Source: Rufibacter roseus
Lineage (GTDB): Bacteria; Bacteroidota; Bacteroidia; Cytophagales; Hymenobacteraceae
Direction: 5' to 3'
Length of the DNA stretch: 64,000 nucleotides
Assembly: GCF_001647285.1 (NCBI RefSeq)
Contig: NZ_LRML01000006.1
Span: 248,001-312,000, forward strand
The translations under genes and the position numbers were made by a program. The notes below the pieces were generated by a model that ran no database searches, was not told the DNA's origin, and saw only the letters and a program-made list of their open reading frames with translations. Shown piece by piece: positions 1 through 64,000 of this stretch. The first letter of the stretch is position 1; each line of letters opens with the position of its first letter.

Positions 1-1586
1 GAGAGTTTACCATGAACCGCAACTTTGCCAAGGCCGAAAGTGACAAACAAATGCTGCTTACTGGTGGCGAGGACGGAATGCAGTATTCTCAATCAATAAG
101 AATTGGCACAGACTATGACTTTAACTCAAACCACAGCCTGGGGGGCAGCGTAAGTTTAGCCCGTTCCACTACAGATAATCTTTTCTTCACCACCACTACC
201 TCAAACCTCCAGTCTTCTACTGGTCCTGAAGTAAACAGATCTGTAAACAACAACGACAGCAAGTTTGCCAACGCCACCGCTAACCTTCATTATCAGGGAA
301 AACTAGATTCATTAGGCACTTCCCTTTCAGCTGATGTAGACGTGGTGCGAATAACTGATAAAAGTTTTGGAACATTTAGATTGACTCCTGAAGGTGCTAA
401 TAACTCTAATGCTGGCTATCTGCTGGAAAACGATAACCCAACATCATATAGTATCTACTCGGCAAAAGTAGATTTCGTCCGGCCGCTGCCCCAGTTGAAA
501 GGCAAATTTGAAGGTGGTTTAAAAGGAAGCTACGTGCGGTCAGACAACGCAATTAATTTCTTTGAGATAAATGATATCCAGCGCACCCCAATTGCCAACC
601 GAACCGATCACTTCATTTATGATGAGAATATCTATGCGGCCTATGCAAATTTCAACACTGCTTTGGGTAGCAAATGGAGCCTGCAAACAGGTTTAAGAAG
701 TGAATACACCCGCTCAAAAGGACATTCTGTGCCTACCAAAGCTACCAACCGCCGTGAGTATTTAGATTTCTTCCCGAGCATTTTCCTTTCCCAACAAGTG
801 TCAGAAAACTACCAGATCAGCTACAACTACAGCCGACGTATTAACCGTCCCCGTTACAATAACCTGAACCCATTTACCTTGATTATAGATAATGGCACCG
901 AGGCTACGGGTAACCCGCACCTGAAACCGCAGTACACCAATTCTTTTCAGATGACACAGACGTTTAAGAAGAGCTATAACCTGGTGTTAGGATACTCACA
1001 ATCAAAAGACGCCATGTCTGAGGTACCAGTACCTAATCTTGAGACGAAAAAGATTACTTTTCAGCAGCGTAACGTGGAAAGCGAATTTATGAATGCCACT
1101 TTGGTTACCCCTGTTACAGTTTCTTCAAAATGGAACTTCAATAACAATATCACGCTGGCGTACCAGAAATACACCACCGTCCTTCCGGATATTACCATCA
1201 ATAATGAGCAGGTATCTGTATTTGCGCAAACGAACCACAACGTGATGCTTCCGAATAAATTTAGGTTAGAAGTTAGCGGCGGCTATCAGGGTGCCGGTGT
1301 GTTTAACGTGTACCGCACCTTGCCGAGCTACTGGGTAGACCTTGGGGTAAAAAAGTCATTCCTGAAAGACCAGCTGGACGTTACCTTAACCGCCACAGAT
1401 TTATTTGCGAGCCGCAAGATGAGAGGCACTTCTACAGTTGATGGCACTACAAATGAAATTGACATGTATCACTATAATAGAGGTATCAGGCTGAACCTGC
1501 GCTACCGCTTCAACAAAGGCGAAAAGTTTGAAATGAAACGCCGCAACAACTCTTTAGAAGAGGTAAACCGAGCCGGTGGTAATTAA
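1..1586 (+). CDS. TonB-dependent receptor / outer-membrane beta-barrel family protein, 5'-truncated by the window
   Basis: The reading frame is open from the first base, so the ATG at 12 is probably internal and the signal peptide, carboxypeptidase-like and plug domains lie outside. What is visible is about 524 residues of alternating-hydrophobicity outer-membrane barrel, with strands of the type YQISYNYSRRINRP. It carries the hallmark of the Bacteroidetes outer-membrane beta-barrel family, a GNPHLKPQYTNSFQ-like segment about 60% along. Members of this family sit in the outer membrane and take part in TonB-driven uptake or surface structures. The substrate cannot be told from this part. A strong hairpin terminator follows at 1639-1684. 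The barrel call is firm; a specific receptor function is not. Confidence 0.8.
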   Translation, partial: EFTMNRNFAKAESDKQMLLTGGEDGMQYSQSIRIGTDYDFNSNHSLGGSVSLARSTTDNLFFTTTTSNLQSSTGPEVNRSVNNNDSKFANATANLHYQGKLDSLGTSLSADVDVVRITDKSFGTFRLTPEGANNSNAGYLLENDNPTSYSIYSAKVDFVRPLPQLKGKFEGGLKGSYVRSDNAINFFEINDIQRTPIANRTDHFIYDENIYAAYANFNTALGSKWSLQTGLRSEYTRSKGHSVPTKATNRREYLDFFPSIFLSQQVSENYQISYNYSRRINRPRYNNLNPFTLIIDNGTEATGNPHLKPQYTNSFQMTQTFKKSYNLVLGYSQSKDAMSEVPVPNLETKKITFQQRNVESEFMNATLVTPVTVSSKWNFNNNITLAYQKYTTVLPDITINNEQVSVFAQTNHNVMLPNKFRLEVSGGYQGAGVFNVYRTLPSYWVDLGVKKSFLKDQLDVTLTATDLFASRKMRGTSTVDGTTNEIDMYHYNRGIRLNLRYRFNKGEKFEMKRRNNSLEEVNRAGGN

Positions 1587-1638
1587 TCAAAAATCACCTG
1601 CTTCCAATATTTATTATTAAATTACCATCTTAAACTGT

Positions 1639-1684
1639 TTCACAGGGGCAAAGAAGAACTTTATCTTTGCCCCTGTGAATTTTT
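1639..1684 (+). terminator. Intrinsic terminator with a 15-bp perfect stem
   Basis: TTCACAGGGGCAAAG (1639-1653) and its exact reverse complement (1665-1679) enclose an 11-base loop, followed by TTTTT. It ends the receptor gene. A Bacteroidetes -7 box, TATCTTTG (1662-1669), lies across the loop/right-arm boundary, so the same DNA may also help start the next gene. Confidence 0.8.
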
Positions 1685-1707
1685 CTGAAACCAACAAACC
1701 CTTGATT

Positions 1708-2358
1708 GTGAATCTAGTAAAGAAACTATTAGTAGTTGTGGTAGCCTCGGCTGCCTTTACCGCCTGTAAAAACGACCAAAGCACTGCTCCGGCTGGCAAC
1801 GCCACCGCTCCTGTTGAAACCGAAGATTCTCTTGCCACTGCTTCTGATGACACTACTCTAGAAGCCAGTGCACAAGCCAATCCAGAAATAGTGTACATCA
1901 ACACAGATTCATTAGTAAGCAACTACCAATATTTTGTTGACGCCAAAGCACGTTTAGAAACTAAAGGGCAGCGCCTGGAGCGTGACTTGCGCGCCAAGGC
2001 CGACGCCTTCCAAAGAGAAGTTGGCCAGTACCAGCAGTCTGCGGCCGGTCTAACGCAAGAGCAAAGAGCTTCTACCGAGGAGCGCCTGGCCCAGAAGCAG
2101 CAACAGTTGGGAAACCAACAACAGACGGCAAGCAACCAACTAGCCAAAGACGAGAATGAGGAAATGAAAAAAATCTACGAAAAAGTAGAGGCTTACCTCA
2201 AGAAGCTTAGCCAGGAAAGAGGCTACAAAATGGTGTTAAGCTACACTCGTGGCAACAGCTCTATTCTTTACGGAGACGCCTCGCTAGACATTACCAAAGA
2301 TGTGATTGCCGGATTGAACGAAGAATACAAAAAGAGCAAACCTGCTGCTAAAAAGTAA
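1708..2358 (+). CDS. OmpH/Skp-like periplasmic chaperone lipoprotein
   Basis: The protein is 216 residues from the GTG at 1708. The upstream ATG at 1675 lies inside the terminator stem of the preceding gene, and the GTG gives a clean N-terminus (VNLVKKLLVVVVASAAFTAC) with a lipobox ending in Cys. After a Thr/Ala/Glu-rich linker come YINTDSLVSNYQYF, typical of OmpH/Skp proteins, a long Gln-rich coiled coil, and a C-terminal YKMVLSYTRGNSSILYGDASLDIT segment that matches the Skp family end. Skp-like proteins are periplasmic holdases for unfolded outer-membrane proteins. Unlike classical Skp this one looks membrane-anchored. A bidirectional terminator follows. Confidence 0.8.
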   Translation: MNLVKKLLVVVVASAAFTACKNDQSTAPAGNATAPVETEDSLATASDDTTLEASAQANPEIVYINTDSLVSNYQYFVDAKARLETKGQRLERDLRAKADAFQREVGQYQQSAAGLTQEQRASTEERLAQKQQQLGNQQQTASNQLAKDENEEMKKIYEKVEAYLKKLSQERGYKMVLSYTRGNSSILYGDASLDITKDVIAGLNEEYKKSKPAAKK

Positions 2359-2373
2359 TTCTACCCCAGCATA

Positions 2374-2410
2374 AAACAGAAAAGCCCGGCAAACCCGGGC
2401 TTTTCTGTTT
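2374..2410. terminator. Bidirectional terminator between convergent genes
   Basis: AAACAGAAAAGCCCGG and CCGGGCTTTTCTGTTT form a long near-perfect hairpin with A-runs on one side and T-runs on the other. It can stop both the OmpH-like gene and the converging CLC gene, whose stop codon begins at 2411. Confidence 0.85.
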
Positions 2411-3718
2411 TTACAGCTCTGTTAATTTCTTACCGGCGTCTCGTCCCCAATAAGGATGTTTGCTGTTGCTCACCACTTGACCACCATAAATACCAGAGTG
2501 CCCGGAGAAAAGATAAGCAATCACACAAGCCAAGCCAGCAAACATCCCGCAACCCGCACCAAAAAGCTCTATGGCCATCAAGGTGCAGGCTAATGGAGTA
2601 TTGGCAGCACCGGCAAATACAGCCACAAAACCCATTGCCACCAGCAACTCCAGTGGCAAAGGCAACCACGGGAACAGGGCATTGCCTAACGTGGCTCCTA
2701 TAAAAAATAAGGGGGTCACCTCGCCTCCTTTGAAGCCACAACCCAAGGTGAGAGCGGTAAGCGCAATTTTCAAGAGGAAGTCATATTGCGGCAAAGGCAT
2801 CTGAAATGAAGCCTCAATGGTAGGAATTCCTAACCCTATGTACTTAGTGGTTCCCAATAACCAGACAATGAATATCAATACCACTCCACCTACCACCGGT
2901 CGCAAGGGTGCGTAAGATATTCTGCTTTTGAAAATTTCGGCCACCGCGTGGCTAGACCAGGAAAATAAACGAGCTGCCAAACCAAATGCGACTCCCGCTG
3001 CTACAGTTGCGCCAAACGTATAAAGGCTCCATTCTGGTACTGAAACTGTGGGATATAACGTATGCCCTACTCCCCAGGCTGTTGTCACTGCATCGGCAAT
3101 AACAGCGGCCAAAAAACTAGGCAACAGCGCGTTGTACCGTAGCTGGCCCAGCAAGAAAACTTCTAACCCGAAAACAGCTCCTGCCAGAGGAGTACCAAAC
3201 ACAGAGGCAAAACCCGCACTTATTCCGCAAATCAAGATAATCTTTCTGTCTCTGGGCCGTAACTTCAACAGAGGGGTTAGTTGGTCTGCCAGCGCTCCGC
3301 CCATTTGAACAGCCGTCCCCTCTCGGCCAGCTGATCCGCCAAACAGATGTGTCAGTACGGTTGTTACCATTACTAAAGGGGCCATCAGCCATGAAATCCT
3401 GCTTCTGGAGGTTTGCCTTATTTCCTGCAATAGCAGGTTGTTGCCGGCTTCCACGGTTTTGCCCCAATTGTGGTAAGCCCAGCCTATGACAAAACCAGCT
3501 ATTGGAAGAAAAGCTATGATGAAAGTATTTGCTTCACGGTAAACAGTGGCCGCTTCCAGCAGAACCAGAAAAAGGGCGGAGGCACTGCCCGCCAACACAC
3601 CCACTACTGTGGCAATCAACAACCACCGGATCAAATACCTGCTCATGACCAGCACCTCTAGGGCATAGCGGTACCTCCTAAAAAAAGAAAATCTCAGATA
3701 AGATTTAAATAAGGGCAT
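2411..3718 (-). CDS. CLC-family chloride/fluoride channel or antiporter
   Basis: About 435 residues with 10 or more hydrophobic helices, in the inner membrane. CLC signatures are present: GGSAGREGTAVQ near residue 130 (the GREGx gate region with the gating Glu) and GFKGGEVTPLFFIGATLG near residue 330. The Thr after GREG, where many CLCs have Pro, recalls the fluoride-exporting CLC branch, but that subtype is only a suggestion. The ATG at 3718 was preferred over the in-frame TTG at 3736; an ATG at 3646 is also possible and would remove a basic N-terminal stretch. It is convergent with the OmpH-like gene and has no obvious operon partner. Confidence 0.85.
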   Translation of the reverse strand: MPLFKSYLRFSFFRRYRYALEVLVMSRYLIRWLLIATVVGVLAGSASALFLVLLEAATVYREANTFIIAFLPIAGFVIGWAYHNWGKTVEAGNNLLLQEIRQTSRSRISWLMAPLVMVTTVLTHLFGGSAGREGTAVQMGGALADQLTPLLKLRPRDRKIILICGISAGFASVFGTPLAGAVFGLEVFLLGQLRYNALLPSFLAAVIADAVTTAWGVGHTLYPTVSVPEWSLYTFGATVAAGVAFGLAARLFSWSSHAVAEIFKSRISYAPLRPVVGGVVLIFIVWLLGTTKYIGLGIPTIEASFQMPLPQYDFLLKIALTALTLGCGFKGGEVTPLFFIGATLGNALFPWLPLPLELLVAMGFVAVFAGAANTPLACTLMAIELFGAGCGMFAGLACVIAYLFSGHSGIYGGQVVSNSKHPYWGRDAGKKLTEL

Positions 3719-3890
3719 ACTCCTAATATGGTACAAGAAAAACCAACGCCAAGTTTATTGGCGTAGAAGTAGGAGTCATCAGCCTCAGGACAGGCGGTTA
3801 ATATTGGTGGCACCCCATCACCATTTCCCAAAAATAGACAGCTATTTTTCAGTAGTCAAAGAAAAAGCAATATATCAATGGCTAAAAGAT

Positions 3891-3926
3891 GTTTTGAACC
3901 TGTTTTTCTAAAAACAGCACTAAAAC
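3891..3926. repeat. Dispersed AT-rich palindromic repeat, copy 1
   Basis: GTTTTGAACCTGTTTTT and AAAAACAG...TAAAAC form an imperfect hairpin. It is one of the roughly 40-bp palindromes scattered through the host spacers. The 302-bp gap 3719-4020 holds this copy, the next one and no gene that I can see. Confidence 0.5.
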
Positions 3927-3977
3927 TGCCAGTGAAAATATTTTAATTTTAAGCCTACCGCTAATTATTTAAAGTCT

Positions 3978-4015
3978 CTGTTTTGCTTATTTTTTGAAAA
4001 ATAAGGCAAAAACAG
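3978..4015. repeat. Dispersed AT-rich palindromic repeat, copy 2
   Basis: CTGTTTTGCTTATTTTTT paired with AAAAATAAGGCAAAAACAG gives an almost continuous stem. It lies directly downstream of the ABC permease stop (4021), so it probably also works as that gene's terminator. Confidence 0.6.
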
Positions 4016-4020
4016 TATCA

Positions 4021-5256
4021 CTATTCGTACCGCAAAGATTCTATTGGATCTAGCTTAGAGGCTTTGTAAGCCGGGTAATAACCGGAGATAAGACCCACTG
4101 TGATACAAATGATCATACCTACCGTCATCCAGAGCCACGGCACAAAAAAATCTCCTTGGCCAATAAGAATAGAAATGCCATTGCCCATTAGCACCCCCAG
4201 GAAAATACCAGCCACTCCGCCCAGCACGCAAATAACAATAGCCTCAATTATGAACTGACGCCTGATTTGCTGAATGGTAGCCCCCAAAGCCTTTCTGATT
4301 CCTATCTCCCTGGTCCGCTCGGTTACGCTTACCATCATTATGTTCATAAGGCCAATAGAAGCACCCAGCAACGTGATAAAACCTACGAGAAACCCTCCGG
4401 TCTTCAGGTAGCCGGTTATGTTGTTCAGCTCCTGTTCCACTGAGTCTGAGCGGGTAATCTCAAACGAATCATCCTGCCCCAGTCTGTCTTGCCTGATTTT
4501 GCGCATTATGCCAGTGGCTTCGGCCAGCACGTAGTCCAGGCTGTTGTCATTCACTATCACAGATTTAATCTGAAAGGTAAGGGAATTTTGAGACGGTATC
4601 TGGGTGGCTGTTTCCAGGGGAATGATGACCATGCGGTTGTTACCGCCGCCACCAAGTCCGCCGCCTTCGCTTTTGATTTTACCTATCACCTTAAACCGGC
4701 GGCCCAGCATATAAATGAATTTGCCTTCAGGGCTGCGGTTTGGGAAGAGCTTGTCCGCTATTTCTTTTCCGATGATGGCTACCGGTGCTCCGTTTTCTAG
4801 TTCAATGGTAGAAAATGGTCTTCCCAGCTCCAAATCGTAATTCTCGTTCAGAAGGTAATTTTCATCCCCTCCAATCACGCTCATGTTCGGATTGGTTTTG
4901 ATGTTTCCTGCTTTTATGGTAGTAGCCCCTGATACATAGGTGGAAACACTTACGCGCGCTTTGTCCTGCATCAGGTTTTTGTATTGCTTTGCCTGAAACT
5001 CTGTGATTGGCGCATATACTTTGTTCACGCGCCCGCCCTGGGTATTCCGGCCCTCCCATTTTTTCTCGATGTCAAAAGAATTAGCCCCTAAAGAAGAGAA
5101 GGTGTTAGCCACCGAATACTTGATTCCCTCAATTGCCGTTAAAATACCAACCAGAGACATGATGCCTATGGAGATGATAAGTGCGGTTAAAATAGTGCGT
5201 AAAAGATTACCCTTTATGGAACGGAAACCTTCTTTGGTATTTTCGAGGAGATTCAT
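4021..5256 (-). CDS. ABC transporter permease, MacB/FtsX type
   Basis: 411 residues. An N-terminal membrane helix (residues ~20-42) follows the conserved NLLENTKEGFRSIKGNLLRTILT start. Next comes a large periplasmic MacB_PCD-like domain (~45-270), then three C-terminal helices forming the FtsX domain with the typical MVSVTERTREIGIRKALGA coupling segment and a YYPAYKASKLDPIESLRYE end. Such permeases pair with a separate LolD/MacB-type ATPase to move lipoproteins, peptides or drugs mechanically across the periplasm. No ATPase gene is adjacent, so the partner and substrate are unknown. Confidence 0.9.
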   Translation of the reverse strand: MNLLENTKEGFRSIKGNLLRTILTALIISIGIMSLVGILTAIEGIKYSVANTFSSLGANSFDIEKKWEGRNTQGGRVNKVYAPITEFQAKQYKNLMQDKARVSVSTYVSGATTIKAGNIKTNPNMSVIGGDENYLLNENYDLELGRPFSTIELENGAPVAIIGKEIADKLFPNRSPEGKFIYMLGRRFKVIGKIKSEGGGLGGGGNNRMVIIPLETATQIPSQNSLTFQIKSVIVNDNSLDYVLAEATGIMRKIRQDRLGQDDSFEITRSDSVEQELNNITGYLKTGGFLVGFITLLGASIGLMNIMMVSVTERTREIGIRKALGATIQQIRRQFIIEAIVICVLGGVAGIFLGVLMGNGISILIGQGDFFVPWLWMTVGMIICITVGLISGYYPAYKASKLDPIESLRYE

Positions 5257-5465
5257 GTTTTCGTTGAGGAGCTGTACCGGAACCTTTCATTGGTCGTACA
5301 ACTAATAGTTTTATTACTATATAAAAGTAAGGATTTTAACTGAGCCAAATTAAATATCATCACCAATTGCAAAAGAACCAGTGGTAAAAGGATAGGTTTA
5401 GGTAAGATGCCTGTTCTAGCCGAAAGATATAAGCCCCTAAGTTACTGGTTACTGTGTGCTTTTGT

Positions 5466-5473
5466 TAAATTTG
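5466..5473 (+). promoter_or_regulatory. Bacteroidetes -7 promoter box
   Basis: TAAATTTG matches TAnnTTTG exactly and lies 21 bases before the ATG at 5495. It lies downstream of the alternative ATG at 5456, so it decides the start of the next gene. Confidence 0.55.
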
Positions 5474-5494
5474 TTTAAACTAATACTATTGAAG

Positions 5495-6760
5495 ATGTTG
5501 CGCAGGATATTTTGTTTTCTTTTGGTTTGGCTGTTGGCTTTACCGGCTAGCTGGGCTTCATACTTGCTGTTGCCCATGGACCAAGACCAGAAGAATCATT
5601 TAAAAGCCTATGGCATTGCGTATTGGGCTTTGCAACGTGAAGTGGAAGTTGATTGGCTCTTGAATTACCGTGGCGGATCTTTTGCTTTCAAGCATCTGCC
5701 AGCCCTTGAAAACGAGTTGGTTGTAAGGGGAATAAGCTACTCTACCATTTCAGATGCGCAATACAACCAGGTACTGACCGAGATAGCCGCCCAAGAGTCT
5801 AACATGGACATTATGAAGCTGGAGAAGGCGCCAAAAATAGCCGTCTATTCCCCAAAATCTAAACAGCCATGGGATGATGCGGTGACCTTGGTGCTTACCT
5901 ACGCCGAAATTCCCTATGACATAGTCTATGACCCAGAAATACTGGAAGACAAATTGCCCAAGTACGACTGGCTTCACCTGCACCACGAGGATTTTACCGG
6001 ACAGCAAGGGAAATTCTACGCTGCTTTTAGAAATGCGCCCTGGTATATTGAACAGAAACGCGAGGCGGAAGCTATTGCCAAGCGCTTCGGGTACACCAAA
6101 GTGCCCGAACTGAAACGAGCCGTAGCTGAGAAAATAAGAGACTTCTGCGCTGGAGGCGGCTTCATGTTTGCCATGTGCTCTGCCACCGACACTTACGACA
6201 TAGCGTTGGCCTCACACGGAGTGGATATCACGGAAGTGATGTTTGACGGCGACCCCTCTGACCCTCAAGCGCAGCAGAAGCTAAACTTTGATAACACCTT
6301 TGCCTTTAAAGACTTTACGTTAATCAGAGACCCTTACCACCCAGAGTTCTCCAACATCGACAACACCCAAATGGAACGTGGCCTGCGCGAAGGGAATGAC
6401 TATTTCCAGCTCTTTACCTACTCCGCCAAGTGGGATCCCGTGCCCACCATGCTTACCCAAAACCATGCTAAAACAATCAAGGGTTTTATGGGCCTTACTA
6501 CAGGTTTCAAGAAGAAACTGATAAAACCAGATGTGGTGGTGATGGGTGAAAATCCGGCCATTGATGAAGCCAAGTATATCCACGGCACATTCGGCAAAGG
6601 CACCTGGACCTTTTACGGTGGCCATGATCCAGAGGACTACCAGCATTTTGTGGAGGAAGAGCCAACGGACCTTTCTTTGCACCCCAATTCTCCAGGCTAC
6701 AGATTAATACTTAACAATATCTTGTTCCCGGCTGCTAAAAAGAAAAAGCAAAAAACTTAA
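5495..6760 (+). CDS. Exported conserved Bacteroidetes protein with an amidotransferase-like fold (often labelled asparagine synthetase B)
   Basis: 421 residues from the ATG at 5495. An in-frame ATG at 5456 is rejected because the -7 box lies after it. MLRRIFCFLLVWLLALPASWA is a clear signal peptide. The mature start LLPMDQDQKNHLKAYGIAYW and the rest match, from memory, a conserved family annotated asparagine synthetase B. The sequence has no PPi-synthetase features and the protein is exported, so I doubt that name. The segment CAGGGFMFAMCSATDTYD resembles the nucleophile-elbow region of class I glutamine-amidotransferase/ThuA-like folds. Function unknown; it probably acts in the periplasm or outer envelope. 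The C-terminus is Lys-rich. Confidence 0.7.
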   Translation: MLRRIFCFLLVWLLALPASWASYLLLPMDQDQKNHLKAYGIAYWALQREVEVDWLLNYRGGSFAFKHLPALENELVVRGISYSTISDAQYNQVLTEIAAQESNMDIMKLEKAPKIAVYSPKSKQPWDDAVTLVLTYAEIPYDIVYDPEILEDKLPKYDWLHLHHEDFTGQQGKFYAAFRNAPWYIEQKREAEAIAKRFGYTKVPELKRAVAEKIRDFCAGGGFMFAMCSATDTYDIALASHGVDITEVMFDGDPSDPQAQQKLNFDNTFAFKDFTLIRDPYHPEFSNIDNTQMERGLREGNDYFQLFTYSAKWDPVPTMLTQNHAKTIKGFMGLTTGFKKKLIKPDVVVMGENPAIDEAKYIHGTFGKGTWTFYGGHDPEDYQHFVEEEPTDLSLHPNSPGYRLILNNILFPAAKKKKQKT

Positions 6761-6835
6761 TAATGATTAATGAACAATGAGTAATGATTAATTTGTAATA
6801 TGTTTTAATCATTGCTCATTGTTCATTAATCATTA
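6761..6835. repeat. 31-bp AT-rich inverted repeat between convergent genes
   Basis: Arms 6761-6791 and 6805-6835 are reverse complements with a single mismatch, around a 13-base loop. Each arm is made of shorter units of the TAATGATTAA / TGAACAATGA type. It fills nearly the whole spacer between the amidotransferase-like gene and the MiaE-like gene. It could act as a terminator for both, but it looks more like a dispersed low-complexity repeat. Confidence 0.7.
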
Positions 6836-6836
6836 A

Positions 6837-7430
6837 CTAGTGCATACGGTCTGGCCTTGGCTCCAGGTTGGCTATGATGTTGGCTTCTATTTCCAGCAGT
6901 TCTTTCAGGCGGGCGTCTACAACTTCTTTGGGCATATACTCTTTCGCCAGCTTTACAAAGCTAACATAGTGCCCCGCCTCTGAGACCATTAATTCATAAT
7001 AGAATTTTTGCAGGTCAGGGTCCGTCAGGTTTTTCCAGAGGAGTTTAAAACGTTCGCAGCTGCGGGCTTCAATCAGCGCATTCACCAATAAATGGTCCAT
7101 GAGCTGACGCTCCCGCTTATCTCCCTTCCGGATATGTTTGCTCAACTGCACGACATATTCATCTGGTCTATTACGACCCAGCTCATAGCCTCTCTTCTTC
7201 AGTTCTTCCAGTACCCGTTCAAAGTGGCTCCACTCCTCGGCTACCAAAGCAGTCATTTCCTCTACCAGTTTTGTCTTGTCTGGGTATTTAACAATCAATG
7301 AAATGCCCGAAGTAGCAGCCTTTTGCTCACAGTAGGCATGGTCCACTAAAATCTCCTCAATGTTCATTTCCGCTATGTTCACCCAACGCGGATCAGTAGG
7401 AAGCTCCAATCTTAAAATTGTCTTAGCCAA
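6837..7430 (-). CDS. miaE: tRNA-(ms[2]io[6]A)-hydroxylase family protein
   Basis: 197 residues, ferritin-like four-helix carboxylate-bridged diiron fold. Visible ligand motifs: ILVDHAYCEQKAA near residue 28, EEWSHFE near 66, EARSCERF near 120 and SEAGHYVSF near 150. The family hydroxylates the isopentenyl group of ms2i6A37 in tRNA, after MiaA and MiaB have acted. miaB is present in the same window at 14383, which fits. The length matches the family. MiaE-like proteins vary in true substrate, so the family call is firm and the exact reaction less so. Confidence 0.85.
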   Translation of the reverse strand: MAKTILRLELPTDPRWVNIAEMNIEEILVDHAYCEQKAATSGISLIVKYPDKTKLVEEMTALVAEEWSHFERVLEELKKRGYELGRNRPDEYVVQLSKHIRKGDKRERQLMDHLLVNALIEARSCERFKLLWKNLTDPDLQKFYYELMVSEAGHYVSFVKLAKEYMPKEVVDARLKELLEIEANIIANLEPRPDRMH

Positions 7431-7509
7431 AGCTGTGGTAGGTTTTCTGTAAAAATCAATTTTAATGTCCTATATCAATGAACCAGCCCAAAAAAGTGCC
7501 TTCATGTTT

Positions 7510-7542
7510 ATGACCTGATTTTGAAAAAATAAGGCAAAAACG
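7510..7542. repeat. Dispersed palindromic repeat, weak copy
   Basis: TGACCTGATTTTGAAAAAATAAGGCAAAAAC shares the right half (AATAAGGCAAAAAC) of the family copy at 3978-4015, while the left half is degraded. The spacer 7431-7622 holds nothing else I can support. Confidence 0.35.
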
Positions 7543-7622
7543 GAGAGTGCCCCTAATATTAATTAGCCTTGCCCTACATGCCCCCCTCGGATCTATACTT
7601 CAATGCTACAGGCTGAGAACCC

Positions 7623-9593
7623 TTAGTCATAAAAATTCCACTGCAAACCAAATATCAAACTGAACGGATTAGCAGAATAATAGGGCGTTGTAAAATACCC
7701 TGGGTTTAAACCAGGTATGGCGGTATTTAAATGTCTAGCCTTGATAAAAAGGTTCACTGTTTTGATATCAGCGCTCAAGTAAACATCAGCAGTTGGGTAC
7801 CGCTTTACCGTGAAATCATTCTGCAGGTGAAACTGCTGCGTGACAGGCATATACCCATCTGCTAAGTAGGCGGTATGAAAATTTACATCTACCCCGGTCT
7901 GTACATAAATGGCTCCCTTAAACATTGGCCCATGCACATAGGCTCTGGTTTGCAAATACCATTCAGGCATTCTGATCACATCTTCATCAGCGGTAGCGCT
8001 ATAGAAAACAGTGTTGTCTAAGACAAATGATTTTACGCTGAGTTTGTAGCGCAAACTAGCCTGCAACAAATTAGTCCCTCCTGCTACTTGAGCTGGTTTT
8101 GCCCAATCACCTGCACTCAGAGAGTCTTGGTAGTAAACATAATTTCTAAGATTGGTAAATTTTAGTTCACCTTGTAACAAGTGGTTCTTTATCCTGCCTT
8201 CCAGTACAGCGGCAGACTGATTAACTTGAATATTCTCAAAATCATTGTTCCACTCTAAATGGTTGCTGATGAAAAGATTTTGGAGCAAAGAAGGTGAGTA
8301 AGAAGTTCTGGTTTGCCGAAGTGTGAGGAATTTATACCGTGCCTGCGCATTTATGCGGTAATCTCCGCCTCCTATTTGAAATTCGGCATCAGTGTGCATG
8401 TAAATGTCATTCTTCAATCGAAACTGGGCATCTCCTCCTATGAAATTATCAGCGAAAGTTCTCTTTGCTTGATCTTCATAAAAAAGAACATAATTAAAGG
8501 GGCGGTTTTTAAACTGGTCAACAACCGCTATGCGTCCTCTGGAGGTAACTTCATAATCTCCATCGCGCCGCTTTACATAGGCTCTATATACAAATAGCCG
8601 GCTGTTTCCCATGACACCAAAGGTATTTTCCAGCTTCCTGAAGTTAGATTTATCTGAAGTTTGAGCGGTATCTCTGAGGGCTTGAGGGTAAAATTGCAGC
8701 ACTCTTCTTCTATTTCCCTCCTCGCCTATTGTTTCATAAGGCAGCTGATTGTCAGAGAATTCATTGTCTTGCGCATAAGCATCTATGGTGTGGTATAACT
8801 GAAGCCCAGAACCCAATAGCTTGTACCATTGGGTGGCGTGCACCATCCGCCTTTTCTCTTCTGATGCTGCATAAAACAGCCACACCGCCTCGTTACCATC
8901 AAACAGATCCTCGTCCCCATCCACATTGCCTGCGGGATTAATACCCCCAGACTCTATTTGGTCATGGCTGGTTTGAATGTAGTTGGCCATGATTCTGTAC
9001 CGTTCGTTGGGGCTGGCGTATTGCGTAAAAGCCATTAAACCATAGTGGCTTATCAAGTCGTTCTGTCTGCCGCCTACGCCACCTATTTGCCGCTCAGAAC
9101 TTAACAGTTCATATCCAATGCCTATATTCCAGTTTGGCTTAATGTTGCGGGTGTGCTTAGACTTGAATATTTGCTCACCCAAACTCCCCTGCAGGTAATT
9201 TAGAAAGGTAAAAGGCGATTTTGTATCATAATATTCAATAGACGCAGGATCTGGGGTGTAACGGTCAAGGGTATTACGGCCTAAACGTGTACCTAACACA
9301 GTGGGCATTTGCCAGAACAGAGGCTGAGCCGCAGTGCCCACGTTTCCGAGGTCTTGATGTAACGTAGAATCATAATACCAATGCCGGATTATCGGAAGAT
9401 TGGTTATGGCAGTATCAATGCGTGCAGGGGTTAGGTTGCCTTTAAAAACATCCCGTTCATAAAGCTTCAGCGTAGTTGCCGAACCATAGATGGCTTTGGT
9501 AGTGTCATTTATCACCGAAGACTGGGCTGACGCTGCCAGTCCTATACCTGCAAAACACGCCGTAGCGATAAGCTTCTTATAATTCACGCTCAA
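7623..9593 (-). CDS. Putative porin (Porin_10-like outer-membrane protein)
   Basis: 656 residues with signal peptide MSVNYKKLIATACFAGIGLAASAQ, then a long outer-membrane barrel of alternating strands ending in FGLQWNFYD, a C-terminal aromatic end that suits the barrel insertion machinery. A region with SIEYYDTKSPFTFLNYLQGSLGEQIF near residue 120 is typical of the putative porin family widespread in Bacteroidetes. Its stop lies 29 bases after the end of the 7510 repeat region's spacer, and the start is only 3 bases from the lpxK stop (9596), so both may be on one transcript. Substrate unknown. Confidence 0.75.
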   Translation of the reverse strand: MSVNYKKLIATACFAGIGLAASAQSSVINDTTKAIYGSATTLKLYERDVFKGNLTPARIDTAITNLPIIRHWYYDSTLHQDLGNVGTAAQPLFWQMPTVLGTRLGRNTLDRYTPDPASIEYYDTKSPFTFLNYLQGSLGEQIFKSKHTRNIKPNWNIGIGYELLSSERQIGGVGGRQNDLISHYGLMAFTQYASPNERYRIMANYIQTSHDQIESGGINPAGNVDGDEDLFDGNEAVWLFYAASEEKRRMVHATQWYKLLGSGLQLYHTIDAYAQDNEFSDNQLPYETIGEEGNRRRVLQFYPQALRDTAQTSDKSNFRKLENTFGVMGNSRLFVYRAYVKRRDGDYEVTSRGRIAVVDQFKNRPFNYVLFYEDQAKRTFADNFIGGDAQFRLKNDIYMHTDAEFQIGGGDYRINAQARYKFLTLRQTRTSYSPSLLQNLFISNHLEWNNDFENIQVNQSAAVLEGRIKNHLLQGELKFTNLRNYVYYQDSLSAGDWAKPAQVAGGTNLLQASLRYKLSVKSFVLDNTVFYSATADEDVIRMPEWYLQTRAYVHGPMFKGAIYVQTGVDVNFHTAYLADGYMPVTQQFHLQNDFTVKRYPTADVYLSADIKTVNLFIKARHLNTAIPGLNPGYFTTPYYSANPFSLIFGLQWNFYD

Positions 9594-9595
9594 AT

Positions 9596-10666
9596 TTAAG
9601 AATTAATACCTATGCCCGGCAGTGTTGCCTGCTGCCGGATAAAATCATCAAAAGAAGGTTCTTGTTCGGCAAAGGAAACTGTAATTGGAAGATAGAAGAC
9701 AGGAAGACCCTGCCACACATACTCCAGTTCTTGTGCCTGCCATTTTACGGCATCTTTATGAGTCATGAGTACACTTAGCCCCTGGTCTCTGAACGTGCCC
9801 CAAAAATTTACCACTTCCTTTACCAGCTCAGGAGTATAGGCAGCATGGTCAGAAAACTCAAAGTGCCTGATGATCTCATATCCTTCTTCTGTTAGAAAAT
9901 TCACCAGAGGTCTGGCATTGGCAATACCTGTTACCAGCACCAGTTTTTTACCTAACGCCTGAACCTTTCCGAAAGGTACGGCGGCGGCGTAAACTATTTC
10001 AGAAAAAAACACGGGGGTTCCTTTTTTGGTGTACATGCCAATCTTATGGGCAATGTTCTGTTTCTCCCTTTCCGCCAGTAAAGCAGGGCATTTAGTAACC
10101 ACTACCCCTTGTGCTCTTTTTGCTCCTGAACGAGGTTCTCTTAGCCTGCCAGCCGGCAGAGGTAAATCATTAGTAAATACTTTGTTATAGTCTGTCAGCA
10201 ATAAATAGGTAGAAGCTGTAACAGCACGGTGCTGAAATGCATCATCTAGAAGTATAATATCCAAATCAGGTTGCAGTTCCAAGAGTTTCTTTATGCCTGT
10301 CTCTCGTTTTTCGCAAACCGCCACCGTCACGTTGGGTAAGTTCTGCAGGTACTGAAATGGCTCGTCACCTAAAGTAGCGGCCGTTTCTTTAGCGCTACCC
10401 AATACAAATCCTTTTGTTTGCCGCTTATACCCCCTACTCAAAATTGCCATCTTTTTGGGCTGTAACATTCTTGCCAAGTACTCTACCAAAGGTGTTTTTC
10501 CGGTACCGCCTACGGCGAGATTGCCCACACAAATAACCGGCACGGGCGCCTGATACGTAGAGAAAAAACTGTGATGGTACAGGTAGTTCCGAGCGCGCAT
10601 AACAGTTCCGTACACCCAAGAAAAGGGCAAAAGCAAGAACCGCAGTATAAGAAACAAGAGCCGCAT
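9596..10666 (-). CDS. lpxK: Tetraacyldisaccharide 4'-kinase
   Basis: 356 residues from the ATG at 10666. The reading frame extends further upstream but would cross into the divergent gene's promoter region. The N-terminal membrane helix MRLLFLILRFLLLPFSWVYG is followed by the Walker A loop GNLAVGGTGKTP (residues ~48-59). Next come LSRGYKR, LGDEP and DDAFQHR, the hallmark of LpxK, then DLPLPAGRLREP. LpxK phosphorylates the 4' position of the lipid A disaccharide at the inner membrane. It is divergent from the Nif3-like gene. A perfect TACTTTTG box sits only 6 bases before the ATG, which would give a nearly leaderless mRNA. Confidence 0.93.
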   Translation of the reverse strand: MRLLFLILRFLLLPFSWVYGTVMRARNYLYHHSFFSTYQAPVPVICVGNLAVGGTGKTPLVEYLARMLQPKKMAILSRGYKRQTKGFVLGSAKETAATLGDEPFQYLQNLPNVTVAVCEKRETGIKKLLELQPDLDIILLDDAFQHRAVTASTYLLLTDYNKVFTNDLPLPAGRLREPRSGAKRAQGVVVTKCPALLAEREKQNIAHKIGMYTKKGTPVFFSEIVYAAAVPFGKVQALGKKLVLVTGIANARPLVNFLTEEGYEIIRHFEFSDHAAYTPELVKEVVNFWGTFRDQGLSVLMTHKDAVKWQAQELEYVWQGLPVFYLPITVSFAEQEPSFDDFIRQQATLPGIGINS

Positions 10667-10672
10667 CACGTA

Positions 10673-10680
10673 CAAAAGTA
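10673..10680 (-). promoter_or_regulatory. Bacteroidetes -7 box of lpxK
   Basis: On the minus strand TACTTTTG matches TAnnTTTG. The ATG of lpxK is 6 bases downstream, so transcription would begin at or next to the start codon. Confidence 0.45.
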
Positions 10681-10726
10681 GCTGAATTTTAACTTTCTTT
10701 GCAGACTTACTCCCTAAAGCCAAACA

Positions 10727-11824
10727 ATGACCAAAATAAAAGATGTTGTAAGGGCACTGGAACAATATGCCCCTCCCGCCTATCAAGAAGCCTATGACAA
10801 TGCCTTGTTACAGGTAGGTGACCCAGAAGCAACCGTCAATCGGGTATTAGTAACTTTAGATTGTACAGAAGAAGTTGTGGAGGAAGCGATAGAGCGTGGG
10901 TGCAATTTAATAGTAGCGCATCACCCAGTCATTTTCAAAGCTTTAAAAAGTTTGACAGGTCGCACACCAGTGGAACGCACGTTGCTAAAGGCGCTGAAGC
11001 ACCAAATAGCTATTTTTGCCTGCCACACTAATTTAGACCATGTGCACAATGGCGTCAATGCCAAACTCTGTGAGAAACTAGGCATTGAAAATACCAGAAT
11101 TCTGGCGCCTAAATCAAACTTACTTACCAAACTAGAATTCTTTGTACCGGTTGAAGACACAGAAAAAGTGCTGGAGGCAGTACATGCTGCCGGCGCCGGT
11201 CAAATTGGGGAGTATACCGACTGTAGCTTTAGAATAACCGGCACCGGACGCTTTACCCCCTCATCGCAAGCAAATCCGCATATTGGCCAAACAGGCAAAA
11301 CCGAGGAGACAATAGAAAACCGGATTGAGGTAATTTTCCCGAGCTTTAAACAAAACCAAGTGATGCGGGCCCTGCTCAAAGCCCACCCTTATGAAGAAGT
11401 AGCTCATTTTCTGATAGAACTTGAAAACGAGAATCAGGAAGTAGGCGCTGGTATGATAGGCGAATTAGAAACTGCTTTAACAGCCGAGGAATTTGCCCAG
11501 CACCTAAAAAAGCAATTGAACCTCATAACGTTCAAGCATACAGCCTGGCCAGATAAATTAATTAAAAAAGTAGCTGTTTGCGGAGGAGCCGGCAGCTTTT
11601 TGTTAAGCAAAGCAAAAGCCGCCGGAGCCGATGTTTTTGTGACCGCCGATCTAAAGTACCATGAGTTTTTTGAGGCAAACAGCAAAATGGCTTTGGTAGA
11701 CGTAGGGCATTATGAAAGCGAAGTTTACACGAAGGAGCTTTTTTATGATATACTTACAAAAACTTTTTCTAATTTTGCAGTCGATTTGTCAGCCACTAAC
11801 ACAAATCCCGTTAGACACAGCTAA
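10727..11824 (+). CDS. Nif3-like dinuclear metal centre hexameric protein
   Basis: 365 residues. Metal-binding signatures of the YbgI/YqfO (Nif3) family are visible: LIVAHHPVIFKALKSL near residue 63, CHTNLDHVHNG near 100 and a C-terminal VDVGHYESE. Between the two halves (~residues 120-240) is the YqfO/CutA-like insert (KLEFFVPVEDTEKVLEAVHAAGAG), typical of the longer members. The family has been linked to GTP cyclohydrolase I type 2-like activity and metal handling, but the true role is uncertain. It lies 6 bases before the zinc-ribbon gene, a pairing I recall as common in Bacteroidetes. Confidence 0.88.
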   Translation: MTKIKDVVRALEQYAPPAYQEAYDNALLQVGDPEATVNRVLVTLDCTEEVVEEAIERGCNLIVAHHPVIFKALKSLTGRTPVERTLLKALKHQIAIFACHTNLDHVHNGVNAKLCEKLGIENTRILAPKSNLLTKLEFFVPVEDTEKVLEAVHAAGAGQIGEYTDCSFRITGTGRFTPSSQANPHIGQTGKTEETIENRIEVIFPSFKQNQVMRALLKAHPYEEVAHFLIELENENQEVGAGMIGELETALTAEEFAQHLKKQLNLITFKHTAWPDKLIKKVAVCGGAGSFLLSKAKAAGADVFVTADLKYHEFFEANSKMALVDVGHYESEVYTKELFYDILTKTFSNFAVDLSATNTNPVRHS

Positions 11825-11830
11825 ATATAC

Positions 11831-12565
11831 ATGGAAAGTACTGTAGCAAGTAAATTAGATGCACTTCTAAGACTTCAGAGCTTAGATTCTCAACTAGATC
11901 AAATCCTGCAAGTAAGAGGCGACCTTCCAGAAGAAGTTCGCGATTTGGAAGATGAAATCGCCGGCTACCAAGTACGCGTAAGCAAATTTGATGAGGAAAT
12001 TGCGGATCTCCAGCAGTCAATTGCCAACCGCAAGCAGGCTATTAAAGACTCCGAAAAACTGATCAAGAAGTACGAGGAGCAGCAGGAGAATGTGCGCAAT
12101 AACCGCGAGTTTGACGCCATCACCAAAGAAGTTGAACTGCAGAAATTGGAAATTCAGATCAACGAGAAAAAAATTCGTGAGGCTAATTTCCAGATAGAGC
12201 AGAAAAACCAGGATATCCAGGAAACCAAAAACAGACTGGAGGAGCGCCAAAAAGACCTTAACTCTAAAAACGCCGAACTACAAGTTATGGTGAATGAGAG
12301 CGAGGAAGATGAGCGCCGCCTGAACAAAGAAAAGGAAGAGGCGATGAAACAAATTGAAGATCGTCTTCTTTTCGCCTATAACCGTATCCGCAAGAATGTA
12401 CGCAATGGCTTAGCGGTTGTAATGGTAAAACGTGACGCCTGCGGCGGATGTTTTAACACCGTTCCTCCTCAACGCCAGTCTGACATTGCTTCAAAAAAGA
12501 AAATTACTGTTTGCGAGCACTGCGGCCGTATTTTAGCCGATGTTGAGCAAAAAGCTATTGCCTAG
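11831..12565 (+). CDS. C4-type zinc-ribbon coiled-coil protein
   Basis: 244 residues. Residues ~10-175 form a long antiparallel coiled coil rich in Glu/Lys/Gln, and the C-terminus has a four-cysteine zinc ribbon (DACGGCFNTVPPQ ... CEHCGRIL, near residues 200-235). This is the conserved zf-RING_7 / C4-type zinc-ribbon family, possibly nucleic-acid binding; its exact role is not established. It follows the Nif3-like gene by 6 bases, so the two are probably cotranscribed. A strong terminator follows at 12588-12617. Confidence 0.88.
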   Translation: MESTVASKLDALLRLQSLDSQLDQILQVRGDLPEEVRDLEDEIAGYQVRVSKFDEEIADLQQSIANRKQAIKDSEKLIKKYEEQQENVRNNREFDAITKEVELQKLEIQINEKKIREANFQIEQKNQDIQETKNRLEERQKDLNSKNAELQVMVNESEEDERRLNKEKEEAMKQIEDRLLFAYNRIRKNVRNGLAVVMVKRDACGGCFNTVPPQRQSDIASKKKITVCEHCGRILADVEQKAIA

Positions 12566-12587
12566 TATTAGGTACAGTTGAATAATG

Positions 12588-12617
12588 AAAAAGGATGGTT
12601 TTGCCATCCTTTTTTTG
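12588..12617 (+). terminator. Intrinsic terminator
   Basis: AAAAAGGATGG, loop TTTTG, CCATCCTTTTTTT. It closes the Nif3/zinc-ribbon operon. Confidence 0.9.
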
Positions 12618-12735
12618 TGACTGTTCATTTATATCTGCAGTAAACTACATCGCCCACAGCCCATAGAAAGCCTGAAGATTTTGTAAATCTGCGCTTTCTG
12701 TTTTCATTGCCGCTGATCATATCTGGCTTAATTGC

Positions 12736-14034
12736 ATGTTACAGCTTTCAATCTCTTACCAGCAGCTACCGGTCCCAATTGAGGAGTGGAAACAGAAAGC
12801 AATAGTATGGGCAAACCAACATCACGAGGCAGTAGCTTACTATTCCTCAAATAATATTGACTATCGCCACGGCGCATTTAAAAATTTGCTTGGGGTCCGG
12901 AAATGCTGCCAAGGCTCCAATAGTGTTATTGCCTCCACTTGGCAGGAGTTAAAAAATCTACAAGAAAGCACTGTTACTCCTCTTCTCGGGTTTCTGACGT
13001 ATGATCTGAAGAACAGCCTGGAAAATCTTACAAGCCAACACCCTGATAACATTGGCTTTCCTGAGCTTGCATTTTTTGCACCAGAAGCATACATCCATTT
13101 TGAGGAAGAAACTCTTACCGTCTATTCTGAAGTAGATTCACCTGATTCTATTATACAAGCTATTTCATCCACTACGTTTTCAAGCAGTTTCCCAAAAAAC
13201 AGCCTTAAAACAGTAGCCCGCATCTCTAGAGAAGAGTATATACAAAGCGTTCAAAAACTACAGCAACATATTGTAGAAGGCGATGTATATGAAATCAATT
13301 TCTGTCAGGAATTTTACGCTGAACAAGCAAGCCTTGATCCGGTACAAGTATATTTTAAGCTAAACGAGATTTCCCCCACCCCTTTTTCTGGCTTCTTGAA
13401 ATGGCATGATAAATACCTGCTTTGCGCAAGCCCTGAGCGGTTTTTGAAAAAAGAAAATGACCTGCTGATATCTCAACCTATCAAAGGCACCATTCGAAGA
13501 GGAAGTACCCCAGAAGAGGACTTGGCCAATAAAGCCACTCTTGCCTCAAGTGAAAAAGAACGCGCAGAAAACATGATGATCGTGGACTTGGTACGAAACG
13601 ATCTAAACCGTGTAGCAGCAATAGGAACTGTAAAAGTGGAGGAGTTTTTTGGTTTGTATGGCTTTCAGCATGTATGGCAGATGATCTCCACCATTACCGG
13701 AAAACTTTCACCTGAAGCGGACGCAGTGCAGGCTTTACAAGCTGCTTTCCCAATGGGAAGCATGACCGGAGCGCCTAAAATAAAAGCACTAGAGCTTATA
13801 GAAAAGTACGAGAAAACGAAGCGTGGACTTTATTCTGGTAGTTTCGGCTACTTTTTACCAAACGGTGATTTTGATTTCAATGTGGTGATAAGGAGCATAC
13901 AGTATAATGCCGCCACCAGATATCTCAATTATGAAGTAGGTAGCGCCATTACGTATGATTCAGTCCCGGAACAGGAATATGAAGAATGCCTTTTAAAAGC
14001 TTTTGCCATCAAATCAGTATTAGAGAAGCATTGA
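12736..14034 (+). CDS. pabB: Aminodeoxychorismate synthase component I
   Basis: 432 residues of the chorismate-binding family. Seen: SPERFLKKENDLLISQPIKGTIRRG (residues ~233-257), MIVDLVRNDLNRVA and GSMTGAPKIKALELIEKYE. The Lys in PIKGT is the residue that separates PabB (covalent intermediate) from anthranilate or isochorismate enzymes, which have PIAGT, so this is pabB rather than trpE. It makes 4-amino-4-deoxychorismate for folate. The N-terminal domain is shorter than in E. coli, which is common in Bacteroidetes. No glutaminase (pabA) or lyase (pabC) gene is adjacent. Confidence 0.88.
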   Translation: MLQLSISYQQLPVPIEEWKQKAIVWANQHHEAVAYYSSNNIDYRHGAFKNLLGVRKCCQGSNSVIASTWQELKNLQESTVTPLLGFLTYDLKNSLENLTSQHPDNIGFPELAFFAPEAYIHFEEETLTVYSEVDSPDSIIQAISSTTFSSSFPKNSLKTVARISREEYIQSVQKLQQHIVEGDVYEINFCQEFYAEQASLDPVQVYFKLNEISPTPFSGFLKWHDKYLLCASPERFLKKENDLLISQPIKGTIRRGSTPEEDLANKATLASSEKERAENMMIVDLVRNDLNRVAAIGTVKVEEFFGLYGFQHVWQMISTITGKLSPEADAVQALQAAFPMGSMTGAPKIKALELIEKYEKTKRGLYSGSFGYFLPNGDFDFNVVIRSIQYNAATRYLNYEVGSAITYDSVPEQEYEECLLKAFAIKSVLEKH

Positions 14035-14118
14035 TTTTACTTAACGAAGAGGTAATACTTACTTAAGAGTTCTTCAAACTAATTTATATACTTTTATTAT
14101 CCGATTTCCCCTAACCAA

Positions 14119-14244
14119 ATGAGAAATGAACTTATCGGGCATTATATCATGAACAAAGTAGTTGGCATTGGAGAAACTGCCTATAGTATTCTTTGCTTGC
14201 GCGAGGGCTCTTCCGGTCCTTTGAAGCTTGAACTAAAGAATTGA
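14119..14244 (+). CDS. Possible 41-residue small protein
   Basis: An ATG at 14119 opens a 41-codon frame (MRNELIGHYIMNKVVGIG...LELKN) ending at 14244. A hairpin terminator follows at 14273-14303, so a short transcript from this spot is plausible. There is no recognisable domain; it could be the remnant of a longer gene. It occupies the 348-bp gap between pabB and miaB, which otherwise shows only the terminator and the miaB promoter. Confidence 0.3.
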   Translation: MRNELIGHYIMNKVVGIGETAYSILCLREGSSGPLKLELKN

Positions 14245-14272
14245 TCTAGACCATATTCAAAAATTTAATAGC

Positions 14273-14303
14273 AAAGTCTGCTCACCCTAGGCAGGCTTTT
14301 TTT
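14273..14303 (+). terminator. Intrinsic terminator
   Basis: AAAGTCTGC, loop of 9, GCAGGCTTTTTTT. It lies after the small frame and before the miaB promoter. Confidence 0.7.
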
Positions 14304-14357
14304 ATGTAAGAACCTCAAAAATAAGCTGCCATTCTGTCACAAGCACCTAGATTTACG

Positions 14358-14365
14358 TATCTTTG
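14358..14365 (+). promoter_or_regulatory. Bacteroidetes -7 box of miaB
   Basis: TATCTTTG matches TAnnTTTG exactly, 17 bases before the miaB ATG. Confidence 0.6.
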
Positions 14366-14382
14366 CGCTTTATTAACAAGAC

Positions 14383-15822
14383 ATGCATTCACCTATTCTG
14401 GATTTAGATTTTATAGATAGCCGTACCCCTGAGCAGGCATCAGCCACTTCATGTGACACCAAAGTCACTGAAGAAACTAATACTGGACGGCAGCGCAAAC
14501 TCTACATTGAAAGCTATGGCTGCCAGATGAACTTCTCTGACAGCGAGATAGTGTCTTCTATATTGTTTGAGGCAGGATTTGATACCACCTCTGAAGCCGC
14601 CAACGCTGACCTGGTGCTGTTGAACACCTGTTCCATACGTGAAAAAGCAGAGCAGACCGTTAGACACCGCTTAACCCAGCTACAGCATTTAAAAAAGAAA
14701 AGACCGGGAATGGTAGTGGGTGTACTGGGTTGTATGGCGGAACGCCTGAAGAAAAACCTGCTGGAGGAAGAAAAGATGGTAGACCTGGTGGTGGGTCCTG
14801 ATGCGTACCGTGATCTTCCATCGCTTATCAATGAGGTAGACGAGGGGCAGAAAGCCGTGAATGTTCTTCTTTCAAGAGAAGAAACCTACGCAGATATAAA
14901 TCCAATCAGGCTGAACAGCAACGGCGTGAGTGCTTTCGTTTCTATCATGCGGGGCTGTGACAATATGTGCTCCTTCTGCGTGGTGCCTTTTACCCGTGGC
15001 CGCGAACGTAGCCGTGATGCGCATTCAATTGTACGCGAGGCGCAGGATCTGGTAAAACAGGGCTATAAAGAAGTTACCTTGCTGGGCCAGAACGTTGACT
15101 CCTATAAATGGCAATCTGAAGACGGAGTTGAAAAAGTAAACTTTGCCCAGCTGCTGGAAAGGGTGGCCTTAATCAGTCCAGATTTAAGGGTTCGATTCTC
15201 TACCTCCCACCCCAAAGACATTACAGATGAAGTGTTGTACACCATGAAGAAGTACGACAACATCTGCAAATACATACATTTGCCAGCACAAAGCGGTAAC
15301 TCCAGAGTTCTTGAGCTGATGAACCGCACCTATGACCGCAACTGGTACATAGAACGCGTTGACGCCATCAGAAGAATTTTAGGTGAGGATTGCGGTATTT
15401 CTACTGACATGATTGCTGGTTTCTGTTCTGAAACCGAAGAAGAACACCAAGATACCTTGTCTTTGATTGACTACGTGCAGTACGACTATGCCTACATGTT
15501 CTTTTATTCTGAGCGCCCCGGCACGTTGGCAGCCAGAAAACTACAAGATGACATTCCGCTGGAAGTGAAGAAGCGCCGTTTACAGGAAATTATAGACAAG
15601 CAGCGGGAGTACTCCCAGATAAGAAATCAATTGGCAGTTGGCCAAGTGCAGAAAGTGCTGGTGGAAGGATTTTCTAAGCGTTCAGATGAAATGCTCAGTG
15701 GCCGTAACGATCAAAACAAGGTGGTCATTTTCCCTAAACAACATTTCAAAAAAGGAGATTATGTGAATGTCTTGATTACCGACTGCTCTGTAGGTACTTT
15801 GTTTGGAGAGCCAGTTCATTAA
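14383..15822 (+). CDS. miaB: tRNA-2-methylthio-N6-dimethylallyladenosine synthase
   Basis: 479 residues. The N-terminal UPF0004 domain starts at [17 protein letters not shown] and has cluster cysteines near residues 47, 83 and 117. The radical-SAM motif [21 protein letters not shown] has Cys 192, 196 and 199. A C-terminal TRAM domain follows (residues ~405-478). MiaB adds the methylthio group to i6A37 of tRNAs reading UNN codons. It works in the same pathway as the MiaE-like gene at 6837. The first ~35 residues precede the conserved core, which is usual in this phylum. Confidence 0.95.
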
Positions 15823-15923
15823 TTTGGAAATTTGGTGATGAGGAGATTTGAAGTTAAATCTTTTCTTTGGCAGGCGTTCTGCATTTCCAAATCTTCACAT
15901 TTTCAAATCTACACATCTAACGC
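15823..15923. repeat. Low-complexity ATTTGAA-type repeat spacer
   Basis: The spacer has GGAAATTTGG...GGAGATTTGAAG on one side and ATTTCCAAATCTTCACATTTTCAAATC on the other, partly inverted copies of each other. This style of spacer repeat is familiar from Cytophagales genomes. No promoter box is clear here. Confidence 0.45.
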
Positions 15924-17207
15924 ATGCGCGATATAGAGATTCAGTCTGTTAAACAACGCTTTGGTATAATAGGTAATTCTCCGTTGTTGAACCACGCTAT
16001 TCAGGTGGCGGTTCAGGTGGCTCCTACTGACATGACCGTTCTTATTTCAGGTGAGAGTGGAAGCGGAAAAGAATCATTTTCCAAAATCATTCATCAACTG
16101 AGCCCCCGCAAGCACGGACAGTTCATAGCTATCAACTGCGGCGCTATTCCGGAGGGAACCATAGACTCTGAACTGTTTGGCCATGAGAAAGGCTCCTTTA
16201 CGGGCGCCCAAGAGGCACGCAAGGGATATTTTGAGGTCACCAACGGAGGCACCATTTTTCTGGATGAAATTGGGGAAATGCCTTTAGGAACCCAAGCCCG
16301 CCTGCTCCGGGTGTTGGAAAACGGCGAATTCATTAAAGTGGGTTCTTCTAAAGTGTTAAAAACAGACGTGCGCGTAGTGGCGGCCACTAACGTTAACCTG
16401 TTGCAGGCGGTAGAACGGGGGCAGTTCAGAGAAGATCTGTATTACCGCCTGAACACAGTTCCCATCAACGTCCCGCCCCTGCGTGAGCGTGGAGATGACA
16501 TACATTTGCTGTTCAGAAAATTCGCCTCTGACTTTGCCGAGCGGTACCATGTGAAGCCGGTCACCCTTTACCCAGATGCGGTACGGGAGTTGCTGCGCTA
16601 TCGCTTCCCGGGTAACATCCGTCAGCTCAAAAATATTGTAGAGCAGATTTCCGTTTTGGAGTATGACAGAGAAGTAAACGCTGAAACTCTGCGCAAGTAC
16701 CTGCCCCAGGAGCAAATTAACCAGCTGCCAGCTTTGTTTAACGGTGCTAAAGCCGGTGCTGACGGTGCTGCCGGCATTTCTGAGCGCGACTTGCTGTACA
16801 AAGTGCTTTTTGACATGCGCAAAGACATGAATGACTTAAAGCAGGTTGTTTTTGATTTATTATCGCATCAGCAGGAAGATTCGGAACTACTTAAGGCCAA
16901 TAGTCATTTGTTTGATGAAGTCAGAAACTTTGAGCCACCGGTTTACCGCCAAACTCCAGAGCGCCGCGAAGGCTATGTGCTGACGGTTAGTGACCAGCAT
17001 GAAGAGGAAGACTACGAGGAAAAAGTAGAAGATATTGCCCACGAAACTGAAGAAGAAAGCCTTTCTTTAGAACAAAAAGAAAAGGAAATGATACTGAAGG
17101 CGTTGAAGAAACATGGGAACAAGCGGAAATATGCCGCCAAAGACCTGGGAATCTCTGAACGCACCCTTTACAGAAAATTAAAACAATACGACATTGAAGA
17201 CCTATAA
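15924..17207 (+). CDS. Sigma-54-dependent transcriptional activator (AAA+ and Fis-type HTH)
   Basis: 427 residues with no receiver or sensor domain in front. The AAA+ domain begins almost at once: Walker A GESGSGKES (residues 43-51), the sigma-54 contact loop GSFTGA (90-95), GGTIFLDEIGEMPL as Walker B, and RFPGNIRQLKN. A variable acidic region (~300-385) precedes a Fis-type helix-turn-helix (KKHGNKRKYAAKDLGISERTLYRKLKQY). It opens promoters used by RpoN. Without a sensor domain it may be controlled by level or by a partner. A candidate sigma-54 promoter lies about 2.9 kb downstream, before groES. Confidence 0.92.
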   Translation: MRDIEIQSVKQRFGIIGNSPLLNHAIQVAVQVAPTDMTVLISGESGSGKESFSKIIHQLSPRKHGQFIAINCGAIPEGTIDSELFGHEKGSFTGAQEARKGYFEVTNGGTIFLDEIGEMPLGTQARLLRVLENGEFIKVGSSKVLKTDVRVVAATNVNLLQAVERGQFREDLYYRLNTVPINVPPLRERGDDIHLLFRKFASDFAERYHVKPVTLYPDAVRELLRYRFPGNIRQLKNIVEQISVLEYDREVNAETLRKYLPQEQINQLPALFNGAKAGADGAAGISERDLLYKVLFDMRKDMNDLKQVVFDLLSHQQEDSELLKANSHLFDEVRNFEPPVYRQTPERREGYVLTVSDQHEEEDYEEKVEDIAHETEEESLSLEQKEKEMILKALKKHGNKRKYAAKDLGISERTLYRKLKQYDIEDL

Positions 17208-17739
17208 GCAGCGTCTGTTCTTTTCTCCTTTACTGGCGGTTGTCCTGTTACTGCAAGGCTGTTATTCATTCTCTGGTACCAGCATTCCAGATAATGTGAA
17301 AACTATCTCCATCTCTAACTTTAGCGACGCTTCAGGAATGGGACCTGCTAATTTACAGCAGTTCGTAACAGAAGACTTTAAAGATTACTTTCAGCGCAAT
17401 ACCAATTTAAGAGTATTGCCTCAGGCGGGTGATCTACAGATTCAAGGCCAAATTATGAGCTATACCTTTAGCCCGGCAGCCATTCAACGCAACGATATTC
17501 CTACTGGTGGAAATTCAAATGTGTCAATTGACCAGGCCGGTGCCAACCGCCTGACAATTGTGGTGCAGATTAATTACACTGACACTAAAAACCCTGTGAA
17601 CAATTTTGACCAAAGCTTCTCCAGCTTTTTTGATTTTCCTCCGTCACAAGACATCAACCAAATTAGCAGAGCCCAAATTCAGAAGATCACCGAGCGAATT
17701 ATCTACAGCGTGTTCACTAAAACCGTGGCTAACTGGTAG
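17194..17739 (+). CDS. lptE: LPS-assembly lipoprotein LptE-like
   Basis: 181 residues. The frame starts with TTG at 17194, overlapping the end of the activator gene by 14 bases; no ATG precedes the signal peptide. KQRLFFSPLLAVVLLLQGC is a lipoprotein signal with lipobox LQGC. The mature part, CYSFSGTSIPDNVKTISISNF, matches the Bacteroidetes LptE family. LptE plugs the LptD barrel at the outer membrane and helps insert LPS. The overlap suggests translational coupling to the activator. Confidence 0.85.
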   Translation: MKTYKQRLFFSPLLAVVLLLQGCYSFSGTSIPDNVKTISISNFSDASGMGPANLQQFVTEDFKDYFQRNTNLRVLPQAGDLQIQGQIMSYTFSPAAIQRNDIPTGGNSNVSIDQAGANRLTIVVQINYTDTKNPVNNFDQSFSSFFDFPPSQDINQISRAQIQKITERIIYSVFTKTVANW

Positions 17740-17835
17740 AAACAGAAAAAAGCTCCTATAGTGGCTTGTAATTATTAGCCAAAAATTTATAATTTGATAT
17801 TGCCTCTTATGCTGAGGCAGTTGACCAAAGAGTTC

Positions 17836-19464
17836 ATGAACAAAGCGGCATTTTTAAATATTGTACGGCAGGTAGCCCCAATCAAAGACCAGGAAGTGGA
17901 AGACCTGGAGAAATTGGTGGTGTCTTTCCCCTATTGCCAAACCGCTCATGTTCTTTTAGCCAAAGCCGCCTATGACAGGGGCAGCATGCTTTCCACTCAA
18001 AAGCTACGCCGGGCTGCCGCGCACGTATCTAACCGTGCTTTATTAAAACGCATTGTGTACACGCCTGCTCCCGTACATGAATTGGTGGTAGTAGAAGAGG
18101 AATTATCTGAGCCTACTCCTGCCGAAACTTATGCTGTTTTAGAGCCAAATTCTGAAAAACAGTCCCAAAACGTACAGAGCCTTTTTATAGAAACTCAGGA
18201 GCCGACCATAGCTTTACTGGAAAAATCAACTGCTGAACCTGAGCCCGAGCCTGCATCTACAGAGACAGTATCTGTAGAAGTCATAGAGGAAACAGAGACG
18301 TTTGAGGCGGAAGTAGTGGAGCTGGTAGAGACGGAGCCAGAATTACCTGTTGCAGCATTACCCGCTATTGCAGAAACTGAAGTTGAATCAGAAATCAAAA
18401 ATCCTGCTGTTGTAGATTCAGATGAATCGTTTGATGATCTGCTACAGGTTTCACTTCCTGCAAGTCCTATAGCCACCGTTGCTGCCGCCTTCTCAATTGA
18501 CACAGAACCTTCTGTAGAGCACACACAGGACATAGCTGAACATGCCGAATCAGAAGAAGAAACAACTGCCCCTGCAGCAATTGTAACTGAACCAGCGCAA
18601 CCTACAGACTGCTCAGTGGGCGATGAAGCTATAGAAAGCGAATTCAAGGTCGAATCTTCTCAAGAGGAGCAAGAGCTAATTGATCTTATTCAGATAGACA
18701 GTCTTGCTACCTACTCCGCCCCTATTCCGGCAGTTGATCTGACGCACGCTGAAATTGTTTCTGAAATTTTGTCAGCTACTGAAGCTGCGAATGCGGAAGA
18801 ACCAGAGCCGTTGTCGTTCACAGCAGAGAATACAGTCGCGGAAGCGGTACAGACTGATGATACTTCTTTAGCAACTGAAGATTATGTTGTTGCTGCAGGA
18901 GAAACTGAGGCATTAGACTCTATAGAATATCAGTTCCCGATGATGCAGACCTTGGGAACACAAACTGATTCTGAGACGGCTGCGCCAGATGATCCTTATT
19001 TGGCTTTATTTGCGCAGAACAACTTAGCTTATTGGATGAACTCTAGCCGATTGGGTGAGAGCATCCAGCTGAAAGACGACCTGACCTCTGCTACTCCTTA
19101 TCACTTCCAACCTGAACTGATACTGGAGCATGTCAAAAACAACGGTTCCCCTGCCTCTGAAAAAGAACAGCCACAGGTTGCCAAGCTGGACATTCAGTTA
19201 GACATCATCAATCAGTTCCTGAAAAATACGCCTAGGCGTAAAACATTGGCCAATGTGCAGCAGAACAATGCGCCCCAAGAAGATCTTTCTGCTAAAAGCT
19301 CTAAAATAAAGAAGAACCTGGCTTCAGAGAACCTTGCCCATATCTTCATAAAACAAGGAAAAATCAAAAAAGCTGTTAAAATTTATGAGCAGCTCATAGT
19401 AAAGTTTCCCGAAAAAAAGAGTTACTTTGCACAACAAATTGAAAAATTAAGAAACGAACCCTAG
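17836..19464 (+). CDS. Acidic low-complexity protein with N-terminal conserved segment and C-terminal TPR
   Basis: 542 residues from the ATG at 17836; an in-frame ATG at 17794 is less likely because a TTTG-containing -7-like sequence lies right at it. The N-terminal ~75 residues (AFLNIVRQ...LEKLVVSFPYCQTAHVLLAKAAYD) are a conserved Bacteroidetes segment. Residues ~90-400 are a very long Glu/Thr/Ala/Val-rich acidic stretch. The end (ENLAHIFIKQGKIKKAVKIYEQLIVKFPEKKSYFAQQIEKL) is a TPR-like helical pair. There is no signal peptide, so it is probably cytoplasmic. Its place between lptE and secG, one base before the secG start, suggests an envelope or secretion link, but the function is unknown. 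Confidence 0.65.
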   Translation: MNKAAFLNIVRQVAPIKDQEVEDLEKLVVSFPYCQTAHVLLAKAAYDRGSMLSTQKLRRAAAHVSNRALLKRIVYTPAPVHELVVVEEELSEPTPAETYAVLEPNSEKQSQNVQSLFIETQEPTIALLEKSTAEPEPEPASTETVSVEVIEETETFEAEVVELVETEPELPVAALPAIAETEVESEIKNPAVVDSDESFDDLLQVSLPASPIATVAAAFSIDTEPSVEHTQDIAEHAESEEETTAPAAIVTEPAQPTDCSVGDEAIESEFKVESSQEEQELIDLIQIDSLATYSAPIPAVDLTHAEIVSEILSATEAANAEEPEPLSFTAENTVAEAVQTDDTSLATEDYVVAAGETEALDSIEYQFPMMQTLGTQTDSETAAPDDPYLALFAQNNLAYWMNSSRLGESIQLKDDLTSATPYHFQPELILEHVKNNGSPASEKEQPQVAKLDIQLDIINQFLKNTPRRKTLANVQQNNAPQEDLSAKSSKIKKNLASENLAHIFIKQGKIKKAVKIYEQLIVKFPEKKSYFAQQIEKLRNEP

Positions 19465-19465
19465 T

Positions 19466-19846
19466 ATGTACATTGCTCTGATTAGCGTCATCCTTTTCCT
19501 TTGCGTGCTGTTGGTATTGGTAGTTTTATCCCAAAACTCTAAAGGCGGCGGATTATCTAGCCAATTTGGCGGTGGCGGCACCAGCCAATTAATGGGCGTG
19601 AAACGTACCGGTGACCTTCTTGAAAAACTTACCTGGGGCTTTGCTTTCGGTATCATTATCTTAAGCCTTAGCTCCCACATGATTGTTTCTAATGGCGCCG
19701 GTGAAGAAAGACGCAGCGTAAATGAGCAGCGTACTTCAGCAGCTCCTGCTCCTGCAGCAGTTCCCCCAGCTTCTATACCACAAGAAGGTGGCAGCGAGGC
19801 ACCAGCCATCACTCCGGCTCCGGCCGCTGATTCAGCCAACCAGTAA
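19466..19846 (+). CDS. secG: Preprotein translocase subunit SecG
   Basis: 126 residues with two membrane helices (~3-22 and ~53-75) separated by the typical LSQNSKGGGLSSQFGGGGTSQLMGVKRTGDLLEK loop. It belongs to the SecYEG inner-membrane channel. The C-terminal ~45 residues are an Ala/Pro/Ser-rich tail, longer than in proteobacteria. The start is one base after the preceding stop (TAG-T-ATG), so translation is coupled. Confidence 0.92.
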   Translation: MYIALISVILFLCVLLVLVVLSQNSKGGGLSSQFGGGGTSQLMGVKRTGDLLEKLTWGFAFGIIILSLSSHMIVSNGAGEERRSVNEQRTSAAPAPAAVPPASIPQEGGSEAPAITPAPAADSANQ

Positions 19847-19872
19847 TCAAACCTGATACTAAACCCAATACG

Positions 19873-19907
19873 AAATCCGAACTTTAACCAGTTCGGATTT
19901 CTTTTTT
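19873..19907 (+). terminator. Intrinsic terminator after secG
   Basis: AAATCCGAACT, loop of 6, AGTTCGGATTT, then CTTTTTTT. Confidence 0.9.
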
Positions 19908-19917
19908 TATACCCTTT

Positions 19918-19956
19918 CTGTTTTTGCCTTAGTTTCTAAAAAACGAGCCAAAAACA
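19918..19956. repeat. Dispersed palindromic repeat copy
   Basis: CTGTTTTTGCCTTAG...ACGAGCCAAAAAC, a member of the approximately 40-bp palindrome family. The 317-bp secG-groES gap (19847-20163) holds the terminator, this repeat and the sigma-54 promoter. I see no gene and no CIRCE heat-shock operator. Confidence 0.5.
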
Positions 19957-20075
19957 AACCGGCAGCCAAAAGACACTGCCATTTTTAAGCAGTCTTTAGC
20001 AGAGTCTGTCAGTACAATTGAAATCTTGGCAGAGTAGAAGGCGTCAAAATAAGGCAAGTTGTCAGAGTTAAGTAC

Positions 20076-20093
20076 TTGGCACAAGAATCGCTA
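20076..20093 (+). promoter_or_regulatory. Candidate sigma-54 (-24/-12) promoter of groESL
   Basis: TTGGCACAAGAATCGCTA has GG and GC separated by exactly ten bases. It matches the consensus TGGCACR-N4-TTGCW except for one base (TCGCT). The predicted start is ~12 bases downstream, leaving about 60 bases of leader before the groES ATG at 20164. A sigma-54 activator gene is encoded 2.9 kb upstream. This is inference from motif match only. Confidence 0.55.
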
Positions 20094-20163
20094 TCTGCCT
20101 TACGTCCTCGGTCAAAGTTGGCCGGACACTATCGTTAACTTAATCAAATCTTATAACAAACCT

Positions 20164-20454
20164 ATGGCCTTAAATCTAAAACCATTGGCAGACAGAGTAA
20201 TCGTGTTACCTGCTGCGGCTGAAGAAAAAACCAAGTCTGGTATCATCATCCCGGATACTGCCAAAGAAAAACCACAACGCGGCGAAGTTGTTGCCGTTGG
20301 AGAAGGCAAAATCTCCGATCAAGGTGTTTTAGTAAAGTCACAGTTGAAAGTTGGCGACCAGGTATTGTACGGCAAATACGCCGGTACTGAAATCAATTTG
20401 GAAGGCGAAGACTACCTGATCATGCGTGAGTCTGACATCCTGGCGGTTCTTTAA
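20164..20454 (+). CDS. groES: Co-chaperonin GroES
   Basis: 96 residues from [16 protein letters not shown]. The open frame runs further upstream to 20059, but those residues are not GroES-like and overlap the promoter. Family marks: LADRVIV at the start, [25 protein letters not shown] (the mobile loop that docks on GroEL), and [13 protein letters not shown] at the end. It caps the GroEL cavity. It lies 48 bases before groEL on the same transcript. Confidence 0.97.
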
Positions 20455-20502
20455 TCCTTCATTTTAAATTTAAACTTCAACCATAATCTATTTTAAGAAA
20501 CT

Positions 20503-22146
20503 ATGGCATCTAAAAACATTTCTTTCGACGTAGAAGCGCGCAATAAGATTAAAAAAGGCGTGGACACTCTGGCAAATGCCGTGAAAGTAACCTTAGGCCC
20601 TAAAGGCCGCAACGTAGTAATTGATAAAAAATTCGGTGCTCCTACCATCACCAAAGATGGTGTGACTGTTGCCAAAGAAATTGAATTAAAAGACGCCGTG
20701 GAGAACATGGGCGCGCAGCTGGTGAAAGAGGTTGCCTCTAAAACGGCTGACTCTGCCGGTGACGGTACTACTACTGCCACTGTGTTAGCACAGGCTATCT
20801 ACGGTGCCGGTTCTAAAAACGTAGCCGCCGGTGCCAACCCAATGGACCTGAAGCGCGGTATAGACAAAGCCGTAGCTAAAGTGGTTGAAAACCTGAAAGC
20901 TCAGTCAAAGAAAATTGAGAACTCTTCAGAAATAGCTCAGGTAGGTACTATCTCTGCCAACAATGACACTGAGATCGGACAAATGATTGCCGATGCCATG
21001 GACAAAGTGGGGAAAGATGGTGTGATCACGGTAGAAGAGGCTAAAGGTACTGAAACTGAAGTGAAGACTGTAGAAGGTATGCAGTTTGACCGCGGTTACC
21101 TGTCTCCTTACTTCGTGACTAACCCAGAGAAAATGGAAGCGGAGTTTGACAACCCTTACATCCTGATCTACGACAAGAAAGTTTCTACCATGAAAGAATT
21201 GCTTCCGGTATTGGAGCAAGTGGTACAAACTGGAAAGCCGCTGGTAATCATCTCTGAAGATGTAGACGGCGAAGCCCTTGCTACCTTAGTAGTAAACAAA
21301 TTGCGTGGTTCCTTGAAAATTGCCGCTGTAAAAGCTCCAGGTTTCGGTGACCGCAGAAAAGCTATGTTGGAAGACATCGCTATATTGACTGGCGGTACTG
21401 TTATCTCTGAAGAGCGTGGCTACAAACTGGACAACGCTACTTTAGAGTACCTTGGCCAAGCTGAGCGCGTGATCATTGACAAAGACAACACCACTATCGT
21501 GAACGGACGTGGTGAGAAAGACGCAATTGTTGCCCGTGTAAACGAGATCAAAGCGCAGGTTGAGAAAACTACTTCTGACTACGACAAAGAAAAACTGCAA
21601 GAGCGTTTGGCTAAATTGTCTGGCGGTGTGGCTATCCTTTACATTGGTGCTACGACTGAGGTAGAAATGAAAGAGAAGAAAGACCGTGTTGATGATGCCT
21701 TGCATGCTACCAGAGCTGCTGTTGAAGAAGGTATTGTTGCCGGTGGTGGTGTAGCCTTAATTCGTGCTATTGACGCGCTTGACAAAGTTGACACCCGCAA
21801 CGAAGATGAGAAAACAGGTGTGCAGATCATCCGCACAGCTCTAGAGGCTCCTCTTAGAACTATTGTAGCCAACGCTGGAGGCGAAGGTTCAGTGGTTGTA
21901 AACGAAGTACGTGCCGGAAAAGCTGACTTCGGCTACAACGCCCGCGACGACAAGTTTGAAAACATGTTTGCCGCTGGTATCATTGACCCAACTAAAGTTA
22001 CTCGCATGGCTTTAGAGAATGCCGCTTCCGTAGCTGCCTTGTTATTGACTACTGAGTGTGTCATTTCTGATGAACCAGAAGAAGGTGGCGCTGCCGCTGG
22101 CGCTGGTATGCCAGGTGGCATGGGTGGTATGGGTGGCATGATGTAA
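20503..22146 (+). CDS. groL: Chaperonin GroEL
   Basis: 547 residues, the usual length. Seen: the ATP-binding [12 protein letters not shown] near residue 86, [18 protein letters not shown] near 112, [18 protein letters not shown] near 405, and the Gly/Met-rich tail ending GGMGGMM. It folds proteins in the cytoplasm with GroES. Codon use looks adapted for high expression (few rare codons). A strong terminator follows. Confidence 0.98.
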
Positions 22147-22170
22147 TCAGCCCATAGCTTATACCATAAA

Positions 22171-22204
22171 AAAAGCCCCGGCTACTATAGCCGGGGCTTT
22201 TCTT
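22171..22204 (+). terminator. Intrinsic terminator after groEL
   Basis: AAAAGCCCCGGCTA, loop CTA, TAGCCGGGGCTTTTC. Nearly perfect 13-bp stem, A- and T-flanked. Confidence 0.92.
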
Positions 22205-22211
22205 TTGGTAT

Positions 22212-22249
22212 CTGTTTTTAGCTTAGTTTATTAAAATGAGGCCAAAAAC
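22212..22249. repeat. Dispersed palindromic repeat copy
   Basis: CTGTTTTTAGCTTAG...ATGAGGCCAAAAAC. It touches the stop codon of the lipoprotein gene that begins at 22250 and may serve as its terminator. Confidence 0.5.
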
Positions 22250-22840
22250 CTATTTCTCATTTTTGATTAAGATATTGATTTCATGGGGGGCAGTTTCATC
22301 TCCTCCAAAATATGGGTAAAGCTGGTATCCTACTCCTTCCCCGTCACAGCCTCGCGGCTGTTCAACTTTCTGGTTGCCTACTTGAAAAACATACTTGTTG
22401 TCTTCCAGTTTAATTTCGCAGGTGTACCACTTGTCTAAATCAACTGCAGAGACAAGTTTAGAAGAATTAACACCATTGGCGTAAGAGTACGCATGTAATT
22501 CTAATTTGCCTTGGTACCATCTCCACCCAAAACGGGCACTGTTGGTATGGTGAAAGCTGTTGCAATCCGCCATACCATAAAGCTTGTTTATGTCAGCCTG
22601 ATTATTTGGGTCTTTGGTGCTGTATTTAGCCGTCTTATCAAATTTTACTGAAAATTTAATTTTGTTCGTTTTCAGCGGCTTGAAAGGATTGGTGGTTTCA
22701 TGGGCACCAGACTTGATAGTGTATTGCGTTTCTTCCTGAGTTACGGCTTCTGTAGAAGGAATTAAATCTTCTACGGAGCAAGACGCAAAAAGACCAGCCA
22801 CTACCAATAAAATTGGGAGCTTTTTGTAAAAGGGTTGCAT
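22250..22840 (-). CDS. Lipoprotein of unknown function
   Basis: 196 residues with signal MQPFYKKLPILLVVAGLFASC and lipobox FASC, so an outer- or inner-membrane lipoprotein. The body is rich in Lys, Tyr and Trp; blocks such as FHHTNSARFGWRWYQGKLELHAYSYANG and KWYTCEIKLEDNKYVFQVG look like a beta-sandwich (laminin-G / lyase-like) fold. I do not recognise the family. It is convergent with groEL and alone; the 113-bp spacer upstream shows no clear promoter. Confidence 0.6.
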   Translation of the reverse strand: MQPFYKKLPILLVVAGLFASCSVEDLIPSTEAVTQEETQYTIKSGAHETTNPFKPLKTNKIKFSVKFDKTAKYSTKDPNNQADINKLYGMADCNSFHHTNSARFGWRWYQGKLELHAYSYANGVNSSKLVSAVDLDKWYTCEIKLEDNKYVFQVGNQKVEQPRGCDGEGVGYQLYPYFGGDETAPHEINILIKNEK

Positions 22841-22953
22841 TGGTGTAAAGGGTTTAGTATCTTAAAATTAGTCATTCAATACATTCCCTCAAAACGCAAA
22901 ACGCTTTTTATCAATAAATTAAAACAACTCCCTCGTTAAATAACATAATAATT

Positions 22954-23802
22954 TTAATCGGCATGACCGTGTATAGGCTCATAGCATAAATTGTACAAAT
23001 CTTCCATGGTGCCGTTGAACACATTGAGATCAAGGTTTCCCTTTACCCCTTTCAACTTGCCTTTGTCGGTATGCTGCCAGAACAACCAGTTTCGTTTTTC
23101 TATTTTATGGCTTTTCTCAGGCGTATAATGGGCAATCCAGAGGGGGTAATGATCGAAATGGCCCGCTAAATGCTTCTCATAGAAAGCATAGTTGGTATAG
23201 ATAATCGGTTTCAGCTCATACTTTTCCTCCACCATATCAAGCCAAATCTGCACCCCTTCTCTTATCTTCTCATCAGACTGATGATTCGTCACCTCCACAT
23301 CCAGAACCGGCGGCAGGTCGCCCGCTTCCAGTTTTACTCTGTTAAGAAAATTAAGAGCCTGGCCTTTAGCGTCACGCGCTGGCAGAAAGAAATGATATGC
23401 CCCTCTTAGCACATCATGTTTTTTAGCCTGATTCCAGTGCTTATTAAAATATCGGTCATGATGGGTAACGCCCTCGGTGGCTTTGATAAAAGAAAAAACA
23501 ATGTTCTGCTGCTTTACTTCTTGCCAATCAATTTCACGGTTATGGTGCGATACATCTAAACCTATGATATCGTACCCTTTTGGGCTGAAGGTTGTAAGGG
23601 AATTTGTGTTGGTGGCCTCTTCTACTTTGTGGCGTAAAAAAGCTAATCTACCCCCAGTCTTGTAGTACTCAATACCAAGTACAAGAAAGAAAAAGCCTAC
23701 TATACCCAATGCCAATGGCTTCCAGGCAAGTGGAGAGCTTTGGTTGGGTAAGCCTTTGCGAGGGGCAGTTTTTCTTGCTTTAGGTACGGCGCGCGATGCC
23801 AC
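22954..23802 (-). CDS. Glycoside hydrolase family 25 lysozyme-like protein
   Basis: 282 residues. A Lys/Arg-rich start is followed by one membrane helix (~28-46), so it is anchored with the enzyme domain outside the cytoplasm. The GH25 domain starts at YDIIGLDVSHHNREIDW and has FIKATEG, YHFF and PPVLDVEV (the paired acidic residues of the active site), then PLWIAHY and FWQHT near the end. It should cut the MurNAc-GlcNAc bond of peptidoglycan. It lies downstream of the peptide transporter but behind that gene's terminator. Confidence 0.85.
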   Translation of the reverse strand: MASRAVPKARKTAPRKGLPNQSSPLAWKPLALGIVGFFFLVLGIEYYKTGGRLAFLRHKVEEATNTNSLTTFSPKGYDIIGLDVSHHNREIDWQEVKQQNIVFSFIKATEGVTHHDRYFNKHWNQAKKHDVLRGAYHFFLPARDAKGQALNFLNRVKLEAGDLPPVLDVEVTNHQSDEKIREGVQIWLDMVEEKYELKPIIYTNYAFYEKHLAGHFDHYPLWIAHYTPEKSHKIEKRNWLFWQHTDKGKLKGVKGNLDLNVFNGTMEDLYNLCYEPIHGHAD

Positions 23803-23894
23803 AATGGTAATAATTTAAAAATTTAATCAGCTTCAGAGCAAAGTATAATCAAATTTACGGCTTCTTTTCGGCATGAAGAACAGGCAGGGCAAAA

Positions 23895-23923
23895 AAAAGC
23901 CCCTGCAAATTGCAGGGGCTTTT
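23895..23923 (-). terminator. Intrinsic terminator after the peptide transporter
   Basis: AAAAGCCCCTGCAA / TTGCAGGGGCTTTT hairpin. On the minus strand it runs into eight Ts. Confidence 0.9.
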
Positions 23924-23941
23924 CTATAGTGATAAGCTAAT

Positions 23942-25525
23942 TTACTGTATACCGTGCATTTTCTTTTTCAACGTACCGTTCAACGCCAGCATTATAATGG
24001 CCGCCAAAATGGGCAGTGCCGTGAAAATAAAGAAGAAGATAGAGATGGAATATTGCTCCGTAATTTTATCAATGAATGAACCTGTCAAACCAGCCAAATA
24101 ATTTGCAATAAAGTTAGCTACAAACCATATTCCAAACATCAAACCTACCAACCTTACAGGAGACAACTTGCTTACGTAAGACAAGCCAACCGGAGAAACG
24201 CAAAGTTCTCCTAATGTATGGAACAGGTAAGCCAGAATTAACCAAACCATACTCACAGAAGCAGTTTTTGCGCCCTGAGGAATTGCAAGTCCTCCATAAG
24301 CTAAGATACCAAATCCTACTCCTAATAAAATTAGACCAAGAGCAAACTTTACTGGCGCAGAAGGATTAAGCTTGCTTTCCCAAATTTTTGAAAATATTGG
24401 CGCCAGAGAAATTATAAAAAAAGAGTTCAATATCTGGAACCATGAAGCTGGTACTTCAGTGGCATCCGCGGCAAACTCGCGTCTCAGCATCCAAACAATA
24501 ATTCCCCAGATTATCAAAAAGCTGGTACCTAAAAACAAGTTTGAGTAAGGAATTTTTTTAAAGGTATCCTTAAAAAGGTTAGCTAGCACATAGGTAAGAA
24601 TAAGCATAGGCACTACTACCAGTACAGCATTTACCCATTTAAATATTGTGGCGCTATCGCCTTCAAGTAACCGGTTTGTGTAATCCTTGGCAAAAATTGT
24701 CATGGAACCACCCGCCTGCTCAAAGGCCATCCAGAAGAATATAGTAAAGAATGCAAGTACCATTATTACTATGATTCTGTCGCGTACAACATAGCTTGGT
24801 ACATCTTCCTCTGCCTCTTTTGCCTTGGCTGCTTCTCTTGACTCTTTAGTAGGAACTAACCCTATTGAACCAAAAATATTTTTTGAGAAAGCAAATTGTA
24901 ACATGCCAAACAGCATGAAAATACCCGCTAAGCCGAAGCCATAGCTCCAGCCTATTTTTTCCCCAATGTACCCGCACAACAGAATACCCAAAAAGGCACC
25001 TGAATTGATGCCCATGTAGAAGATAGTATAAGCAGCGTCTTTCTTTTCGGGTCTGTTGGTATAAAGTTGACCTACCATTGAAGAAATATTTGGCTTAAAT
25101 AACCCATTCCCTAAAATGATAAGTGCCAGCCCCGTATAGAAAAGAGGCTCTGTTTCAAAAGCCATACTGGCATGACCCAGAGTCATGAGAAGAGCACCTA
25201 AGATGATTGCTTTTCTATATCCTAAAAATTTATCTGCTAATAACCCACCAAAAATCGGGGTTAAATATACTAGGGCAGTGTAAATACCGTACAAATGAAC
25301 TGCATCCTTGTTTTCCCAGCCCCATCCTCCATTTACTAAAGAAGAAGTAAGAAAGAGCACAAAAAGCGCTCTCATGCCGTAGTAACTGAAACGCTCCCAC
25401 ATTTCTGTAAAGAACAGTACAAACAAGCCACTTGGGTGCTTTCCGCTTATATCATTGGTCTGTGCACCATACGGAATGTTATGCTTGCTCACCTGATCAC
25501 TCAGCGGGTCATCTTTATAAGACAT
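23942..25525 (-). CDS. POT/PTR2-family proton-dependent peptide transporter
   Basis: 527 residues with 12-14 membrane helices. Family marks: EMWERFSYYGMRALFVLFLT near residue 42 (the ExxERFxYYG proton-coupling motif), the YLTPIFGGLLADKFLGYRKAI loop, and FYMGINSGAFLGILLCGYIGE. It imports di- and tripeptides at the inner membrane. It is a single gene, divergent from pckA, closed by its own terminator. Confidence 0.93.
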   Translation of the reverse strand: MSYKDDPLSDQVSKHNIPYGAQTNDISGKHPSGLFVLFFTEMWERFSYYGMRALFVLFLTSSLVNGGWGWENKDAVHLYGIYTALVYLTPIFGGLLADKFLGYRKAIILGALLMTLGHASMAFETEPLFYTGLALIILGNGLFKPNISSMVGQLYTNRPEKKDAAYTIFYMGINSGAFLGILLCGYIGEKIGWSYGFGLAGIFMLFGMLQFAFSKNIFGSIGLVPTKESREAAKAKEAEEDVPSYVVRDRIIVIMVLAFFTIFFWMAFEQAGGSMTIFAKDYTNRLLEGDSATIFKWVNAVLVVVPMLILTYVLANLFKDTFKKIPYSNLFLGTSFLIIWGIIVWMLRREFAADATEVPASWFQILNSFFIISLAPIFSKIWESKLNPSAPVKFALGLILLGVGFGILAYGGLAIPQGAKTASVSMVWLILAYLFHTLGELCVSPVGLSYVSKLSPVRLVGLMFGIWFVANFIANYLAGLTGSFIDKITEQYSISIFFFIFTALPILAAIIMLALNGTLKKKMHGIQ

Positions 25526-25736
25526 AAAAGTTTTGGTTGTATTTGGTTAGTTGTGTAACAAAGAGGGTAAATATACCATATCTAACATACACACACAAGA
25601 AAATGAAGTAGTCGGGAAAGAACAGAAATAAAGTTTTGAAATAAATACATAACAATCGTTAGTTTTTTATACTTTTATCAATCTAAGTTCTTTAATAGAA
25701 TTCATTATTAAGGATTTATTAATTAAACATTTCTTT

Positions 25737-27353
25737 ATGAAAGAATTTGGCAACAACTCAGCAGAAAGGGATCTAAAAGCTTTGGGAATAGAGCAGGCAA
25801 GGGAAGTTCTTTGGAACTTATCGCCAGCCCAGCTGGTGGAAGAAGCTTTATGCAACGGAGAAGGCTATTTAACTGATACCGGTGCTCTCATGTGCGACAC
25901 CGGAAAGTTTACCGGCCGCTCACCGAAAGATCGGTTTGTGGTGCGTGATGATCAAACCAAAGACTCTGTATGGTGGGGAGATTTCAACATTGCCTTTGAG
26001 CCTTCAAAGTTTGATGCCCTTTATCAAAAAATGATTTCCCACCTGTCTACCTGTAAACTGTACGTGCGGGATGCTTATGCAGGAGCGCATCCGGAATACC
26101 GCCTAAACCTGCGCATAGTCAACACCCAGGCTTGGCATAACTTGTTTTGCCACAACATGTTTCTGCGTTATACTGAAGAAGAACTTGAACAAAACCCAGT
26201 AGCTGATTTTACCATCATCTGTGCCCCAGAGTTTGAGGCCGACCCAGCGGTAGATGGAACTCGCCAGGCTAACTTCGCCATTATTAACTTCAGCCGAAAG
26301 ATGATTTTGATTGGTGGTACAGGTTATGCCGGTGAAATGAAGAAAGGAATTTTCTCGGTGCTTAACTACATTCTACCGCACCAAAAGAATACGCTTTCCA
26401 TGCATTGCTCGGCCAATGTAGGCAAAGACGGAGACACAGCCATTTTCTTCGGTCTATCCGGCACTGGTAAAACCACGCTTTCCGCCGATCCAAACCGAGG
26501 CCTCATTGGTGACGATGAGCACGGCTGGACGAAAGACAGTGTCTTTAACTTTGAGGGCGGCTGCTATGCCAAAGTCATTGACCTTACACAAGAGAAAGAA
26601 CCGCAAATATGGGCTGCCATTAAGTTTGGCGCTATAGTAGAGAACACCCGCTTCAAAGAAGGCACCCGCACCATTGACTACACAAACAAATCGGTAACAG
26701 AGAACACGCGTACCGCCTATCCTATTCACCATATTGACATTGCGATAGAACCGTCTAGAGCAGATATCCCAAAGAACATCTTCTTTCTAACCGCCGATGC
26801 CTTTGGGGTACTGCCTCCTATCTCCCGTCTGAATAAAAGCCAGGCCATGTACCATTTCATTTCAGGCTATACAGCTAAAGTGGCGGGTACAGAGGTGGGT
26901 ATCACTGAGCCACAGACAACATTCTCCGCGTGCTTCGGCGCTGCGTTCCTGCCCCTGCACCCTACCGTATACGCTGAAATGCTGGGCAAGAAGATGACAG
27001 AACAGAATGTGAATGTGTGGCTGGTGAATACTGGCTGGACTGGAGGCTCCTATGGCACCGGCTCCCGCATGAAGTTAGAGTATACCCGCGCCATGATTAC
27101 CGCTGCTTTGAATGGTGAACTAGAGACTGTGGCCTTTATAAAGCACCCAGTTTTTGGAATGGAAATGCCAGAAAGTTGCCCTAACATACCTGCCCAGATA
27201 CTGAACCCGCGCAATACATGGGCTGACAAAGAAGCCTATGACAATAAAGCCAATGATCTGGCAAAGTCTTTCGTTAAAAACTTCAATAAATACGCAGACT
27301 ACGCTAATGAGGAAATATTAGCGGGTGCCCCAGAGGTAGCTGTAGAAGTATAA
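25737..27353 (+). CDS. pckA: ATP-dependent phosphoenolpyruvate carboxykinase
   Basis: 538 residues, usual length. Marks: TGKFTGRSPKDRF near residue 57, the ATP loop GLSGTGKTTLSADP (~239-252), GDDEHGW (metal binding) and EGGCYAK. It converts oxaloacetate to PEP with ATP, the first step of gluconeogenesis, in the cytoplasm. It is transcribed alone, divergent from the peptide transporter. The AT-rich 211-bp spacer upstream shows no obvious operator. Confidence 0.97.
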   Translation: MKEFGNNSAERDLKALGIEQAREVLWNLSPAQLVEEALCNGEGYLTDTGALMCDTGKFTGRSPKDRFVVRDDQTKDSVWWGDFNIAFEPSKFDALYQKMISHLSTCKLYVRDAYAGAHPEYRLNLRIVNTQAWHNLFCHNMFLRYTEEELEQNPVADFTIICAPEFEADPAVDGTRQANFAIINFSRKMILIGGTGYAGEMKKGIFSVLNYILPHQKNTLSMHCSANVGKDGDTAIFFGLSGTGKTTLSADPNRGLIGDDEHGWTKDSVFNFEGGCYAKVIDLTQEKEPQIWAAIKFGAIVENTRFKEGTRTIDYTNKSVTENTRTAYPIHHIDIAIEPSRADIPKNIFFLTADAFGVLPPISRLNKSQAMYHFISGYTAKVAGTEVGITEPQTTFSACFGAAFLPLHPTVYAEMLGKKMTEQNVNVWLVNTGWTGGSYGTGSRMKLEYTRAMITAALNGELETVAFIKHPVFGMEMPESCPNIPAQILNPRNTWADKEAYDNKANDLAKSFVKNFNKYADYANEEILAGAPEVAVEV

Positions 27354-27400
27354 CCCAAAGAAGAAAGCTTACTTTTTAAATTTCCTTCATTTCCAATTAA

Positions 27401-27428
27401 AGCCTTCCATAAAATGGGAGGCTTTTTT
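27401..27428 (+). terminator. Intrinsic terminator after pckA
   Basis: AGCCTTCCAT...ATGGGAGGCT followed by TTTTT; one mismatch in the stem. Confidence 0.8.
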
Positions 27429-27450
27429 CGTGCCCTTTTCCCATTCTCTC

Positions 27451-27493
27451 TGATTTTGGCTTATTTTTGAGAAAACAGGTCAAAAACAGCAGC
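27451..27493. repeat. Dispersed palindromic repeat copy
   Basis: TGATTTTGGCTTATTTTTGA and GAAAACAGGTCAAAAACAGCA. The copy ends immediately before the rsmE start codon, so it would form the rsmE leader. Confidence 0.5.
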
Positions 27494-28213
27494 ATGAATC
27501 TTTTCTACACCCCCAATTTGCAGCCAAACATGACAGAGTATGTTTTGTCAGAGGAAGAGTCAAAACACTGCTCACGGGTGCTACGGTTAGGAGTAGGCGA
27601 CAAAGTACAGTTAATAGACGGCCGTGGTGGCTTTTTTGAGGCAGAGATTTCTGACGCCGCCCCTAAAAAAACAAAACTGCGCATCCTGAATTACACCTCT
27701 GATCAAGATAAACGATCTTTTAGAATTCACATAGCCGTGGCCCCCACTAAAAATATGGACCGCATGGAGTGGTTCGTAGAAAAGGCGGTTGAATTAGGTA
27801 TAGATGAGATTTCTCTCTTGCAATGCGCCCGCTCTGAGCGCAAAAACATAAACCTTGACCGGCTGGAGAAAATTGCCATCAGTGCCATGAAGCAAAGCAT
27901 GAAGTCTTATCTGCCAAAGATCAACGAATTAACCAGATATGAGGATTTTATTTCACAAAGATTCTCTCAAAATGAACATAAGTTCATAGCTCATTTAGTA
28001 GAAGGACAGGAACGCTTTTCCTTAGCCAAAAGTATTACGGGCTATGGCACTTACACTATCTTAATAGGACCCGAAGGAGACTTTAGCCCAGAGGAAGTTG
28101 AACAGGCTTTACAGGCAGGTTTCAAACCCGTAACCTTGGGCAGCAGCCGCCTCCGCACAGAAACCGCAGCCTTAGCCGCCTGCCATACCATACACGTGGT
28201 CTTAGACGTTTAA
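27494..28213 (+). CDS. rsmE: 16S rRNA (uracil(1498)-N(3))-methyltransferase
   Basis: 239 residues from MNLFYTPNLQP at 27494; the frame continues upstream to 27467 but only into the palindromic repeat. The N-terminal PUA-like part has LSEEESKHCSRVLRLGVGDKVQLIDGRG. The C-terminal SPOUT/trefoil-knot domain has IAVAPTKNMDRMEWFVEKAVELG, the knot LIGPEGDFSPEEVE and LGSSRLRTETAALAA. It methylates U1498 of 16S rRNA using SAM. The DUF4159 gene follows 31 bases later. Confidence 0.94.
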   Translation: MNLFYTPNLQPNMTEYVLSEEESKHCSRVLRLGVGDKVQLIDGRGGFFEAEISDAAPKKTKLRILNYTSDQDKRSFRIHIAVAPTKNMDRMEWFVEKAVELGIDEISLLQCARSERKNINLDRLEKIAISAMKQSMKSYLPKINELTRYEDFISQRFSQNEHKFIAHLVEGQERFSLAKSITGYGTYTILIGPEGDFSPEEVEQALQAGFKPVTLGSSRLRTETAALAACHTIHVVLDV

Positions 28214-28217
28214 TTAC

Positions 28218-28256
28218 TGTTTTAGCCCTCTTTTCCGGAAAACAATGCAAAAACGA
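28218..28256. repeat. Dispersed palindromic repeat copy
   Basis: CTGTTTTAGCCCTCTTTTCC and GGAAAACAATGCAAAAACG. It spans the rsmE-DUF4159 gap and covers the start codon of the latter (28245). Confidence 0.45.
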
Positions 28257-28910
28257 CTTTTCCTTTTCTCTCTGGTATTTGTGCTTGCACTTTCGGCAGC
28301 TTTTGTGCAGCGCCCCAGCTTTAAAATTGCCCGATTGAAGTACGGCGGTGGCGGCGACTGGTATGCCAACAAAACATCATTACCGAACCTCATCTCCTTC
28401 TGCAACAAAGAATTAAAAGCCAATATATCCCCTCGGGAGGGCACCGTTGAACCCAGCAGCCCTGAATTATTTGATTACCCCTTCGTGCACATGACGGGAC
28501 ACGGTAACGTAGTTTTCACTGAAAATGAGGTGCAGAACCTTCGCAAGTACCTGACCAGTGGCGGTTTTCTGCACATTGATGACAACTATGGCCTGGACAA
28601 ATTCGCCCGCCGTGAAATGAAAAAGGTGTTCCCCGACCTTGACTTCATAGAGTTGCCTTTCACCCACCCCGTTTACCACCAAAAGTTCGATTTCCCGCGC
28701 GGCCTGCCCAAAATACATGAGCATGACAACAAGCCCGCCCAAGGTTTTGGCATTATCTATCAGGGGCGTTTAATTTGCTTCTACTCCTATGAGTGTGATC
28801 TGGGCAATGGTTGGGAAGACGTTTCTGTGCATAATACCCCAGCTGAAAAGCATCAGGCCGCCCTTAGAATGGGTGCCAACCTTATTGCCTATGCCATGAC
28901 AAGCTTTTGA
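28245..28910 (+). CDS. DUF4159 domain protein
   Basis: 221 residues with signal peptide MQKRLFLFSLVFVLALSAAFVQ. The body matches DUF4159: FKIARLKYGGGGDWYANKTSLPNLISF, YPFVHMTGHGNVVF, LTSGGFLHIDDNYGLDKFARREM, HPVYH, and GWEDVSVHN. Related folds are class I glutamine-amidotransferase-like. It is exported to the periplasm; the function is unknown. It probably shares a transcript with rsmE. Confidence 0.85.
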   Translation: MQKRLFLFSLVFVLALSAAFVQRPSFKIARLKYGGGGDWYANKTSLPNLISFCNKELKANISPREGTVEPSSPELFDYPFVHMTGHGNVVFTENEVQNLRKYLTSGGFLHIDDNYGLDKFARREMKKVFPDLDFIELPFTHPVYHQKFDFPRGLPKIHEHDNKPAQGFGIIYQGRLICFYSYECDLGNGWEDVSVHNTPAEKHQAALRMGANLIAYAMTSF

Positions 28911-28970
28911 ATAGTTAACAGTGAACAGTTACTACTGGTAATCAGGAACATGATAGAACTGAACTGTTAA

Positions 28971-29148
28971 TGGCGCAAGCGTCCGCTTGAGTGCGCAAAT
29001 TTATCTGATATTAGACGTTGAGGTAGCCCTTAAGTTATGAACCAATGTTCTGGTTAATTGAGAGAATATGTAACAACGGCGGAGGGAAGAGCTAGGGACG
29101 CTGACATTTATCCACAATACGTGCGGACACAAGCGGACGCTTGCGCCA
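28971..29148. mobile_element. MITE-like element with 19-bp terminal inverted repeats
   Basis: TGGCGCAAGCGTCCGCTTG (28971-28989) and its exact reverse complement (29130-29148) bound 140 bp without a gene. A third copy of the same end lies alone downstream of smc (33018). No transposase is present. The flanking gap 28911-29334 also has GTTAACAGTGAACAGTT-type repeats (28914-28970) and otherwise no gene. Confidence 0.5.
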
Positions 29149-29206
29149 GTGCTGCTCAATTAACTATGCAAGCTATAAATCTCATTTAAGGTTTAGCCTT
29201 TCATAT

Positions 29207-29238
29207 TTTCGGCTTGTTTTTGAAAAAACAAGCGAAAA
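29207..29238. repeat. Dispersed palindromic repeat copy
   Basis: TTTTCGGCTTGTTTTT and AAAAAACAAGCGAAAAC, a nearly perfect stem upstream of smc. Confidence 0.55.
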
Positions 29239-29295
29239 CATTCTTTTCCCCTCTTCAACCGGCAATTAATACTACAACCGAAGAACTATTTTTCG

Positions 29296-29303
29296 TAAAT
29301 TTG
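29296..29303 (+). promoter_or_regulatory. Bacteroidetes -7 box of smc
   Basis: TAAATTTG matches TAnnTTTG exactly, 31 bases before the smc ATG. Confidence 0.5.
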
Positions 29304-29334
29304 AGGTTAGAGCCAAAGTACTTGGCCAGTTAGC

Positions 29335-32300
29335 ATGGAATTAGCAAGATTAGAGATTAAAGGCTTTAAAAGCTTCGGCGATAAAGTCTCCATTAACTTT
29401 GACAGCGGCATTACGGGCATTGTTGGACCCAACGGTTGCGGGAAATCAAATATAGTAGACGCCATTAGGTGGGTGCTGGGCGAGCAGAAGACGCGGAACC
29501 TGCGCTCTGATAAAATGGAGAGCGTGATCTTCAACGGAACAAAGAACCGTAAGCCACAGCAAATGGCCGAGGTGAGTCTCACGTTTAACAACAACAAGGG
29601 CATCTTACCCACCGAGTATTCGCAGGTAACGATTACCCGCCGCTATTACCGTTCCGGCGAAAGTGAATACCTGCTCAATAACGTTACCTGTCGCCTCAAA
29701 GACATCAACGACCTGTTCCTGGACACCGGTATTGGGTCTGATTCGTACGCCATCATTGAGCTGAAGATGGTCGATGACATCTTGAACGACAAGGACAACT
29801 CCCGCCGAAACTTGTTTGAAGAAGCGGCCGGAATCTCAAAGTTCAAGGTTCGCAAGAAGCAGACCATGCGTAAATTGGAGGAAACCGATGCTGACCTGGA
29901 GCGTGTGGAAGACGTGCTGTTCGAGATTGGGAAAAACCTCAAAAGCCTGGAGCGTCAAGCTAAAACCACTGAGAAGTATTTCTTCCTAAAAGAAGAATAT
30001 AAAAAACTGAGTCTGGAATATGCCCGCCGCAACATTGGCCACCACCAAGAGGCACTGGAGCGGTTGGAGAATAACTTAAAAAAGGAAACTGAGCGTAAGG
30101 GGGAATACTCTGAGGAACTGGGGCAACTGGAGGATTCTCTTCAGGAGCAGAAAACCCTGTTGGACCGCACTCAATTGGAGCTTCAGAATACGCAGAAAGA
30201 AGTACACGAACATACAAGCCAGTTACGGCAGCTGGAGAATGATATTAAGCTGAAGAGCGAGCGTAATCTGTATTTGAAAGAGCGGGCCAAAACGCTGAAT
30301 TTTCAGATAAACCAGGATACCACGAACATCAGCCAAACTGAGGCCAGCCTGGGCCAATTACAAAATGACCTAGAGCAGGTGCAAGAGGAGCTGCTGGTGA
30401 GCGAAGAGCAGCTGGGCATGACCAAGAAAGAGCTGGAGCATGTGAACCAGCAGAAAGCAGCCCTGCAGAAAGAAATGCAGGAGAAGTCTATTGCGCAGCG
30501 CCAGCTACAGAATGAGGTCTTCACGCTGAACAAGAGCATTGAGATTACTCAAATGCAGGTGCAGACGCACCGCGCCGAACTGGAGCGCATGCAGCAGATG
30601 GAGGGCTCGGAAAATGAAATGGCGCAGCAACATGAAGCCGCTCTAGCTGAAACCAAAGCCCAGCTGGAAGAGGCGCAGGCCAACCTGACCGCTTTGCAGG
30701 AAGCCGAGCAGCAACTGCAGGAGGAAATGGTGCAGACCGAGAACACTCTGCAGGAGTACCGGCAGCAATTGATAGATATTAACCGCCAGCTCGACTCTAA
30801 AAAGAACCAGTACACCCTGACCAAATCGTTGGTAGACAATCTGGAGGGTTTCCCAGATGCCATCAAGTTTTTATACAAGTCAAAGACCTGGCAGAAGCCG
30901 GCCCCGCTCCTCTCAGACATCATTGTCTGCGATCAGGAGTACAAGCCGCTCATTGAAAGTTACCTGGAGCCGTACATGAACTTCTTCGTGGTAGAAACTG
31001 CCACCGAAGCCGTGGAAGCCATTCACCTGCTGAACAACCAGAACAAGGGCCGCGCCAACTTCATCATCCTTTCGGAGGTGGAAGACCTGGAGATGCCCGC
31101 CACCCTGAGCACACCAAAATACAAAGCTGCCCTGGAAGTGGTGAAGGCCGAGGAGAAATACCACCCACTGCTGCGCTACATGCTCAACGAGGTGTACATC
31201 AGCACCACTTCTGACACGGAACTGTTCCTGAGCGACGGCCGCACCTACATCCTGAAAGACGGATCTGTCATTAAGAAGCCCCTAAGTTTATCGGGTGGTT
31301 CCGTTGGTTTGTTTGACGGAAACCGTTTGGGCCGGAAGCAGAACCTAGAGAAGCTGGCCGAGGAGCTGGAGGAGCTGAAAGAACAGCAGGAGCTGATGAA
31401 GACCAAAATCAGCACGCTACAGCACGTACTGCACGGACAGAAGACTTCCACCAAGGTGGAGGAGATAAAGGCGCAGGAGCGTACTATTAATGCCCTGCAG
31501 CAGGAGCTGGTGAGCCACAAGGTGCGCTATGAGCAGTTTGTGCTGAACCAGCAAAACCGTGAGGCCAAGAAAGACGAGCTATTCGAGAAAATACAGGAAC
31601 TGGGAGAAAACTTGGCGGAACTTTTACCAGATTCTGAAAGCAAGAATCGGGCTTTACAAAGCTTTGAGCACGAGCTGCAAGGGCTGAATCAACTACAGGA
31701 AAAGCAGAACGAAATCATCAACGAGGTCAGCGGCATCTTCAATCAGGAGAACATCAAGTTTCACCAGTTGAAGAACCGCCTACAGAGCATTCAGCAGGAG
31801 CTGGCCTATAAGCAGAAAACCGTCCAGAACCATCAGGAGCGCCTGGTGCAGCTTCAGGATGAGTTAGCCCGAGCCGAAGATGAAACCGTGGCGCTGGAGC
31901 AGTTTGTAGAAGACCAGACTGCCCTACTGGAAGAAGGCACCGTTGCCCGCAAAGACATGGCCAAGCAACTGGATGAGGTAGAGAAAGCTTACTTCCAGCT
32001 GCGCGGCGAAATTGACGAAAAAGAGAAAGCGATACGCGAGCTGCAGCGCCGGAAGCAGAACACCGACGAGGTATTCCAGACCATGCAGCAGGCCATCACC
32101 GACACCCGCATTAAGTTGGTGGCCGTAATTGAGCGTCTGTCGGCGGAGTTCAACATGAGTCAGGAAGATTTGGCCGAGGCCCCTACCGAAAAGCTGGTTA
32201 TCTCCAATGAGGAGCTGAGCCAGCAGGTACAGTCGGTGAAGCAGCGGTTAGATAATGTTGGTCCGGTGAACCCAATGGCCGCCGAGGCTTACCAGGAAAT

Positions 32301-32895
32301 CGAAACCCGCCACCAGTTTATCCTGACGCAGAAGAATGACCTGGTAGAGGCTAAAATGCAGCTGCTAGACACCATTGCCGAGATAGACACCGTGGCCAAG
32401 GAGAAATACCTGCAAGCATTTGATGAGATTAAGGAGAACTTCATGCGCGTGTTCCGCTCGTTGTTCACTGAAGAAGATACCTGTGATTTGATCATTGCTG
32501 ACCCAAGCAATCCGCTGGAGTCGAAGATTGAGATAATGGCTAGGCCTAAGGGCAAGCGTCCGCTTACTATCAACCAGCTCTCTGGTGGTGAGAAGACCTT
32601 AACGGCCATTTCGCTCCTCTTCGCTATTTACTTATTGAAACCAGCTCCGTTCTGTATTTTCGATGAGGTAGACGCGCCGCTGGACGATGCCAACATTGAC
32701 AAGTTCAACAACATCGTGAAGAAGTTCAGCCATGACTCTCAGTTCATTGTGGTAACGCACAACAAACGCACCATGGTCTCTACCGATGTTATCTACGGCA
32801 TTACCATGCTAGAGGCCGGTGTTTCAAGGGTAATTCCGGTTGACTTGCGCGATCTGGCACCTGAGCCAGAAATTGAAGCTGCGTTGTCGGCGTAA
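29335..32895 (+). CDS. smc: Chromosome segregation protein SMC
   Basis: 1186 residues, full family length. Walker A GPNGCGKSN at residues 31-39. Two long coiled coils flank a hinge domain (~residues 500-670, with SLSGGSVGLFDGNRLGR near its end). The C-terminal head has the signature LSGGEKTLTAISLLFA (~1081) and Walker B FCIFDEVDAPLDDANI (~1107). SMC, with ScpA and ScpB, extrudes DNA loops and helps chromosome segregation. ScpA and ScpB are not in this window. The gene is flanked on both sides by repeat-rich spacers. Confidence 0.97.
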   Translation: MELARLEIKGFKSFGDKVSINFDSGITGIVGPNGCGKSNIVDAIRWVLGEQKTRNLRSDKMESVIFNGTKNRKPQQMAEVSLTFNNNKGILPTEYSQVTITRRYYRSGESEYLLNNVTCRLKDINDLFLDTGIGSDSYAIIELKMVDDILNDKDNSRRNLFEEAAGISKFKVRKKQTMRKLEETDADLERVEDVLFEIGKNLKSLERQAKTTEKYFFLKEEYKKLSLEYARRNIGHHQEALERLENNLKKETERKGEYSEELGQLEDSLQEQKTLLDRTQLELQNTQKEVHEHTSQLRQLENDIKLKSERNLYLKERAKTLNFQINQDTTNISQTEASLGQLQNDLEQVQEELLVSEEQLGMTKKELEHVNQQKAALQKEMQEKSIAQRQLQNEVFTLNKSIEITQMQVQTHRAELERMQQMEGSENEMAQQHEAALAETKAQLEEAQANLTALQEAEQQLQEEMVQTENTLQEYRQQLIDINRQLDSKKNQYTLTKSLVDNLEGFPDAIKFLYKSKTWQKPAPLLSDIIVCDQEYKPLIESYLEPYMNFFVVETATEAVEAIHLLNNQNKGRANFIILSEVEDLEMPATLSTPKYKAALEVVKAEEKYHPLLRYMLNEVYISTTSDTELFLSDGRTYILKDGSVIKKPLSLSGGSVGLFDGNRLGRKQNLEKLAEELEELKEQQELMKTKISTLQHVLHGQKTSTKVEEIKAQERTINALQQELVSHKVRYEQFVLNQQNREAKKDELFEKIQELGENLAELLPDSESKNRALQSFEHELQGLNQLQEKQNEIINEVSGIFNQENIKFHQLKNRLQSIQQELAYKQKTVQNHQERLVQLQDELARAEDETVALEQFVEDQTALLEEGTVARKDMAKQLDEVEKAYFQLRGEIDEKEKAIRELQRRKQNTDEVFQTMQQAITDTRIKLVAVIERLSAEFNMSQEDLAEAPTEKLVISNEELSQQVQSVKQRLDNVGPVNPMAAEAYQEIETRHQFILTQKNDLVEAKMQLLDTIAEIDTVAKEKYLQAFDEIKENFMRVFRSLFTEEDTCDLIIADPSNPLESKIEIMARPKGKRPLTINQLSGGEKTLTAISLLFAIYLLKPAPFCIFDEVDAPLDDANIDKFNNIVKKFSHDSQFIVVTHNKRTMVSTDVIYGITMLEAGVSRVIPVDLRDLAPEPEIEAALSA

Positions 32896-32915
32896 GCCTA
32901 CTGCCTGATAGTGTA

Positions 32916-32969
32916 CCGCCGTCTGATTCTGACCTGTTTTACTAAAAACAAGCCAGAAACAGACGGCGG
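32916..32969. terminator. 54-bp palindrome, probable smc terminator and repeat-family member
   Basis: CCGCCGTCTG at one end pairs with CAGACGGCGG at the other, and the centre is the family core CCTGTTTT-ACT-AAAAACAAG. TTTT follows, so it should terminate smc transcription. Confidence 0.75.
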
Positions 32970-33017
32970 TTTTATTACAATAAAGTTCATGTAAGTATTT
33001 AGTGGCCAATCCTATTA

Positions 33018-33045
33018 TGGCGCAAGCGTCCGCTTGTGTCCGCAC
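33018..33045. repeat. Solo copy of the MITE end
   Basis: These 28 bases equal the reverse complement of 29121-29148, and the first 19 also equal 28971-28989. No partner end is seen nearby. Confidence 0.65.
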
Positions 33046-33112
33046 TCATTCCATAAACACCCTTTGAATGTAGTAAAGAGAAATTTTTAAATCCGCTGAT
33101 CCACGCTTTGCT

Positions 33113-33150
33113 GTCATTCCGAGCAGCGCCGAGGGATTTAACGAACACTT
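33113..33150. repeat. GTCATTCCGAGCAGCGCCGAGG-type spacer repeat
   Basis: From memory, sequences of the form GTCATTCCGAG...GAGGGATTTAACGAACACTT recur in Bacteroidetes spacers. Only one copy is in this window, so the repeat status rests on that recollection. It belongs to the repeat island 32896-33363, a 468-bp stretch without a gene. Confidence 0.4.
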
Positions 33151-33186
33151 AAAATAGCAAGTGGAAAAATGTTAGCTACCTCAGAG

Positions 33187-33204
33187 GACAGGTCGCGACC
33201 TGTC
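33187..33204. repeat. 18-bp perfect palindrome
   Basis: GACAGGTCGCGACCTGTC is fully self-complementary and is flanked by AGAG and TCT. It is a candidate dispersed repeat or protein-binding site. Confidence 0.5.
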
Positions 33205-33298
33205 TCTACTTTTTGTATGTACTTCTTCCGCAGTAGCGCGCAAGAACCGATGGAGCATACCAGCTAAAGCCTAGTCACAATCTTTTATGAAAATACAA

Positions 33299-33342
33299 AA
33301 GCGTTTTGGACCTGTTTTATTGAAAACAGGCCCAAAACGCTT
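33299..33342. repeat. Dispersed palindromic repeat, best copy
   Basis: AAGCGTTTTGGACCTGTTTT and GAAAACAGGCCCAAAACGCTT form a ~20-bp stem with one mismatch. It lies 22 bases from the stop of the acyltransferase gene at 33364, so it can also end that transcript. Confidence 0.75.
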
Positions 33343-33363
33343 CTGCAAAATTCAAGAGAATGT

Positions 33364-33912
33364 TTACTTCACCCCGTGTTCAGGGTACTTAGGCGTAACG
33401 GTGCGGTAGAAAGCCTGAATTTTCTCCAAGTCTTCCTCATAATTTCCTGTAGGATAAATAACAGGTCCTATACCTGCTTCTTTCTTGGCATAATCTAAGT
33501 AACCAAGTACAATAGGTACTCCTGCACCGGTGGCAGCATGATAGAACCCTTTTTTCCAGCGAGGCTGATATTTTCGCGTACCCTCTGGGGTCACCATCAT
33601 GATCATTTGGTCGTGGTGGTTAAAAAGGTCAACCATAAAATTAACAAGGTTGTTATTCTTTTTCCGGTCAACCGGAATGGCTCCCATAGCACTGATAAGA
33701 TTCCCTACCGGGAAGAAGAAAGCTTCTTTCTTGATAGTCATTCTTACCGGTATGTCCATAAGGTAAAAAGCCGCCCTGGCATAAACAAAATCCCAGTTGC
33801 TGGTATGCGGTGCCGCAATCATGACCGCTTTTTTTAAATCTGAAGGAATATTCCCTTGCAGCCTCCAACCTGAAACCTTAAAAATTACTTTAGCTAATGC
33901 CTTTCCGAACAT
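33364..33912 (-). CDS. Lysophospholipid acyltransferase family protein (PlsC-like)
   Basis: 182 residues, shorter than E. coli PlsC. The catalytic HX4D motif is HTSNWD (residues 36-41) and the substrate motif PEGTR is at 109-113, in the usual order. FFFPVGNLISAMGAIPVDR fits motif II. It probably transfers an acyl chain to lysophosphatidate or a related lipid at the inner membrane. Many Bacteroidetes carry several such short paralogs, so the exact substrate is open. Confidence 0.87.
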   Translation of the reverse strand: MFGKALAKVIFKVSGWRLQGNIPSDLKKAVMIAAPHTSNWDFVYARAAFYLMDIPVRMTIKKEAFFFPVGNLISAMGAIPVDRKKNNNLVNFMVDLFNHHDQMIMMVTPEGTRKYQPRWKKGFYHAATGAGVPIVLGYLDYAKKEAGIGPVIYPTGNYEEDLEKIQAFYRTVTPKYPEHGVK

Positions 33913-33948
33913 TGTATTTGTTAGTGGTATGATCTACAATATTACAAA

Positions 33949-33976
33949 AAAACCAGCCTTTTTGGCTGGTTTTCTT
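33949..33976 (-). terminator. Intrinsic terminator
   Basis: AAAACCAGCC, loop of 5, GGCTGGTTTTC, with an A-run at its left edge that reads as Ts on the minus strand. It ends the outer-membrane protein gene. Confidence 0.85.
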
Positions 33977-33988
33977 TTACATAATATT

Positions 33989-34609
33989 CTATCTCATGGC
34001 AGCAAGCCCTCGTTCTCTGTACAAATAAATCTGCAAACCAATACTTAATGTGGGGCCAAACTCTGAAAAATGTCTGGCGCCGCCAGAATGACGCTCTTCT
34101 TTGAGGTAAGATAAATGCAAAGCGGGCTCTAACGCAACTTTCGGATTTATAAATAGCGCATAACCAACTCCTCCTGCAACTTCCATAATATTTGCCTTTG
34201 AACCAGCGAGGTCATTGTTTCGGCCAACACCAAAGCTTCCTTCTCCATAAAAGCCGTTGTCTAAATAATACCGGGCAAAAGGTCCCGCCAACAAATATGT
34301 ACTTCTCATTTCTGGGCTGTCGCCATTGTTTCTAAACCTGGCATGGTTTAAAGTAACCTTTGCTCCTATGGCAACATCATGCAGTACAAAATATCCGACC
34401 ATTCCATCAAAATCGAACTGCTGTCTAACCCCTCTTGAGGTTTCATTGTTCATGTGGTTATCTAAGCTTCTGTAAGCGCCTGATACACTACCACCAACCA
34501 ATAATGAGCGCTGAAAAATTTTAGCGGGAATGAGGGTGCCTCTGTTTTCTTGTGCTACAGCAGTAAAAGTACCCAGAAGCAAAACGATTGAGTAAATAAA
34601 CTTTTTCAT
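33989..34609 (-). CDS. Small outer-membrane beta-barrel protein
   Basis: 206 residues with signal peptide MKKFIYSIVLLLGTFTAVAQ. Repeating amphipathic strands (YFVLHDVAIGAKVTLNHARF, YLLAGPFARYYLDNGFYGEGSFGVG, GVGYALFINPKVALEPALHLSYL) and a final FGPTLSIGLQIYLYRE fit an 8-strand OmpX/OmpA-like barrel. The role is unknown. The gene is monocistronic, with its own terminator. Confidence 0.78.
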   Translation of the reverse strand: MKKFIYSIVLLLGTFTAVAQENRGTLIPAKIFQRSLLVGGSVSGAYRSLDNHMNNETSRGVRQQFDFDGMVGYFVLHDVAIGAKVTLNHARFRNNGDSPEMRSTYLLAGPFARYYLDNGFYGEGSFGVGRNNDLAGSKANIMEVAGGVGYALFINPKVALEPALHLSYLKEERHSGGARHFSEFGPTLSIGLQIYLYRERGLAAMR

Positions 34610-34724
34610 ATAGTCAATAATTTAGTTTAAATCTTATATTGACTATTACGAATTAAACAAGCTTTATTTATTCATTTATCAAACTATCTGATTGCACTTT
34701 ACTAATAAATCTAATATTAAAAGA

Positions 34725-35480
34725 TTATTTTAGTAATTGTATTATTTCAGAGGCGAGTTCATGGGTATAGGTATAGCCTATCTCAAACACTTCATTTGTC
34801 TTATCTATGCCATACACGTGGTAATCCATGAGCTTGGGAGGCTCAAGATATAAATCACAAAATTGCACTCTATGCCGTACGTTTTCATTAATAGCCAGAT
34901 GAAAAATACGTTCGGTTACCTGTTTAATGCTGTCAATATTAGTGCTGTGGTGAATGGGGTTCACATGAACGCCAATTATTTTATCGCACTCTCCTTGCAG
35001 GCATTCCACCGGAAGGTTATTGATTAAACCGCCATCTACCATCAGCTTTTTCCCCTGGGAAACTGGCTTAAAAACAACAGGAACAGATGAAGAAGCCACC
35101 AAGGCCTCGGCTAAATCCCCCTCTGTATAATAAATTGTTACACCCTGAACCAGGTCAAGGGCAGATATAATTAGTTTAGTATCTAGCTCCTCAATTTTTA
35201 GGTCAGACAAATGCTCTTTGAAAATACTTGATAAAGCCTTTGAGTTTAATAGTCCGCGGTTAAGCGATGGCTTGATGAGTCTGGAAAGAGAAAGATCATT
35301 TATCAGCTTAAGAACCTCATCTGGTGTATAGCCTGCTGCTACGAAAGCGGCGGCAATTGCGCCTGAACTCACTCCAGAAATAACATCAGGAACAACTCCT
35401 ATCTCCTGAAGCGCTTTCAATACACCTAAGTGAGCGACACCACGCGCTCCTCCACCAGATAAGCAGACCCCTAACCTCAT
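34725..35480 (-). CDS. Patatin-like phospholipase
   Basis: 251 residues. The oxyanion loop is GGGARG (residues 9-14 within CLSGGGARGVAHLGVL), the nucleophile elbow is GVSSG with Ser38, and the dyad Asp is D149 in VDGG. This is the RssA/YchK-type bacterial patatin, a cytoplasmic or membrane-associated lipid acyl hydrolase. Its start is one base after the stop of the metallo-beta-lactamase-fold gene, so the two are translationally coupled. Confidence 0.92.
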   Translation of the reverse strand: MRLGVCLSGGGARGVAHLGVLKALQEIGVVPDVISGVSSGAIAAAFVAAGYTPDEVLKLINDLSLSRLIKPSLNRGLLNSKALSSIFKEHLSDLKIEELDTKLIISALDLVQGVTIYYTEGDLAEALVASSSVPVVFKPVSQGKKLMVDGGLINNLPVECLQGECDKIIGVHVNPIHHSTNIDSIKQVTERIFHLAINENVRHRVQFCDLYLEPPKLMDYHVYGIDKTNEVFEIGYTYTHELASEIIQLLK

Positions 35481-35481
35481 A

Positions 35482-36327
35482 TTACAGCTCTGAAAAAGGG
35501 AAAATCTGGTCTACCCTCACCCCTTTTTCTGTATGCTTAACGGTACAGCATTCATTAGTAGCGTCGTGCTCAAAGAAAAGGACCCACTGCTCATCGGCTG
35601 CTTTGTTAAGAAAAGCTTCTTTCTCTTTTAAAGTCAATAGTGGACGGGTGTCGTAGCCCATGACATAAGGCAGAGGCAAATGTCCTACTGAAGGTAGCAG
35701 ATCCGCCATGTAGCAAAGGGTGTGACCTTTATACTTCAGCTGCGGGATCATCATTTTATCAGTATGTCCATCTACATAGGTCACACCAAAGCCAGGTAAA
35801 AATTCCTGTTGACCTATTTCAAGAAAATGCAACTGCCCACTTTCCTGCATAGGCAAAATATTCTCTTTGATAAAACTGGCTTTTTCACGAGGGTTAGGCT
35901 CCGTGGCCCATTGCCAATGGTCAGAATTGCTCCAGTACTTGGCATTTGGGAAAACCGTTTCCAGTTTCCCTTCCTTGCCATATTTGACTGCCCCCCCACA
36001 GTGGTCAAAATGCAGATGGGTCAAGAAGACATCTGTGATATCTGAAAAACCGAAGCCAGCCGCCTTCAATGATTTCTCTAAGGAATCATCTCCGTGCAGG
36101 TAATAGTGGCTAAAAAATTTTGCGTCTTGCTTGTCCCCTATACCTGTGTCAATTAGCACCAGCCTTTCTTCTGTTTGCACCAATAAACAGCGCATAGACC
36201 AGGTGCACAAATTATTTTCATCAGCGGGATTGGTACGTTGCCAGATAGATTTAGGCACCACGCCAAACATGGCACCTCCGTCTAGCTTGAAATTACCAGT
36301 AGATATGGGGTATAAAGTAAACGACAT
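35482..36327 (-). CDS. Metallo-beta-lactamase-fold hydrolase
   Basis: 281 residues. The zinc motif HLHFDHCGG (near residue 106) is complete, VLIDTGIGD precedes it, and YVDGHTDKMM supplies the next His. The layout resembles N-acyl-homoserine lactonase / lactone hydrolase members, but this subfamily is broad and the substrate cannot be assigned. It has no signal peptide. Coupled to the downstream patatin. Confidence 0.82.
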   Translation of the reverse strand: MSFTLYPISTGNFKLDGGAMFGVVPKSIWQRTNPADENNLCTWSMRCLLVQTEERLVLIDTGIGDKQDAKFFSHYYLHGDDSLEKSLKAAGFGFSDITDVFLTHLHFDHCGGAVKYGKEGKLETVFPNAKYWSNSDHWQWATEPNPREKASFIKENILPMQESGQLHFLEIGQQEFLPGFGVTYVDGHTDKMMIPQLKYKGHTLCYMADLLPSVGHLPLPYVMGYDTRPLLTLKEKEAFLNKAADEQWVLFFEHDATNECCTVKHTEKGVRVDQIFPFSEL

Positions 36328-36334
36328 AGCCTCT

Positions 36335-36374
36335 CCGTTTTAAGCGTATTTTCCAAAAAAGAGAGCAAAAACGG
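36335..36374. repeat. Dispersed palindromic repeat copy
   Basis: CCGTTTTAAGCGTATTTTCC and AAAAAAGAGAGCAAAAACGG. It fills the 49-bp gap between accA and the hydrolase gene. Confidence 0.5.
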
Positions 36375-36376
36375 AA

Positions 36377-37324
36377 TTACTCCGTCACTACTCCCATTTG
36401 CCCGAACTTCTCAATTCGGTTCATAATACGTTCCTCAGACGGAATGGCCGAAAGTTCTTCCAAAGTTGTAAGAATTTTTTTCTTCAGTGTGTTAACCATT
36501 TTAGTAGGATTGACGTGAGCACCACCTAGAGGCTCTTTAATAATGCCATCTACTAATTTATTGCCCAACATGTCTTTGGCAGTAAGTTTCAATGCCTCAG
36601 CCGCTTGTTCTTTGAAATTCCAGCTTCGCCATAATATAGAAGAACAAGACTCAGGTGAGATTACTGAATACCAAGTGTTCTCCAACATGTACACCCGGTC
36701 GCCAATACCAATTCCTAATGCTCCACCTGAGGCCCCCTCACCTATAATTATACAGATTACCGGCACCTTCAGCATGAACATCTCTTTCAGGTTGCGGGCA
36801 ATGGCCTCTCCCTGCCCTCTTTCCTCAGCCTCTAGACCAGGAAATGCTCCAGGAGTATCAATGAAAGTAACAATGGGCTTGTTAAACTTTTCGGCTAGCT
36901 TCATAAGGCGGAGCGCTTTGCGGTACCCTTCCGGGTTTGCCATACCAAAATTACGGTACTGGCGCTCTTTGGTATTTCTTCCCTTCTGCTGGCCAATGAA
37001 CATAACCGTATGTCCTTCAATTTCACCAAAACCGCCCACCATGGCTTTGTCATCGCGTACGTTACGGTCGCCATGCAATTCTATGAAGGTAGGTGAAAGA
37101 ACCTTTATATAGTCTAAGGTATAAGGCCGCTCTACGTGCCTCGACAATTGCACCCTTTGCCAGCGGGTAAGGTTTGAATAGGTTTCTTTTTTCAGTGCTT
37201 TTATTTTCTCCTCCAGTGCAGAAACCGCCTCGCTCACGTCTACCTGGCTTTCGGAGGCCAGCTTTTTCATTTCTGCTAATTTCCCTTCAAGAGAAGCAAT
37301 AGGATGTTCAAAATCTAACAGCAT
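36377..37324 (-). CDS. accA: Acetyl-CoA carboxylase carboxyltransferase subunit alpha
   Basis: 315 residues, usual length. Marks: [88 protein letters not shown] and [21 protein letters not shown]. With AccD it transfers the carboxyl group from biotin to acetyl-CoA, the first committed step of fatty-acid synthesis. The other subunits are not in the window. The spacer 37325-37512 to the tRNA has no gene that I can see. Confidence 0.96.
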
Positions 37325-37512
37325 AGTTATACGCCCTTTTGTATTGCTAAAGTGTGGCTACAAAGGTAAACGAATCTTAGTAAGTTTAGTAGCGTAGCTT
37401 TAAGCCATTTTAATCAAATTTTTTCCATTTGATAATGAGACTCTTATTTGAATAGAGAGCATTTTTTGGGGCTTCTTTGCTTAAACATGTTGTACGGTAA
37501 GATTTCGCCCCC

Positions 37513-37634
37513 CATATTTGCATCATCAAAACGGAGGCAGCTGGCCTCCAGAAGATGTTGGTCCGGTAGTTCAGTTGGTTAGAATGCCGCCCTGTCACGG
37601 CGGAGGTCGCGGGTTCGAGTCCCGTCCGGACCGC
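37513..37634 (+). repeat. Tandem duplication unit 1 (promoter, leader and tRNA-Asp)
   Basis: 122 bp repeated at 37786-37907 with two differences. The unit starts at a CATATTTGCA -7-like box, includes a GGAGGCAGCTGGCCTCC palindrome and ends just after the tRNA. Both promoter and tRNA were copied. Confidence 0.85.
37560..37633 (+). tRNA. tRNA-Asp (anticodon GTC), copy 1
   Basis: 74 nt. The acceptor stem GGTCCGG/CCGGACC is perfect, with discriminator G. Anticodon arm CCGCC-CTGTCAC-GGCGG has GTC at 37594-37596. The T arm is GCGGG-TTCGAGT-CCCGT. CCA is not encoded. A terminator follows at 37636. Confidence 0.97.
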
Positions 37635-37635
37635 T

Positions 37636-37667
37636 AAAAGCCCCTTCAGAAATGGAGGGGCTTTTTT
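37636..37667 (+). terminator. Intrinsic terminator after tRNA-Asp copy 1
   Basis: AAAAGCCCCTTC ... GGAGGGGCTTTTTT. Confidence 0.85.
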
Positions 37668-37785
37668 GTTTTACAGCTCCTGTCAAGGTTTACCTCTCTC
37701 TATAAATTTACTACCCTTACTAATTTAGGCTTAAATTATTTTGCTGAATTTTTGAACTGCTATTGCATGATAAAATTTAATGCTA

Positions 37786-37907
37786 CATATTTGCACCATC
37801 AAAACGGAGGCAGCTGGTCTCCAGAAGATGTTGGTCCGGTAGTTCAGTTGGTTAGAATGCCGCCCTGTCACGGCGGAGGTCGCGGGTTCGAGTCCCGTCC
37901 GGACCGC
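37786..37907 (+). repeat. Tandem duplication unit 2
   Basis: Second copy of the 122-bp unit at 37513; it differs only at two leader positions (T/C and C/T). The two units are 273 bp apart, start to start. Confidence 0.85.
37833..37906 (+). tRNA. tRNA-Asp (anticodon GTC), copy 2
   Basis: Identical to copy 1 over all 74 nt; GTC at 37867-37869. It is the last host-type gene before the prophage genes, so its 3' end is the natural candidate attachment site. Confidence 0.97.
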
Positions 37908-37920
37908 AATTATCAAAAAA

Positions 37921-37957
37921 AAAGCCCCTTTACACGCTGTAAAGGGGCTTTTTTTTT
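37921..37957 (+). terminator. Intrinsic terminator after tRNA-Asp copy 2
   Basis: AAAGCCCCTTTACA, loop CGC, TGTAAAGGGGCTTT and further Ts. Perfect 14-bp stem. Confidence 0.92.
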
Positions 37958-38077
37958 CTGGGGGGCAAAATCGGGGGCAGTCGCTAGACTCAAAGTGCTG
38001 GAAAGCACCTCAAGTGCCCAAGTTTATTGATGCTGTTTTAAAGAAAATACCCACCAAATTGTCAAGAAATAACAGCT
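37958..38077. other. Candidate left prophage end with GGGGGCA repeats
   Basis: GGGGGGCA (37960) and GGGGGCAG (37973) are direct repeats, and a third GGGGGGCAG begins at 38078. They resemble closely spaced arm-type sites of integrases. No gene is seen. This is inference; the right end is needed to confirm it. Confidence 0.35.
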
Positions 38078-38099
38078 GGGGGGCAGTTTTCTGCCCCCC
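38078..38099 (-). terminator. Hairpin ending the phage late transcript
   Basis: GGGGGGCAG, loop TTTT, CTGCCCCCC, a perfect 9-bp stem 3 bases after the tape-measure stop. It lacks a clear T-run on the minus strand, so it may rather be a protective or att-related structure. Confidence 0.5.
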
Positions 38100-38102
38100 A
38101 TA

Positions 38103-41100
38103 TTAAGCCCCTGACATCTCCACCAACTCATTCCGCACCTGGATCTGATCATAGGTGTCAGAAACGTTATTGTGCACCTGCAGTTTGTGTGGCCAAGCCG
38201 TAACCTCCGTCTTCATGTCCCGGAACTCAAACAAAAGCTGCGCCATAAAAGCCTTCATTTCCTCGTCCTGAACCTGCAGGGTGGTTGGTGCAGGCATCTG
38301 TGACGTTGCCCCCCCTTCAGCAAAGGCTGTGGCACCTTTCACACGTTCAGACTCCAGCCAGGAAACGGTGTTGGCATATTTTGGGGAGTTGATCATCCAG
38401 TTAGGTATAACAAGCTCCGCTCCTCTCTCCCCGATCAGCCCGAGGCGGGCATCGTTTACAAACCCTCCGTCAGCAAAAGTACCTATGCTACCGCCGGAAT
38501 ATCCGGAGGCCATTTCCCACATACCGCCTCTTTCCACCATTTTTATAAGTGCCCTTGATCCTCCTCTCGGCCCGGTGGCACCCCCTCCATAAAACTGCTG
38601 TGCCTGGATGTTTGAAACAGCACTCTTTGCCCTTGCAAACGCAGCAGCAGTTTGGATAGCAGCTAAAGCGTTACCTGCGCCTGGTATGATCGCGTTGATG
38701 GGATTGGAGTTAGCGTTCTTCCAGATACCGGCTATCTCCTCAGTCAGGTCAACCATTACCTTCGCACCTGAGAAGGCCTTGATTAAAGAGGCATTCTTTT
38801 TCCTGGCAGCCTCATCCGCCCCGAAGAACTGGATTGTTGCATCTAGAAGGCTGCTGTAATAGCCCATCTCCTTTTGGATCATCTCTGCCTTGAACTCAGA
38901 AGTACGCTTGGCGTTGGCAATCTTCGTGTCAGCGATCTCCTTGTCTGTTTTAAGGATCTCGTTTTTAAGCTTTATCGCTGCCAACGCCTCACCCTGGCCA
39001 GCAACTTCCATGTCGGCAAGCTTTGCCTGTGCAGTAGCCCTTTTTAATTCCAGCATGGCCAGATCACGAGCCTGCTCCGCCTCCAATGCACGGAGAGTCT
39101 GGTCATCAAGCCGAGCCTGGTCATTCAAAAACGTGTTCTCAGCTTGGGCAGCCTTCAGCTCCTCATCAGCATCATGCTTAGCCAGCTTCTCTTCCAGTTT
39201 TTTTGCGGCTTCTTCCTCCAGGCGTTTTTTCTCATCCTCCTGTGCCTTTTCCTCGGCCGCTTTCAGCTCTTCATCTTTCAGGCGCTGCTGTTCAGCCAAG
39301 TTGTCCAGGAGAGCCTGTTTTTCTGATTCGGTGGCGGCAAGGTTAGCCACCACTTCATTTTTACGCTTATCAAGCTCCTCTTTCTCCAGCTGGTGCTGCA
39401 GACGAAGTTTAGCCAAGACTTTATCAATGCCATCCTGCATGATCTCCACCTTCAGTTTGGCAAGCTCAATTTCAGCTTTCTCGGAGGCTTTGTGAAACTC
39501 CTCCCGAGCCCTTTCTTCTTCCTTCTGGGCTTTTTCCCTTGCCTTTTTAGCTTCCTTATCTGCTTTCTCTCTGGTTTTTTTCTGGGCAGCGGTTTCAGCG
39601 TTTGCACTAGCCTCCCCAGTTGCGGCGGCGGCGGCAACAGTTGCCTCGGCCTGTTCCTTGTCTTTTTTGTTATTCAATACAATACGCTTATCCTTACTGT
39701 TTTGGTAACCATCAGCAAAGGCAAAACCGGCCCGGATACCAGAGCCGCCGATATCATCCACCACTCCTTTGAATGCTTTTGATAGACCAGATTTAATTTT
39801 GGCGGGATCCAAAGTAAAAATACCGACCAGTAGGTCACCCACCCCACCCAGTATATTCACTGCAGCGTTTTTTATAGAAGTGAACGAGGAAACTACCGCT
39901 GCGCTCAAGCCACCGACAACTCCCCTTACCATTTCACTTCTATTGTAAAGCGTGACAAAACCCTCAATTAACCCTTTAACAATAAAAACCGTGGTTTTGA
40001 TCGGTGTTAAAAGCACCTGAAAAGCCACCTTCAATCCGTAGATGACATTCTCGGCCATACTTGTCTCTGAGGTAAAGAGGCCTAAGGAATCAATTACATC
40101 TGCCACAATGCTGTAAATATCAGAGACCCCATTCCACAGTTCCTTAAATACATTTATCAGCGGGTCTGACTTTTCCACCAACTCACTGAAGAAGTTACCC
40201 ATCTTGTTCAGTCCTTTGGATATAAAACCTCCTACTATTTCCTGAAGATCACCAACCGTGTTCATGAAGGCAGTCCAGCCACCGGTACCGGCTTTGCGAG
40301 CAGCCTCAGCAGATCCCCCGAACTCCTTGTTCAATTCAGCTAAAATGAGTTTTTGGGCACTGGCTTTGTTTCCCATCTCCTGCATTGTCTTGATAGTGGC
40401 TTTTTGCTCCTCGGTAAAGCTCACCCCCACCTTACTAAGCGCAGAAATACCTTTTATAGGATCGTTTAGGGCTTTCCCGACTTGTATAGTGGCACCTTTT
40501 AGATCCGCTGGCCCATCACCAGCCATTTTCTGAGCCATATCTTGAATGGCCGGCATGGCATCCTCGAAAACGCCTTTCTTGATATCAGTAAAAGTGAGTA
40601 AGAGAGCCTGAGCCTGAATTGTGGCCTCATCTCCAAATAGCGTCTTGCCCTGAAGCTGACTTGCCATGTCCTGCAGTTCCTTTGAGGTGAACCCGGCTGA
40701 GTTGCCGGTACTTTTCAAAGTTGCCTCCAGCTGAGCAACTGCCTGGGCCTGGGTGTTGAATTTCTCAGTGCTGTCTTTCAGGAAACCGGAAACGGAAGAC
40801 CATATTCCTTGCACGGCTCCCAAAAGACCTCCGCCAAGGAAATTGCCTAAGGTGCTGGCCATGGCTTGCTTCAGAAAACCCTGCGCCTGCGACACCCCAT
40901 GTATTTCGGCACGCGCTTCCGCAGCACGTCTCTTCATCTCCTGAAAGTCCTTAATCAAGGCGGCGCGCCTTGGATCATTGGTAGCCATTTTCTGTATCTG
41001 GCTGTTTAAAACATTCTGCGCTGATGTCATCTCCTTTAGCGAAGAATTGAATTTCTGGCCGTTGGCGATAATCTCTATCTCCCTGGTTGTTCTGTCTTGG

Positions 41101-41105
41101 GCCAT
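38103..41105 (-). CDS. Phage tail tape measure protein
   Basis: 1000 residues. The N-terminal half carries the lambda-like tape-measure block: QMASQLQGKTLFGDEA-type region near 150, then KALNDPIKGISALSKVGVSFTEEQK near 215-245 and QKLILAELNKEFGGSAEAARKAG. Several hydrophobic helices follow (~345-430), then a long Ala/Glu/Lys coiled coil (~510-760), then a Gly-rich end with AEGG and GLIGERGAELVIP, typical of tape-measure C-termini. It sets tail length and is probably ejected with the DNA. It is the last gene of the late transcript. Confidence 0.92.
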   Translation of the reverse strand: MAQDRTTREIEIIANGQKFNSSLKEMTSAQNVLNSQIQKMATNDPRRAALIKDFQEMKRRAAEARAEIHGVSQAQGFLKQAMASTLGNFLGGGLLGAVQGIWSSVSGFLKDSTEKFNTQAQAVAQLEATLKSTGNSAGFTSKELQDMASQLQGKTLFGDEATIQAQALLLTFTDIKKGVFEDAMPAIQDMAQKMAGDGPADLKGATIQVGKALNDPIKGISALSKVGVSFTEEQKATIKTMQEMGNKASAQKLILAELNKEFGGSAEAARKAGTGGWTAFMNTVGDLQEIVGGFISKGLNKMGNFFSELVEKSDPLINVFKELWNGVSDIYSIVADVIDSLGLFTSETSMAENVIYGLKVAFQVLLTPIKTTVFIVKGLIEGFVTLYNRSEMVRGVVGGLSAAVVSSFTSIKNAAVNILGGVGDLLVGIFTLDPAKIKSGLSKAFKGVVDDIGGSGIRAGFAFADGYQNSKDKRIVLNNKKDKEQAEATVAAAAATGEASANAETAAQKKTREKADKEAKKAREKAQKEEERAREEFHKASEKAEIELAKLKVEIMQDGIDKVLAKLRLQHQLEKEELDKRKNEVVANLAATESEKQALLDNLAEQQRLKDEELKAAEEKAQEDEKKRLEEEAAKKLEEKLAKHDADEELKAAQAENTFLNDQARLDDQTLRALEAEQARDLAMLELKRATAQAKLADMEVAGQGEALAAIKLKNEILKTDKEIADTKIANAKRTSEFKAEMIQKEMGYYSSLLDATIQFFGADEAARKKNASLIKAFSGAKVMVDLTEEIAGIWKNANSNPINAIIPGAGNALAAIQTAAAFARAKSAVSNIQAQQFYGGGATGPRGGSRALIKMVERGGMWEMASGYSGGSIGTFADGGFVNDARLGLIGERGAELVIPNWMINSPKYANTVSWLESERVKGATAFAEGGATSQMPAPTTLQVQDEEMKAFMAQLLFEFRDMKTEVTAWPHKLQVHNNVSDTYDQIQVRNELVEMSGA

Positions 41106-41107
41106 CG

Positions 41108-41545
41108 TTAGATATTAATTACAAGTTGTTTCTGAATACTGCCGGCGATTTGCTCTGATCCCTGTAGGGAAGCCTGCTCGGCAAGCAGGTAACTGAGTTT
41201 GTTCACCTGTGCACCGATGGAGTCACGGCCCTTGCTGTACCACCGCTTAGGCCGGCGGCTGTTTCCACGGGTTTTACCGATTATCCTGCGGCTTGTGGCG
41301 TTGTCTTTCTGATCACCGAGTTTGGAGCCGCGCCCCACTCCTATGTCAACCATCTGCCCGTACCAGACATACAGAAGCTTTATCTTCTGCACGTCGCCAT
41401 TGGCGGCTGCCAGCACATCGCCGGCGAAACTCTCCATCAGCTCCTGGGTATTGCCGATATTAAGTTTGGAGAGCTGCTTCTTCCAGCCTTGGAGGACAAA
41501 GCCCATCCACTCCTCCGCTATCTCACGCTGAGTTTTCACCTCCAT
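41108..41545 (-). CDS. Phage tail-associated protein, unknown
   Basis: 145 residues, basic, with GRGSKLGDQKDNATSRRIIGKTRGNSRRPKRWYSKGRDS in the middle. Its stop is two bases from the tape-measure start, and its first base overlaps the end of the preceding tail gene. Such small proteins next to the tape measure are often tail-completion or head-tail joining factors, but I see no family signature. Confidence 0.6.
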   Translation of the reverse strand: MEVKTQREIAEEWMGFVLQGWKKQLSKLNIGNTQELMESFAGDVLAAANGDVQKIKLLYVWYGQMVDIGVGRGSKLGDQKDNATSRRIIGKTRGNSRRPKRWYSKGRDSIGAQVNKLSYLLAEQASLQGSEQIAGSIQKQLVINI

Positions 41546-43011
41546 CAGTAGATCCTCCTTATTGGCACCTTGGCGGACTGCAGGCCCTTTTGCTTAGAAA
41601 CCGAAATGCTTACTTTCTCCCAAAGTCCTGTGAACACGCCTGATTCGTGCCGGATAAAAGCTCTTTTTTTAAGGTCTAGGCCAAGGATATCCGCTACTTT
41701 GAAAGTCTGCTCCGTCTCAATCCGGTCACCATCTGACAAAAAGGTAAGCCAAGGCTTGTGTCTCCTTTCATACAGGCCTGCAGCACCCTGCCACTCAATT
41801 GAGTCAGTCCCAATTTGGGAGCCACGAACGTCAACCACCCCACTGGTACCCATGGGGTATAGGTCATCTCCCACCTCCAGCGGCTGAAGGCCACGGTATG
41901 TCAGCAGGCGAAGGGAGAATTTACCCTCCTCGCCTGAGCCACCGATGTTGCCTCCTTTCTGGAAAGCGGTTGGCAGTAACCTTCCGTAGGCTACCTCCAT
42001 CGGTAAAGTTGACACTGGCGCTGTAATCGGTTCCTGCCCGGCACCCACTAAAAAGGTTAAGCCGGTGGCGGTTTTCTGAAGCTCGTCATTCCCGTCAGGG
42101 CTCATCTCCAGCTTGAACCCCCTTTCCGGGCTAGGTTCCCAGTCATAGAGCCTGTTGGTGTTATGGGTCCATTCAACGTATGACCTGTCTGCCACCACAT
42201 CGCTGAGGCGGACAATCTCCAGCTCCCGCCGCAATGGGTTGAAGACCATTCCTAAACAGAACATTGTTCTTATGGCTTTAAGGAACTCATTCACCTTCAT
42301 GTCAGGCACATGGTTAGAGAAGGTGATAAGAGACCCGTTGACAGCAGGATGTAAGGCATAGGTATTGTACACCACCAGACGCTTTACCTCCTCCTCCTCC
42401 AGCCAGCTTCCCTTTACCGTGTAGCCAAAAGCAGCCATTGTCCTGTGCAGCACGTGCAACAGAAAAGGAAACGGTGTGATCGGGTTGTCCGCTCCCGCCA
42501 AAAAGGAGTCTGTGTAATTGTTCACCAGGCCATTGAATGCAACATTCTGGCCGTTGAAGAAATTTTGGTTGAAAACAGTGAACAGCGCGTACTTAGAGTC
42601 CGGAAAAACACCTGATACCTGAAGCTGCAGCGCATCCGTTCCAAGGTCTATCTCACGGAGCGACGTCTCCTTCATCTGAACTGAGATATCCCCCACATCA
42701 GTCTGGAAATTCACTTCATACCCACGGGGGGTTCGCTTAATAAGGTTCAGTTTTCCGACACGCCAAAGCTGTCCCATCAAAAAAACATAGCAAGGCTCCT
42801 GCGGCTGTTTGTACCTAGCCACGGAGAGATGCCCCGGAAACCCCAGCTTTTTGCTGTTGGTTGCGCTGTGCGGAAGCATTATCGGCAAAATCAGGGTTCC
42901 AGGAATGCGGTCTGTCTCAAAAAGAGCGTTCCACATCTCAATCTGAATCACCAGGTCTGGGGGCAGATCCAACCATTCCTCCCCTAACTTTATACCTATG
43001 AAGTCTCTCAT
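41545..43011 (-). CDS. Phage tail / baseplate-region structural protein
   Basis: 488 residues, mixed beta-rich sequence with no signal peptide or helix. It starts MRDFIGIKLGEEWLDLPPDLVIQIEMWNALF and contains RVGKLNLIKRTPRGYEVNFQTDVGDISVQMKE. Size and place between the SprB-type tail protein and the tape measure suggest a baseplate hub or distal tail component. Its start overlaps the preceding gene by 4 bases. Family not recognised. Confidence 0.55.
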   Translation of the reverse strand: MRDFIGIKLGEEWLDLPPDLVIQIEMWNALFETDRIPGTLILPIMLPHSATNSKKLGFPGHLSVARYKQPQEPCYVFLMGQLWRVGKLNLIKRTPRGYEVNFQTDVGDISVQMKETSLREIDLGTDALQLQVSGVFPDSKYALFTVFNQNFFNGQNVAFNGLVNNYTDSFLAGADNPITPFPFLLHVLHRTMAAFGYTVKGSWLEEEEVKRLVVYNTYALHPAVNGSLITFSNHVPDMKVNEFLKAIRTMFCLGMVFNPLRRELEIVRLSDVVADRSYVEWTHNTNRLYDWEPSPERGFKLEMSPDGNDELQKTATGLTFLVGAGQEPITAPVSTLPMEVAYGRLLPTAFQKGGNIGGSGEEGKFSLRLLTYRGLQPLEVGDDLYPMGTSGVVDVRGSQIGTDSIEWQGAAGLYERRHKPWLTFLSDGDRIETEQTFKVADILGLDLKKRAFIRHESGVFTGLWEKVSISVSKQKGLQSAKVPIRRIY

Positions 43012-45083
43012 GGCTCCATTGGATTAAGCTCCAGGGGAAGTTCAGGCGGCAGGTACCCACTCAACTTCAACTGTGGCGTGTAGCGTTGCCGGCGAGGCAG
43101 CTGAACCTCAAAGTCCAGTGACCCGATCTCCTCCTCCTCATCAAGCACCACTTGGTTTTTATCAGGCACATGAACAGGGGTGTACCGGTCATTCTCGACC
43201 AGCCATACTTTCTCAGCGAGCAAAAAATCCTGAAGCGTCTGGATCTCCCTCATCGGCCGGTATCCGGTAGTCAGCTCAAGGGAAACTTTCCCCAACTTTG
43301 AACGGACCTCCAGCTCGTGCTGGGTGGAAGGGGTGCCAGGCAGAATACTTCTCTCCAGGGTGAGGCTGTCCGGATCAAATTTCTGTTTTGCCTTTCCATG
43401 GGCCACAAGTGTGTTCAGGCCACCCATGCTGTTGGCATAGATCAGGTAGCGCCTCTTTTCACCGTAATCCGGCAGTAGGTTGAATCTCCTTACCTCACTG
43501 ATCACGGTGCCTTCCGGATCAACCACATAGACATCGTAATTAGAAACTCCCACTCCTATCTTCAGCTCCCCCAGACCCAGCTGGTCATGGCCCACAGGTA
43601 CGCAGAACAATTCAAACCTCTTGACACCGCCCTGGGTGAAGGCTTCATGAGTGGCACTGGTCCCGTCAGAGAACGATACTTTCACTTGCACTGAAAATCC
43701 CTCTAAAGTGAAGGAGTTTGGCATGAAGAAAAGAAACTCAGGCTGGTCAGTATAGACGTCCTTCTCAGGTAGATCCCAGGTGAAGAATGGCTTCCGATTC
43801 TGCAGATAGCTGGTAAAAAATGTATTGGCTTGGGATTCAGGAGTATCTAGGCCTCCCAGTAGCACATATTCAGAATCAATTTGGCTATACGGCGCCAACA
43901 CCGCTGGGGAGCCGTACTTTTGGGTGTGTTTTATATAAAAGCGCCTAAAAACAGAATCTGCCCTGGCAATTGCCTTTGTTCCGAACTCTGGAAGGTATGG
44001 AGATAGGTAACAATCCAGAAACTCCCGGAAATCAAAGCTTGTGGCCCCGGAAGAGTCTGCCGGGTGCTCCAGGGGCTCAGGCACCACTTTCTCAAAGTCA
44101 CATGATAAATACTCGCGTTCCACCCAAAGCTCCACCAGAAAGGAAAGGTTGGGCTTCAGCTCCGGATCTTCCGCCTGCAGCTCCAAAGGCACCGGGTTTC
44201 TGGAGAAATAAAAACGAAAATCCCTTATGACAACAGAAACAGTACTACTGCAGCCATTTGCGTCAGTTACCGTCAGCTGGTATGAGCCGGGAGCCAGTCC
44301 TTCCCTGTTTTGGGTGGCTACGCCGTCGCTCCATGCATAAGTGTAGCCAGGTGTGCCGCCACTCACAGTAACGGTTATGTTTTGCCCCTGCACCTCTGAT
44401 TGGATGTTTACCTGAGATGGCTGCCCAATGCTGAACTCCAGCTCAATCTTAGAGACATGGTTTCCGGAAACACTAAGGTCTGTGCTGTCTGTGATAGTGA
44501 CTTTATAGTCCCCTGCGGCAAGCAACGGACGGTTCTGGGTAGTTTCGCCATCACTCCAGGCAAAGTTGTAGGGAGGGTACCCACCGGTGACCGTCACGTT
44601 CGCCGAACCTGTGGTGCCTCCGAAGCAGACAACTGACTGTGTCTCCACGGAAGCCGTGGCAGGGTTGTCATTCGTTGTGGTGGTCACAATCATGCCCGCC
44701 ATATTGGGCACGTTGTAAACAGAGTAGTTGAAATTCAGGCTGTCGGAATATTCATCCGCCGCAATACCCACTATACCGCCGTTGGGGAAGTTTAGATTGC
44801 TGTAGGTAAGCGAACCGTCAACCAAGTACCTTGTCTCCCCGATCTCCTGCAGGTAATTCCTGATCACGTTGACCAATGCTTTGATGTTGGCAACCATGTC
44901 CGGAGACTCTCCTTCAACTATGGTAGGATTCTGGTTCTGAATGAAAATACGGTTCACACCGGAGCCAAAGGTTCCTTCATTGGCTATAAACCTAACCTGT
45001 GTACCGTTTATGGTAAGCTCCAGGTAACAGCCAGTGGCAATGGCCGGCCCCATTGTAATCGTAAGACTTGCTTTTCTAGCCAT
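43008..45083 (-). CDS. Phage tail protein with two SprB-type repeats
   Basis: 691 residues. After a ~145-residue N-terminal domain come two repeats of the type found in Bacteroidetes gliding adhesin SprB. The first (~151-200) has VVCFGGTTGSANVTVTGGYP and NFAWSDGETTQNRPLLAAGDYKVTITD. The second (~233-285) has GGTPGYTYAWSDGVATQNR and GSYQLTVTDANGCSS. A large C-terminal part (~290-691) is unrecognised and beta-rich. Its place between other tail genes argues for a virion tail or fibre-like protein whose Ig-like repeats could extend outward. It overlaps the next and previous genes by a few bases. Confidence 0.7.
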   Translation of the reverse strand: MARKASLTITMGPAIATGCYLELTINGTQVRFIANEGTFGSGVNRIFIQNQNPTIVEGESPDMVANIKALVNVIRNYLQEIGETRYLVDGSLTYSNLNFPNGGIVGIAADEYSDSLNFNYSVYNVPNMAGMIVTTTTNDNPATASVETQSVVCFGGTTGSANVTVTGGYPPYNFAWSDGETTQNRPLLAAGDYKVTITDSTDLSVSGNHVSKIELEFSIGQPSQVNIQSEVQGQNITVTVSGGTPGYTYAWSDGVATQNREGLAPGSYQLTVTDANGCSSTVSVVIRDFRFYFSRNPVPLELQAEDPELKPNLSFLVELWVEREYLSCDFEKVVPEPLEHPADSSGATSFDFREFLDCYLSPYLPEFGTKAIARADSVFRRFYIKHTQKYGSPAVLAPYSQIDSEYVLLGGLDTPESQANTFFTSYLQNRKPFFTWDLPEKDVYTDQPEFLFFMPNSFTLEGFSVQVKVSFSDGTSATHEAFTQGGVKRFELFCVPVGHDQLGLGELKIGVGVSNYDVYVVDPEGTVISEVRRFNLLPDYGEKRRYLIYANSMGGLNTLVAHGKAKQKFDPDSLTLERSILPGTPSTQHELEVRSKLGKVSLELTTGYRPMREIQTLQDFLLAEKVWLVENDRYTPVHVPDKNQVVLDEEEEIGSLDFEVQLPRRQRYTPQLKLSGYLPPELPLELNPMEP

Positions 45084-45609
45084 TGAATTTCTCTGCGTTT
45101 GGTCTCAGAACTTTGTTAGCGCCCAGGGTGAAGGAGAAATCAAATCTGGTGCCGTAGTATTGGGTGGCGATCTTGGCCACCTGGTCATTGGTGATATCGT
45201 TGGCGCTCATGCGTTTCAATGGCCTGCCGCCAGCATTGTTGATCCGGTGCATGGCCATGGCCATGATCTCCTCCCCTATGCGCTCAGACTCCTCATAGGC
45301 ATCCTCCTGGTCTTCAAAGTCGTTGGTGTCGGCGTTTCGCAGGATCAGGAAAGCTCCGTAAAGGCGCTTGCCGGTGTTGTCACCACCGTTGTCTGTATAG
45401 CCGGCCTCGTAGTTCTGCAGCACCATGAAATATCCCTTCTTGACCTTATGCTTAATGCTGGCGTTGAACTCGCCTAAATCCAGCACGCGCTGCACCGGGT
45501 CACTGCTCAGGACCATGCGCACAAACCGCAGGTTGGTGGCAGAGTGCGCAAGGTCCACGTGCTCTGTGGCCAGCTGGCGGAAGAGCGCGTTGTATTCCTT
45601 AGTTCTCAT
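45076..45609 (-). CDS. Phage protein of the tail operon, unknown
   Basis: 177 residues, mostly helical in look: MRTKEYNALFRQLATEHVDLAHSATNLRFVRM ... ESERIGEEIMAMAMHRINNAGG ... VAKIATQYYGTRFDFSFTLGANK. It overlaps its neighbours by 8-11 bases on either side, a translational-coupling pattern. The position before the large tail proteins would suit a tail terminator or connector. No family recognised. Confidence 0.55.
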   Translation of the reverse strand: MRTKEYNALFRQLATEHVDLAHSATNLRFVRMVLSSDPVQRVLDLGEFNASIKHKVKKGYFMVLQNYEAGYTDNGGDNTGKRLYGAFLILRNADTNDFEDQEDAYEESERIGEEIMAMAMHRINNAGGRPLKRMSANDITNDQVAKIATQYYGTRFDFSFTLGANKVLRPNAEKFNG

Positions 45610-46432
45610 TTCTGTTTGATTTTGATTTCCCTATCTCCTCGAACCGCTGCTGCATCATGCCCAGAATGTTGCGTATGTTGGCGCGGCCGGTCGCCTCTAT
45701 GTTTATCACATGGCCGCTCATGCCCAGCAACACTCCGTCCCAGCCACTCCGCGAAGCTTTTCTCTGCTTTTCCTGAGTGAAGACAAGAGGGAATTCTTTC
45801 TCAAGCTCCTCTCTGCAGCCGCGGTACCAGCAGAGGATGGCCAGTTTCTGCTCCAGGCTGAGTTTCGCAATTTTTTCAGCCCTTCTGTCCAGGAAGTGCT
45901 GGTTAAAGGGTTGGCGGCAATCACCGTCGTAGTTTGGCAGGCGTCTGTGCAGGAAGTGAAACCACTTTTTGGGGCGGTACATGCTGGCGATCAGCTTGTC
46001 CAGCATGTTTGGGCTCTGCTTTTTGGTATAGGCGACAAAGAAGGTGTCCACGTAGATGAACTCTAGAAAGGTCATATTCCGGATCCGCTCCCTTGGGCCG
46101 TAAAGATTTGTGCCAATAAACTGGCTTGGTAATCTCAGTTTTGGGAAGAGCTGGGCGGTCAGGCCGGTGTAGCCTTTCTGGAAAAAGGGCATGAGCCAGA
46201 AGAACTGCATGATCTGCACCGGTGTGATGGAAAGAAGCAGTACTTCAGGAACGCTGAGAAGAATCCTGAGGCGCTCGATCCGGAAGAGGTTTAGCTTCTG
46301 CTTTGCCGGAAGCTTTGGCACCGACATGATCCGGAGCTCCGCGGCAATGATGCGTACCAGCTGCTCACCGGTCACCTCGTTCCATTTGCTTGGCAACTGC
46401 CGATCGTAACCTGCTATTTTGATGTCGTGCAT
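45599..46432 (-). CDS. Phage protein of the tail operon (first gene behind promoter module e)
   Basis: 277 residues from the ATG at 46432 (MHDIKIAGYDRQLPSKW). The frame extends upstream to 46501, but that would run through the promoter module. Mostly helical, basic, with YRPKKWFHFLHRRLPNYDGDCRQPFNQHFLDRRAEKIAKLSLEQKLAILCWYRGCREELEKEFP. It could be a tail-assembly chaperone by position; this is inference. Overlaps the next gene by 11 bases. Confidence 0.6.
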   Translation of the reverse strand: MHDIKIAGYDRQLPSKWNEVTGEQLVRIIAAELRIMSVPKLPAKQKLNLFRIERLRILLSVPEVLLLSITPVQIMQFFWLMPFFQKGYTGLTAQLFPKLRLPSQFIGTNLYGPRERIRNMTFLEFIYVDTFFVAYTKKQSPNMLDKLIASMYRPKKWFHFLHRRLPNYDGDCRQPFNQHFLDRRAEKIAKLSLEQKLAILCWYRGCREELEKEFPLVFTQEKQRKASRSGWDGVLLGMSGHVINIEATGRANIRNILGMMQQRFEEIGKSKSNRNEN

Positions 46433-46448
46433 AAGGAAAGGTTTTGCA

Positions 46449-46483
46449 CGAATTTCAGCAGCCGGGCACCTGCCGGAAAGGAC
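46449..46483 (-). promoter_or_regulatory. Phage promoter module e
   Basis: On the minus strand GTCCTTTCCGG (46483-46473), 20 bases, TTCG (46452-46449). The start codon of the 277-residue protein is 16 bases further. It has one mismatch in the -7 part compared with the other four copies. Confidence 0.7.
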
Positions 46484-46490
46484 ACGAAAA

Positions 46491-46513
46491 AGCCCCAGCA
46501 AACTGCTGGGGCT
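46491..46513 (-). terminator. Intrinsic terminator of the T9SS cargo gene
   Basis: AGCCCCAGCA, loop AAC, TGCTGGGGCT; on the minus strand TTTTTC follows, then promoter module e. Confidence 0.9.
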
Positions 46514-46547
46514 TCTAAACTCTTAGCTAATCATTTATACAAAGACT

Positions 46548-47936
46548 TTACCTTACGATCACCCTTCGGGTATAGGTTTTGCCTTTTGTAGAAACCAAAA
46601 CACTGTAAACCCCAGGTGCCAATCCCTCTAAACTGACATGTAATTCTTTTTGCCCCCCTTTACGAGAAAGTACGGTTACCCCCAAACTATTGACCAGGGA
46701 AGCCGACTCTATGCTTTCAGTGGCTTGGATCCGCAAATTATGGGTGGCGGGGTTGGGGGATAAAATAATATTATTGGCTGCATCCTCCTCTCTAAGGCTA
46801 GTGACCGTGGAAGGTAGACCATAGCGCATCACAGTAATCCTACCCACTTCGGATTCGTCTCTAAAAGCAATATAAGGTTCCCCTGTTAAAGGATTAAGCG
46901 CTAAATAGGTAAAAATAGCCTCACCCGTTGAGAAAGCTGGAGTCCCTACAGTTTCCCAGCGGGTGCCGTTAAACCGCATAACAGAGGTTTTGCTTTGTAA
47001 GCTCTTATCGACGAAGCCTATCACTAGTTTGCCGGTAAAATCTAGGGCTAAAGAAAGGTATTGGGCCGCGCCTGCTGTGAATGCCCTTGGTCCAACGTAC
47101 TCCCAACCTGTTCCATTAAATTTCATTACCGTCGCCCTTCCATCTCTATCACCATCCGAGAAAGCAACATAGGGTACACCAGCATTCGTAATTACTAACT
47201 GCGGGTTATAGGTAAATGCACCAAAAGAACCCGGCCCCACGTTTACCCATTCAGTGCCATTGAATCTCATTACCGCCGTCCAGTTGTCAACGGAAGTCCT
47301 GCCATCCCTGAAAGCAATATATGGCGTATTTTGCGGTCCTATAACTATGTTAGGTTCAAATGCCTGCCCTGGTGAGAAAGCTTCCTTCCCCACCACTTCC
47401 CAAGACGTGCCGTTGAACTTCATGACCGAGGCTCTATATCCCAAAGTATTGTCTTGAAAGGCTATATAGGGAACTTCGTTTGAATCAAAGGCCAAGGATA
47501 TATGATTAATGGCACCGGCCGAAATTCTTTCCCCCCCTACACTAACCCAATTGGACCCATCAAACTTCATGACGGCAGCGCCGAAACGACCTCTAAAACT
47601 TACATATGGAGTGCCTGCGGGACTTAGCACTATTTTTAAGCCTAATGCCGGTCCATTCATAAACCCTCTTGTACCCACCAAGACCCAGGTACTACCGTTG
47701 AATTTCATTACCGTCGCATCGTTCGAAAGGTTAAAGTTGTCTATGAAAGCCACATAAGGCGTACCGTCCCGCCCTATAGCCATGGAAACATCTTCTCCTA
47801 TCGTACGATTCGAAAAACCCGGCTGTCCTACCACCCGCCAAGCATTGGTGGTTTGGCAAGTAGCCACATTGGGCAAGAATCCAAATTGAATTATTAAAAT
47901 AAATAACAGAATTAAATTATTTGTAGATTTCCTCAT
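46548..47936 (-). CDS. Secreted beta-propeller-like protein with T9SS C-terminal sorting domain (phage cargo/moron)
   Basis: 462 residues. Signal peptide MRKSTNNLILLFILIIQFGFLPNVATCQ. Residues ~33-380 contain about seven ~47-residue repeats with VMKFNGTxWExVG followed by TPYIAFxD, which should form a beta-propeller. The last ~75 residues (ILSPNPATHNLRIQA...GVYSVLVSTKGKTYTRRVIVR) are a Por-type sorting domain that sends proteins through the type IX system to the cell surface or outside. It is more AT-rich than the phage genes around it. It has its own -7 box (48058-48065) and terminator (46491-46513), so it is a self-contained transcription unit inside the phage late region. Ligand unknown. 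Confidence 0.85.
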   Translation of the reverse strand: MRKSTNNLILLFILIIQFGFLPNVATCQTTNAWRVVGQPGFSNRTIGEDVSMAIGRDGTPYVAFIDNFNLSNDATVMKFNGSTWVLVGTRGFMNGPALGLKIVLSPAGTPYVSFRGRFGAAVMKFDGSNWVSVGGERISAGAINHISLAFDSNEVPYIAFQDNTLGYRASVMKFNGTSWEVVGKEAFSPGQAFEPNIVIGPQNTPYIAFRDGRTSVDNWTAVMRFNGTEWVNVGPGSFGAFTYNPQLVITNAGVPYVAFSDGDRDGRATVMKFNGTGWEYVGPRAFTAGAAQYLSLALDFTGKLVIGFVDKSLQSKTSVMRFNGTRWETVGTPAFSTGEAIFTYLALNPLTGEPYIAFRDESEVGRITVMRYGLPSTVTSLREEDAANNIILSPNPATHNLRIQATESIESASLVNSLGVTVLSRKGGQKELHVSLEGLAPGVYSVLVSTKGKTYTRRVIVR

Positions 47937-48057
47937 TGAACTTATTTATTACTGACTGCTGAAATATTTGATATTTATACTTAATACTGAAAAAGCAAAT
48001 TGCTCTCCCTGAACAAAACCCTTTCATGAAAGATGCGATTTTTATTCATAACAACTT

Positions 48058-48065
48058 CAAAATTA
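48058..48065 (-). promoter_or_regulatory. Host-type -7 box of the T9SS cargo gene
   Basis: TAATTTTG on the minus strand matches TAnnTTTG, with TTTG 16 bases upstream. It predicts a leader of about 115 bases. The whole 278-bp spacer 47937-48214 is AT-rich, unlike the phage genes, and holds no other gene. Confidence 0.45.
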
Positions 48066-48214
48066 GGGAATTTCCTTTAAACAAAAACACACACCTGGTG
48101 ATTCTGTTAACTATTAAACCTTGCTGAGCTTTATTTTCCTATTAAAGATTATATGGTTGGAATGGCCTAAATTGGTTAAGCAATAGGATTTTTACTGTTT
48201 ATCTTTTTTACCTA

Positions 48215-48490
48215 TTAAATAACCTTAGAATTCCCACCCTGACCTTGGTGCTGGGAAAGACTTGTGAGAAACAACTGCAGGGCGTTCATTGCCTCATAAT
48301 CAGCCATCCAATCACCAACGTGCTCCGGATCCCTTTTTACTGCATTGAAAATTAAATTGTTCACCAGCTGGTGGAGGCTGGCCATGTCCGGAACCAAGTC
48401 CAGCAGCTGGATCAGTGCGCCCATGGTGAGATCATTCAGCTGGGGCTGGTCACGTATAATGTACGTGTTACCTTCTTTGGAGATGGCCAT
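48215..48490 (-). CDS. Small phage protein, unknown
   Basis: 91 residues, acidic and helical: MAISKEGNTYIIRDQPQLNDLTMGALIQLLDLVPDMASLHQLVNNLIF ... The size and the following gap suggest a small structural or regulatory protein. No signature. It lies between the lysis/spanin-like gene and the cargo gene, with a structured 248-base leader upstream. Confidence 0.55.
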   Translation of the reverse strand: MAISKEGNTYIIRDQPQLNDLTMGALIQLLDLVPDMASLHQLVNNLIFNAVKRDPEHVGDWMADYEAMNALQLFLTSLSQHQGQGGNSKVI

Positions 48491-48738
48491 GGTTGTTTCG
48501 GCTTTGGCACCCGTGTGCCCGTGAGAAGGAGCTGCGAAACAACATTACCTGCCATTTTGGGGGCCTTACGGTTTAAACCCCTCACTCCTCCCCACGGGCA
48601 CACGGCTATATAGAAAACTATAAGAAGCCAAACCCATGGGTGCCCCACGCCCATGACTGGAGGAATGGGGCATCCAAGGACAGGTAATAAATGTTTCGCG
48701 ATGTAAAGGTGGGGGATTGTAAGCAGAAAACAAAAAAA
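48491..48738 (-). other. Structured non-coding leader of the 91-residue gene
   Basis: It contains a 13-bp inverted repeat, CCGTGTGCCCGTG (48511-48523) and CACGGGCACACGG (48593-48605). It also shares ACCGTAAGGCCCC with the spacer of promoter module c. On the minus strand TTTG...CACCTTTA near 48695-48733 is a possible weak promoter. No gene is seen. Confidence 0.4.
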
Positions 48739-48772
48739 ACAGAAGGCCCTCAAATTATAGAGGGCCTTCTGT
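48739..48772. terminator. Bidirectional hairpin terminator
   Basis: ACAGAAGGCCCTC, loop of 8, GAGGGCCTTCTGT with A-run on the left and T-run on the right. It closes the gene that ends at 48775. Confidence 0.9.
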
Positions 48773-48774
48773 TT

Positions 48775-49410
48775 TTAGTTAAGGAGATAAGCCGCGGTAG
48801 TTGCCCCGGCAGCAAAGCCGAGGCCGAGCCAAAGCCCGGTGCGTTTTCGCGGCACTTCCACGGCAAAACTCTGGACATCCAGAACTGTGGAGTTGGGATT
48901 TAGATTCTTGATCTTGACCTCCAGCCGGTCAGGCGTGAAAAAGCCCGTACGGGTATTGACCTGAAAAATCTCCAGCTCGTTCCGGACTCGGTAATCCAAT
49001 GTGGGTGTGTTGCCTGCGAGGTTCAGCTGCGCCTGGATCCATTCATCATTGAAGGCGTAAGAAGTCACCGGCGTGGAGTCTCCCGGTTCCAGATCAGGCG
49101 GTGTGGGCTTCACTGTGCCGGCAGTCTCCATGGCCAGATACGTGGCTGACCGGGTTCGCTTGCCTTCCCGCTTAACGGCTTCACCAAGTTTACTGTCCTG
49201 CTTGGCCACCACCTTTACGGTGGTTTCCTGGGCAGCCCTGGTTGCAGTCTCCTGCCCTTGGGCATTCGCATCCCATTTAATGGGCCCGTACTGCGCCACA
49301 ATATTGGTCTCCGCCTGGCTGGAGCTTCTCGGGGAATGCACCAAGCCTCCCAGAACGAAGGCAAAGGTGAACAACAGCACCCCTGCCGCAATCAAAAAGT
49401 AGTTTTTCAT
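48775..49410 (-). CDS. Phage envelope protein with hydrophobic segments at both ends (possible spanin-like)
   Basis: 211 residues. MKNYFLIAAGVLLFTFAFVLGGLV is an N-terminal membrane helix. A Gln/Lys/Thr-rich helical stretch follows, then a beta-rich part (~115-185), and GLWLGLGFAAGATTAAYLL is a second hydrophobic segment at the very end. Directly after the lysis genes, and with anchors at both ends, it could span the periplasm like a unimolecular spanin. That is a guess from layout; no family is recognised. It is driven by promoter module d. Confidence 0.5.
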   Translation of the reverse strand: MKNYFLIAAGVLLFTFAFVLGGLVHSPRSSSQAETNIVAQYGPIKWDANAQGQETATRAAQETTVKVVAKQDSKLGEAVKREGKRTRSATYLAMETAGTVKPTPPDLEPGDSTPVTSYAFNDEWIQAQLNLAGNTPTLDYRVRNELEIFQVNTRTGFFTPDRLEVKIKNLNPNSTVLDVQSFAVEVPRKRTGLWLGLGFAAGATTAAYLLN

Positions 49411-49444
49411 AAAATGGTTTTAAGGGTTTAGAATTTACAAAGGC

Positions 49445-49479
49445 CAAAGGTTCTTACCGAGTACCTTTCCGGAAAGGAC
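49445..49479 (-). promoter_or_regulatory. Phage promoter module d
   Basis: On the minus strand GTCCTTTCCGG (49479-49469), 20 bases, TTTG (49448-49445). Here the upstream element extends to a 14-bp perfect palindrome, CCTTTCCGGAAAGG. The start codon at 49410 is 34 bases further. Confidence 0.8.
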
Positions 49480-49487
49480 AATAAAAA

Positions 49488-50024
49488 TCAATCTTTAATC
49501 CAGCTGGCCACACGGTTGATGGTCCGCCTCGGCCGGCGCTTCCGGTACACGCCGTCACCCTCCCTGGAACCCGCCTCATTGGTGTTTCCCTCCACGGTGA
49601 TCACGCTGGAGCCTGACCACTTCTCCACAAATCCGACGTGGCCAATGCGCTTCAGGTTGGAGAACCAGATGCCGAAGACGTCTCCTGCCCGTGGCCCAGC
49701 CCGAGATTCTTTTCCGGAGCTGTACACAAGCCTTGAGGCCGGAAACCATGAAGGAGCCCATGCCGCCCCTTTTGGGGTTGTGTACCCGCACTCTTTCAGT
49801 ACCCAGTTCACAAAGGCACCGCACCAGGCATGGCCTTTCCCGAGACCGGTGGACCGGAGGTACATTTCAACGGCGGCACCGTCATTTTTACCGGTCGCCT
49901 CCCTTACGCCCAGCTGGCTCCGGAAGACGGCGGCTACGCCATCCCGGCTACGGCCATGAACGTCAGCACCACTGAAATTAAGTAGAGTGCAAAGACTGAG
50001 AAGCAGAAAAATACTTTTGCGCAT
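49488..50024 (-). CDS. Phage endolysin, CHAP/TIGR02594-type amidase with N-terminal signal or SAR helix
   Basis: 178 residues. MRKSIFLLLSLCTLLNFSGA is a signal peptide or signal-anchor-release helix, so export may use the host Sec route instead of only a holin. The catalytic domain shows the papain-like triad: Cys68 in GHAWCGAFVNWVLKECG, His129 in GHVGFVEK, and VEGNTN (~144-149). It should cleave a peptide or amide bond in peptidoglycan. Its start lies 91 bases inside the upstream membrane-protein gene. Confidence 0.85.
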   Translation of the reverse strand: MRKSIFLLLSLCTLLNFSGADVHGRSRDGVAAVFRSQLGVREATGKNDGAAVEMYLRSTGLGKGHAWCGAFVNWVLKECGYTTPKGAAWAPSWFPASRLVYSSGKESRAGPRAGDVFGIWFSNLKRIGHVGFVEKWSGSSVITVEGNTNEAGSREGDGVYRKRRPRRTINRVASWIKD

Positions 50025-50299
50025 GGGGTCATTCGGTTAAAGTTTCTCACAAACTGCCGCTGGAAAAAATACCAGACGGCATGGAAATTCAGTTTAATCC
50101 CAACCCAGACAAACAGGTGCAGCGCACCGAAAGCCAAGGTTGTGATGTAGATCGGGTGAAGCACCCCCGCGTCAAACGGTGCGGCTGTAGGGTCTAAAAT
50201 TCTGAGCACAATGGGCACAAATGGCCACAGAACCATGGATAAAAGAACAAGGCTTACCTCATTCCAGCGTCTTAGAAAAGAGAAAATTGGGTTTAGCAT
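49934..50299 (-). CDS. Phage membrane protein, holin-like
   Basis: 121 residues from MLNPIFSFLRRWNEV; the open frame runs on upstream to 50476 but that part is unlike a protein start and overlaps the next membrane gene. Three to four hydrophobic helices are visible (~17-33, ~50-70 and ~95-118). It ends 91 bases inside the endolysin gene. It is a candidate holin or lysis-cassette membrane protein; the 75-residue gene next to it is a second candidate. Confidence 0.6.
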   Translation of the reverse strand: MLNPIFSFLRRWNEVSLVLLSMVLWPFVPIVLRILDPTAAPFDAGVLHPIYITTLAFGALHLFVWVGIKLNFHAVWYFFQRQFVRNFNRMTPCAKVFFCFSVFALYLISVVLTFMAVAGMA

Positions 50300-50316
50300 A
50301 TAAAGGGAAAATTGGT

Positions 50317-50544
50317 TTACGAAGTGGGTGGTTTGTACTTCAGCTTCCTCTCCAGCCAATTGAAGCCGAGTTTGAGAAGGTAGGTGATAATGAAGCCGGC
50401 ACCGGCACCGATGGCACCGCAGACGGCAGTCTGGATAAGGGTCTCCGTCTTCAGGAAACCGAAAAGCATCGCGCACATAGGGCTGAGCACGCTGCCCAGG
50501 ACCCCACCGTTCATGGGGTTTAAATCAAAATGGAAATTCGCCAT
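50317..50544 (-). CDS. Small phage holin-like membrane protein
   Basis: 75 residues: a short polar N-terminus, two hydrophobic helices (~14-30 and ~36-60) and a basic C-terminus (LERKLKYKPPTS), a class II holin-like layout. It precedes the second membrane protein and the endolysin, which is the usual lysis-cassette order. Confidence 0.6.
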   Translation of the reverse strand: MANFHFDLNPMNGGVLGSVLSPMCAMLFGFLKTETLIQTAVCGAIGAGAGFIITYLLKLGFNWLERKLKYKPPTS

Positions 50545-50580
50545 GGTACCAGGCTTAAAGGGTTTAGTATAGATTGGGTT

Positions 50581-51567
50581 TTAAAATGCTCTGAAGGTGC
50601 GAGCTCCGGACTGGTTGCGCACGTGGCGGTCAGCTGGAGGCGGGGTGTACTGGCTGCTGTTGAAGTAAGCCGCGTATTTCGTCTCTGAGGCCTCGCGGTC
50701 AAGGTACTTGCGCATTTCCTCCAGGTAGAACTTGCCTTCGCGTTTGGCCTTAGCGCTCCGGCTGAGCAAATTCTGATCATCAGTCTCTGCAGGTTTTCTC
50801 TTCCGGCATATTTTCAAACCCTCGGCAGTGAGATTGAAATCCAGACTGACCATGGCCATGGCGGCGGCAAGGTTTGCCTGAGCGGGCCGGAGGTAGAGCT
50901 GCACGAGTTTCCCGTTCTCCAGGGACAGTTCACCTGACTTAATCTGGGTGTGCAGTTCCTCTGCCAGATCATGGCCCAGCTGACGGTCTATCACCATGCG
51001 CTGCGCGTTCCGCATGTATGGCAGTAAATGGTAAAGAGTCAGCCAACTCTCCTCAATAGGGAATTCCTGAGAGAATTCTGAAGCAGAAAGAATGTAAAGG
51101 TCCTTGAAAGCATCCAGGAACTTTGACTCTGACCATTTAGCCAGCAGCTGATCACCTGAATGTTTCACCAGGTACTTCAGCACTTTCTCCAGTGCGGCAA
51201 AACCCTTGGCAGTAAAGCTTTCTTTGAGCTGCTCTATTTGCCACGGGAAAGCAGTCTTTGTAGTGGAGTCGCTGTTGATCAGCACGCCGGCATCCGAAAT
51301 GGAAACTTGGTTGACCGCCAGATAACTCTCCATGGCTAGGTTGGCAACTGCCAGCTGCAGGTGCCCAACCAACCCGGAAACAACTTGTTCCAATGTGCCG
51401 GCTTCGTATTTCTCAAGCAGCTCGGAATGGAAAGGCTCCCCCAGAAATTTCCTGATCTCTGAATCCTCCACCAGCAGGACATCACCCATCAGTGGTTCCA
51501 GGGAGAAGCCGGTGGCCACAGGCACGCAAGCCTCAAATTCCTCTATAGTTTTAAATAAGGCTTTCAT
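50581..51567 (-). CDS. Phage protein, DUF6712-like
   Basis: 328 residues, helical and acidic: MKALFKTIEEFEACVPVATGFSLEPLMGDVLLVEDSEIRKFLG. I recall this layout as the DUF6712 family that travels with portal genes in Bacteroidetes phages; the name is from memory. It starts 9 bases after the portal stop. It is a likely head or connector protein, unproven. The end has a Pro/Arg-rich tail. Confidence 0.55.
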   Translation of the reverse strand: MKALFKTIEEFEACVPVATGFSLEPLMGDVLLVEDSEIRKFLGEPFHSELLEKYEAGTLEQVVSGLVGHLQLAVANLAMESYLAVNQVSISDAGVLINSDSTTKTAFPWQIEQLKESFTAKGFAALEKVLKYLVKHSGDQLLAKWSESKFLDAFKDLYILSASEFSQEFPIEESWLTLYHLLPYMRNAQRMVIDRQLGHDLAEELHTQIKSGELSLENGKLVQLYLRPAQANLAAAMAMVSLDFNLTAEGLKICRKRKPAETDDQNLLSRSAKAKREGKFYLEEMRKYLDREASETKYAAYFNSSQYTPPPADRHVRNQSGARTFRAF

Positions 51568-51576
51568 ATTAGATTT

Positions 51577-52932
51577 TTAGGCGGTTTCCTGTTGCACGCT
51601 TTTCCCTTTGTCAAGCGTCATGATGAGCGGGTTAAGGATCCGGAACTCAATGTTCGGGTCCCAGCCATTGTAGTCACGCACGGTATAGAGCGGCTCCAGT
51701 ACAAGGTCCTGCTGGAATTTGGAGCTGGAGATAAAGTTGTTGAAATGCACGCGGGCATCGGATCCGGAGCCGGCTCCCATGCTCTTGCCCGGGGTTATGC
51801 CCATGAGCACCGGTGCCAGGCCAATGGCCGTCAAGATGTGGCTCGAAGCCTCCTGGGAATCTTCCACGTAGATTCCTGATTGCAACTTGTCATCCACGGC
51901 CTCCACTTTGTAGGCAGAAATGGTCTCACCTGAGTCAAGGGTAATGGTAGTGGCCAAAATTGACTTGCCAGCCCCCTCGTTTCCGGACATGATTTCATCA
52001 AACTCATCCAGCTCGGCAGTAATGATCTGCGTGCGCTGCGCGTCTGACTTCTCCTCCCAGTCTTTGTATTTCCAGGACCAGTAGGCTGAGTGCACCGACA
52101 CGATGTATTTAATCGTCAGCTGGTTTTTGAACAGCGCCTTCTTAAACTCAGGAATAGCCTGGGCCACCTCCAGCCAACCTGAGCGGCGCACACTGTTCCA
52201 GGAGGCGAGCTGGTAGGCGCACTTGTCCGGAGACGGGATGCTGATTGGGTAGATGAATTTGTTGTCAGTGGTATTCTCCCGCATCTGCTCCACCGGGTCA
52301 TCGTATGGATCCAGGACCGGGACTTTAGGCACATTGTCAACCGACTCCCCCTGGTCCCAGTTGGCGTTGATGTACACGTGGCTGAAAACACCGGTTTTAG
52401 GATCAGCCTTTGAGTAGCGGCAAAAAGTGGCCTCCTGTGAGGTGAGCCTGGCAATCTGACTGCGGTCATTGGAGAGCACAAACTCAGGAAAGGTGTTCAC
52501 AAACCAGGAAAGGTCCAGAAAAGACTCAAAGCCGTAGCGCGGGATGTTGCTCTTCCGGAAAAACTCCTCAATCTCCGGGTCCTTTTTGCGTTTGAATATT
52601 CCGTTACCCTGGTCATCATACTCAGTCACCTTGCCGTACACGATGCCTCCGCCGTACCAGAGCTCCGCACGGCGCTGCAGAGCGGTGGGAATAATGGTGT
52701 TCTTTTCAGCCTCCTCCCGCACTTTCTGCGGAAACAGGTTATCCTCCCCCCACTTTTCCACCATTCCGCTGCCGTCGGCTTTCTTCACCGGAATTGTAGG
52801 CACGCCCTCCGGACCGGAGCTTTTTCCCTTGGTACCGGAGCCGGCAAGCGACAAAGCACCCGGCGTCCTGAAGGCGTGGGAAGACCGGGAAGCGAAAAAC
52901 ATGGTACCAGTACTGTTGGCTACAACCGTCAT
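51577..52932 (-). CDS. Phage portal protein
   Basis: 451 residues. The start is flexible and Gly/Ser-rich, then comes the portal-type core VPTIPVKKADGSGMVEKWGEDNLFPQ, RRAELWYGGGIVYGK, FIYPISIPSPDKCAYQLASWNSVRRSGWLEVAQAIPEFKKA. Near the C-terminus is the polar GLAPVLMGITPGKSMGAGSGSDAR loop followed by the long helical stem. Portals form the 12-mer DNA gate of the head. It overlaps the next upstream gene by one base. Confidence 0.8.
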   Translation of the reverse strand: MTVVANSTGTMFFASRSSHAFRTPGALSLAGSGTKGKSSGPEGVPTIPVKKADGSGMVEKWGEDNLFPQKVREEAEKNTIIPTALQRRAELWYGGGIVYGKVTEYDDQGNGIFKRKKDPEIEEFFRKSNIPRYGFESFLDLSWFVNTFPEFVLSNDRSQIARLTSQEATFCRYSKADPKTGVFSHVYINANWDQGESVDNVPKVPVLDPYDDPVEQMRENTTDNKFIYPISIPSPDKCAYQLASWNSVRRSGWLEVAQAIPEFKKALFKNQLTIKYIVSVHSAYWSWKYKDWEEKSDAQRTQIITAELDEFDEIMSGNEGAGKSILATTITLDSGETISAYKVEAVDDKLQSGIYVEDSQEASSHILTAIGLAPVLMGITPGKSMGAGSGSDARVHFNNFISSSKFQQDLVLEPLYTVRDYNGWDPNIEFRILNPLIMTLDKGKSVQQETA

Positions 52933-53276
52933 TAGATTATTACTTTAAGGCCGTTGAACTCGGTGATCAGGAAGAGGTGCACGGTGCGGGTCTGTCCGTT
53001 CTGTTTGATGATGTTGCGCGTGGCGTTGGCGAAGTGGTTGGGGTTCTTCTTCAACTTGCCTGTCTCGGCGGGCGCAGCGGGAATATTTTCCACCTTTTCT
53101 GCGGAATATTTTTTTCCTTTTCTGCCGACGCTGGTCATCGTGACACTGGTGCGGACTTTCCGGATACCACCGGTCTGTTTTTTGTCGTCAGCCGTGAAAT
53201 GCACCAGGTCAAAAGGCTCCCCTCCCTCCATAATTTCCAGCGCGTCGGCCAGCCGTATGATTCCCTTTCCTGTCAT
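52932..53276 (-). CDS. Small basic phage protein, unknown
   Basis: 114 residues, Lys/Thr-rich, one base of overlap with the portal start. MTGKGIIRLADALEIMEGGEPFDLVHFTADDKKQTGG ... NHFANATRNIIKQNGQTRTVHLFLITEFNGLKVII. It is the first gene behind promoter module c. The -7 element is only 7 bases from its ATG. Confidence 0.6.
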   Translation of the reverse strand: MTGKGIIRLADALEIMEGGEPFDLVHFTADDKKQTGGIRKVRTSVTMTSVGRKGKKYSAEKVENIPAAPAETGKLKKNPNHFANATRNIIKQNGQTRTVHLFLITEFNGLKVII

Positions 53277-53283
53277 AGTGGCC

Positions 53284-53318
53284 CAAAGTTGGGGCCTTAC
53301 GGTACCGCCGGAAAGGAC
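53284..53318 (-). promoter_or_regulatory. Phage promoter module c
   Basis: On the minus strand GTCCTTTCCGG (53318-53308), 20 bases, TTTG (53287-53284), then the ATG after 7 bases. Confidence 0.8.
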
Positions 53319-53320
53319 AC

Positions 53321-53354
53321 AAAAAACGCCGGCAACTTTTGAAGAGCGCCGGCG
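53321..53354 (-). terminator. Intrinsic terminator upstream of promoter module c
   Basis: CGCCGGC (53327-53333) and GCCGGCG (53348-53354) stem, followed on the minus strand by TTTTTT. Confidence 0.8.
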
Positions 53355-53582
53355 GCGTGTTTTGCAGCAACTTTTCGTAAAAACAGGCCGAAAACCCGCA
53401 AAACCCCAGTCTCAAAAATTCTCCGGCAAAACCGCCTGTTTTTTCAGCACGCCCAATTTTTCGGCCCCGGTCTTATTTACAAAATCTCAAATATGGATTC
53501 GCCCCCCGGCCTTGCTCTAAGGGGTATTGGCAATTGCCGGTACCCATTTTCCCGATATATGAATGGCCACCCCCAAAAAGCA
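53355..53582 (-). ncRNA. Non-coding stretch between two minus-strand terminators; possible small RNA
   Basis: The terminase transcript should stop at 53583-53612, yet a second terminator stands at 53321-53354 with no protein gene between. That implies a separate short transcript or strong leader. On the minus strand CATATTTGAGA near 53490 is a weak -7-like box. A copy resembling the host palindromic repeats (GTTTTGC...GGCCGAAAAC) lies at 53359-53396. Confidence 0.3.
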
Positions 53583-53612
53583 GAGAGCCGCGGCCTCTCG
53601 GTCGCGGCTCTC
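53583..53612 (-). terminator. Intrinsic terminator after the large terminase
   Basis: GAGAGCCGCG (53583-53592) and CGCGGCTCTC (53603-53612) form a perfect 10-bp stem; TGCTTTTTGG follows on the minus strand. Confidence 0.85.
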
Positions 53613-53637
53613 GCCTCACTCAAATGTTGCCGGCAAT

Positions 53638-55314
53638 CTAACGGGACACGATCACCAGGTCAGAGAAGTTACCACCCCTTCTGATCACGTGCTTGTCTAT
53701 GCTCACCAGGTGCAGATCAACTGTATCCGTATAGTGGGTAGCTTCCTGGGCAGGAGTACTAGCCCTGCCCTCACTGCTCTTGTCTTTGGCGATCTGCCCG
53801 TCGCGCCCTTCCTTCACCGGTGCCATGGTAAGCGCGGTTAGCACATCCTTGCAGTGTACCTTATTGAATCTAACCTTAGGCAGGCGCGGGTTCTTCTCTG
53901 AGAACATCTCATGTGCCAGATGATAGCGTGCCTGGTGCCTAGGCATACGGCCCAGCTCCACCTTCACCACGGTCCAGCCACGCTTCTTCAGACACTCCAT
54001 AAACTGCTGATTATAGCTGAGCTTGGAGTCCGCTCGCCTGTGGTCACCATGTTCTTTGTCCGGAAGGAAGAAGACTTTCTTGTTAAGGTGATAGGCGTAG
54101 TAGTCACAGAACAGATCAGCTAAATCACTGATCAGCTTAGGGTGCTTCACATAGAAGCCCTTCAGGAAGCGGTACTCAGGGTCCAAATGCTGGGCCACGG
54201 TGAGGGAAGATATCTTGGCTCCCCAGTCAACACCCAACCTAAGGGGCTGGGTGCTTACACAGTCACCGTCCATGCGGCTATCCTGTGAGGAGATCTTTTC
54301 AAAATTGTAATTAAGCCCCTCCAGATAAGCGTCATTCTCATACTGGTTATAGGCATGGCGCTTCAGGTCCAGCGTCGGATAGAAACCTGCCTCCACTTTA
54401 CCTGGGCGCTGGTTCAGTACCTCAGTAAGGAAGACGTATTCAGTAAGCGACTCCCGCTGCTGTTCAAGATACCCTATTCCAAGGTTCTTCAGGTTCTCAA
54501 AGGCATTGGCCTCTGAATAAAACAGCCCCGGTTTCGGCTTGCCGGTTTTTTCATCGGTTTTCCTTTCCGCGTAAAAAGTAAGTTCCTTACTGATGCGGTT
54601 GATGTCAATCCACAGCTTACTCCGGAACTCATGGTCCTTGTTATCAATGAACTTCAGCTGCAGCTCAATCAGCTCGTTCTGCAGGGAGACAAAATCATAG
54701 TTGTCCTTCAGGTAATATGCCCCACCCTTCAGTAGCCAATGGCTGGCGTCGTACGGCATGGAGCTGAAGTGGAACTCGCCGTGGTGAAGCGGTATTTTAC
54801 GGAAATAGCGTCTATTGCCGCGTTTGGTAGGGAAAACCTCCCTATCATACTGGTCTTTGTTGATCAGAAGCGACTCATCTGCGATAATGCCGTCAAAGTT
54901 ACCACCTCGGGCACTCGTTGCCCCTCCGTCCTGGCTCACCAGCTGGAAAACGACTCCCTCTTTCCAGAAATAGATACAGTGGTCGTATTTCAGAGGCGGC
55001 TCATAGGGCTCGATGCCTTTCCATGTCTTGGGGGGTCTGCGGCCGACAAAATAGTGCACGTCCTTATAAAGACCGAGCCTGGCCAATGCGCCAATGGTAC
55101 TGGGCAGGGTAACGGTAAGCAACTGCTGGAAAGTGGATCCTAAAATGATCCATTTGCTCCTGGGCATGAGTTTGATGATCATCAGAATCAGCCATGAGAT
55201 AATAGAGGACTTGCCGGTCGCACGTCCCCAGAGGGAAATGGCGGCGGCAAACCTGGTCACCACAAAACGGAGCTGCGCCCTGTTGAAATCCAGCTTTTTA
55301 GGCTTCTCATTCAT
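53638..55314 (-). CDS. Phage terminase large subunit
   Basis: 558 residues from MNEKPKKLDFNRAQ at 55314. Walker A-like GRATGKS (30-36), Walker B FDGIIADES (~140-148), and a nuclease domain with LGVDWGAKIS (Asp363), PDKEHGD and HYTDTVDLHLV as acidic ligands. It cuts and pumps phage DNA into the head. Its start codon overlaps the preceding stop by 8 bases (ATGAATGA pattern). A further in-frame upstream start exists at 55356, but it would overlap the small subunit gene more. Confidence 0.9.
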   Translation of the reverse strand: MNEKPKKLDFNRAQLRFVVTRFAAAISLWGRATGKSSIISWLILMIIKLMPRSKWIILGSTFQQLLTVTLPSTIGALARLGLYKDVHYFVGRRPPKTWKGIEPYEPPLKYDHCIYFWKEGVVFQLVSQDGGATSARGGNFDGIIADESLLINKDQYDREVFPTKRGNRRYFRKIPLHHGEFHFSSMPYDASHWLLKGGAYYLKDNYDFVSLQNELIELQLKFIDNKDHEFRSKLWIDINRISKELTFYAERKTDEKTGKPKPGLFYSEANAFENLKNLGIGYLEQQRESLTEYVFLTEVLNQRPGKVEAGFYPTLDLKRHAYNQYENDAYLEGLNYNFEKISSQDSRMDGDCVSTQPLRLGVDWGAKISSLTVAQHLDPEYRFLKGFYVKHPKLISDLADLFCDYYAYHLNKKVFFLPDKEHGDHRRADSKLSYNQQFMECLKKRGWTVVKVELGRMPRHQARYHLAHEMFSEKNPRLPKVRFNKVHCKDVLTALTMAPVKEGRDGQIAKDKSSEGRASTPAQEATHYTDTVDLHLVSIDKHVIRRGGNFSDLVIVSR

Positions 55315-55948
55315 CGGAATCACCCTCCTCAGGCTCCTCAAACTCCCAGCTGTCACCGTAGCCGAGCTGCTGCACGGAATTCACGACTTCCTCGTACTCG
55401 GCATCCTGGATGTTGTCCAGATTAACAGTTTTGGCAACCCCGGAAGAAGTCATCAGCTGCATCACGTACGTGTGCGCCTCCATGAGCTCTGCGTCATAGC
55501 CATTTACGTCGTTCTGGTCGAGTCCCTTGAGCATTGCCATGTTCTTGATAGCCCTGTTCATCGCAGCCAGGTCAGGCGGTCGCTGGGTGGCGGCCAGCTG
55601 GAAAACTTTCATGGAGTACTCGTACAGGATGTGGCGCAGGCCTTGCTTGCTCACCTGAGTCACGTCGCCGAAAAGCTGGGTGCACTGGTTAAGCACCCTG
55701 TAGGCCGTGGCACGGCTGAACTTGAACCTAGAGACAAGGAGCGGTACTGCCTGCTCAAAGGAATGGTACTGCACCAAAAGCCCCCATGCGGCCTCCAGCT
55801 GATCGCGCAGCTCTTTGTCTTTATCTGACAGTTTCTCCTCGCCATCCTCCTCCAGATAGGAAAAGTAAATACGGTCAATGCGCGTGTCACCCTTAGCTTT
55901 CGGGATTAGCGAATCTTCCAAGTTCTTCCAAAGAGAGTTCTTCTCCAT
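55307..55948 (-). CDS. Putative terminase small subunit
   Basis: 213 residues from MEKNSLWKNLEDSLIP at 55948, a start 56 bases inside the methyltransferase end. The N-terminal region is acidic. FKFSRATAYRVLNQCTQLFGDVTQVSKQGLRHILYEYS looks like a DNA-binding helix-turn-helix followed by an oligomerisation helix, and the C-terminus is acidic. Place before the large terminase and size fit a small subunit. Identity is by position more than sequence. Confidence 0.65.
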   Translation of the reverse strand: MEKNSLWKNLEDSLIPKAKGDTRIDRIYFSYLEEDGEEKLSDKDKELRDQLEAAWGLLVQYHSFEQAVPLLVSRFKFSRATAYRVLNQCTQLFGDVTQVSKQGLRHILYEYSMKVFQLAATQRPPDLAAMNRAIKNMAMLKGLDQNDVNGYDAELMEAHTYVMQLMTSSGVAKTVNLDNIQDAEYEEVVNSVQQLGYGDSWEFEEPEEGDSDE

Positions 55949-57164
55949 TTCTAAAAATTTTAAAGGGTAGGTTGTTTTCCTGCATGTATTTGGCGTAGCG
56001 GCGCACATGCACGTCAATGAAGCGCGGATCCAACTCCTGAGCATAGCACTGGCGCTGCAACTGCTCGCAGGAGATGAGTAGAGAACCGGAGCCGCCGAAG
56101 CCGTCGAAAACGATGTCGCGGCGCTGGGTGCTCTGCTCGAGGAGGTAGCTGATCAGCTGCACCGGCTTCATGGTCGGGTGCTCATCGTTGCGGGTGGGGC
56201 GGTCAAACTCCAGCACGGTGGTCTGCCTGCGGTCAGAATACCATTTGTGAGCTGCGCCCTCTTTCCAGCCGTACAGAACCGGCTCATGCTTCCAGTGGAA
56301 GTCCTGCCGGCCCATCACCATGGAGTTCTTCACCCACACGAGGCACTGGCTCAGCTTCAGCCCTGCGTCTTTCAGCGCCTGCCTGAAGTTGGCCCCTTCT
56401 GAGTCGGCATGGAACACGTAGATGGGGGCACCAGCTTCCATGATCATGAAGCAATTAGTATAGAAGTCGTAGAGAAACTGGTAGAAGGAGGCATTGTCCA
56501 TGCTGTCGTTCTCAATTTTGAGCGACTCCTTCGTTTTGCCCTGGTAGTCCACGTTGTAAGGCGGGTCGGTATTCACGCAGGCGGCAAGCTTGCCGTCCAT
56601 GAGTTTGGCTATGGCGTCGCTGTCAGTGCTGGAGGCACAATGCAACCGGTGCACCAGGCGTTTGCTCGGGCTGTGAAACTCATACAGATCACCAAGAACC
56701 GAAATAGGCTCGCGGGGCAGCACCGGCTCGAAATCAGACTCCTGCTCCGGGTTCAGCTCTTTCATGAGCGAGTCCGGCATTTTGAAGTCTTCCACGTTAA
56801 GGCCCAAAGAGAGCAGGTCAATGTCGGCAAAGACCTCCTCCAATACATCAGTGGCCCAGTGGCCGATCTGCACGTTGGAGCGCACGTTGTATTCCTTCAG
56901 CTCTAGCTCGGTGAGTTTTCGGTTGGGGTAACGCACGTCAATCAGCTCCTGACCACGCTCCAGGTCAAAGAGCACCTTCAGGCGCTGGTGTCCGGCAATC
57001 ACCACGTTGTCAAAATCAATCACCGGTATTTCCACCAGGTTGAACTTGCCGATGGAATCTGTCAGGATCTTACGCCGCTCCTCAGTCAGAATGCGGGGGT
57101 TGTACTCATAGGGGATCAGGTCAGCGACGCGTCGCTGCACCGTGATCCAGTTCAAATCAGTCAT
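55893..57164 (-). CDS. ParB/Srx-domain DNA methyltransferase (N6-adenine or N4-cytosine, beta-type order)
   Basis: 423 residues. Residues ~10-110 are a ParB N-terminal-like domain (DLIPYEYNPRILTEERRKILTDSIGKFN ... VIAGHQRLKVL). The C-terminal methyltransferase has motif IV DPPY (200-203), HPTMKPVQL (330-338) and motif I DGFGGSGS (355-362), giving the beta order. No restriction endonuclease is near, so it is an orphan, likely for protection from host restriction or for packaging control. It lies unusually in the late operon, 8 bases inside the 199-residue gene and overlapping the small terminase. Confidence 0.92.
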   Translation of the reverse strand: MTDLNWITVQRRVADLIPYEYNPRILTEERRKILTDSIGKFNLVEIPVIDFDNVVIAGHQRLKVLFDLERGQELIDVRYPNRKLTELELKEYNVRSNVQIGHWATDVLEEVFADIDLLSLGLNVEDFKMPDSLMKELNPEQESDFEPVLPREPISVLGDLYEFHSPSKRLVHRLHCASSTDSDAIAKLMDGKLAACVNTDPPYNVDYQGKTKESLKIENDSMDNASFYQFLYDFYTNCFMIMEAGAPIYVFHADSEGANFRQALKDAGLKLSQCLVWVKNSMVMGRQDFHWKHEPVLYGWKEGAAHKWYSDRRQTTVLEFDRPTRNDEHPTMKPVQLISYLLEQSTQRRDIVFDGFGGSGSLLISCEQLQRQCYAQELDPRFIDVHVRRYAKYMQENNLPFKIFRNGEELSLEELGRFANPES

Positions 57165-57756
57165 TTTGGGTTTGTTGTAAAAGTTGCGAAACAGTGTTTA
57201 TCTTCTCCTGGAGCGCCGGCAGCTCTGCTTGACGCTTCGGGTTTTTCTTGAGTTTGGCGCGAAGGCAGCGCATGTTGGTCAGCTCCTTGATGAGTTTGGC
57301 CTCGGACATGCCAGTGAAATCAGTGGGTGGCTCCACAGGTTTCTCCTGTTTGAAATAAATGGCTGAGATTTGCTTAGTGAGTGCCAAAATGCGGAGGCAG
57401 GCGGCCTCACACTCCTTCGGGCCCATACGCTCCAGCTGGGCGTGCAGCATGGTGCGCTCATCCAGGAGCGGCCGGAGCCTGCCGTTCTCCTCGGGGTGAG
57501 GCTGCTTCTGGTTTTTTTCTGCTTTTGGGCTGTTTTCAGAAAAAGTGCCTACAACCGGGGCGGGTTTAGCTATAGCTGAATTTTCCTGCAGCAGCTGCTC
57601 CAGTGCTTTAAAAAGCCGGTCCCGTGTGAATGCCATCTCCCCTTTCCGGAAAAGGTCCTTCAGGGCCTGATTGGAACCCAAATGCTCATACAGCTGAACA
57701 CCTTCTTTGTAGGTGCCCTTTTTCTCCAGCCAATTTTTGATGCTCCCGATTTCCAT
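57157..57756 (-). CDS. Phage helical protein, unknown
   Basis: 199 residues from MEIGSIKNWLEKKGTYKEG at 57756. The frame runs upstream to 57861 but that crosses a terminator and promoter module b, so this start is preferred. Helical, with MGPKECEAACLRILALTKQISAIYF and a Lys-rich end. It heads the methyltransferase/terminase operon. Function unknown. The -7 element is only 5 bases from the ATG, so the mRNA may be leaderless. Confidence 0.6.
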   Translation of the reverse strand: MEIGSIKNWLEKKGTYKEGVQLYEHLGSNQALKDLFRKGEMAFTRDRLFKALEQLLQENSAIAKPAPVVGTFSENSPKAEKNQKQPHPEENGRLRPLLDERTMLHAQLERMGPKECEAACLRILALTKQISAIYFKQEKPVEPPTDFTGMSEAKLIKELTNMRCLRAKLKKNPKRQAELPALQEKINTVSQLLQQTQND

Positions 57757-57761
57757 GGGTG

Positions 57762-57796
57762 CAAAGGTTAGACCGGCAATTGCCACCGGAAAGGAC
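57762..57796 (-). promoter_or_regulatory. Phage promoter module b
   Basis: On the minus strand GTCCTTTCCGG (57796-57786), 20 bases, TTTG (57765-57762). The bases before TTTG are TAACC, close to TAnn. The ATG follows after 5 bases. Confidence 0.8.
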
Positions 57797-57801
57797 GTAA
57801 A

Positions 57802-57829
57802 AAAGCCCCTGCCATTTGGCGGGGGCTTT
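57802..57829 (-). terminator. Intrinsic terminator upstream of promoter module b
   Basis: AAAGCCCCTGCC, loop ATTT, GGCGGGGGCTTT: a 12-bp stem with one G-U pair, then TTTT on the minus strand. It ends the capsid transcript. The bases 57830-57909 to the next stop codon hold nothing obvious. Confidence 0.9.
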
Positions 57830-57909
57830 AGTAGGGATGGTAAACAAAACGCGTAAAACACTTACACGCCTGGCCCAAGACACGGCAATTACCGGTTAAG
57901 GCCAGACTA

Positions 57910-58500
57910 TTATGGGGCTACCGGTTCTTCAGCAGGCGCCTCTACGGCCGGAACGGCTGGAAGTATAGTCTGGTCAAACAACTTCACCTCTCCCTCATAG
58001 AAATGCAGGCCGGTGGTGAAATACTCACACTTGAATGTCCAGCCACGGCGTCCGCCTGACTGCTTACCGGATGAATAGCTACCGGTAATTTCAACACCTC
58101 TGCCTGGGCCGCCGAGTTGCAGTCTGTTACCTTCAACAGTTTCCACAAGCATGATGCAGGACAGATTTTTAACTCTGCGTGCGAATACAGCGCCTTCTTT
58201 CTCCGATCCTGGGTAAAAGAACTCAAGGGTACCTTTCTGTCCACGACCGTCGCGCTCACCCACTGCCTCCAGTTTCAATTCCTCGGAGTCCGGGGTCATG
58301 TAGACAGGGTGAAAGCCTTTTGTCGCTTCAAAAGCATGGGCTCCGTCAATGGTCACCTCATCCGTGGCGACCGCTGACCGGCTTTTCGGCCCTTTTAGAC
58401 CTGCAGGAGCGAAATACGACATTGGGGCCACAAAACCCAGTTGTCTAAGACCGCCGTCGTTGTCTTCGCCGCTAGGCCCGTTTAAATCTAGTAAATCCAT
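57910..58500 (-). CDS. Phage structural protein, possible tail tube or decoration protein
   Basis: 196 residues, beta-rich, Gly-rich: GFVAPMSYFAPAGLKGPKS near the start and ITGSYSSGKQSGGRRGWTFKCEYFTTGLHFYEGEVKLF near the end; the C-terminus is Ala/Glu/Pro-rich. The pattern reminds me of tail-tube proteins of Bacteroidetes phages; no other tube candidate is obvious in the window. Inference from composition and place in the capsid block. Confidence 0.45.
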   Translation of the reverse strand: MDLLDLNGPSGEDNDGGLRQLGFVAPMSYFAPAGLKGPKSRSAVATDEVTIDGAHAFEATKGFHPVYMTPDSEELKLEAVGERDGRGQKGTLEFFYPGSEKEGAVFARRVKNLSCIMLVETVEGNRLQLGGPGRGVEITGSYSSGKQSGGRRGWTFKCEYFTTGLHFYEGEVKLFDQTILPAVPAVEAPAEEPVAP

Positions 58501-58519
58501 TATTCTGGTCTCCTTTCAG

Positions 58520-58852
58520 TTAAGCGTTTGACTCTTCTTCCGTGGCCTCGATCTTCTGGAGAAGACCTGACTTAATTTTAATCAGATGCTGGATAAGCTC
58601 TTTGCTCTCGGCAACCTCGGCAGCGGTGTACACTTTGCCTTTGATATTGGCTTTTGCAGCAAGCAAACGGTACTGCTCATCTTCAAAGCTCACCACAGGC
58701 AATGAGCTGCCCTTGGCTGCCTCTGCATTCTTGAGCGCCTGCACGGTTTCATCCAGAATAGCGTCTTTATCCGCCAGCTGTTGTCTAAGCCGTGCTATCT
58801 CCTGCTCCGGGGTTAGCTGCTCCTGTTCCGGAGCTTTATTTTCTTTTGACAC
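58520..58852 (-). CDS. Small phage structural protein with coiled coil, unknown
   Basis: 110 residues, strongly charged: MSKENKAPEQEQLTPEQEIARLRQQLADKDAILDETVQALKNAEA is a coiled coil. A short VSFEDEQYRLLAAKANIKGKVYTAAEVAES follows. It lies just after the capsid protein gene, so a head accessory role is likely. No family recognised. Confidence 0.5.
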   Translation of the reverse strand: MSKENKAPEQEQLTPEQEIARLRQQLADKDAILDETVQALKNAEAAKGSSLPVVSFEDEQYRLLAAKANIKGKVYTAAEVAESKELIQHLIKIKSGLLQKIEATEEESNA

Positions 58853-58901
58853 TGTTATGGTCTCCTTATTTTAGTTTAACAAATTGAAAGGTGGACCTGC
58901 C

Positions 58902-59852
58902 TTACAGCAGATCCACGTCGTTGGTGAAAACGATCTCAGGTACCAGGATACCCACCCCAGACCACCAGTCGGTGAAGAGCTTCACCAGACGGTCAACCGC
59001 CTGTATGTTCATGGCCTTCATGTTCTGGGTTTTCTTGCCCAGCTTCAGCACGTTGTTCTTAGGCGTTGCCCAGATCTTATCAGAACCGTCCATGGAAGGA
59101 AGGCCGATCACGGTCAGGTTGGCGTATTTCACCTTACCACCAAGCTCTTTGTGGTTGGTGTCTTTGCCATACTTCTCATCACAACCTCTGTAGTAGTTGC
59201 GCTCAATGGTCTCATTCACGCACAGCTGCATCGGTATTTTCCAGTAGGCTTTGTTTATCTGGTCAGAGAAGGCCTCTATGTAATCAACCAGAGCCAAAGG
59301 ATCGGTAGGAACAGCACCCAAAACAATCGGATCAATGCGACCGGCCGTAACCTGGTCGTTGATCGCTTTGCGCAGACCGTTCATGGAAGTACCGGCAGGA
59401 CCTGCCACACCATTGGTAGGCGCGGCATACACTCCGTGGTACACCTCAAACATTTCGTAATCCTCCTTTGCCTGAGGCAAAAGGTGAATCTCTACAAACC
59501 ATTTGATGAATGGCCATTCCTCACGCTTGATGCCGTCGCCGGCAAGGAAACCAAGCCAAGTGCCTTCCAGATCATCTGGATATTCCTGGGTGTCGATTTT
59601 CATTTTGAACTGCTCAATGGCGATGGCCACGAAAGTCAGATCATTGATCGGGGTCCAAGCTTTCTGGAAAGGCTGGAGCACGCGACCCATCTTGCTTTGG
59701 GAGGCGCGGTAAATGGTATCATCCGTGAAGAACGGAGTGAGCACGGTGTCCGTGGTAGACGGACGGTGCAACAGCTGGAGCAACCTTGCGGTGTTCTGGC
59801 CTGAATTGAGGTAATAAGCCCCAAACTCGGTGATGATGTCTGCGATATTCAT
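58902..59852 (-). CDS. Phage major capsid protein
   Basis: 316 residues: MNIADIITEFGAYYLNSGQNTARLLQLL ... FTDDTIYRASQSKMGRVLQPFQKAWTPIND ... VNETIERNYYRGCDEKYGKD ... VPEIVFTNDVDLL. The call rests on size, high expression-type codon use and position right after the capsid protease and scaffold; the sequence itself does not show a short family signature. The HK97 fold is expected but not demonstrable by eye. Confidence 0.75.
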   Translation of the reverse strand: MNIADIITEFGAYYLNSGQNTARLLQLLHRPSTTDTVLTPFFTDDTIYRASQSKMGRVLQPFQKAWTPINDLTFVAIAIEQFKMKIDTQEYPDDLEGTWLGFLAGDGIKREEWPFIKWFVEIHLLPQAKEDYEMFEVYHGVYAAPTNGVAGPAGTSMNGLRKAINDQVTAGRIDPIVLGAVPTDPLALVDYIEAFSDQINKAYWKIPMQLCVNETIERNYYRGCDEKYGKDTNHKELGGKVKYANLTVIGLPSMDGSDKIWATPKNNVLKLGKKTQNMKAMNIQAVDRLVKLFTDWWSGVGILVPEIVFTNDVDLL

Positions 59853-59917
59853 TTTGGCAGCTTTAGGTAGATAAAGGGTTGTGTAGGTAAGTAGCTAGTA
59901 AACTGGGCAACCCGCCC

Positions 59918-60316
59918 TTATTTGTTGAAGAGCGGGTTGTTGGCGATGGCTTTATTGTGCGGCAAATCAGCCATGATCTTGGCGTTCTCATCACCGGCGG
60001 CAGGCTCAGGCGTCTCGCCATTAGCCTTGCTAGGGGTAGTGGAGGCTTCTGAAGGCTTCTTCTCCAGCTTCGCGATTTTGTCATTGGCCTGCTCCAGCTG
60101 CTGGGTCAGCTTCGCCTCATTTTCAACTGAGGCCTGGAAGGCGTCGTGCTGCTCAACGGTGATCAGGGCAGCGCCCTCGATACCGGCTGCCTCCAGCTCG
60201 TCGTTGGCGGCGTCTAACATTTCAGCGGTGAGCTCCTCGCCTTTTTTGCCGGCAAGGGCAGCAACGGAAGCGAAGGCCGTAGCCGCCGCAACTGGTTTTT
60301 TTGAGAAAATTCCCAT
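59918..60316 (-). CDS. Possible nested scaffold protein (in-frame internal start)
   Basis: An in-frame ATG at 60316 starts MGIFSKKPVAAATAFASVAALAG, right after the Asn-rich linker, giving 132 residues equal to the scaffold part of the protease gene. The DNA just upstream is AT-rich, as favoured by Bacteroidetes ribosomes. It parallels the lambda C/Nu3 arrangement. Not proven. Confidence 0.4.
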   Translation of the reverse strand: MGIFSKKPVAAATAFASVAALAGKKGEELTAEMLDAANDELEAAGIEGAALITVEQHDAFQASVENEAKLTQQLEQANDKIAKLEKKPSEASTTPSKANGETPEPAAGDENAKIMADLPHNKAIANNPLFNK

Positions 60317-61258
60317 GCTATTATTTGAATTAGGATTGTTTGTGGATTTGGGGTTGCCGGTCTCGGCTCTGGCCAGCTCGGCGGCACGCTGCACGGCGTA
60401 CTCAAAAGAGCCCAGCTCATCGGCTAGGCCACAGTCAACGATCGTTTGTCCGATATAGACTTTGCCAGTCAGCACGTTCTCTTCCTTCAGGTCCAGTTTT
60501 TCGCCTCTGTTGTCTTTAACCGAGGAAGTAAAAGCCGCATTCAGAGGATCCAGTTGCTGCTTTTGCATCAGCTCGTATTTGCCCTGAAGCGCCTGCAGGT
60601 AAGGCTCGTTCTTGTCTTTGGAATCGGTGGCACGAATGGTATGGCTCTTGATGCCGATCTTCTCATACCATCCGGAGAAGTCTGTGATGGTGCACATGGT
60701 ACCTATGCTCCCCACCATGGCCGTCTTTCCGGCCGCAACGATCAGGTTGGCCCCAGATCCGGACCAGTAGCCGGCAGAGCACATCTGCTCAGCGTAAGAC
60801 ACAAGCGGTTTCTTTGTATCGGTGATGATTCCGGAGAAACGCTCGGTTCCTGACACAGTGCCGCCAGGGGTTTTCCAGTGGACCAGGTGCGCCGCAATGT
60901 TCTCATGGTCATCGGCCTCCTGTATCAAGACACCTATTGTGGCGGTACCGGGCGCACCGCAGTAGTCCTCGGTCATCATTGGGCCATCCACTGTGTGAAT
61001 GGCGATAGAGCCGGTCGGGGCCTCATCGTAGCTGGAGAAAGAAGAAGTGAAAACGCGATCAGAGCTGGAGAGTGCGCCTATGACAGCTACCGCCCTTACA
61101 AGTGGCTTCTCTTCTTTTTTCTCTGATTCTGAGTCTTCCTTGGCAGTGGTGGAATTCTCCATCATCTGCAGCACTAAAGGCAGATAAGCCTCAGCTGCCA
61201 AAGGATCAATTGCCCAAGGCTCGCGGAGTACTGCAGAATAAACGGGGTTCAAGCGCAT
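59918..61258 (-). CDS. Phage capsid maturation protease (S49/SppA-like) with C-terminal scaffold domain
   Basis: 446 residues. The S49 domain (~50-300) shows HTVDGPMMTEDY, WKTPGGTVSG (the SppA-type PGG loop), YAEQMCSAGYWSGSGANLIVAAG with Ser161 as likely nucleophile, MVGSIGTMC and GKVYIGQTIVDCGLADELG. An Asn-rich linker (~303-313) then leads into a helical, Gln/Glu/Lys-rich domain (~340-446) like a scaffold. Such proteins cut capsid and scaffold during head maturation. The general-base Lys cannot be placed with certainty. It is the first gene behind promoter module a. Confidence 0.85.
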   Translation of the reverse strand: MRLNPVYSAVLREPWAIDPLAAEAYLPLVLQMMENSTTAKEDSESEKKEEKPLVRAVAVIGALSSSDRVFTSSFSSYDEAPTGSIAIHTVDGPMMTEDYCGAPGTATIGVLIQEADDHENIAAHLVHWKTPGGTVSGTERFSGIITDTKKPLVSYAEQMCSAGYWSGSGANLIVAAGKTAMVGSIGTMCTITDFSGWYEKIGIKSHTIRATDSKDKNEPYLQALQGKYELMQKQQLDPLNAAFTSSVKDNRGEKLDLKEENVLTGKVYIGQTIVDCGLADELGSFEYAVQRAAELARAETGNPKSTNNPNSNNSMGIFSKKPVAAATAFASVAALAGKKGEELTAEMLDAANDELEAAGIEGAALITVEQHDAFQASVENEAKLTQQLEQANDKIAKLEKKPSEASTTPSKANGETPEPAAGDENAKIMADLPHNKAIANNPLFNK

Positions 61259-61285
61259 CTTTAATACCTGTAGTTAGGTTCGATG

Positions 61286-61320
61286 CAAAGGTGGCGGTGG
61301 GCTGAGCCGCCGGAAAGGAC
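61286..61320 (-). promoter_or_regulatory. Phage promoter module a
   Basis: On the minus strand GTCCTTTCCGG (61320-61310), 20 bases, TTTG (61289-61286). The protease ATG is at 61258, 27 bases further. Confidence 0.8.
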
Positions 61321-61323
61321 ACA

Positions 61324-61350
61324 AAAAAGCCCCAGCAGTTTGCCAAGGCT
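61324..61350 (-). terminator. Degenerate terminator upstream of promoter module a
   Basis: AGCCCCAGCAGTTTGCCAAGGCT resembles the terminator at 46491-46513 but has lost pairing in the middle of the right arm. TTTTTT follows on the minus strand. Confidence 0.5.
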
Positions 61351-61355
61351 TTCCA

Positions 61356-61547
61356 TTACCACCATTTTTTGGAAAACATGCGCCTTCGCCTCAGCGTCCT
61401 GTGCTGCTCTATTGTAACGGCCCTGAAAAACACCTGAGGGTCAGGAATGGGCCGGTACCGCTCGATGGTAACCGCCCGAAGGGTCTGCGGCTCCAACAAG
61501 GGCTTTGGCCTGTGTTCCTCTATCGTTATTGCGTGCAGCTTAACCAT
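61356..61547 (-). CDS. 63-residue phage protein with three AxTIExxR repeats
   Basis: Starts at the ATG overlapping the tailspike stop (TAATG), so it is translationally coupled. Three near-identical units lie at residues 6-14 (AITIEEHRP), 25-33 (AVTIERYRP) and 43-50 (AVTIEQHR), at 18-19-residue spacing. The end is strongly basic (RTLRRRRMFSKKWW). The protein coding sense is supported by the conserved repeat amino acids despite different codons. No family is recognised. Confidence 0.6.
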   Translation of the reverse strand: MVKLHAITIEEHRPKPLLEPQTLRAVTIERYRPIPDPQVFFRAVTIEQHRTLRRRRMFSKKWW

Positions 61548-62878
61548 TACGCAGCTGTGTTTCTGAGAGTGAACCGGATGTAGAAGAAGTCGCACATCGG
61601 TATCTGAGCCGACGCGACGTTGTAACCGTCATCCGCCACGCCGTAACCGTTGCTGTCTATTCTGATACGGCGGTTAAATTCCTGCTTCGTCCAGATCGGA
61701 TCACCGAACATTTCATCTTCTTGATAGGCAAAATCACAATCAAAACTAAACCGTTGGTTTATTGTCGTATCCCGCGCCGCGTTGGGCGTTTGGTCTATAT
61801 ACTGAACAGCGTTAGCACCCGAATAAACAAAGGCCGCAAACAGATTTATAATGTCCAGCATCCCTTGCGGCTTTGGTATTTTGGTGCTTGTAAACGTTCC
61901 CGCGCCTATGCCATCATCTAACAGCATAAAGCCCAATCCCGCATCATAGGTAATATTGTTTGTTTCCGCTATGTTTCTGTAATTATTCCAAATGTTTTCG
62001 GCGGTAAATCTGTAGCCAACTCTCTTTGCCCCTATTTCTAACCTGTCTTTTGCCGCATTAATTAAAATACTAGTGGGCTTTAGCGTATAGTCGTTATAGT
62101 AAAAATTGGTAGAATCCCTTCCCGCCTGAAAGTCGTTAAACGTGTTGGCGGGCGTTTCTGAATAACCGCTGTTCATATATGAGCCGTCGCCATAAGCCGC
62201 CCATTGCGCCGCCGTTCTACCTCCTAGCGTGCCGCTTATGTTGTTGTGGTTAAATTCAGAGTTAGCCACCCTATCGGCGGGCAACTCAAACTGAACACCC
62301 TCGCACCCGTGGAAATAATTGTCTACAATCGTATATGCGTAAGCCGCACTAGCTGCGCTCGAATTGGGAACCCTTAAAATTCCGGTGCATTTTGTGAATG
62401 TATTTTTTCTTAGGTTCACAGTTGAAACTCCCGCAAATTGCCGCGTAAACTCCACCTCATTCAGTATACAACGTTCAATACTCCAAACGTTTCCGCTTGA
62501 AAATATAGAGCAAAAATTAAAAGTGCTCTCTGATATTGTATTGGCCGAACTTTGCGCATACGCACGGGCCCCGCCTTGGTAAAACTGAAACTTTACGCCC
62601 GTGATACTTGCCCATGTTCCTGAATTAAACCCATACGCCCCAGACGCTAAATTTGAACCGTCGCATATCGCCTCTCCTTCTCCAACCCAATGCAGGGCTT
62701 TGGTGCTTGGTAAATTAGGGAAAAACTTACCCGTAAATACAACCGTGTGCCCGTTACTCGCTGCCGTGTGCGCCCGTTCCAACGTAGCAAAAGGGTTTTC
62801 TTTAGTGCCCGTTCCTGTTGAATCGTTTCCGTAAAAACTATCTACAAACCAGTTACCCGTTTTAGTGAATTTAGACAT
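61547..62878 (-). CDS. Tailspike-like protein with right-handed beta-helix
   Basis: 443 residues. WFVDSFYGNDSTGTGTKENPFATLERAHTAASNGHTVVF at residues ~10-48 is the typical opening of pectate-lyase-like beta-helix proteins, and rungs with repeated N/S/F turns follow (NTISESTFNFCSIFSSGNVWSIERCILNEVEF). A C-terminal part (~270-443) differs and may be the receptor-binding or trimer end. It is visibly more AT-rich than the capsid genes, as expected of exchanged receptor-binding genes. It overlaps the gene before it by 8 bases. Confidence 0.75.
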   Translation of the reverse strand: MSKFTKTGNWFVDSFYGNDSTGTGTKENPFATLERAHTAASNGHTVVFTGKFFPNLPSTKALHWVGEGEAICDGSNLASGAYGFNSGTWASITGVKFQFYQGGARAYAQSSANTISESTFNFCSIFSSGNVWSIERCILNEVEFTRQFAGVSTVNLRKNTFTKCTGILRVPNSSAASAAYAYTIVDNYFHGCEGVQFELPADRVANSEFNHNNISGTLGGRTAAQWAAYGDGSYMNSGYSETPANTFNDFQAGRDSTNFYYNDYTLKPTSILINAAKDRLEIGAKRVGYRFTAENIWNNYRNIAETNNITYDAGLGFMLLDDGIGAGTFTSTKIPKPQGMLDIINLFAAFVYSGANAVQYIDQTPNAARDTTINQRFSFDCDFAYQEDEMFGDPIWTKQEFNRRIRIDSNGYGVADDGYNVASAQIPMCDFFYIRFTLRNTAA

Positions 62879-63182
62879 TTCCTATAAATTCTAAATATAA
62901 AGAATGAGTACCCGACCATGCATATTTTGTGCCGTACTCGTTTTCATAAACCCAAAAAACAACGGTTTTAATACTAGCCGTATCGCCTTTTACCAAATGC
63001 ACTAATTTAGAATAACGCTTGGGTTTCCCCGCCTCTCCTGTTCCCTCGAAAACGCTTTCCGCTTCTACCGCGTTATTGTAGTCGAAGGCTATCTCGTTCA
63101 GGTAATCCTGCACCGCCGCCTCCTGCTCACCTAGCCCCAGCTCGGTGTCATAGACAAGGGTCTTTGTAAGTTGTATTTTCAT
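62871..63182 (-). CDS. Small phage tail-fibre-associated protein
   Basis: 103 residues from MKIQLTKTLVYDTELGLGEQEAAVQDYLNE at 63182; the open frame upstream to 63308 is unrelated in style. One base separates it from the preceding stop. A beta-rich end (KTVVFWVYENEYGTKYAWSGTHSLYLEFIGNV) suggests a virion accessory or fibre part. Function unknown. Confidence 0.5.
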   Translation of the reverse strand: MKIQLTKTLVYDTELGLGEQEAAVQDYLNEIAFDYNNAVEAESVFEGTGEAGKPKRYSKLVHLVKGDTASIKTVVFWVYENEYGTKYAWSGTHSLYLEFIGNV

Positions 63183-63183
63183 G

Positions 63184-64000
63184 CTACTGGTAGATTTCGT
63201 AGAAAATATTCGTGGCCGAAACTGCGAACAGCTCGACGTAGTTGATGCCGTGCTGAAGAAAGTCCCCCGCCTTTTTAGTGGCTCCCGCGCCGATTGCCAC
63301 CCCTGCACCAGATGTCATATCCAAAACAAGCAGAATAGGGGTACCTGGCTTAAGGCCTGTGGTGTCGATGGTAAAGGTGCTGGCCCCAATGACCGTGGCG
63401 GATATTATCTGCTTTTTGTCAAACTTCAACGGATACCCTCCGTTGATATTCCCCACTGCCGTATTCGTGACGCTGACAGCATCACTAACCGCTTTCTCAC
63501 TCGGGGCTTTGTCCGATGCCGTACCCAGTGTTTGGGTGAGGTCTGCAAATTTCACATACCCCGACAAGTCTGCCGGTGCGGGCGTGGAAGGCGGAATTGA
63601 TCCGTCGCTTATGTCTACATATGTCACGAATATGCCGCCAGGCGGTAACACTGGGGTTTCCATCGCCGAATTGGAGTTTGCCGGATCACCTAGTATCACA
63701 TTTATTGCCAAGTTAGCTGACGCAAGGAAATATAGGTCGCGCCGCTTCATGCCAAGTGAGGTGTTTGAGTATTGGTGGTTAGACGGTTGTATTGTTGTCT
63801 CTGCCCCGTCCGGTTTTTTTATGACACCTGCAGAAAGCTGAACCTCCCCGCCGTTGTCACTTTCCTCAATCACAACTCCGATTGTTGATACCCATTCATA
63901 CCCCTCCGGAGGCTCGGGAATCTCTATTCCCTGTATAGCCGTAGATATTTCAGCTTTAACATATTCGGTAAGGTCGGTCTGGTCTTCTATCAATCCGGAT
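63184..64000 (-). CDS. Phage tail-fibre-like protein, 5'-truncated by the window
   Basis: The frame is open to the right edge. The first in-window start is a TTG at 63993, so the real start may lie outside. About 270 residues are seen: a beta-rich part with DLSGYVKFADLTQTLGTASDKAPSEKAVSDAVSVTNTAVGNINGGYPL, typical of tail-fibre and phage side-protein sequences (LTQTLGxSxxxxMSQKAVS-like), and a Gly-rich end. Probably a receptor-binding or adaptor protein of the tail tip. It precedes the small fibre-associated protein and the tailspike. Confidence 0.65.
   Translation of the reverse strand, partial: SGLIEDQTDLTEYVKAEISTAIQGIEIPEPPEGYEWVSTIGVVIEESDNGGEVQLSAGVIKKPDGAETTIQPSNHQYSNTSLGMKRRDLYFLASANLAINVILGDPANSNSAMETPVLPPGGIFVTYVDISDGSIPPSTPAPADLSGYVKFADLTQTLGTASDKAPSEKAVSDAVSVTNTAVGNINGGYPLKFDKKQIISATVIGASTFTIDTTGLKPGTPILLVLDMTSGAGVAIGAGATKKAGDFLQHGINYVELFAVSATNIFYEIYQ

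Follow-up and report, generated by a model that had tools for sequence, protein, structure and literature searches.

Putative late promoters of a Rufibacter roseus prophage share a phage-specific box and a candidate activator gene

The repeated modules found in a Rufibacter roseus prophage are probably late promoters of temperate Bacteroidota phages, i.e., promoters that would be read by the host RNA polymerase, would carry a phage box over the -33 position, and would be activated by a phage protein, here called ACT, that would also control its own gene. This reading builds on what the sequences by themselves establish, namely the element, its spacing, its placement, its co-occurrence with ACT, and a rough agreement between the box variants and the ACT tree.

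The window, i.e., the whole 64,000-nt stretch of DNA that was analysed, contains five exact copies of GTCCTTTCCGG-N20-TTYG, all on the minus strand and all with a spacing of exactly 20 bases, the -7 end being TTTG in four copies and TTCG in the copy at 46449. When up to three mismatches are allowed, the window yields 10 matches against 3.17 expected, a number reached in none of 100 shuffles, and the five modules are its only zero-mismatch matches. Throughout the 5.12-Mb genome, GTCCTTTCCGG-N20-TTYG is found six times with at most one mismatch, always on the same strand of the same 42-kb prophage; the sixth module, GTCCTTTCCGA-N20-TTTG, lies at C36:312970-313004, 970 bases past the window end. 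The bare 11-mer occurs six times in the genome, in the five modules and once on contig C1. A degenerate seventh copy, GTCCTTTCTAG-N20-TTTC, is located at C36:313722-313756, just before the ACT ORF. The coordinates, sequences and 20-base spacing given in the initial annotation are exact, its remark that a constant element stands beside divergent spacers was borne out, and the genome scan that it proposed places the full element in the prophage only. It had also named many matches in the host chromosome as an outcome that would speak against the modules; none of this kind was found for the full element, but the 7-base core GTCCTTT has eight exact matches in its own genome (five in the prophage, three elsewhere) against six for the reversed pattern, and by itself it thus lacks specificity at genome scale.

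Two exact 41-bp attachment repeats (the unstranded left core at 37618..37658 and its partner at C36:327749-327789, past the window) bound a prophage of 42.2 kb; a tyrosine integrase gene is located at L008:1253-2662. The late-promoter series extends past the window end, where site 1, the ACT gene and ACT's own site are found: ACT is a 183-aa ORF on the minus strand (C36:313149-313700) just upstream of late promoter 1, which is the sixth module described above. All further features of the series are on the minus strand. Late promoter 2 (61286..61320; exact) precedes the gene of the S49 head maturation protease (59918..61258; phrog_53, E 7e-49, and Peptidase_S49), the first gene after it, and has a predicted fold of -15.8 kcal/mol and a T6 run directly upstream. 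Late promoter 3 (57762..57796; exact; upstream fold -19.3 and T6) is followed by an ATG after five more bases, and its transcript would be nearly leaderless if its start matches that of F. johnsoniae promoters; downstream are a gene at 57157-57756, a ParB-methyltransferase gene and the terminase large subunit gene (53638..55356; phrog_2, E 2.9e-8). Late promoter 4 (53284..53318; exact; upstream fold -15.6 and T6), with an ATG after seven more bases, leads into a gene at 52932-53276, the portal protein gene (51577..52932; weak match to phrog_11226, E 4e-6) and the gene of a CHAP-domain endolysin (49488..50024; domain and PHROGs matches). Late promoter 5 (49445..49479; exact), flanked upstream by T5 and a weak fold only (-8.0), has a 34-nt gap between TTTG and the ATG of the gene at 48775-49410. 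Late promoter 6 (46449..46483; TTCG for TTTG; upstream fold -21.7 and T5) lies 16 nt from the ATG at 46432 and is followed by a gene at 45599-46432, then by tail genes and the tail tape measure protein gene (38103..41105; phrog_27166, E 1e-49). An intrinsic-terminator-like hairpin and T run adjoin the box at four of the five window modules, and the placement ahead of late operons is what the initial annotation had described as modules standing right in front of gene blocks.

Homologs of ACT were found in 42 of 200 Hymenobacteraceae genomes and in a few other Bacteroidota. ACT has no convincing match in Pfam, NCBIfam or PHROGs, and these collections together with a PDB sequence search reveal no recognisable DNA-binding domain. 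A tblastn search of 50,697 phage records with this phage's ACT alone as the query retrieved no match, and relatives among viral contigs were retrieved neither by a terminase search nor by an alignment of three ACT sequences. The ACT frame is broken in three of the listed loci (G014a, G199 and G027). A 17-row alignment of ACT was too diverse for pattern back-translation.

The element recurs in related phages, whose loci were mostly picked by ACT homology. In 44 regions totalling 1.28 Mb (L069-L071 are left out as duplicates of G195, G065 and G047), the core GTCCTTT, or its variants GTCTTTT and GTCCTAT, followed by N24-TTTG gives 98 exact matches on ACT's strand and none on the opposite strand, and other gaps from 16 to 32 give 0-4 exact matches each; with one mismatch allowed in TTTG, there are 157 sites on ACT's strand, but 19 on the other. 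An unbiased 6-mer count over 47 regions ranked a 6-mer of the box, at the same offset and strand, first in 22 (two of these being duplicates), tied first in two and second in one. The initial annotation had stated that the 11 bases never vary, which holds for the five window copies; among relatives the first seven bases, GTCCTTT, are conserved while the next four drift, and an invariant 11-base unit was therefore rejected. By eye, no inverted repeat of the kind expected for a dimer site is visible in the box. When placed on the ACT tree, which omits L069-L071, G021, G192, G027 (broken ACT) and G125 and has long branches and unsure deep joins, the box variants need three changes where the minimum is two, so that variants and tree appear to agree largely, if roughly. 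The GTCTTTT phages form one ACT clade. The GTCCTAT phages do not, as G371 is placed elsewhere on a long branch, and seven of the eight regions in this group have just one or two sites; variants are mixed within three phages (G014a, G009a and G048). In 17 loci, a box also stands in front of the ACT gene, the case of G048 being doubtful.

The reading of TTTG as the Bacteroidetes -7 element and of TTTC as lying at -33 stood as far as position is concerned, but T-12 is missing from most late sites. Like Bacteroidota sigma-A promoters (TTTG / TANNTTTG), the sites have a -7 TTTG, A-11 (141 of 157 sites) and the correct spacing from the TTT at -33; at the next base, where the host -33 element TTTG has its G, the 124 late sites have T in 83, C in 32, G in 7 and A in 2. 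Unlike them, the late sites do not conform to the host -7 element TANNTTTG, since T-12 is retained in 11 of the 124 as opposed to 14 of the 17 sites before ACT, G at -10 is common (44/124), and a fixed additional GTCC stands upstream. The passages of PMC6847099 that concern F. johnsoniae promoters describe T-12 as nearly invariant and G at -10/-9 as virtually absent. Because T-12 is mostly lost and the G at -10 avoided in F. johnsoniae is often present, the late sites look unfit for sigma-A alone. A hairpin with a T run lies upstream of 69 of the 124 late sites, compared to 2.1% of 2,480 random positions, and many late blocks therefore look like separate transcription units. The first ATG is four bases past TTTG in 33 late sites.

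At least four core sites on one strand were found in 25 of 42 ACT-positive but only 1 of 158 ACT-negative genomes of the family (Fisher p 1.3e-19, for genomes that are related and hence not independent). In some of the 17 ACT-positive genomes lacking a set of four, the box is GTCCTAT or GTCTTTT, and these variants escape the core pattern. In a gene-content table, whose rows p45599 and p55307 are disregarded as read out of frame, the presence of ACT in 33 of 35 loci is circular because these loci were selected by ACT, and portal-selected genomes were therefore used, the portal protein being an independent marker of phage lineage. Portal matches occur in 45 of the 200 genomes; counted per genome and with matches below 35% identity excluded, 38 remain, and 37 of these have ACT (36 by the homology search and G021 by profile), although its presence at the portal locus of G111, G121 and one of two G109 prophages comes from a later locus check only. 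In the remaining genome, G055, which was set aside, the portal match is a broken fragment, and the 20 kb examined contain a GTCTTTT site but no ACT. As a hold-out, four portal-picked prophage loci with initially no nearby ACT match were found by profile to carry ACT in all four cases, each with a box just upstream of ACT and late boxes downstream.

We propose that the host RNA polymerase would read a reduced -7 element, in which A-11 and TTTG are retained and T-12 is usually gone, and that GTCCTTT, the phage box spanning roughly -39 to -33, would take the place of the host -33 element as the putative site of a phage-encoded activator, most likely ACT. ACT would be expressed from its own promoter, with the same box and a fuller -7 element; given this combination, it may begin at a basal level and then act on itself, after which it would turn on the late operons in parallel. 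That transcription starts at these sites, and that ACT binds the box, activates the late operons and regulates itself, we infer. The suggestion in the initial annotation that a late activator of the phage may bind the extra bases is supported by the fixed spacing on one strand, from a candidate gene and from a tree in large agreement.

An alternative is that the modules are late promoters in which the box simply serves as a strong -33 variant that host sigma-A, or some host factor, recognises unaided, with ACT otherwise employed. The TTT at -33 and the host-like -7 TTTG fit this reading, but the full element is missing from the remaining host genome and core sets are missing from 157 of the 158 ACT-negative genomes; moreover, GTCC reaches beyond the host element, the late sites mostly lack T-12 and often have G at -10, and the GTCTTTT phages group as one ACT clade, so we regard it as unlikely. 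Slightly less probable again is that another phage regulator, e.g., a co-inherited early protein, reads the box instead of ACT. Most loci carry both ACT and the structural module, and co-occurrence alone thus cannot single out ACT; further early genes also co-occur, and a replication protein is found in 26 of the 38 portal-positive genomes. Against this stand the presence of ACT in all portal-positive genomes apart from the one with a broken fragment, the box in front of ACT itself, and the seven genomes with the replication protein and no ACT match in the initial search (G002, G003, G005, G013, G050, G055 and G196), six of which have at most two core sites per strand. In G005, four core sites on one strand are scattered over three contigs, and ACT was found by profile.

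A third alternative, in which ACT is a sigma factor in its own right, or a sigma-region-4 mimic, with a specificity for GTCCTTT / AnnTTTG, would suit the 7-bp box at -39 to -33 with its fixed 24-base gap to TTTG, a layout expected to be read by two sigma domains, and the lack of dimer symmetry in the box. We give this a lower probability still, as HMM searches found no sigma region 2 or 4 domain among the Pfam, PHROGs and NCBIfam matches of ACT, and the -7 part stays near the host's own, for which reason region 2 of the host sigma probably remains in use. It is highly improbable that the repeats are packaging, recombination or terminator-linked elements rather than promoters: terminator-like structure does adjoin many sites, but it is absent at 55 of the 124, and the constant spacing to a -7-like TTTG on a single strand and the 33 sites with an ATG four bases on argue for promoters.

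The proposed ACT-dependent late promoters can be compared to known systems. Mu late promoters, in the sections of PMC4461284 that treat them, are several and dispersed, with non-consensus cores that all need one phage protein, whose site covers the -35 position or lies farther upstream. The proposed scheme is similar to that of Mu activator C (and the middle activator Mor) in its dispersed late promoters and single putative activator; it differs in its short asymmetric box and in a host that uses a Bacteroidota sigma. Pfam matches of 17 ACT homologs at E 0.1 did not include the Mor/C family, nor did the PDB sequence search return a Mor chain; Mor is present in both libraries. T4 middle promoters, as portrayed in part of PMC2988021, have a MotA box centred at -30 that supplants the upstream sigma element, and they keep the host -10, which must be excellent. 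The layout of box core-N24-TTTG resembles this sigma appropriation in that a phage box would occupy the place of the upstream element, but late rather than middle genes are concerned and the -7 element is incomplete, being degraded at T-12. MotA is absent from the ACT matches in Pfam and the PDB sequence search, and both libraries contain it.

For temperate phages of Bacteroidota, the searches made among open-licence PMC papers brought up no account of a late-gene activator or of a late-promoter code. We consider it possible, if somewhat doubtful, that ACT represents a new activator family that replaces the -33 contact of the Bacteroidota RNA polymerase with a phage box, i.e., a separately invented MotA-like scheme, that this late regulon is shared by temperate phages from several Bacteroidota families, and that P4-like satellites carry an ACT copy of their own to turn on the late genes of helpers. 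The element and ACT together would help to find related prophages and predict their late operons, would allow tests of polymerase takeover in a phylum whose sigma factor is unusual, and would serve to build inducible promoters for Bacteroidota.

Passages of PMC8628076 describe P2 Ogr and P4 Delta as small late activators, with a homolog on a satellite that has an integrase and a primase. The Ogr/Delta family (PF04606, named in the portion of PMC8628076 concerned) is absent from the ACT Pfam matches at E 0.1. Nevertheless, the present system is similar in having one small candidate late activator with a homolog on a candidate satellite. The elements G009b and G014b each contain an integrase, a primase and ACT without structural genes, and neither has a portal match. 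In G009b, the integrase and a DnaG/Toprim primase were recognised by Pfam, and G014b has the same gene order, as judged by length and opening residues. Both may be P4-type satellites, which would carry the P4/Delta principle into a new phylum.

The initial annotation described five modules in the window, each an 11-base element followed after 20 bases by TTTG (TTCG in one), and these were found exactly as claimed. A genome scan for GTCCTTTCCGG-N20-TTYG with at most one mismatch retrieved six places in 5,117,794 bases, all in one prophage and on one strand, and the bare 11-mer has six copies genome-wide, five of them the modules of the window. The sixth module lies directly past the window end on the same contig, C36 (C36:312970-313004), and a degenerate seventh, GTCCTTTCTAG-N20-TTTC with TAAATTTC as its -7 element, is located at C36:313722-313756, 21 bases ahead of the ATG of a 183-aa ORF (C36:313149-313700, minus strand) termed ACT here. 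The 7-base core GTCCTTT (the box) has eight exact matches in the genome, five within the prophage, and the reversed pattern has six. A 41-bp direct repeat (window 37618-37658 and C36:327749-327789) delimits the prophage, which is about 42.2 kb in size and encodes a tyrosine integrase and an HTH repressor-like protein near its far end. Downstream of the five window sites are genes for a head protease, a ParB-methyltransferase, terminase, portal, CHAP endolysin, tail proteins and tape measure. The ParB-methyltransferase, a ParB-like/N6-N4 methyltransferase fusion encoded with the packaging genes (window 55893-57164, minus strand), has a match in 10 of 35 related regions.

In our judgement the modules are very probably late promoters, a phage factor is probably needed at them, and ACT is probably that factor. 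ACT would replace the sigma region 4 contact or touch polymerase beside that contact; in the former case T4 MotA, which replaces this contact and acts at -30 (excerpt of PMC2988021), is a possible parallel.

The pattern GTCCTTT-N21-A-N2-TTTG, with the A fixed and up to one mismatch elsewhere, occurs 96 times on the ACT strand and once on the opposite strand of 24 ACT-oriented regions (our prophage, 21 whole-genome loci and two viral contigs). In a wider set of 44 regions (1.28 Mb; only one, G021, selected by portal), searched with three core variants (GTCCTTT, GTCTTTT and GTCCTAT), the exact core-N24-TTTG is found 98 times on the ACT strand and never on the opposite one. Other gaps between 16 and 32 yield 0-4 and 0-3 matches, respectively, and gap 24 with one TTTG mismatch permitted yields 157 and 19. 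When 6-mers upstream of A-N2-TTTG-like sites were counted without bias (top six per region, 47 regions), the 6-mer of the box, with offset and strand unchanged, ranked first in 22 regions (two duplicates), tied for first in G062 and G151 and came second in G371; the remaining 22 mostly have fewer than three sites. The invariance claimed for the 11 bases holds in the five window modules but not across relatives, where the four bases that come after the 7-base core differ, which makes the exact 11-mer of our phage a local form. At -32, four phages (G000, G022, G009a and G014a) have C and most others T; with five changes on an ACT tree of 29 rows (shuffled mean 8.6, minimum 6), this base tends to track the ACT clade.

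Of 42 ACT-positive genomes, 25 have a strand with four or more core sites, vs. 1 of 158 ACT-negative ones (Fisher p 1.3e-19, with genomes related to one another); the exception, G005, has four sites spread over three contigs, and ACT is present by profile. The three GTCTTTT phages form one ACT clade (support 99), and seven of eight GTCCTAT phages group together with weak support, the eighth (G371) lying elsewhere on a long branch. The variants require three changes on the tree (minimum two), and a minority of other variants occurs within G014a, G009a and G048. Because most loci had been picked by ACT, we also started from the portal. A portal match at 35% identity or more is present in 38 family genomes. 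ACT was found in 36 of these by a homolog survey without a profile; G021 gains it by profile, and in the remaining genome, G055, the portal is a broken fragment. Four portal-picked prophages (G021, G109:C44, G111:C16 and G121:C1:2.49M) at first had no ACT near the portal, and the profile finds it in all four (E 8e-25 to 4e-28). In every case a box lies directly upstream of ACT and two late boxes follow downstream; in G021 one of these two is in the stretch examined and the other in L098. The replication protein encoded upstream of ACT has matches in 36 of the 200 genomes and in 26 of the 38 portal-positive ones. In our phage the first late promoter is 144 bases past the end of ACT; this short distance is not general, and the first late box detected in many relatives is 3-8 kb past ACT.

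Flavobacterium johnsoniae promoters almost always have T-12, A-11, T-8, T-7, T-6 and G-5, and hardly ever have G at -10 or -9 (excerpt of PMC6847099); on this numbering the box occupies -39 to -33. A-11 is present in 141 of 157 sites, 17 of them ACT sites (at most 160 bases ahead of ACT) and the other 124 called late. T-12 occurs in 11 of the 124 late sites and in 14 of the 17 ahead of ACT (Fisher p 3e-10, the sequences being related and not independent), and G-10 in 44 late sites. Judged by these bases, the late sites resemble poor host promoters carrying a phage box. The ACT promoter resembles a better one, likewise with the box, although 8 of 17 ACT sites carry the G at -9 that F. johnsoniae avoids. 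A host control of 27 gene upstream regions, with T-12 in 12 of 23 N-A-NN-TTTG matches vs. 53 of 192 in all its DNA, is weak but concordant.

In 81 of 124 late sites, four or more consecutive T occur within the 14 bases ahead of the box; 69 of these sites also have a fold at or below -8 kcal/mol, a combination found at 2.1% of 2,480 random positions. Since the fold by itself occurs at 58% of random positions, the signal is carried by the T run, which is kept in 12 of the 30 late sites lacking such a fold and so may be a promoter part in its own right, e.g., an UP element. The first ATG lies exactly 4 bases past TTTG in 33 late sites and 3-7 bases past it in 49 (window 57762 and 53284 included), while 7.7% of random positions have an ATG 3-8 bases on. 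If transcription starts 5 bases past G-5, as predicted, 33 mRNAs would open at AUG and 49 of the 124 would be leaderless or nearly so, unlike F. johnsoniae transcripts, most of which have leaders (87% over 10 nt; excerpt of PMC6847099).

ACT homologs are present in 42 of 200 Hymenobacteraceae genomes, our own counted, and in 5 of 395 across the phylum, counting our own and one other of the family. Further carriers are one Fulvivirga MAG, one Pricia MAG and two viral contigs; ACT is rare outside the family. A tblastn search of phage records with our ACT gave no match, and Pfam searches with 17 members gave no convincing family (seven at E 0.006-0.06, each in at most two members), as was the case with PHROGs and NCBIfam. 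At three loci (G027:C16:370109-370626, G014:C1:2534529 and G199:C341) the ACT frame is broken by stops with late boxes nonetheless downstream; these are perhaps inactive prophages or assembly errors.

Genomes G009 and G014 carry a second ACT (69-76% identity over 136-182 aa with that of their full prophages) in elements of about 11-14 kb (L107:10411-18602 and L108) with an integrase, a repressor-like gene, a 1173-aa DnaG/Toprim primase and, in G009, a P22_AR_N gene; no structural genes were recognised in either element. The elements have different chromosomal neighbours. The promoter of the G009 copy has the box, and that of G014 has GTCCTTC at the same place. The layout recalls that of satellite P4, whose Delta is homologous to P2 Ogr (excerpt of PMC8628076), and the elements may be P4-like satellites of Hymenobacteraceae or decayed prophages.

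Between two late promoters of our own prophage, a low-GC stretch encodes a 462-aa protein (window 46548-47936, minus strand), likely prophage cargo and probably secreted, with a C-terminal segment resembling a type IX secretion sorting domain.
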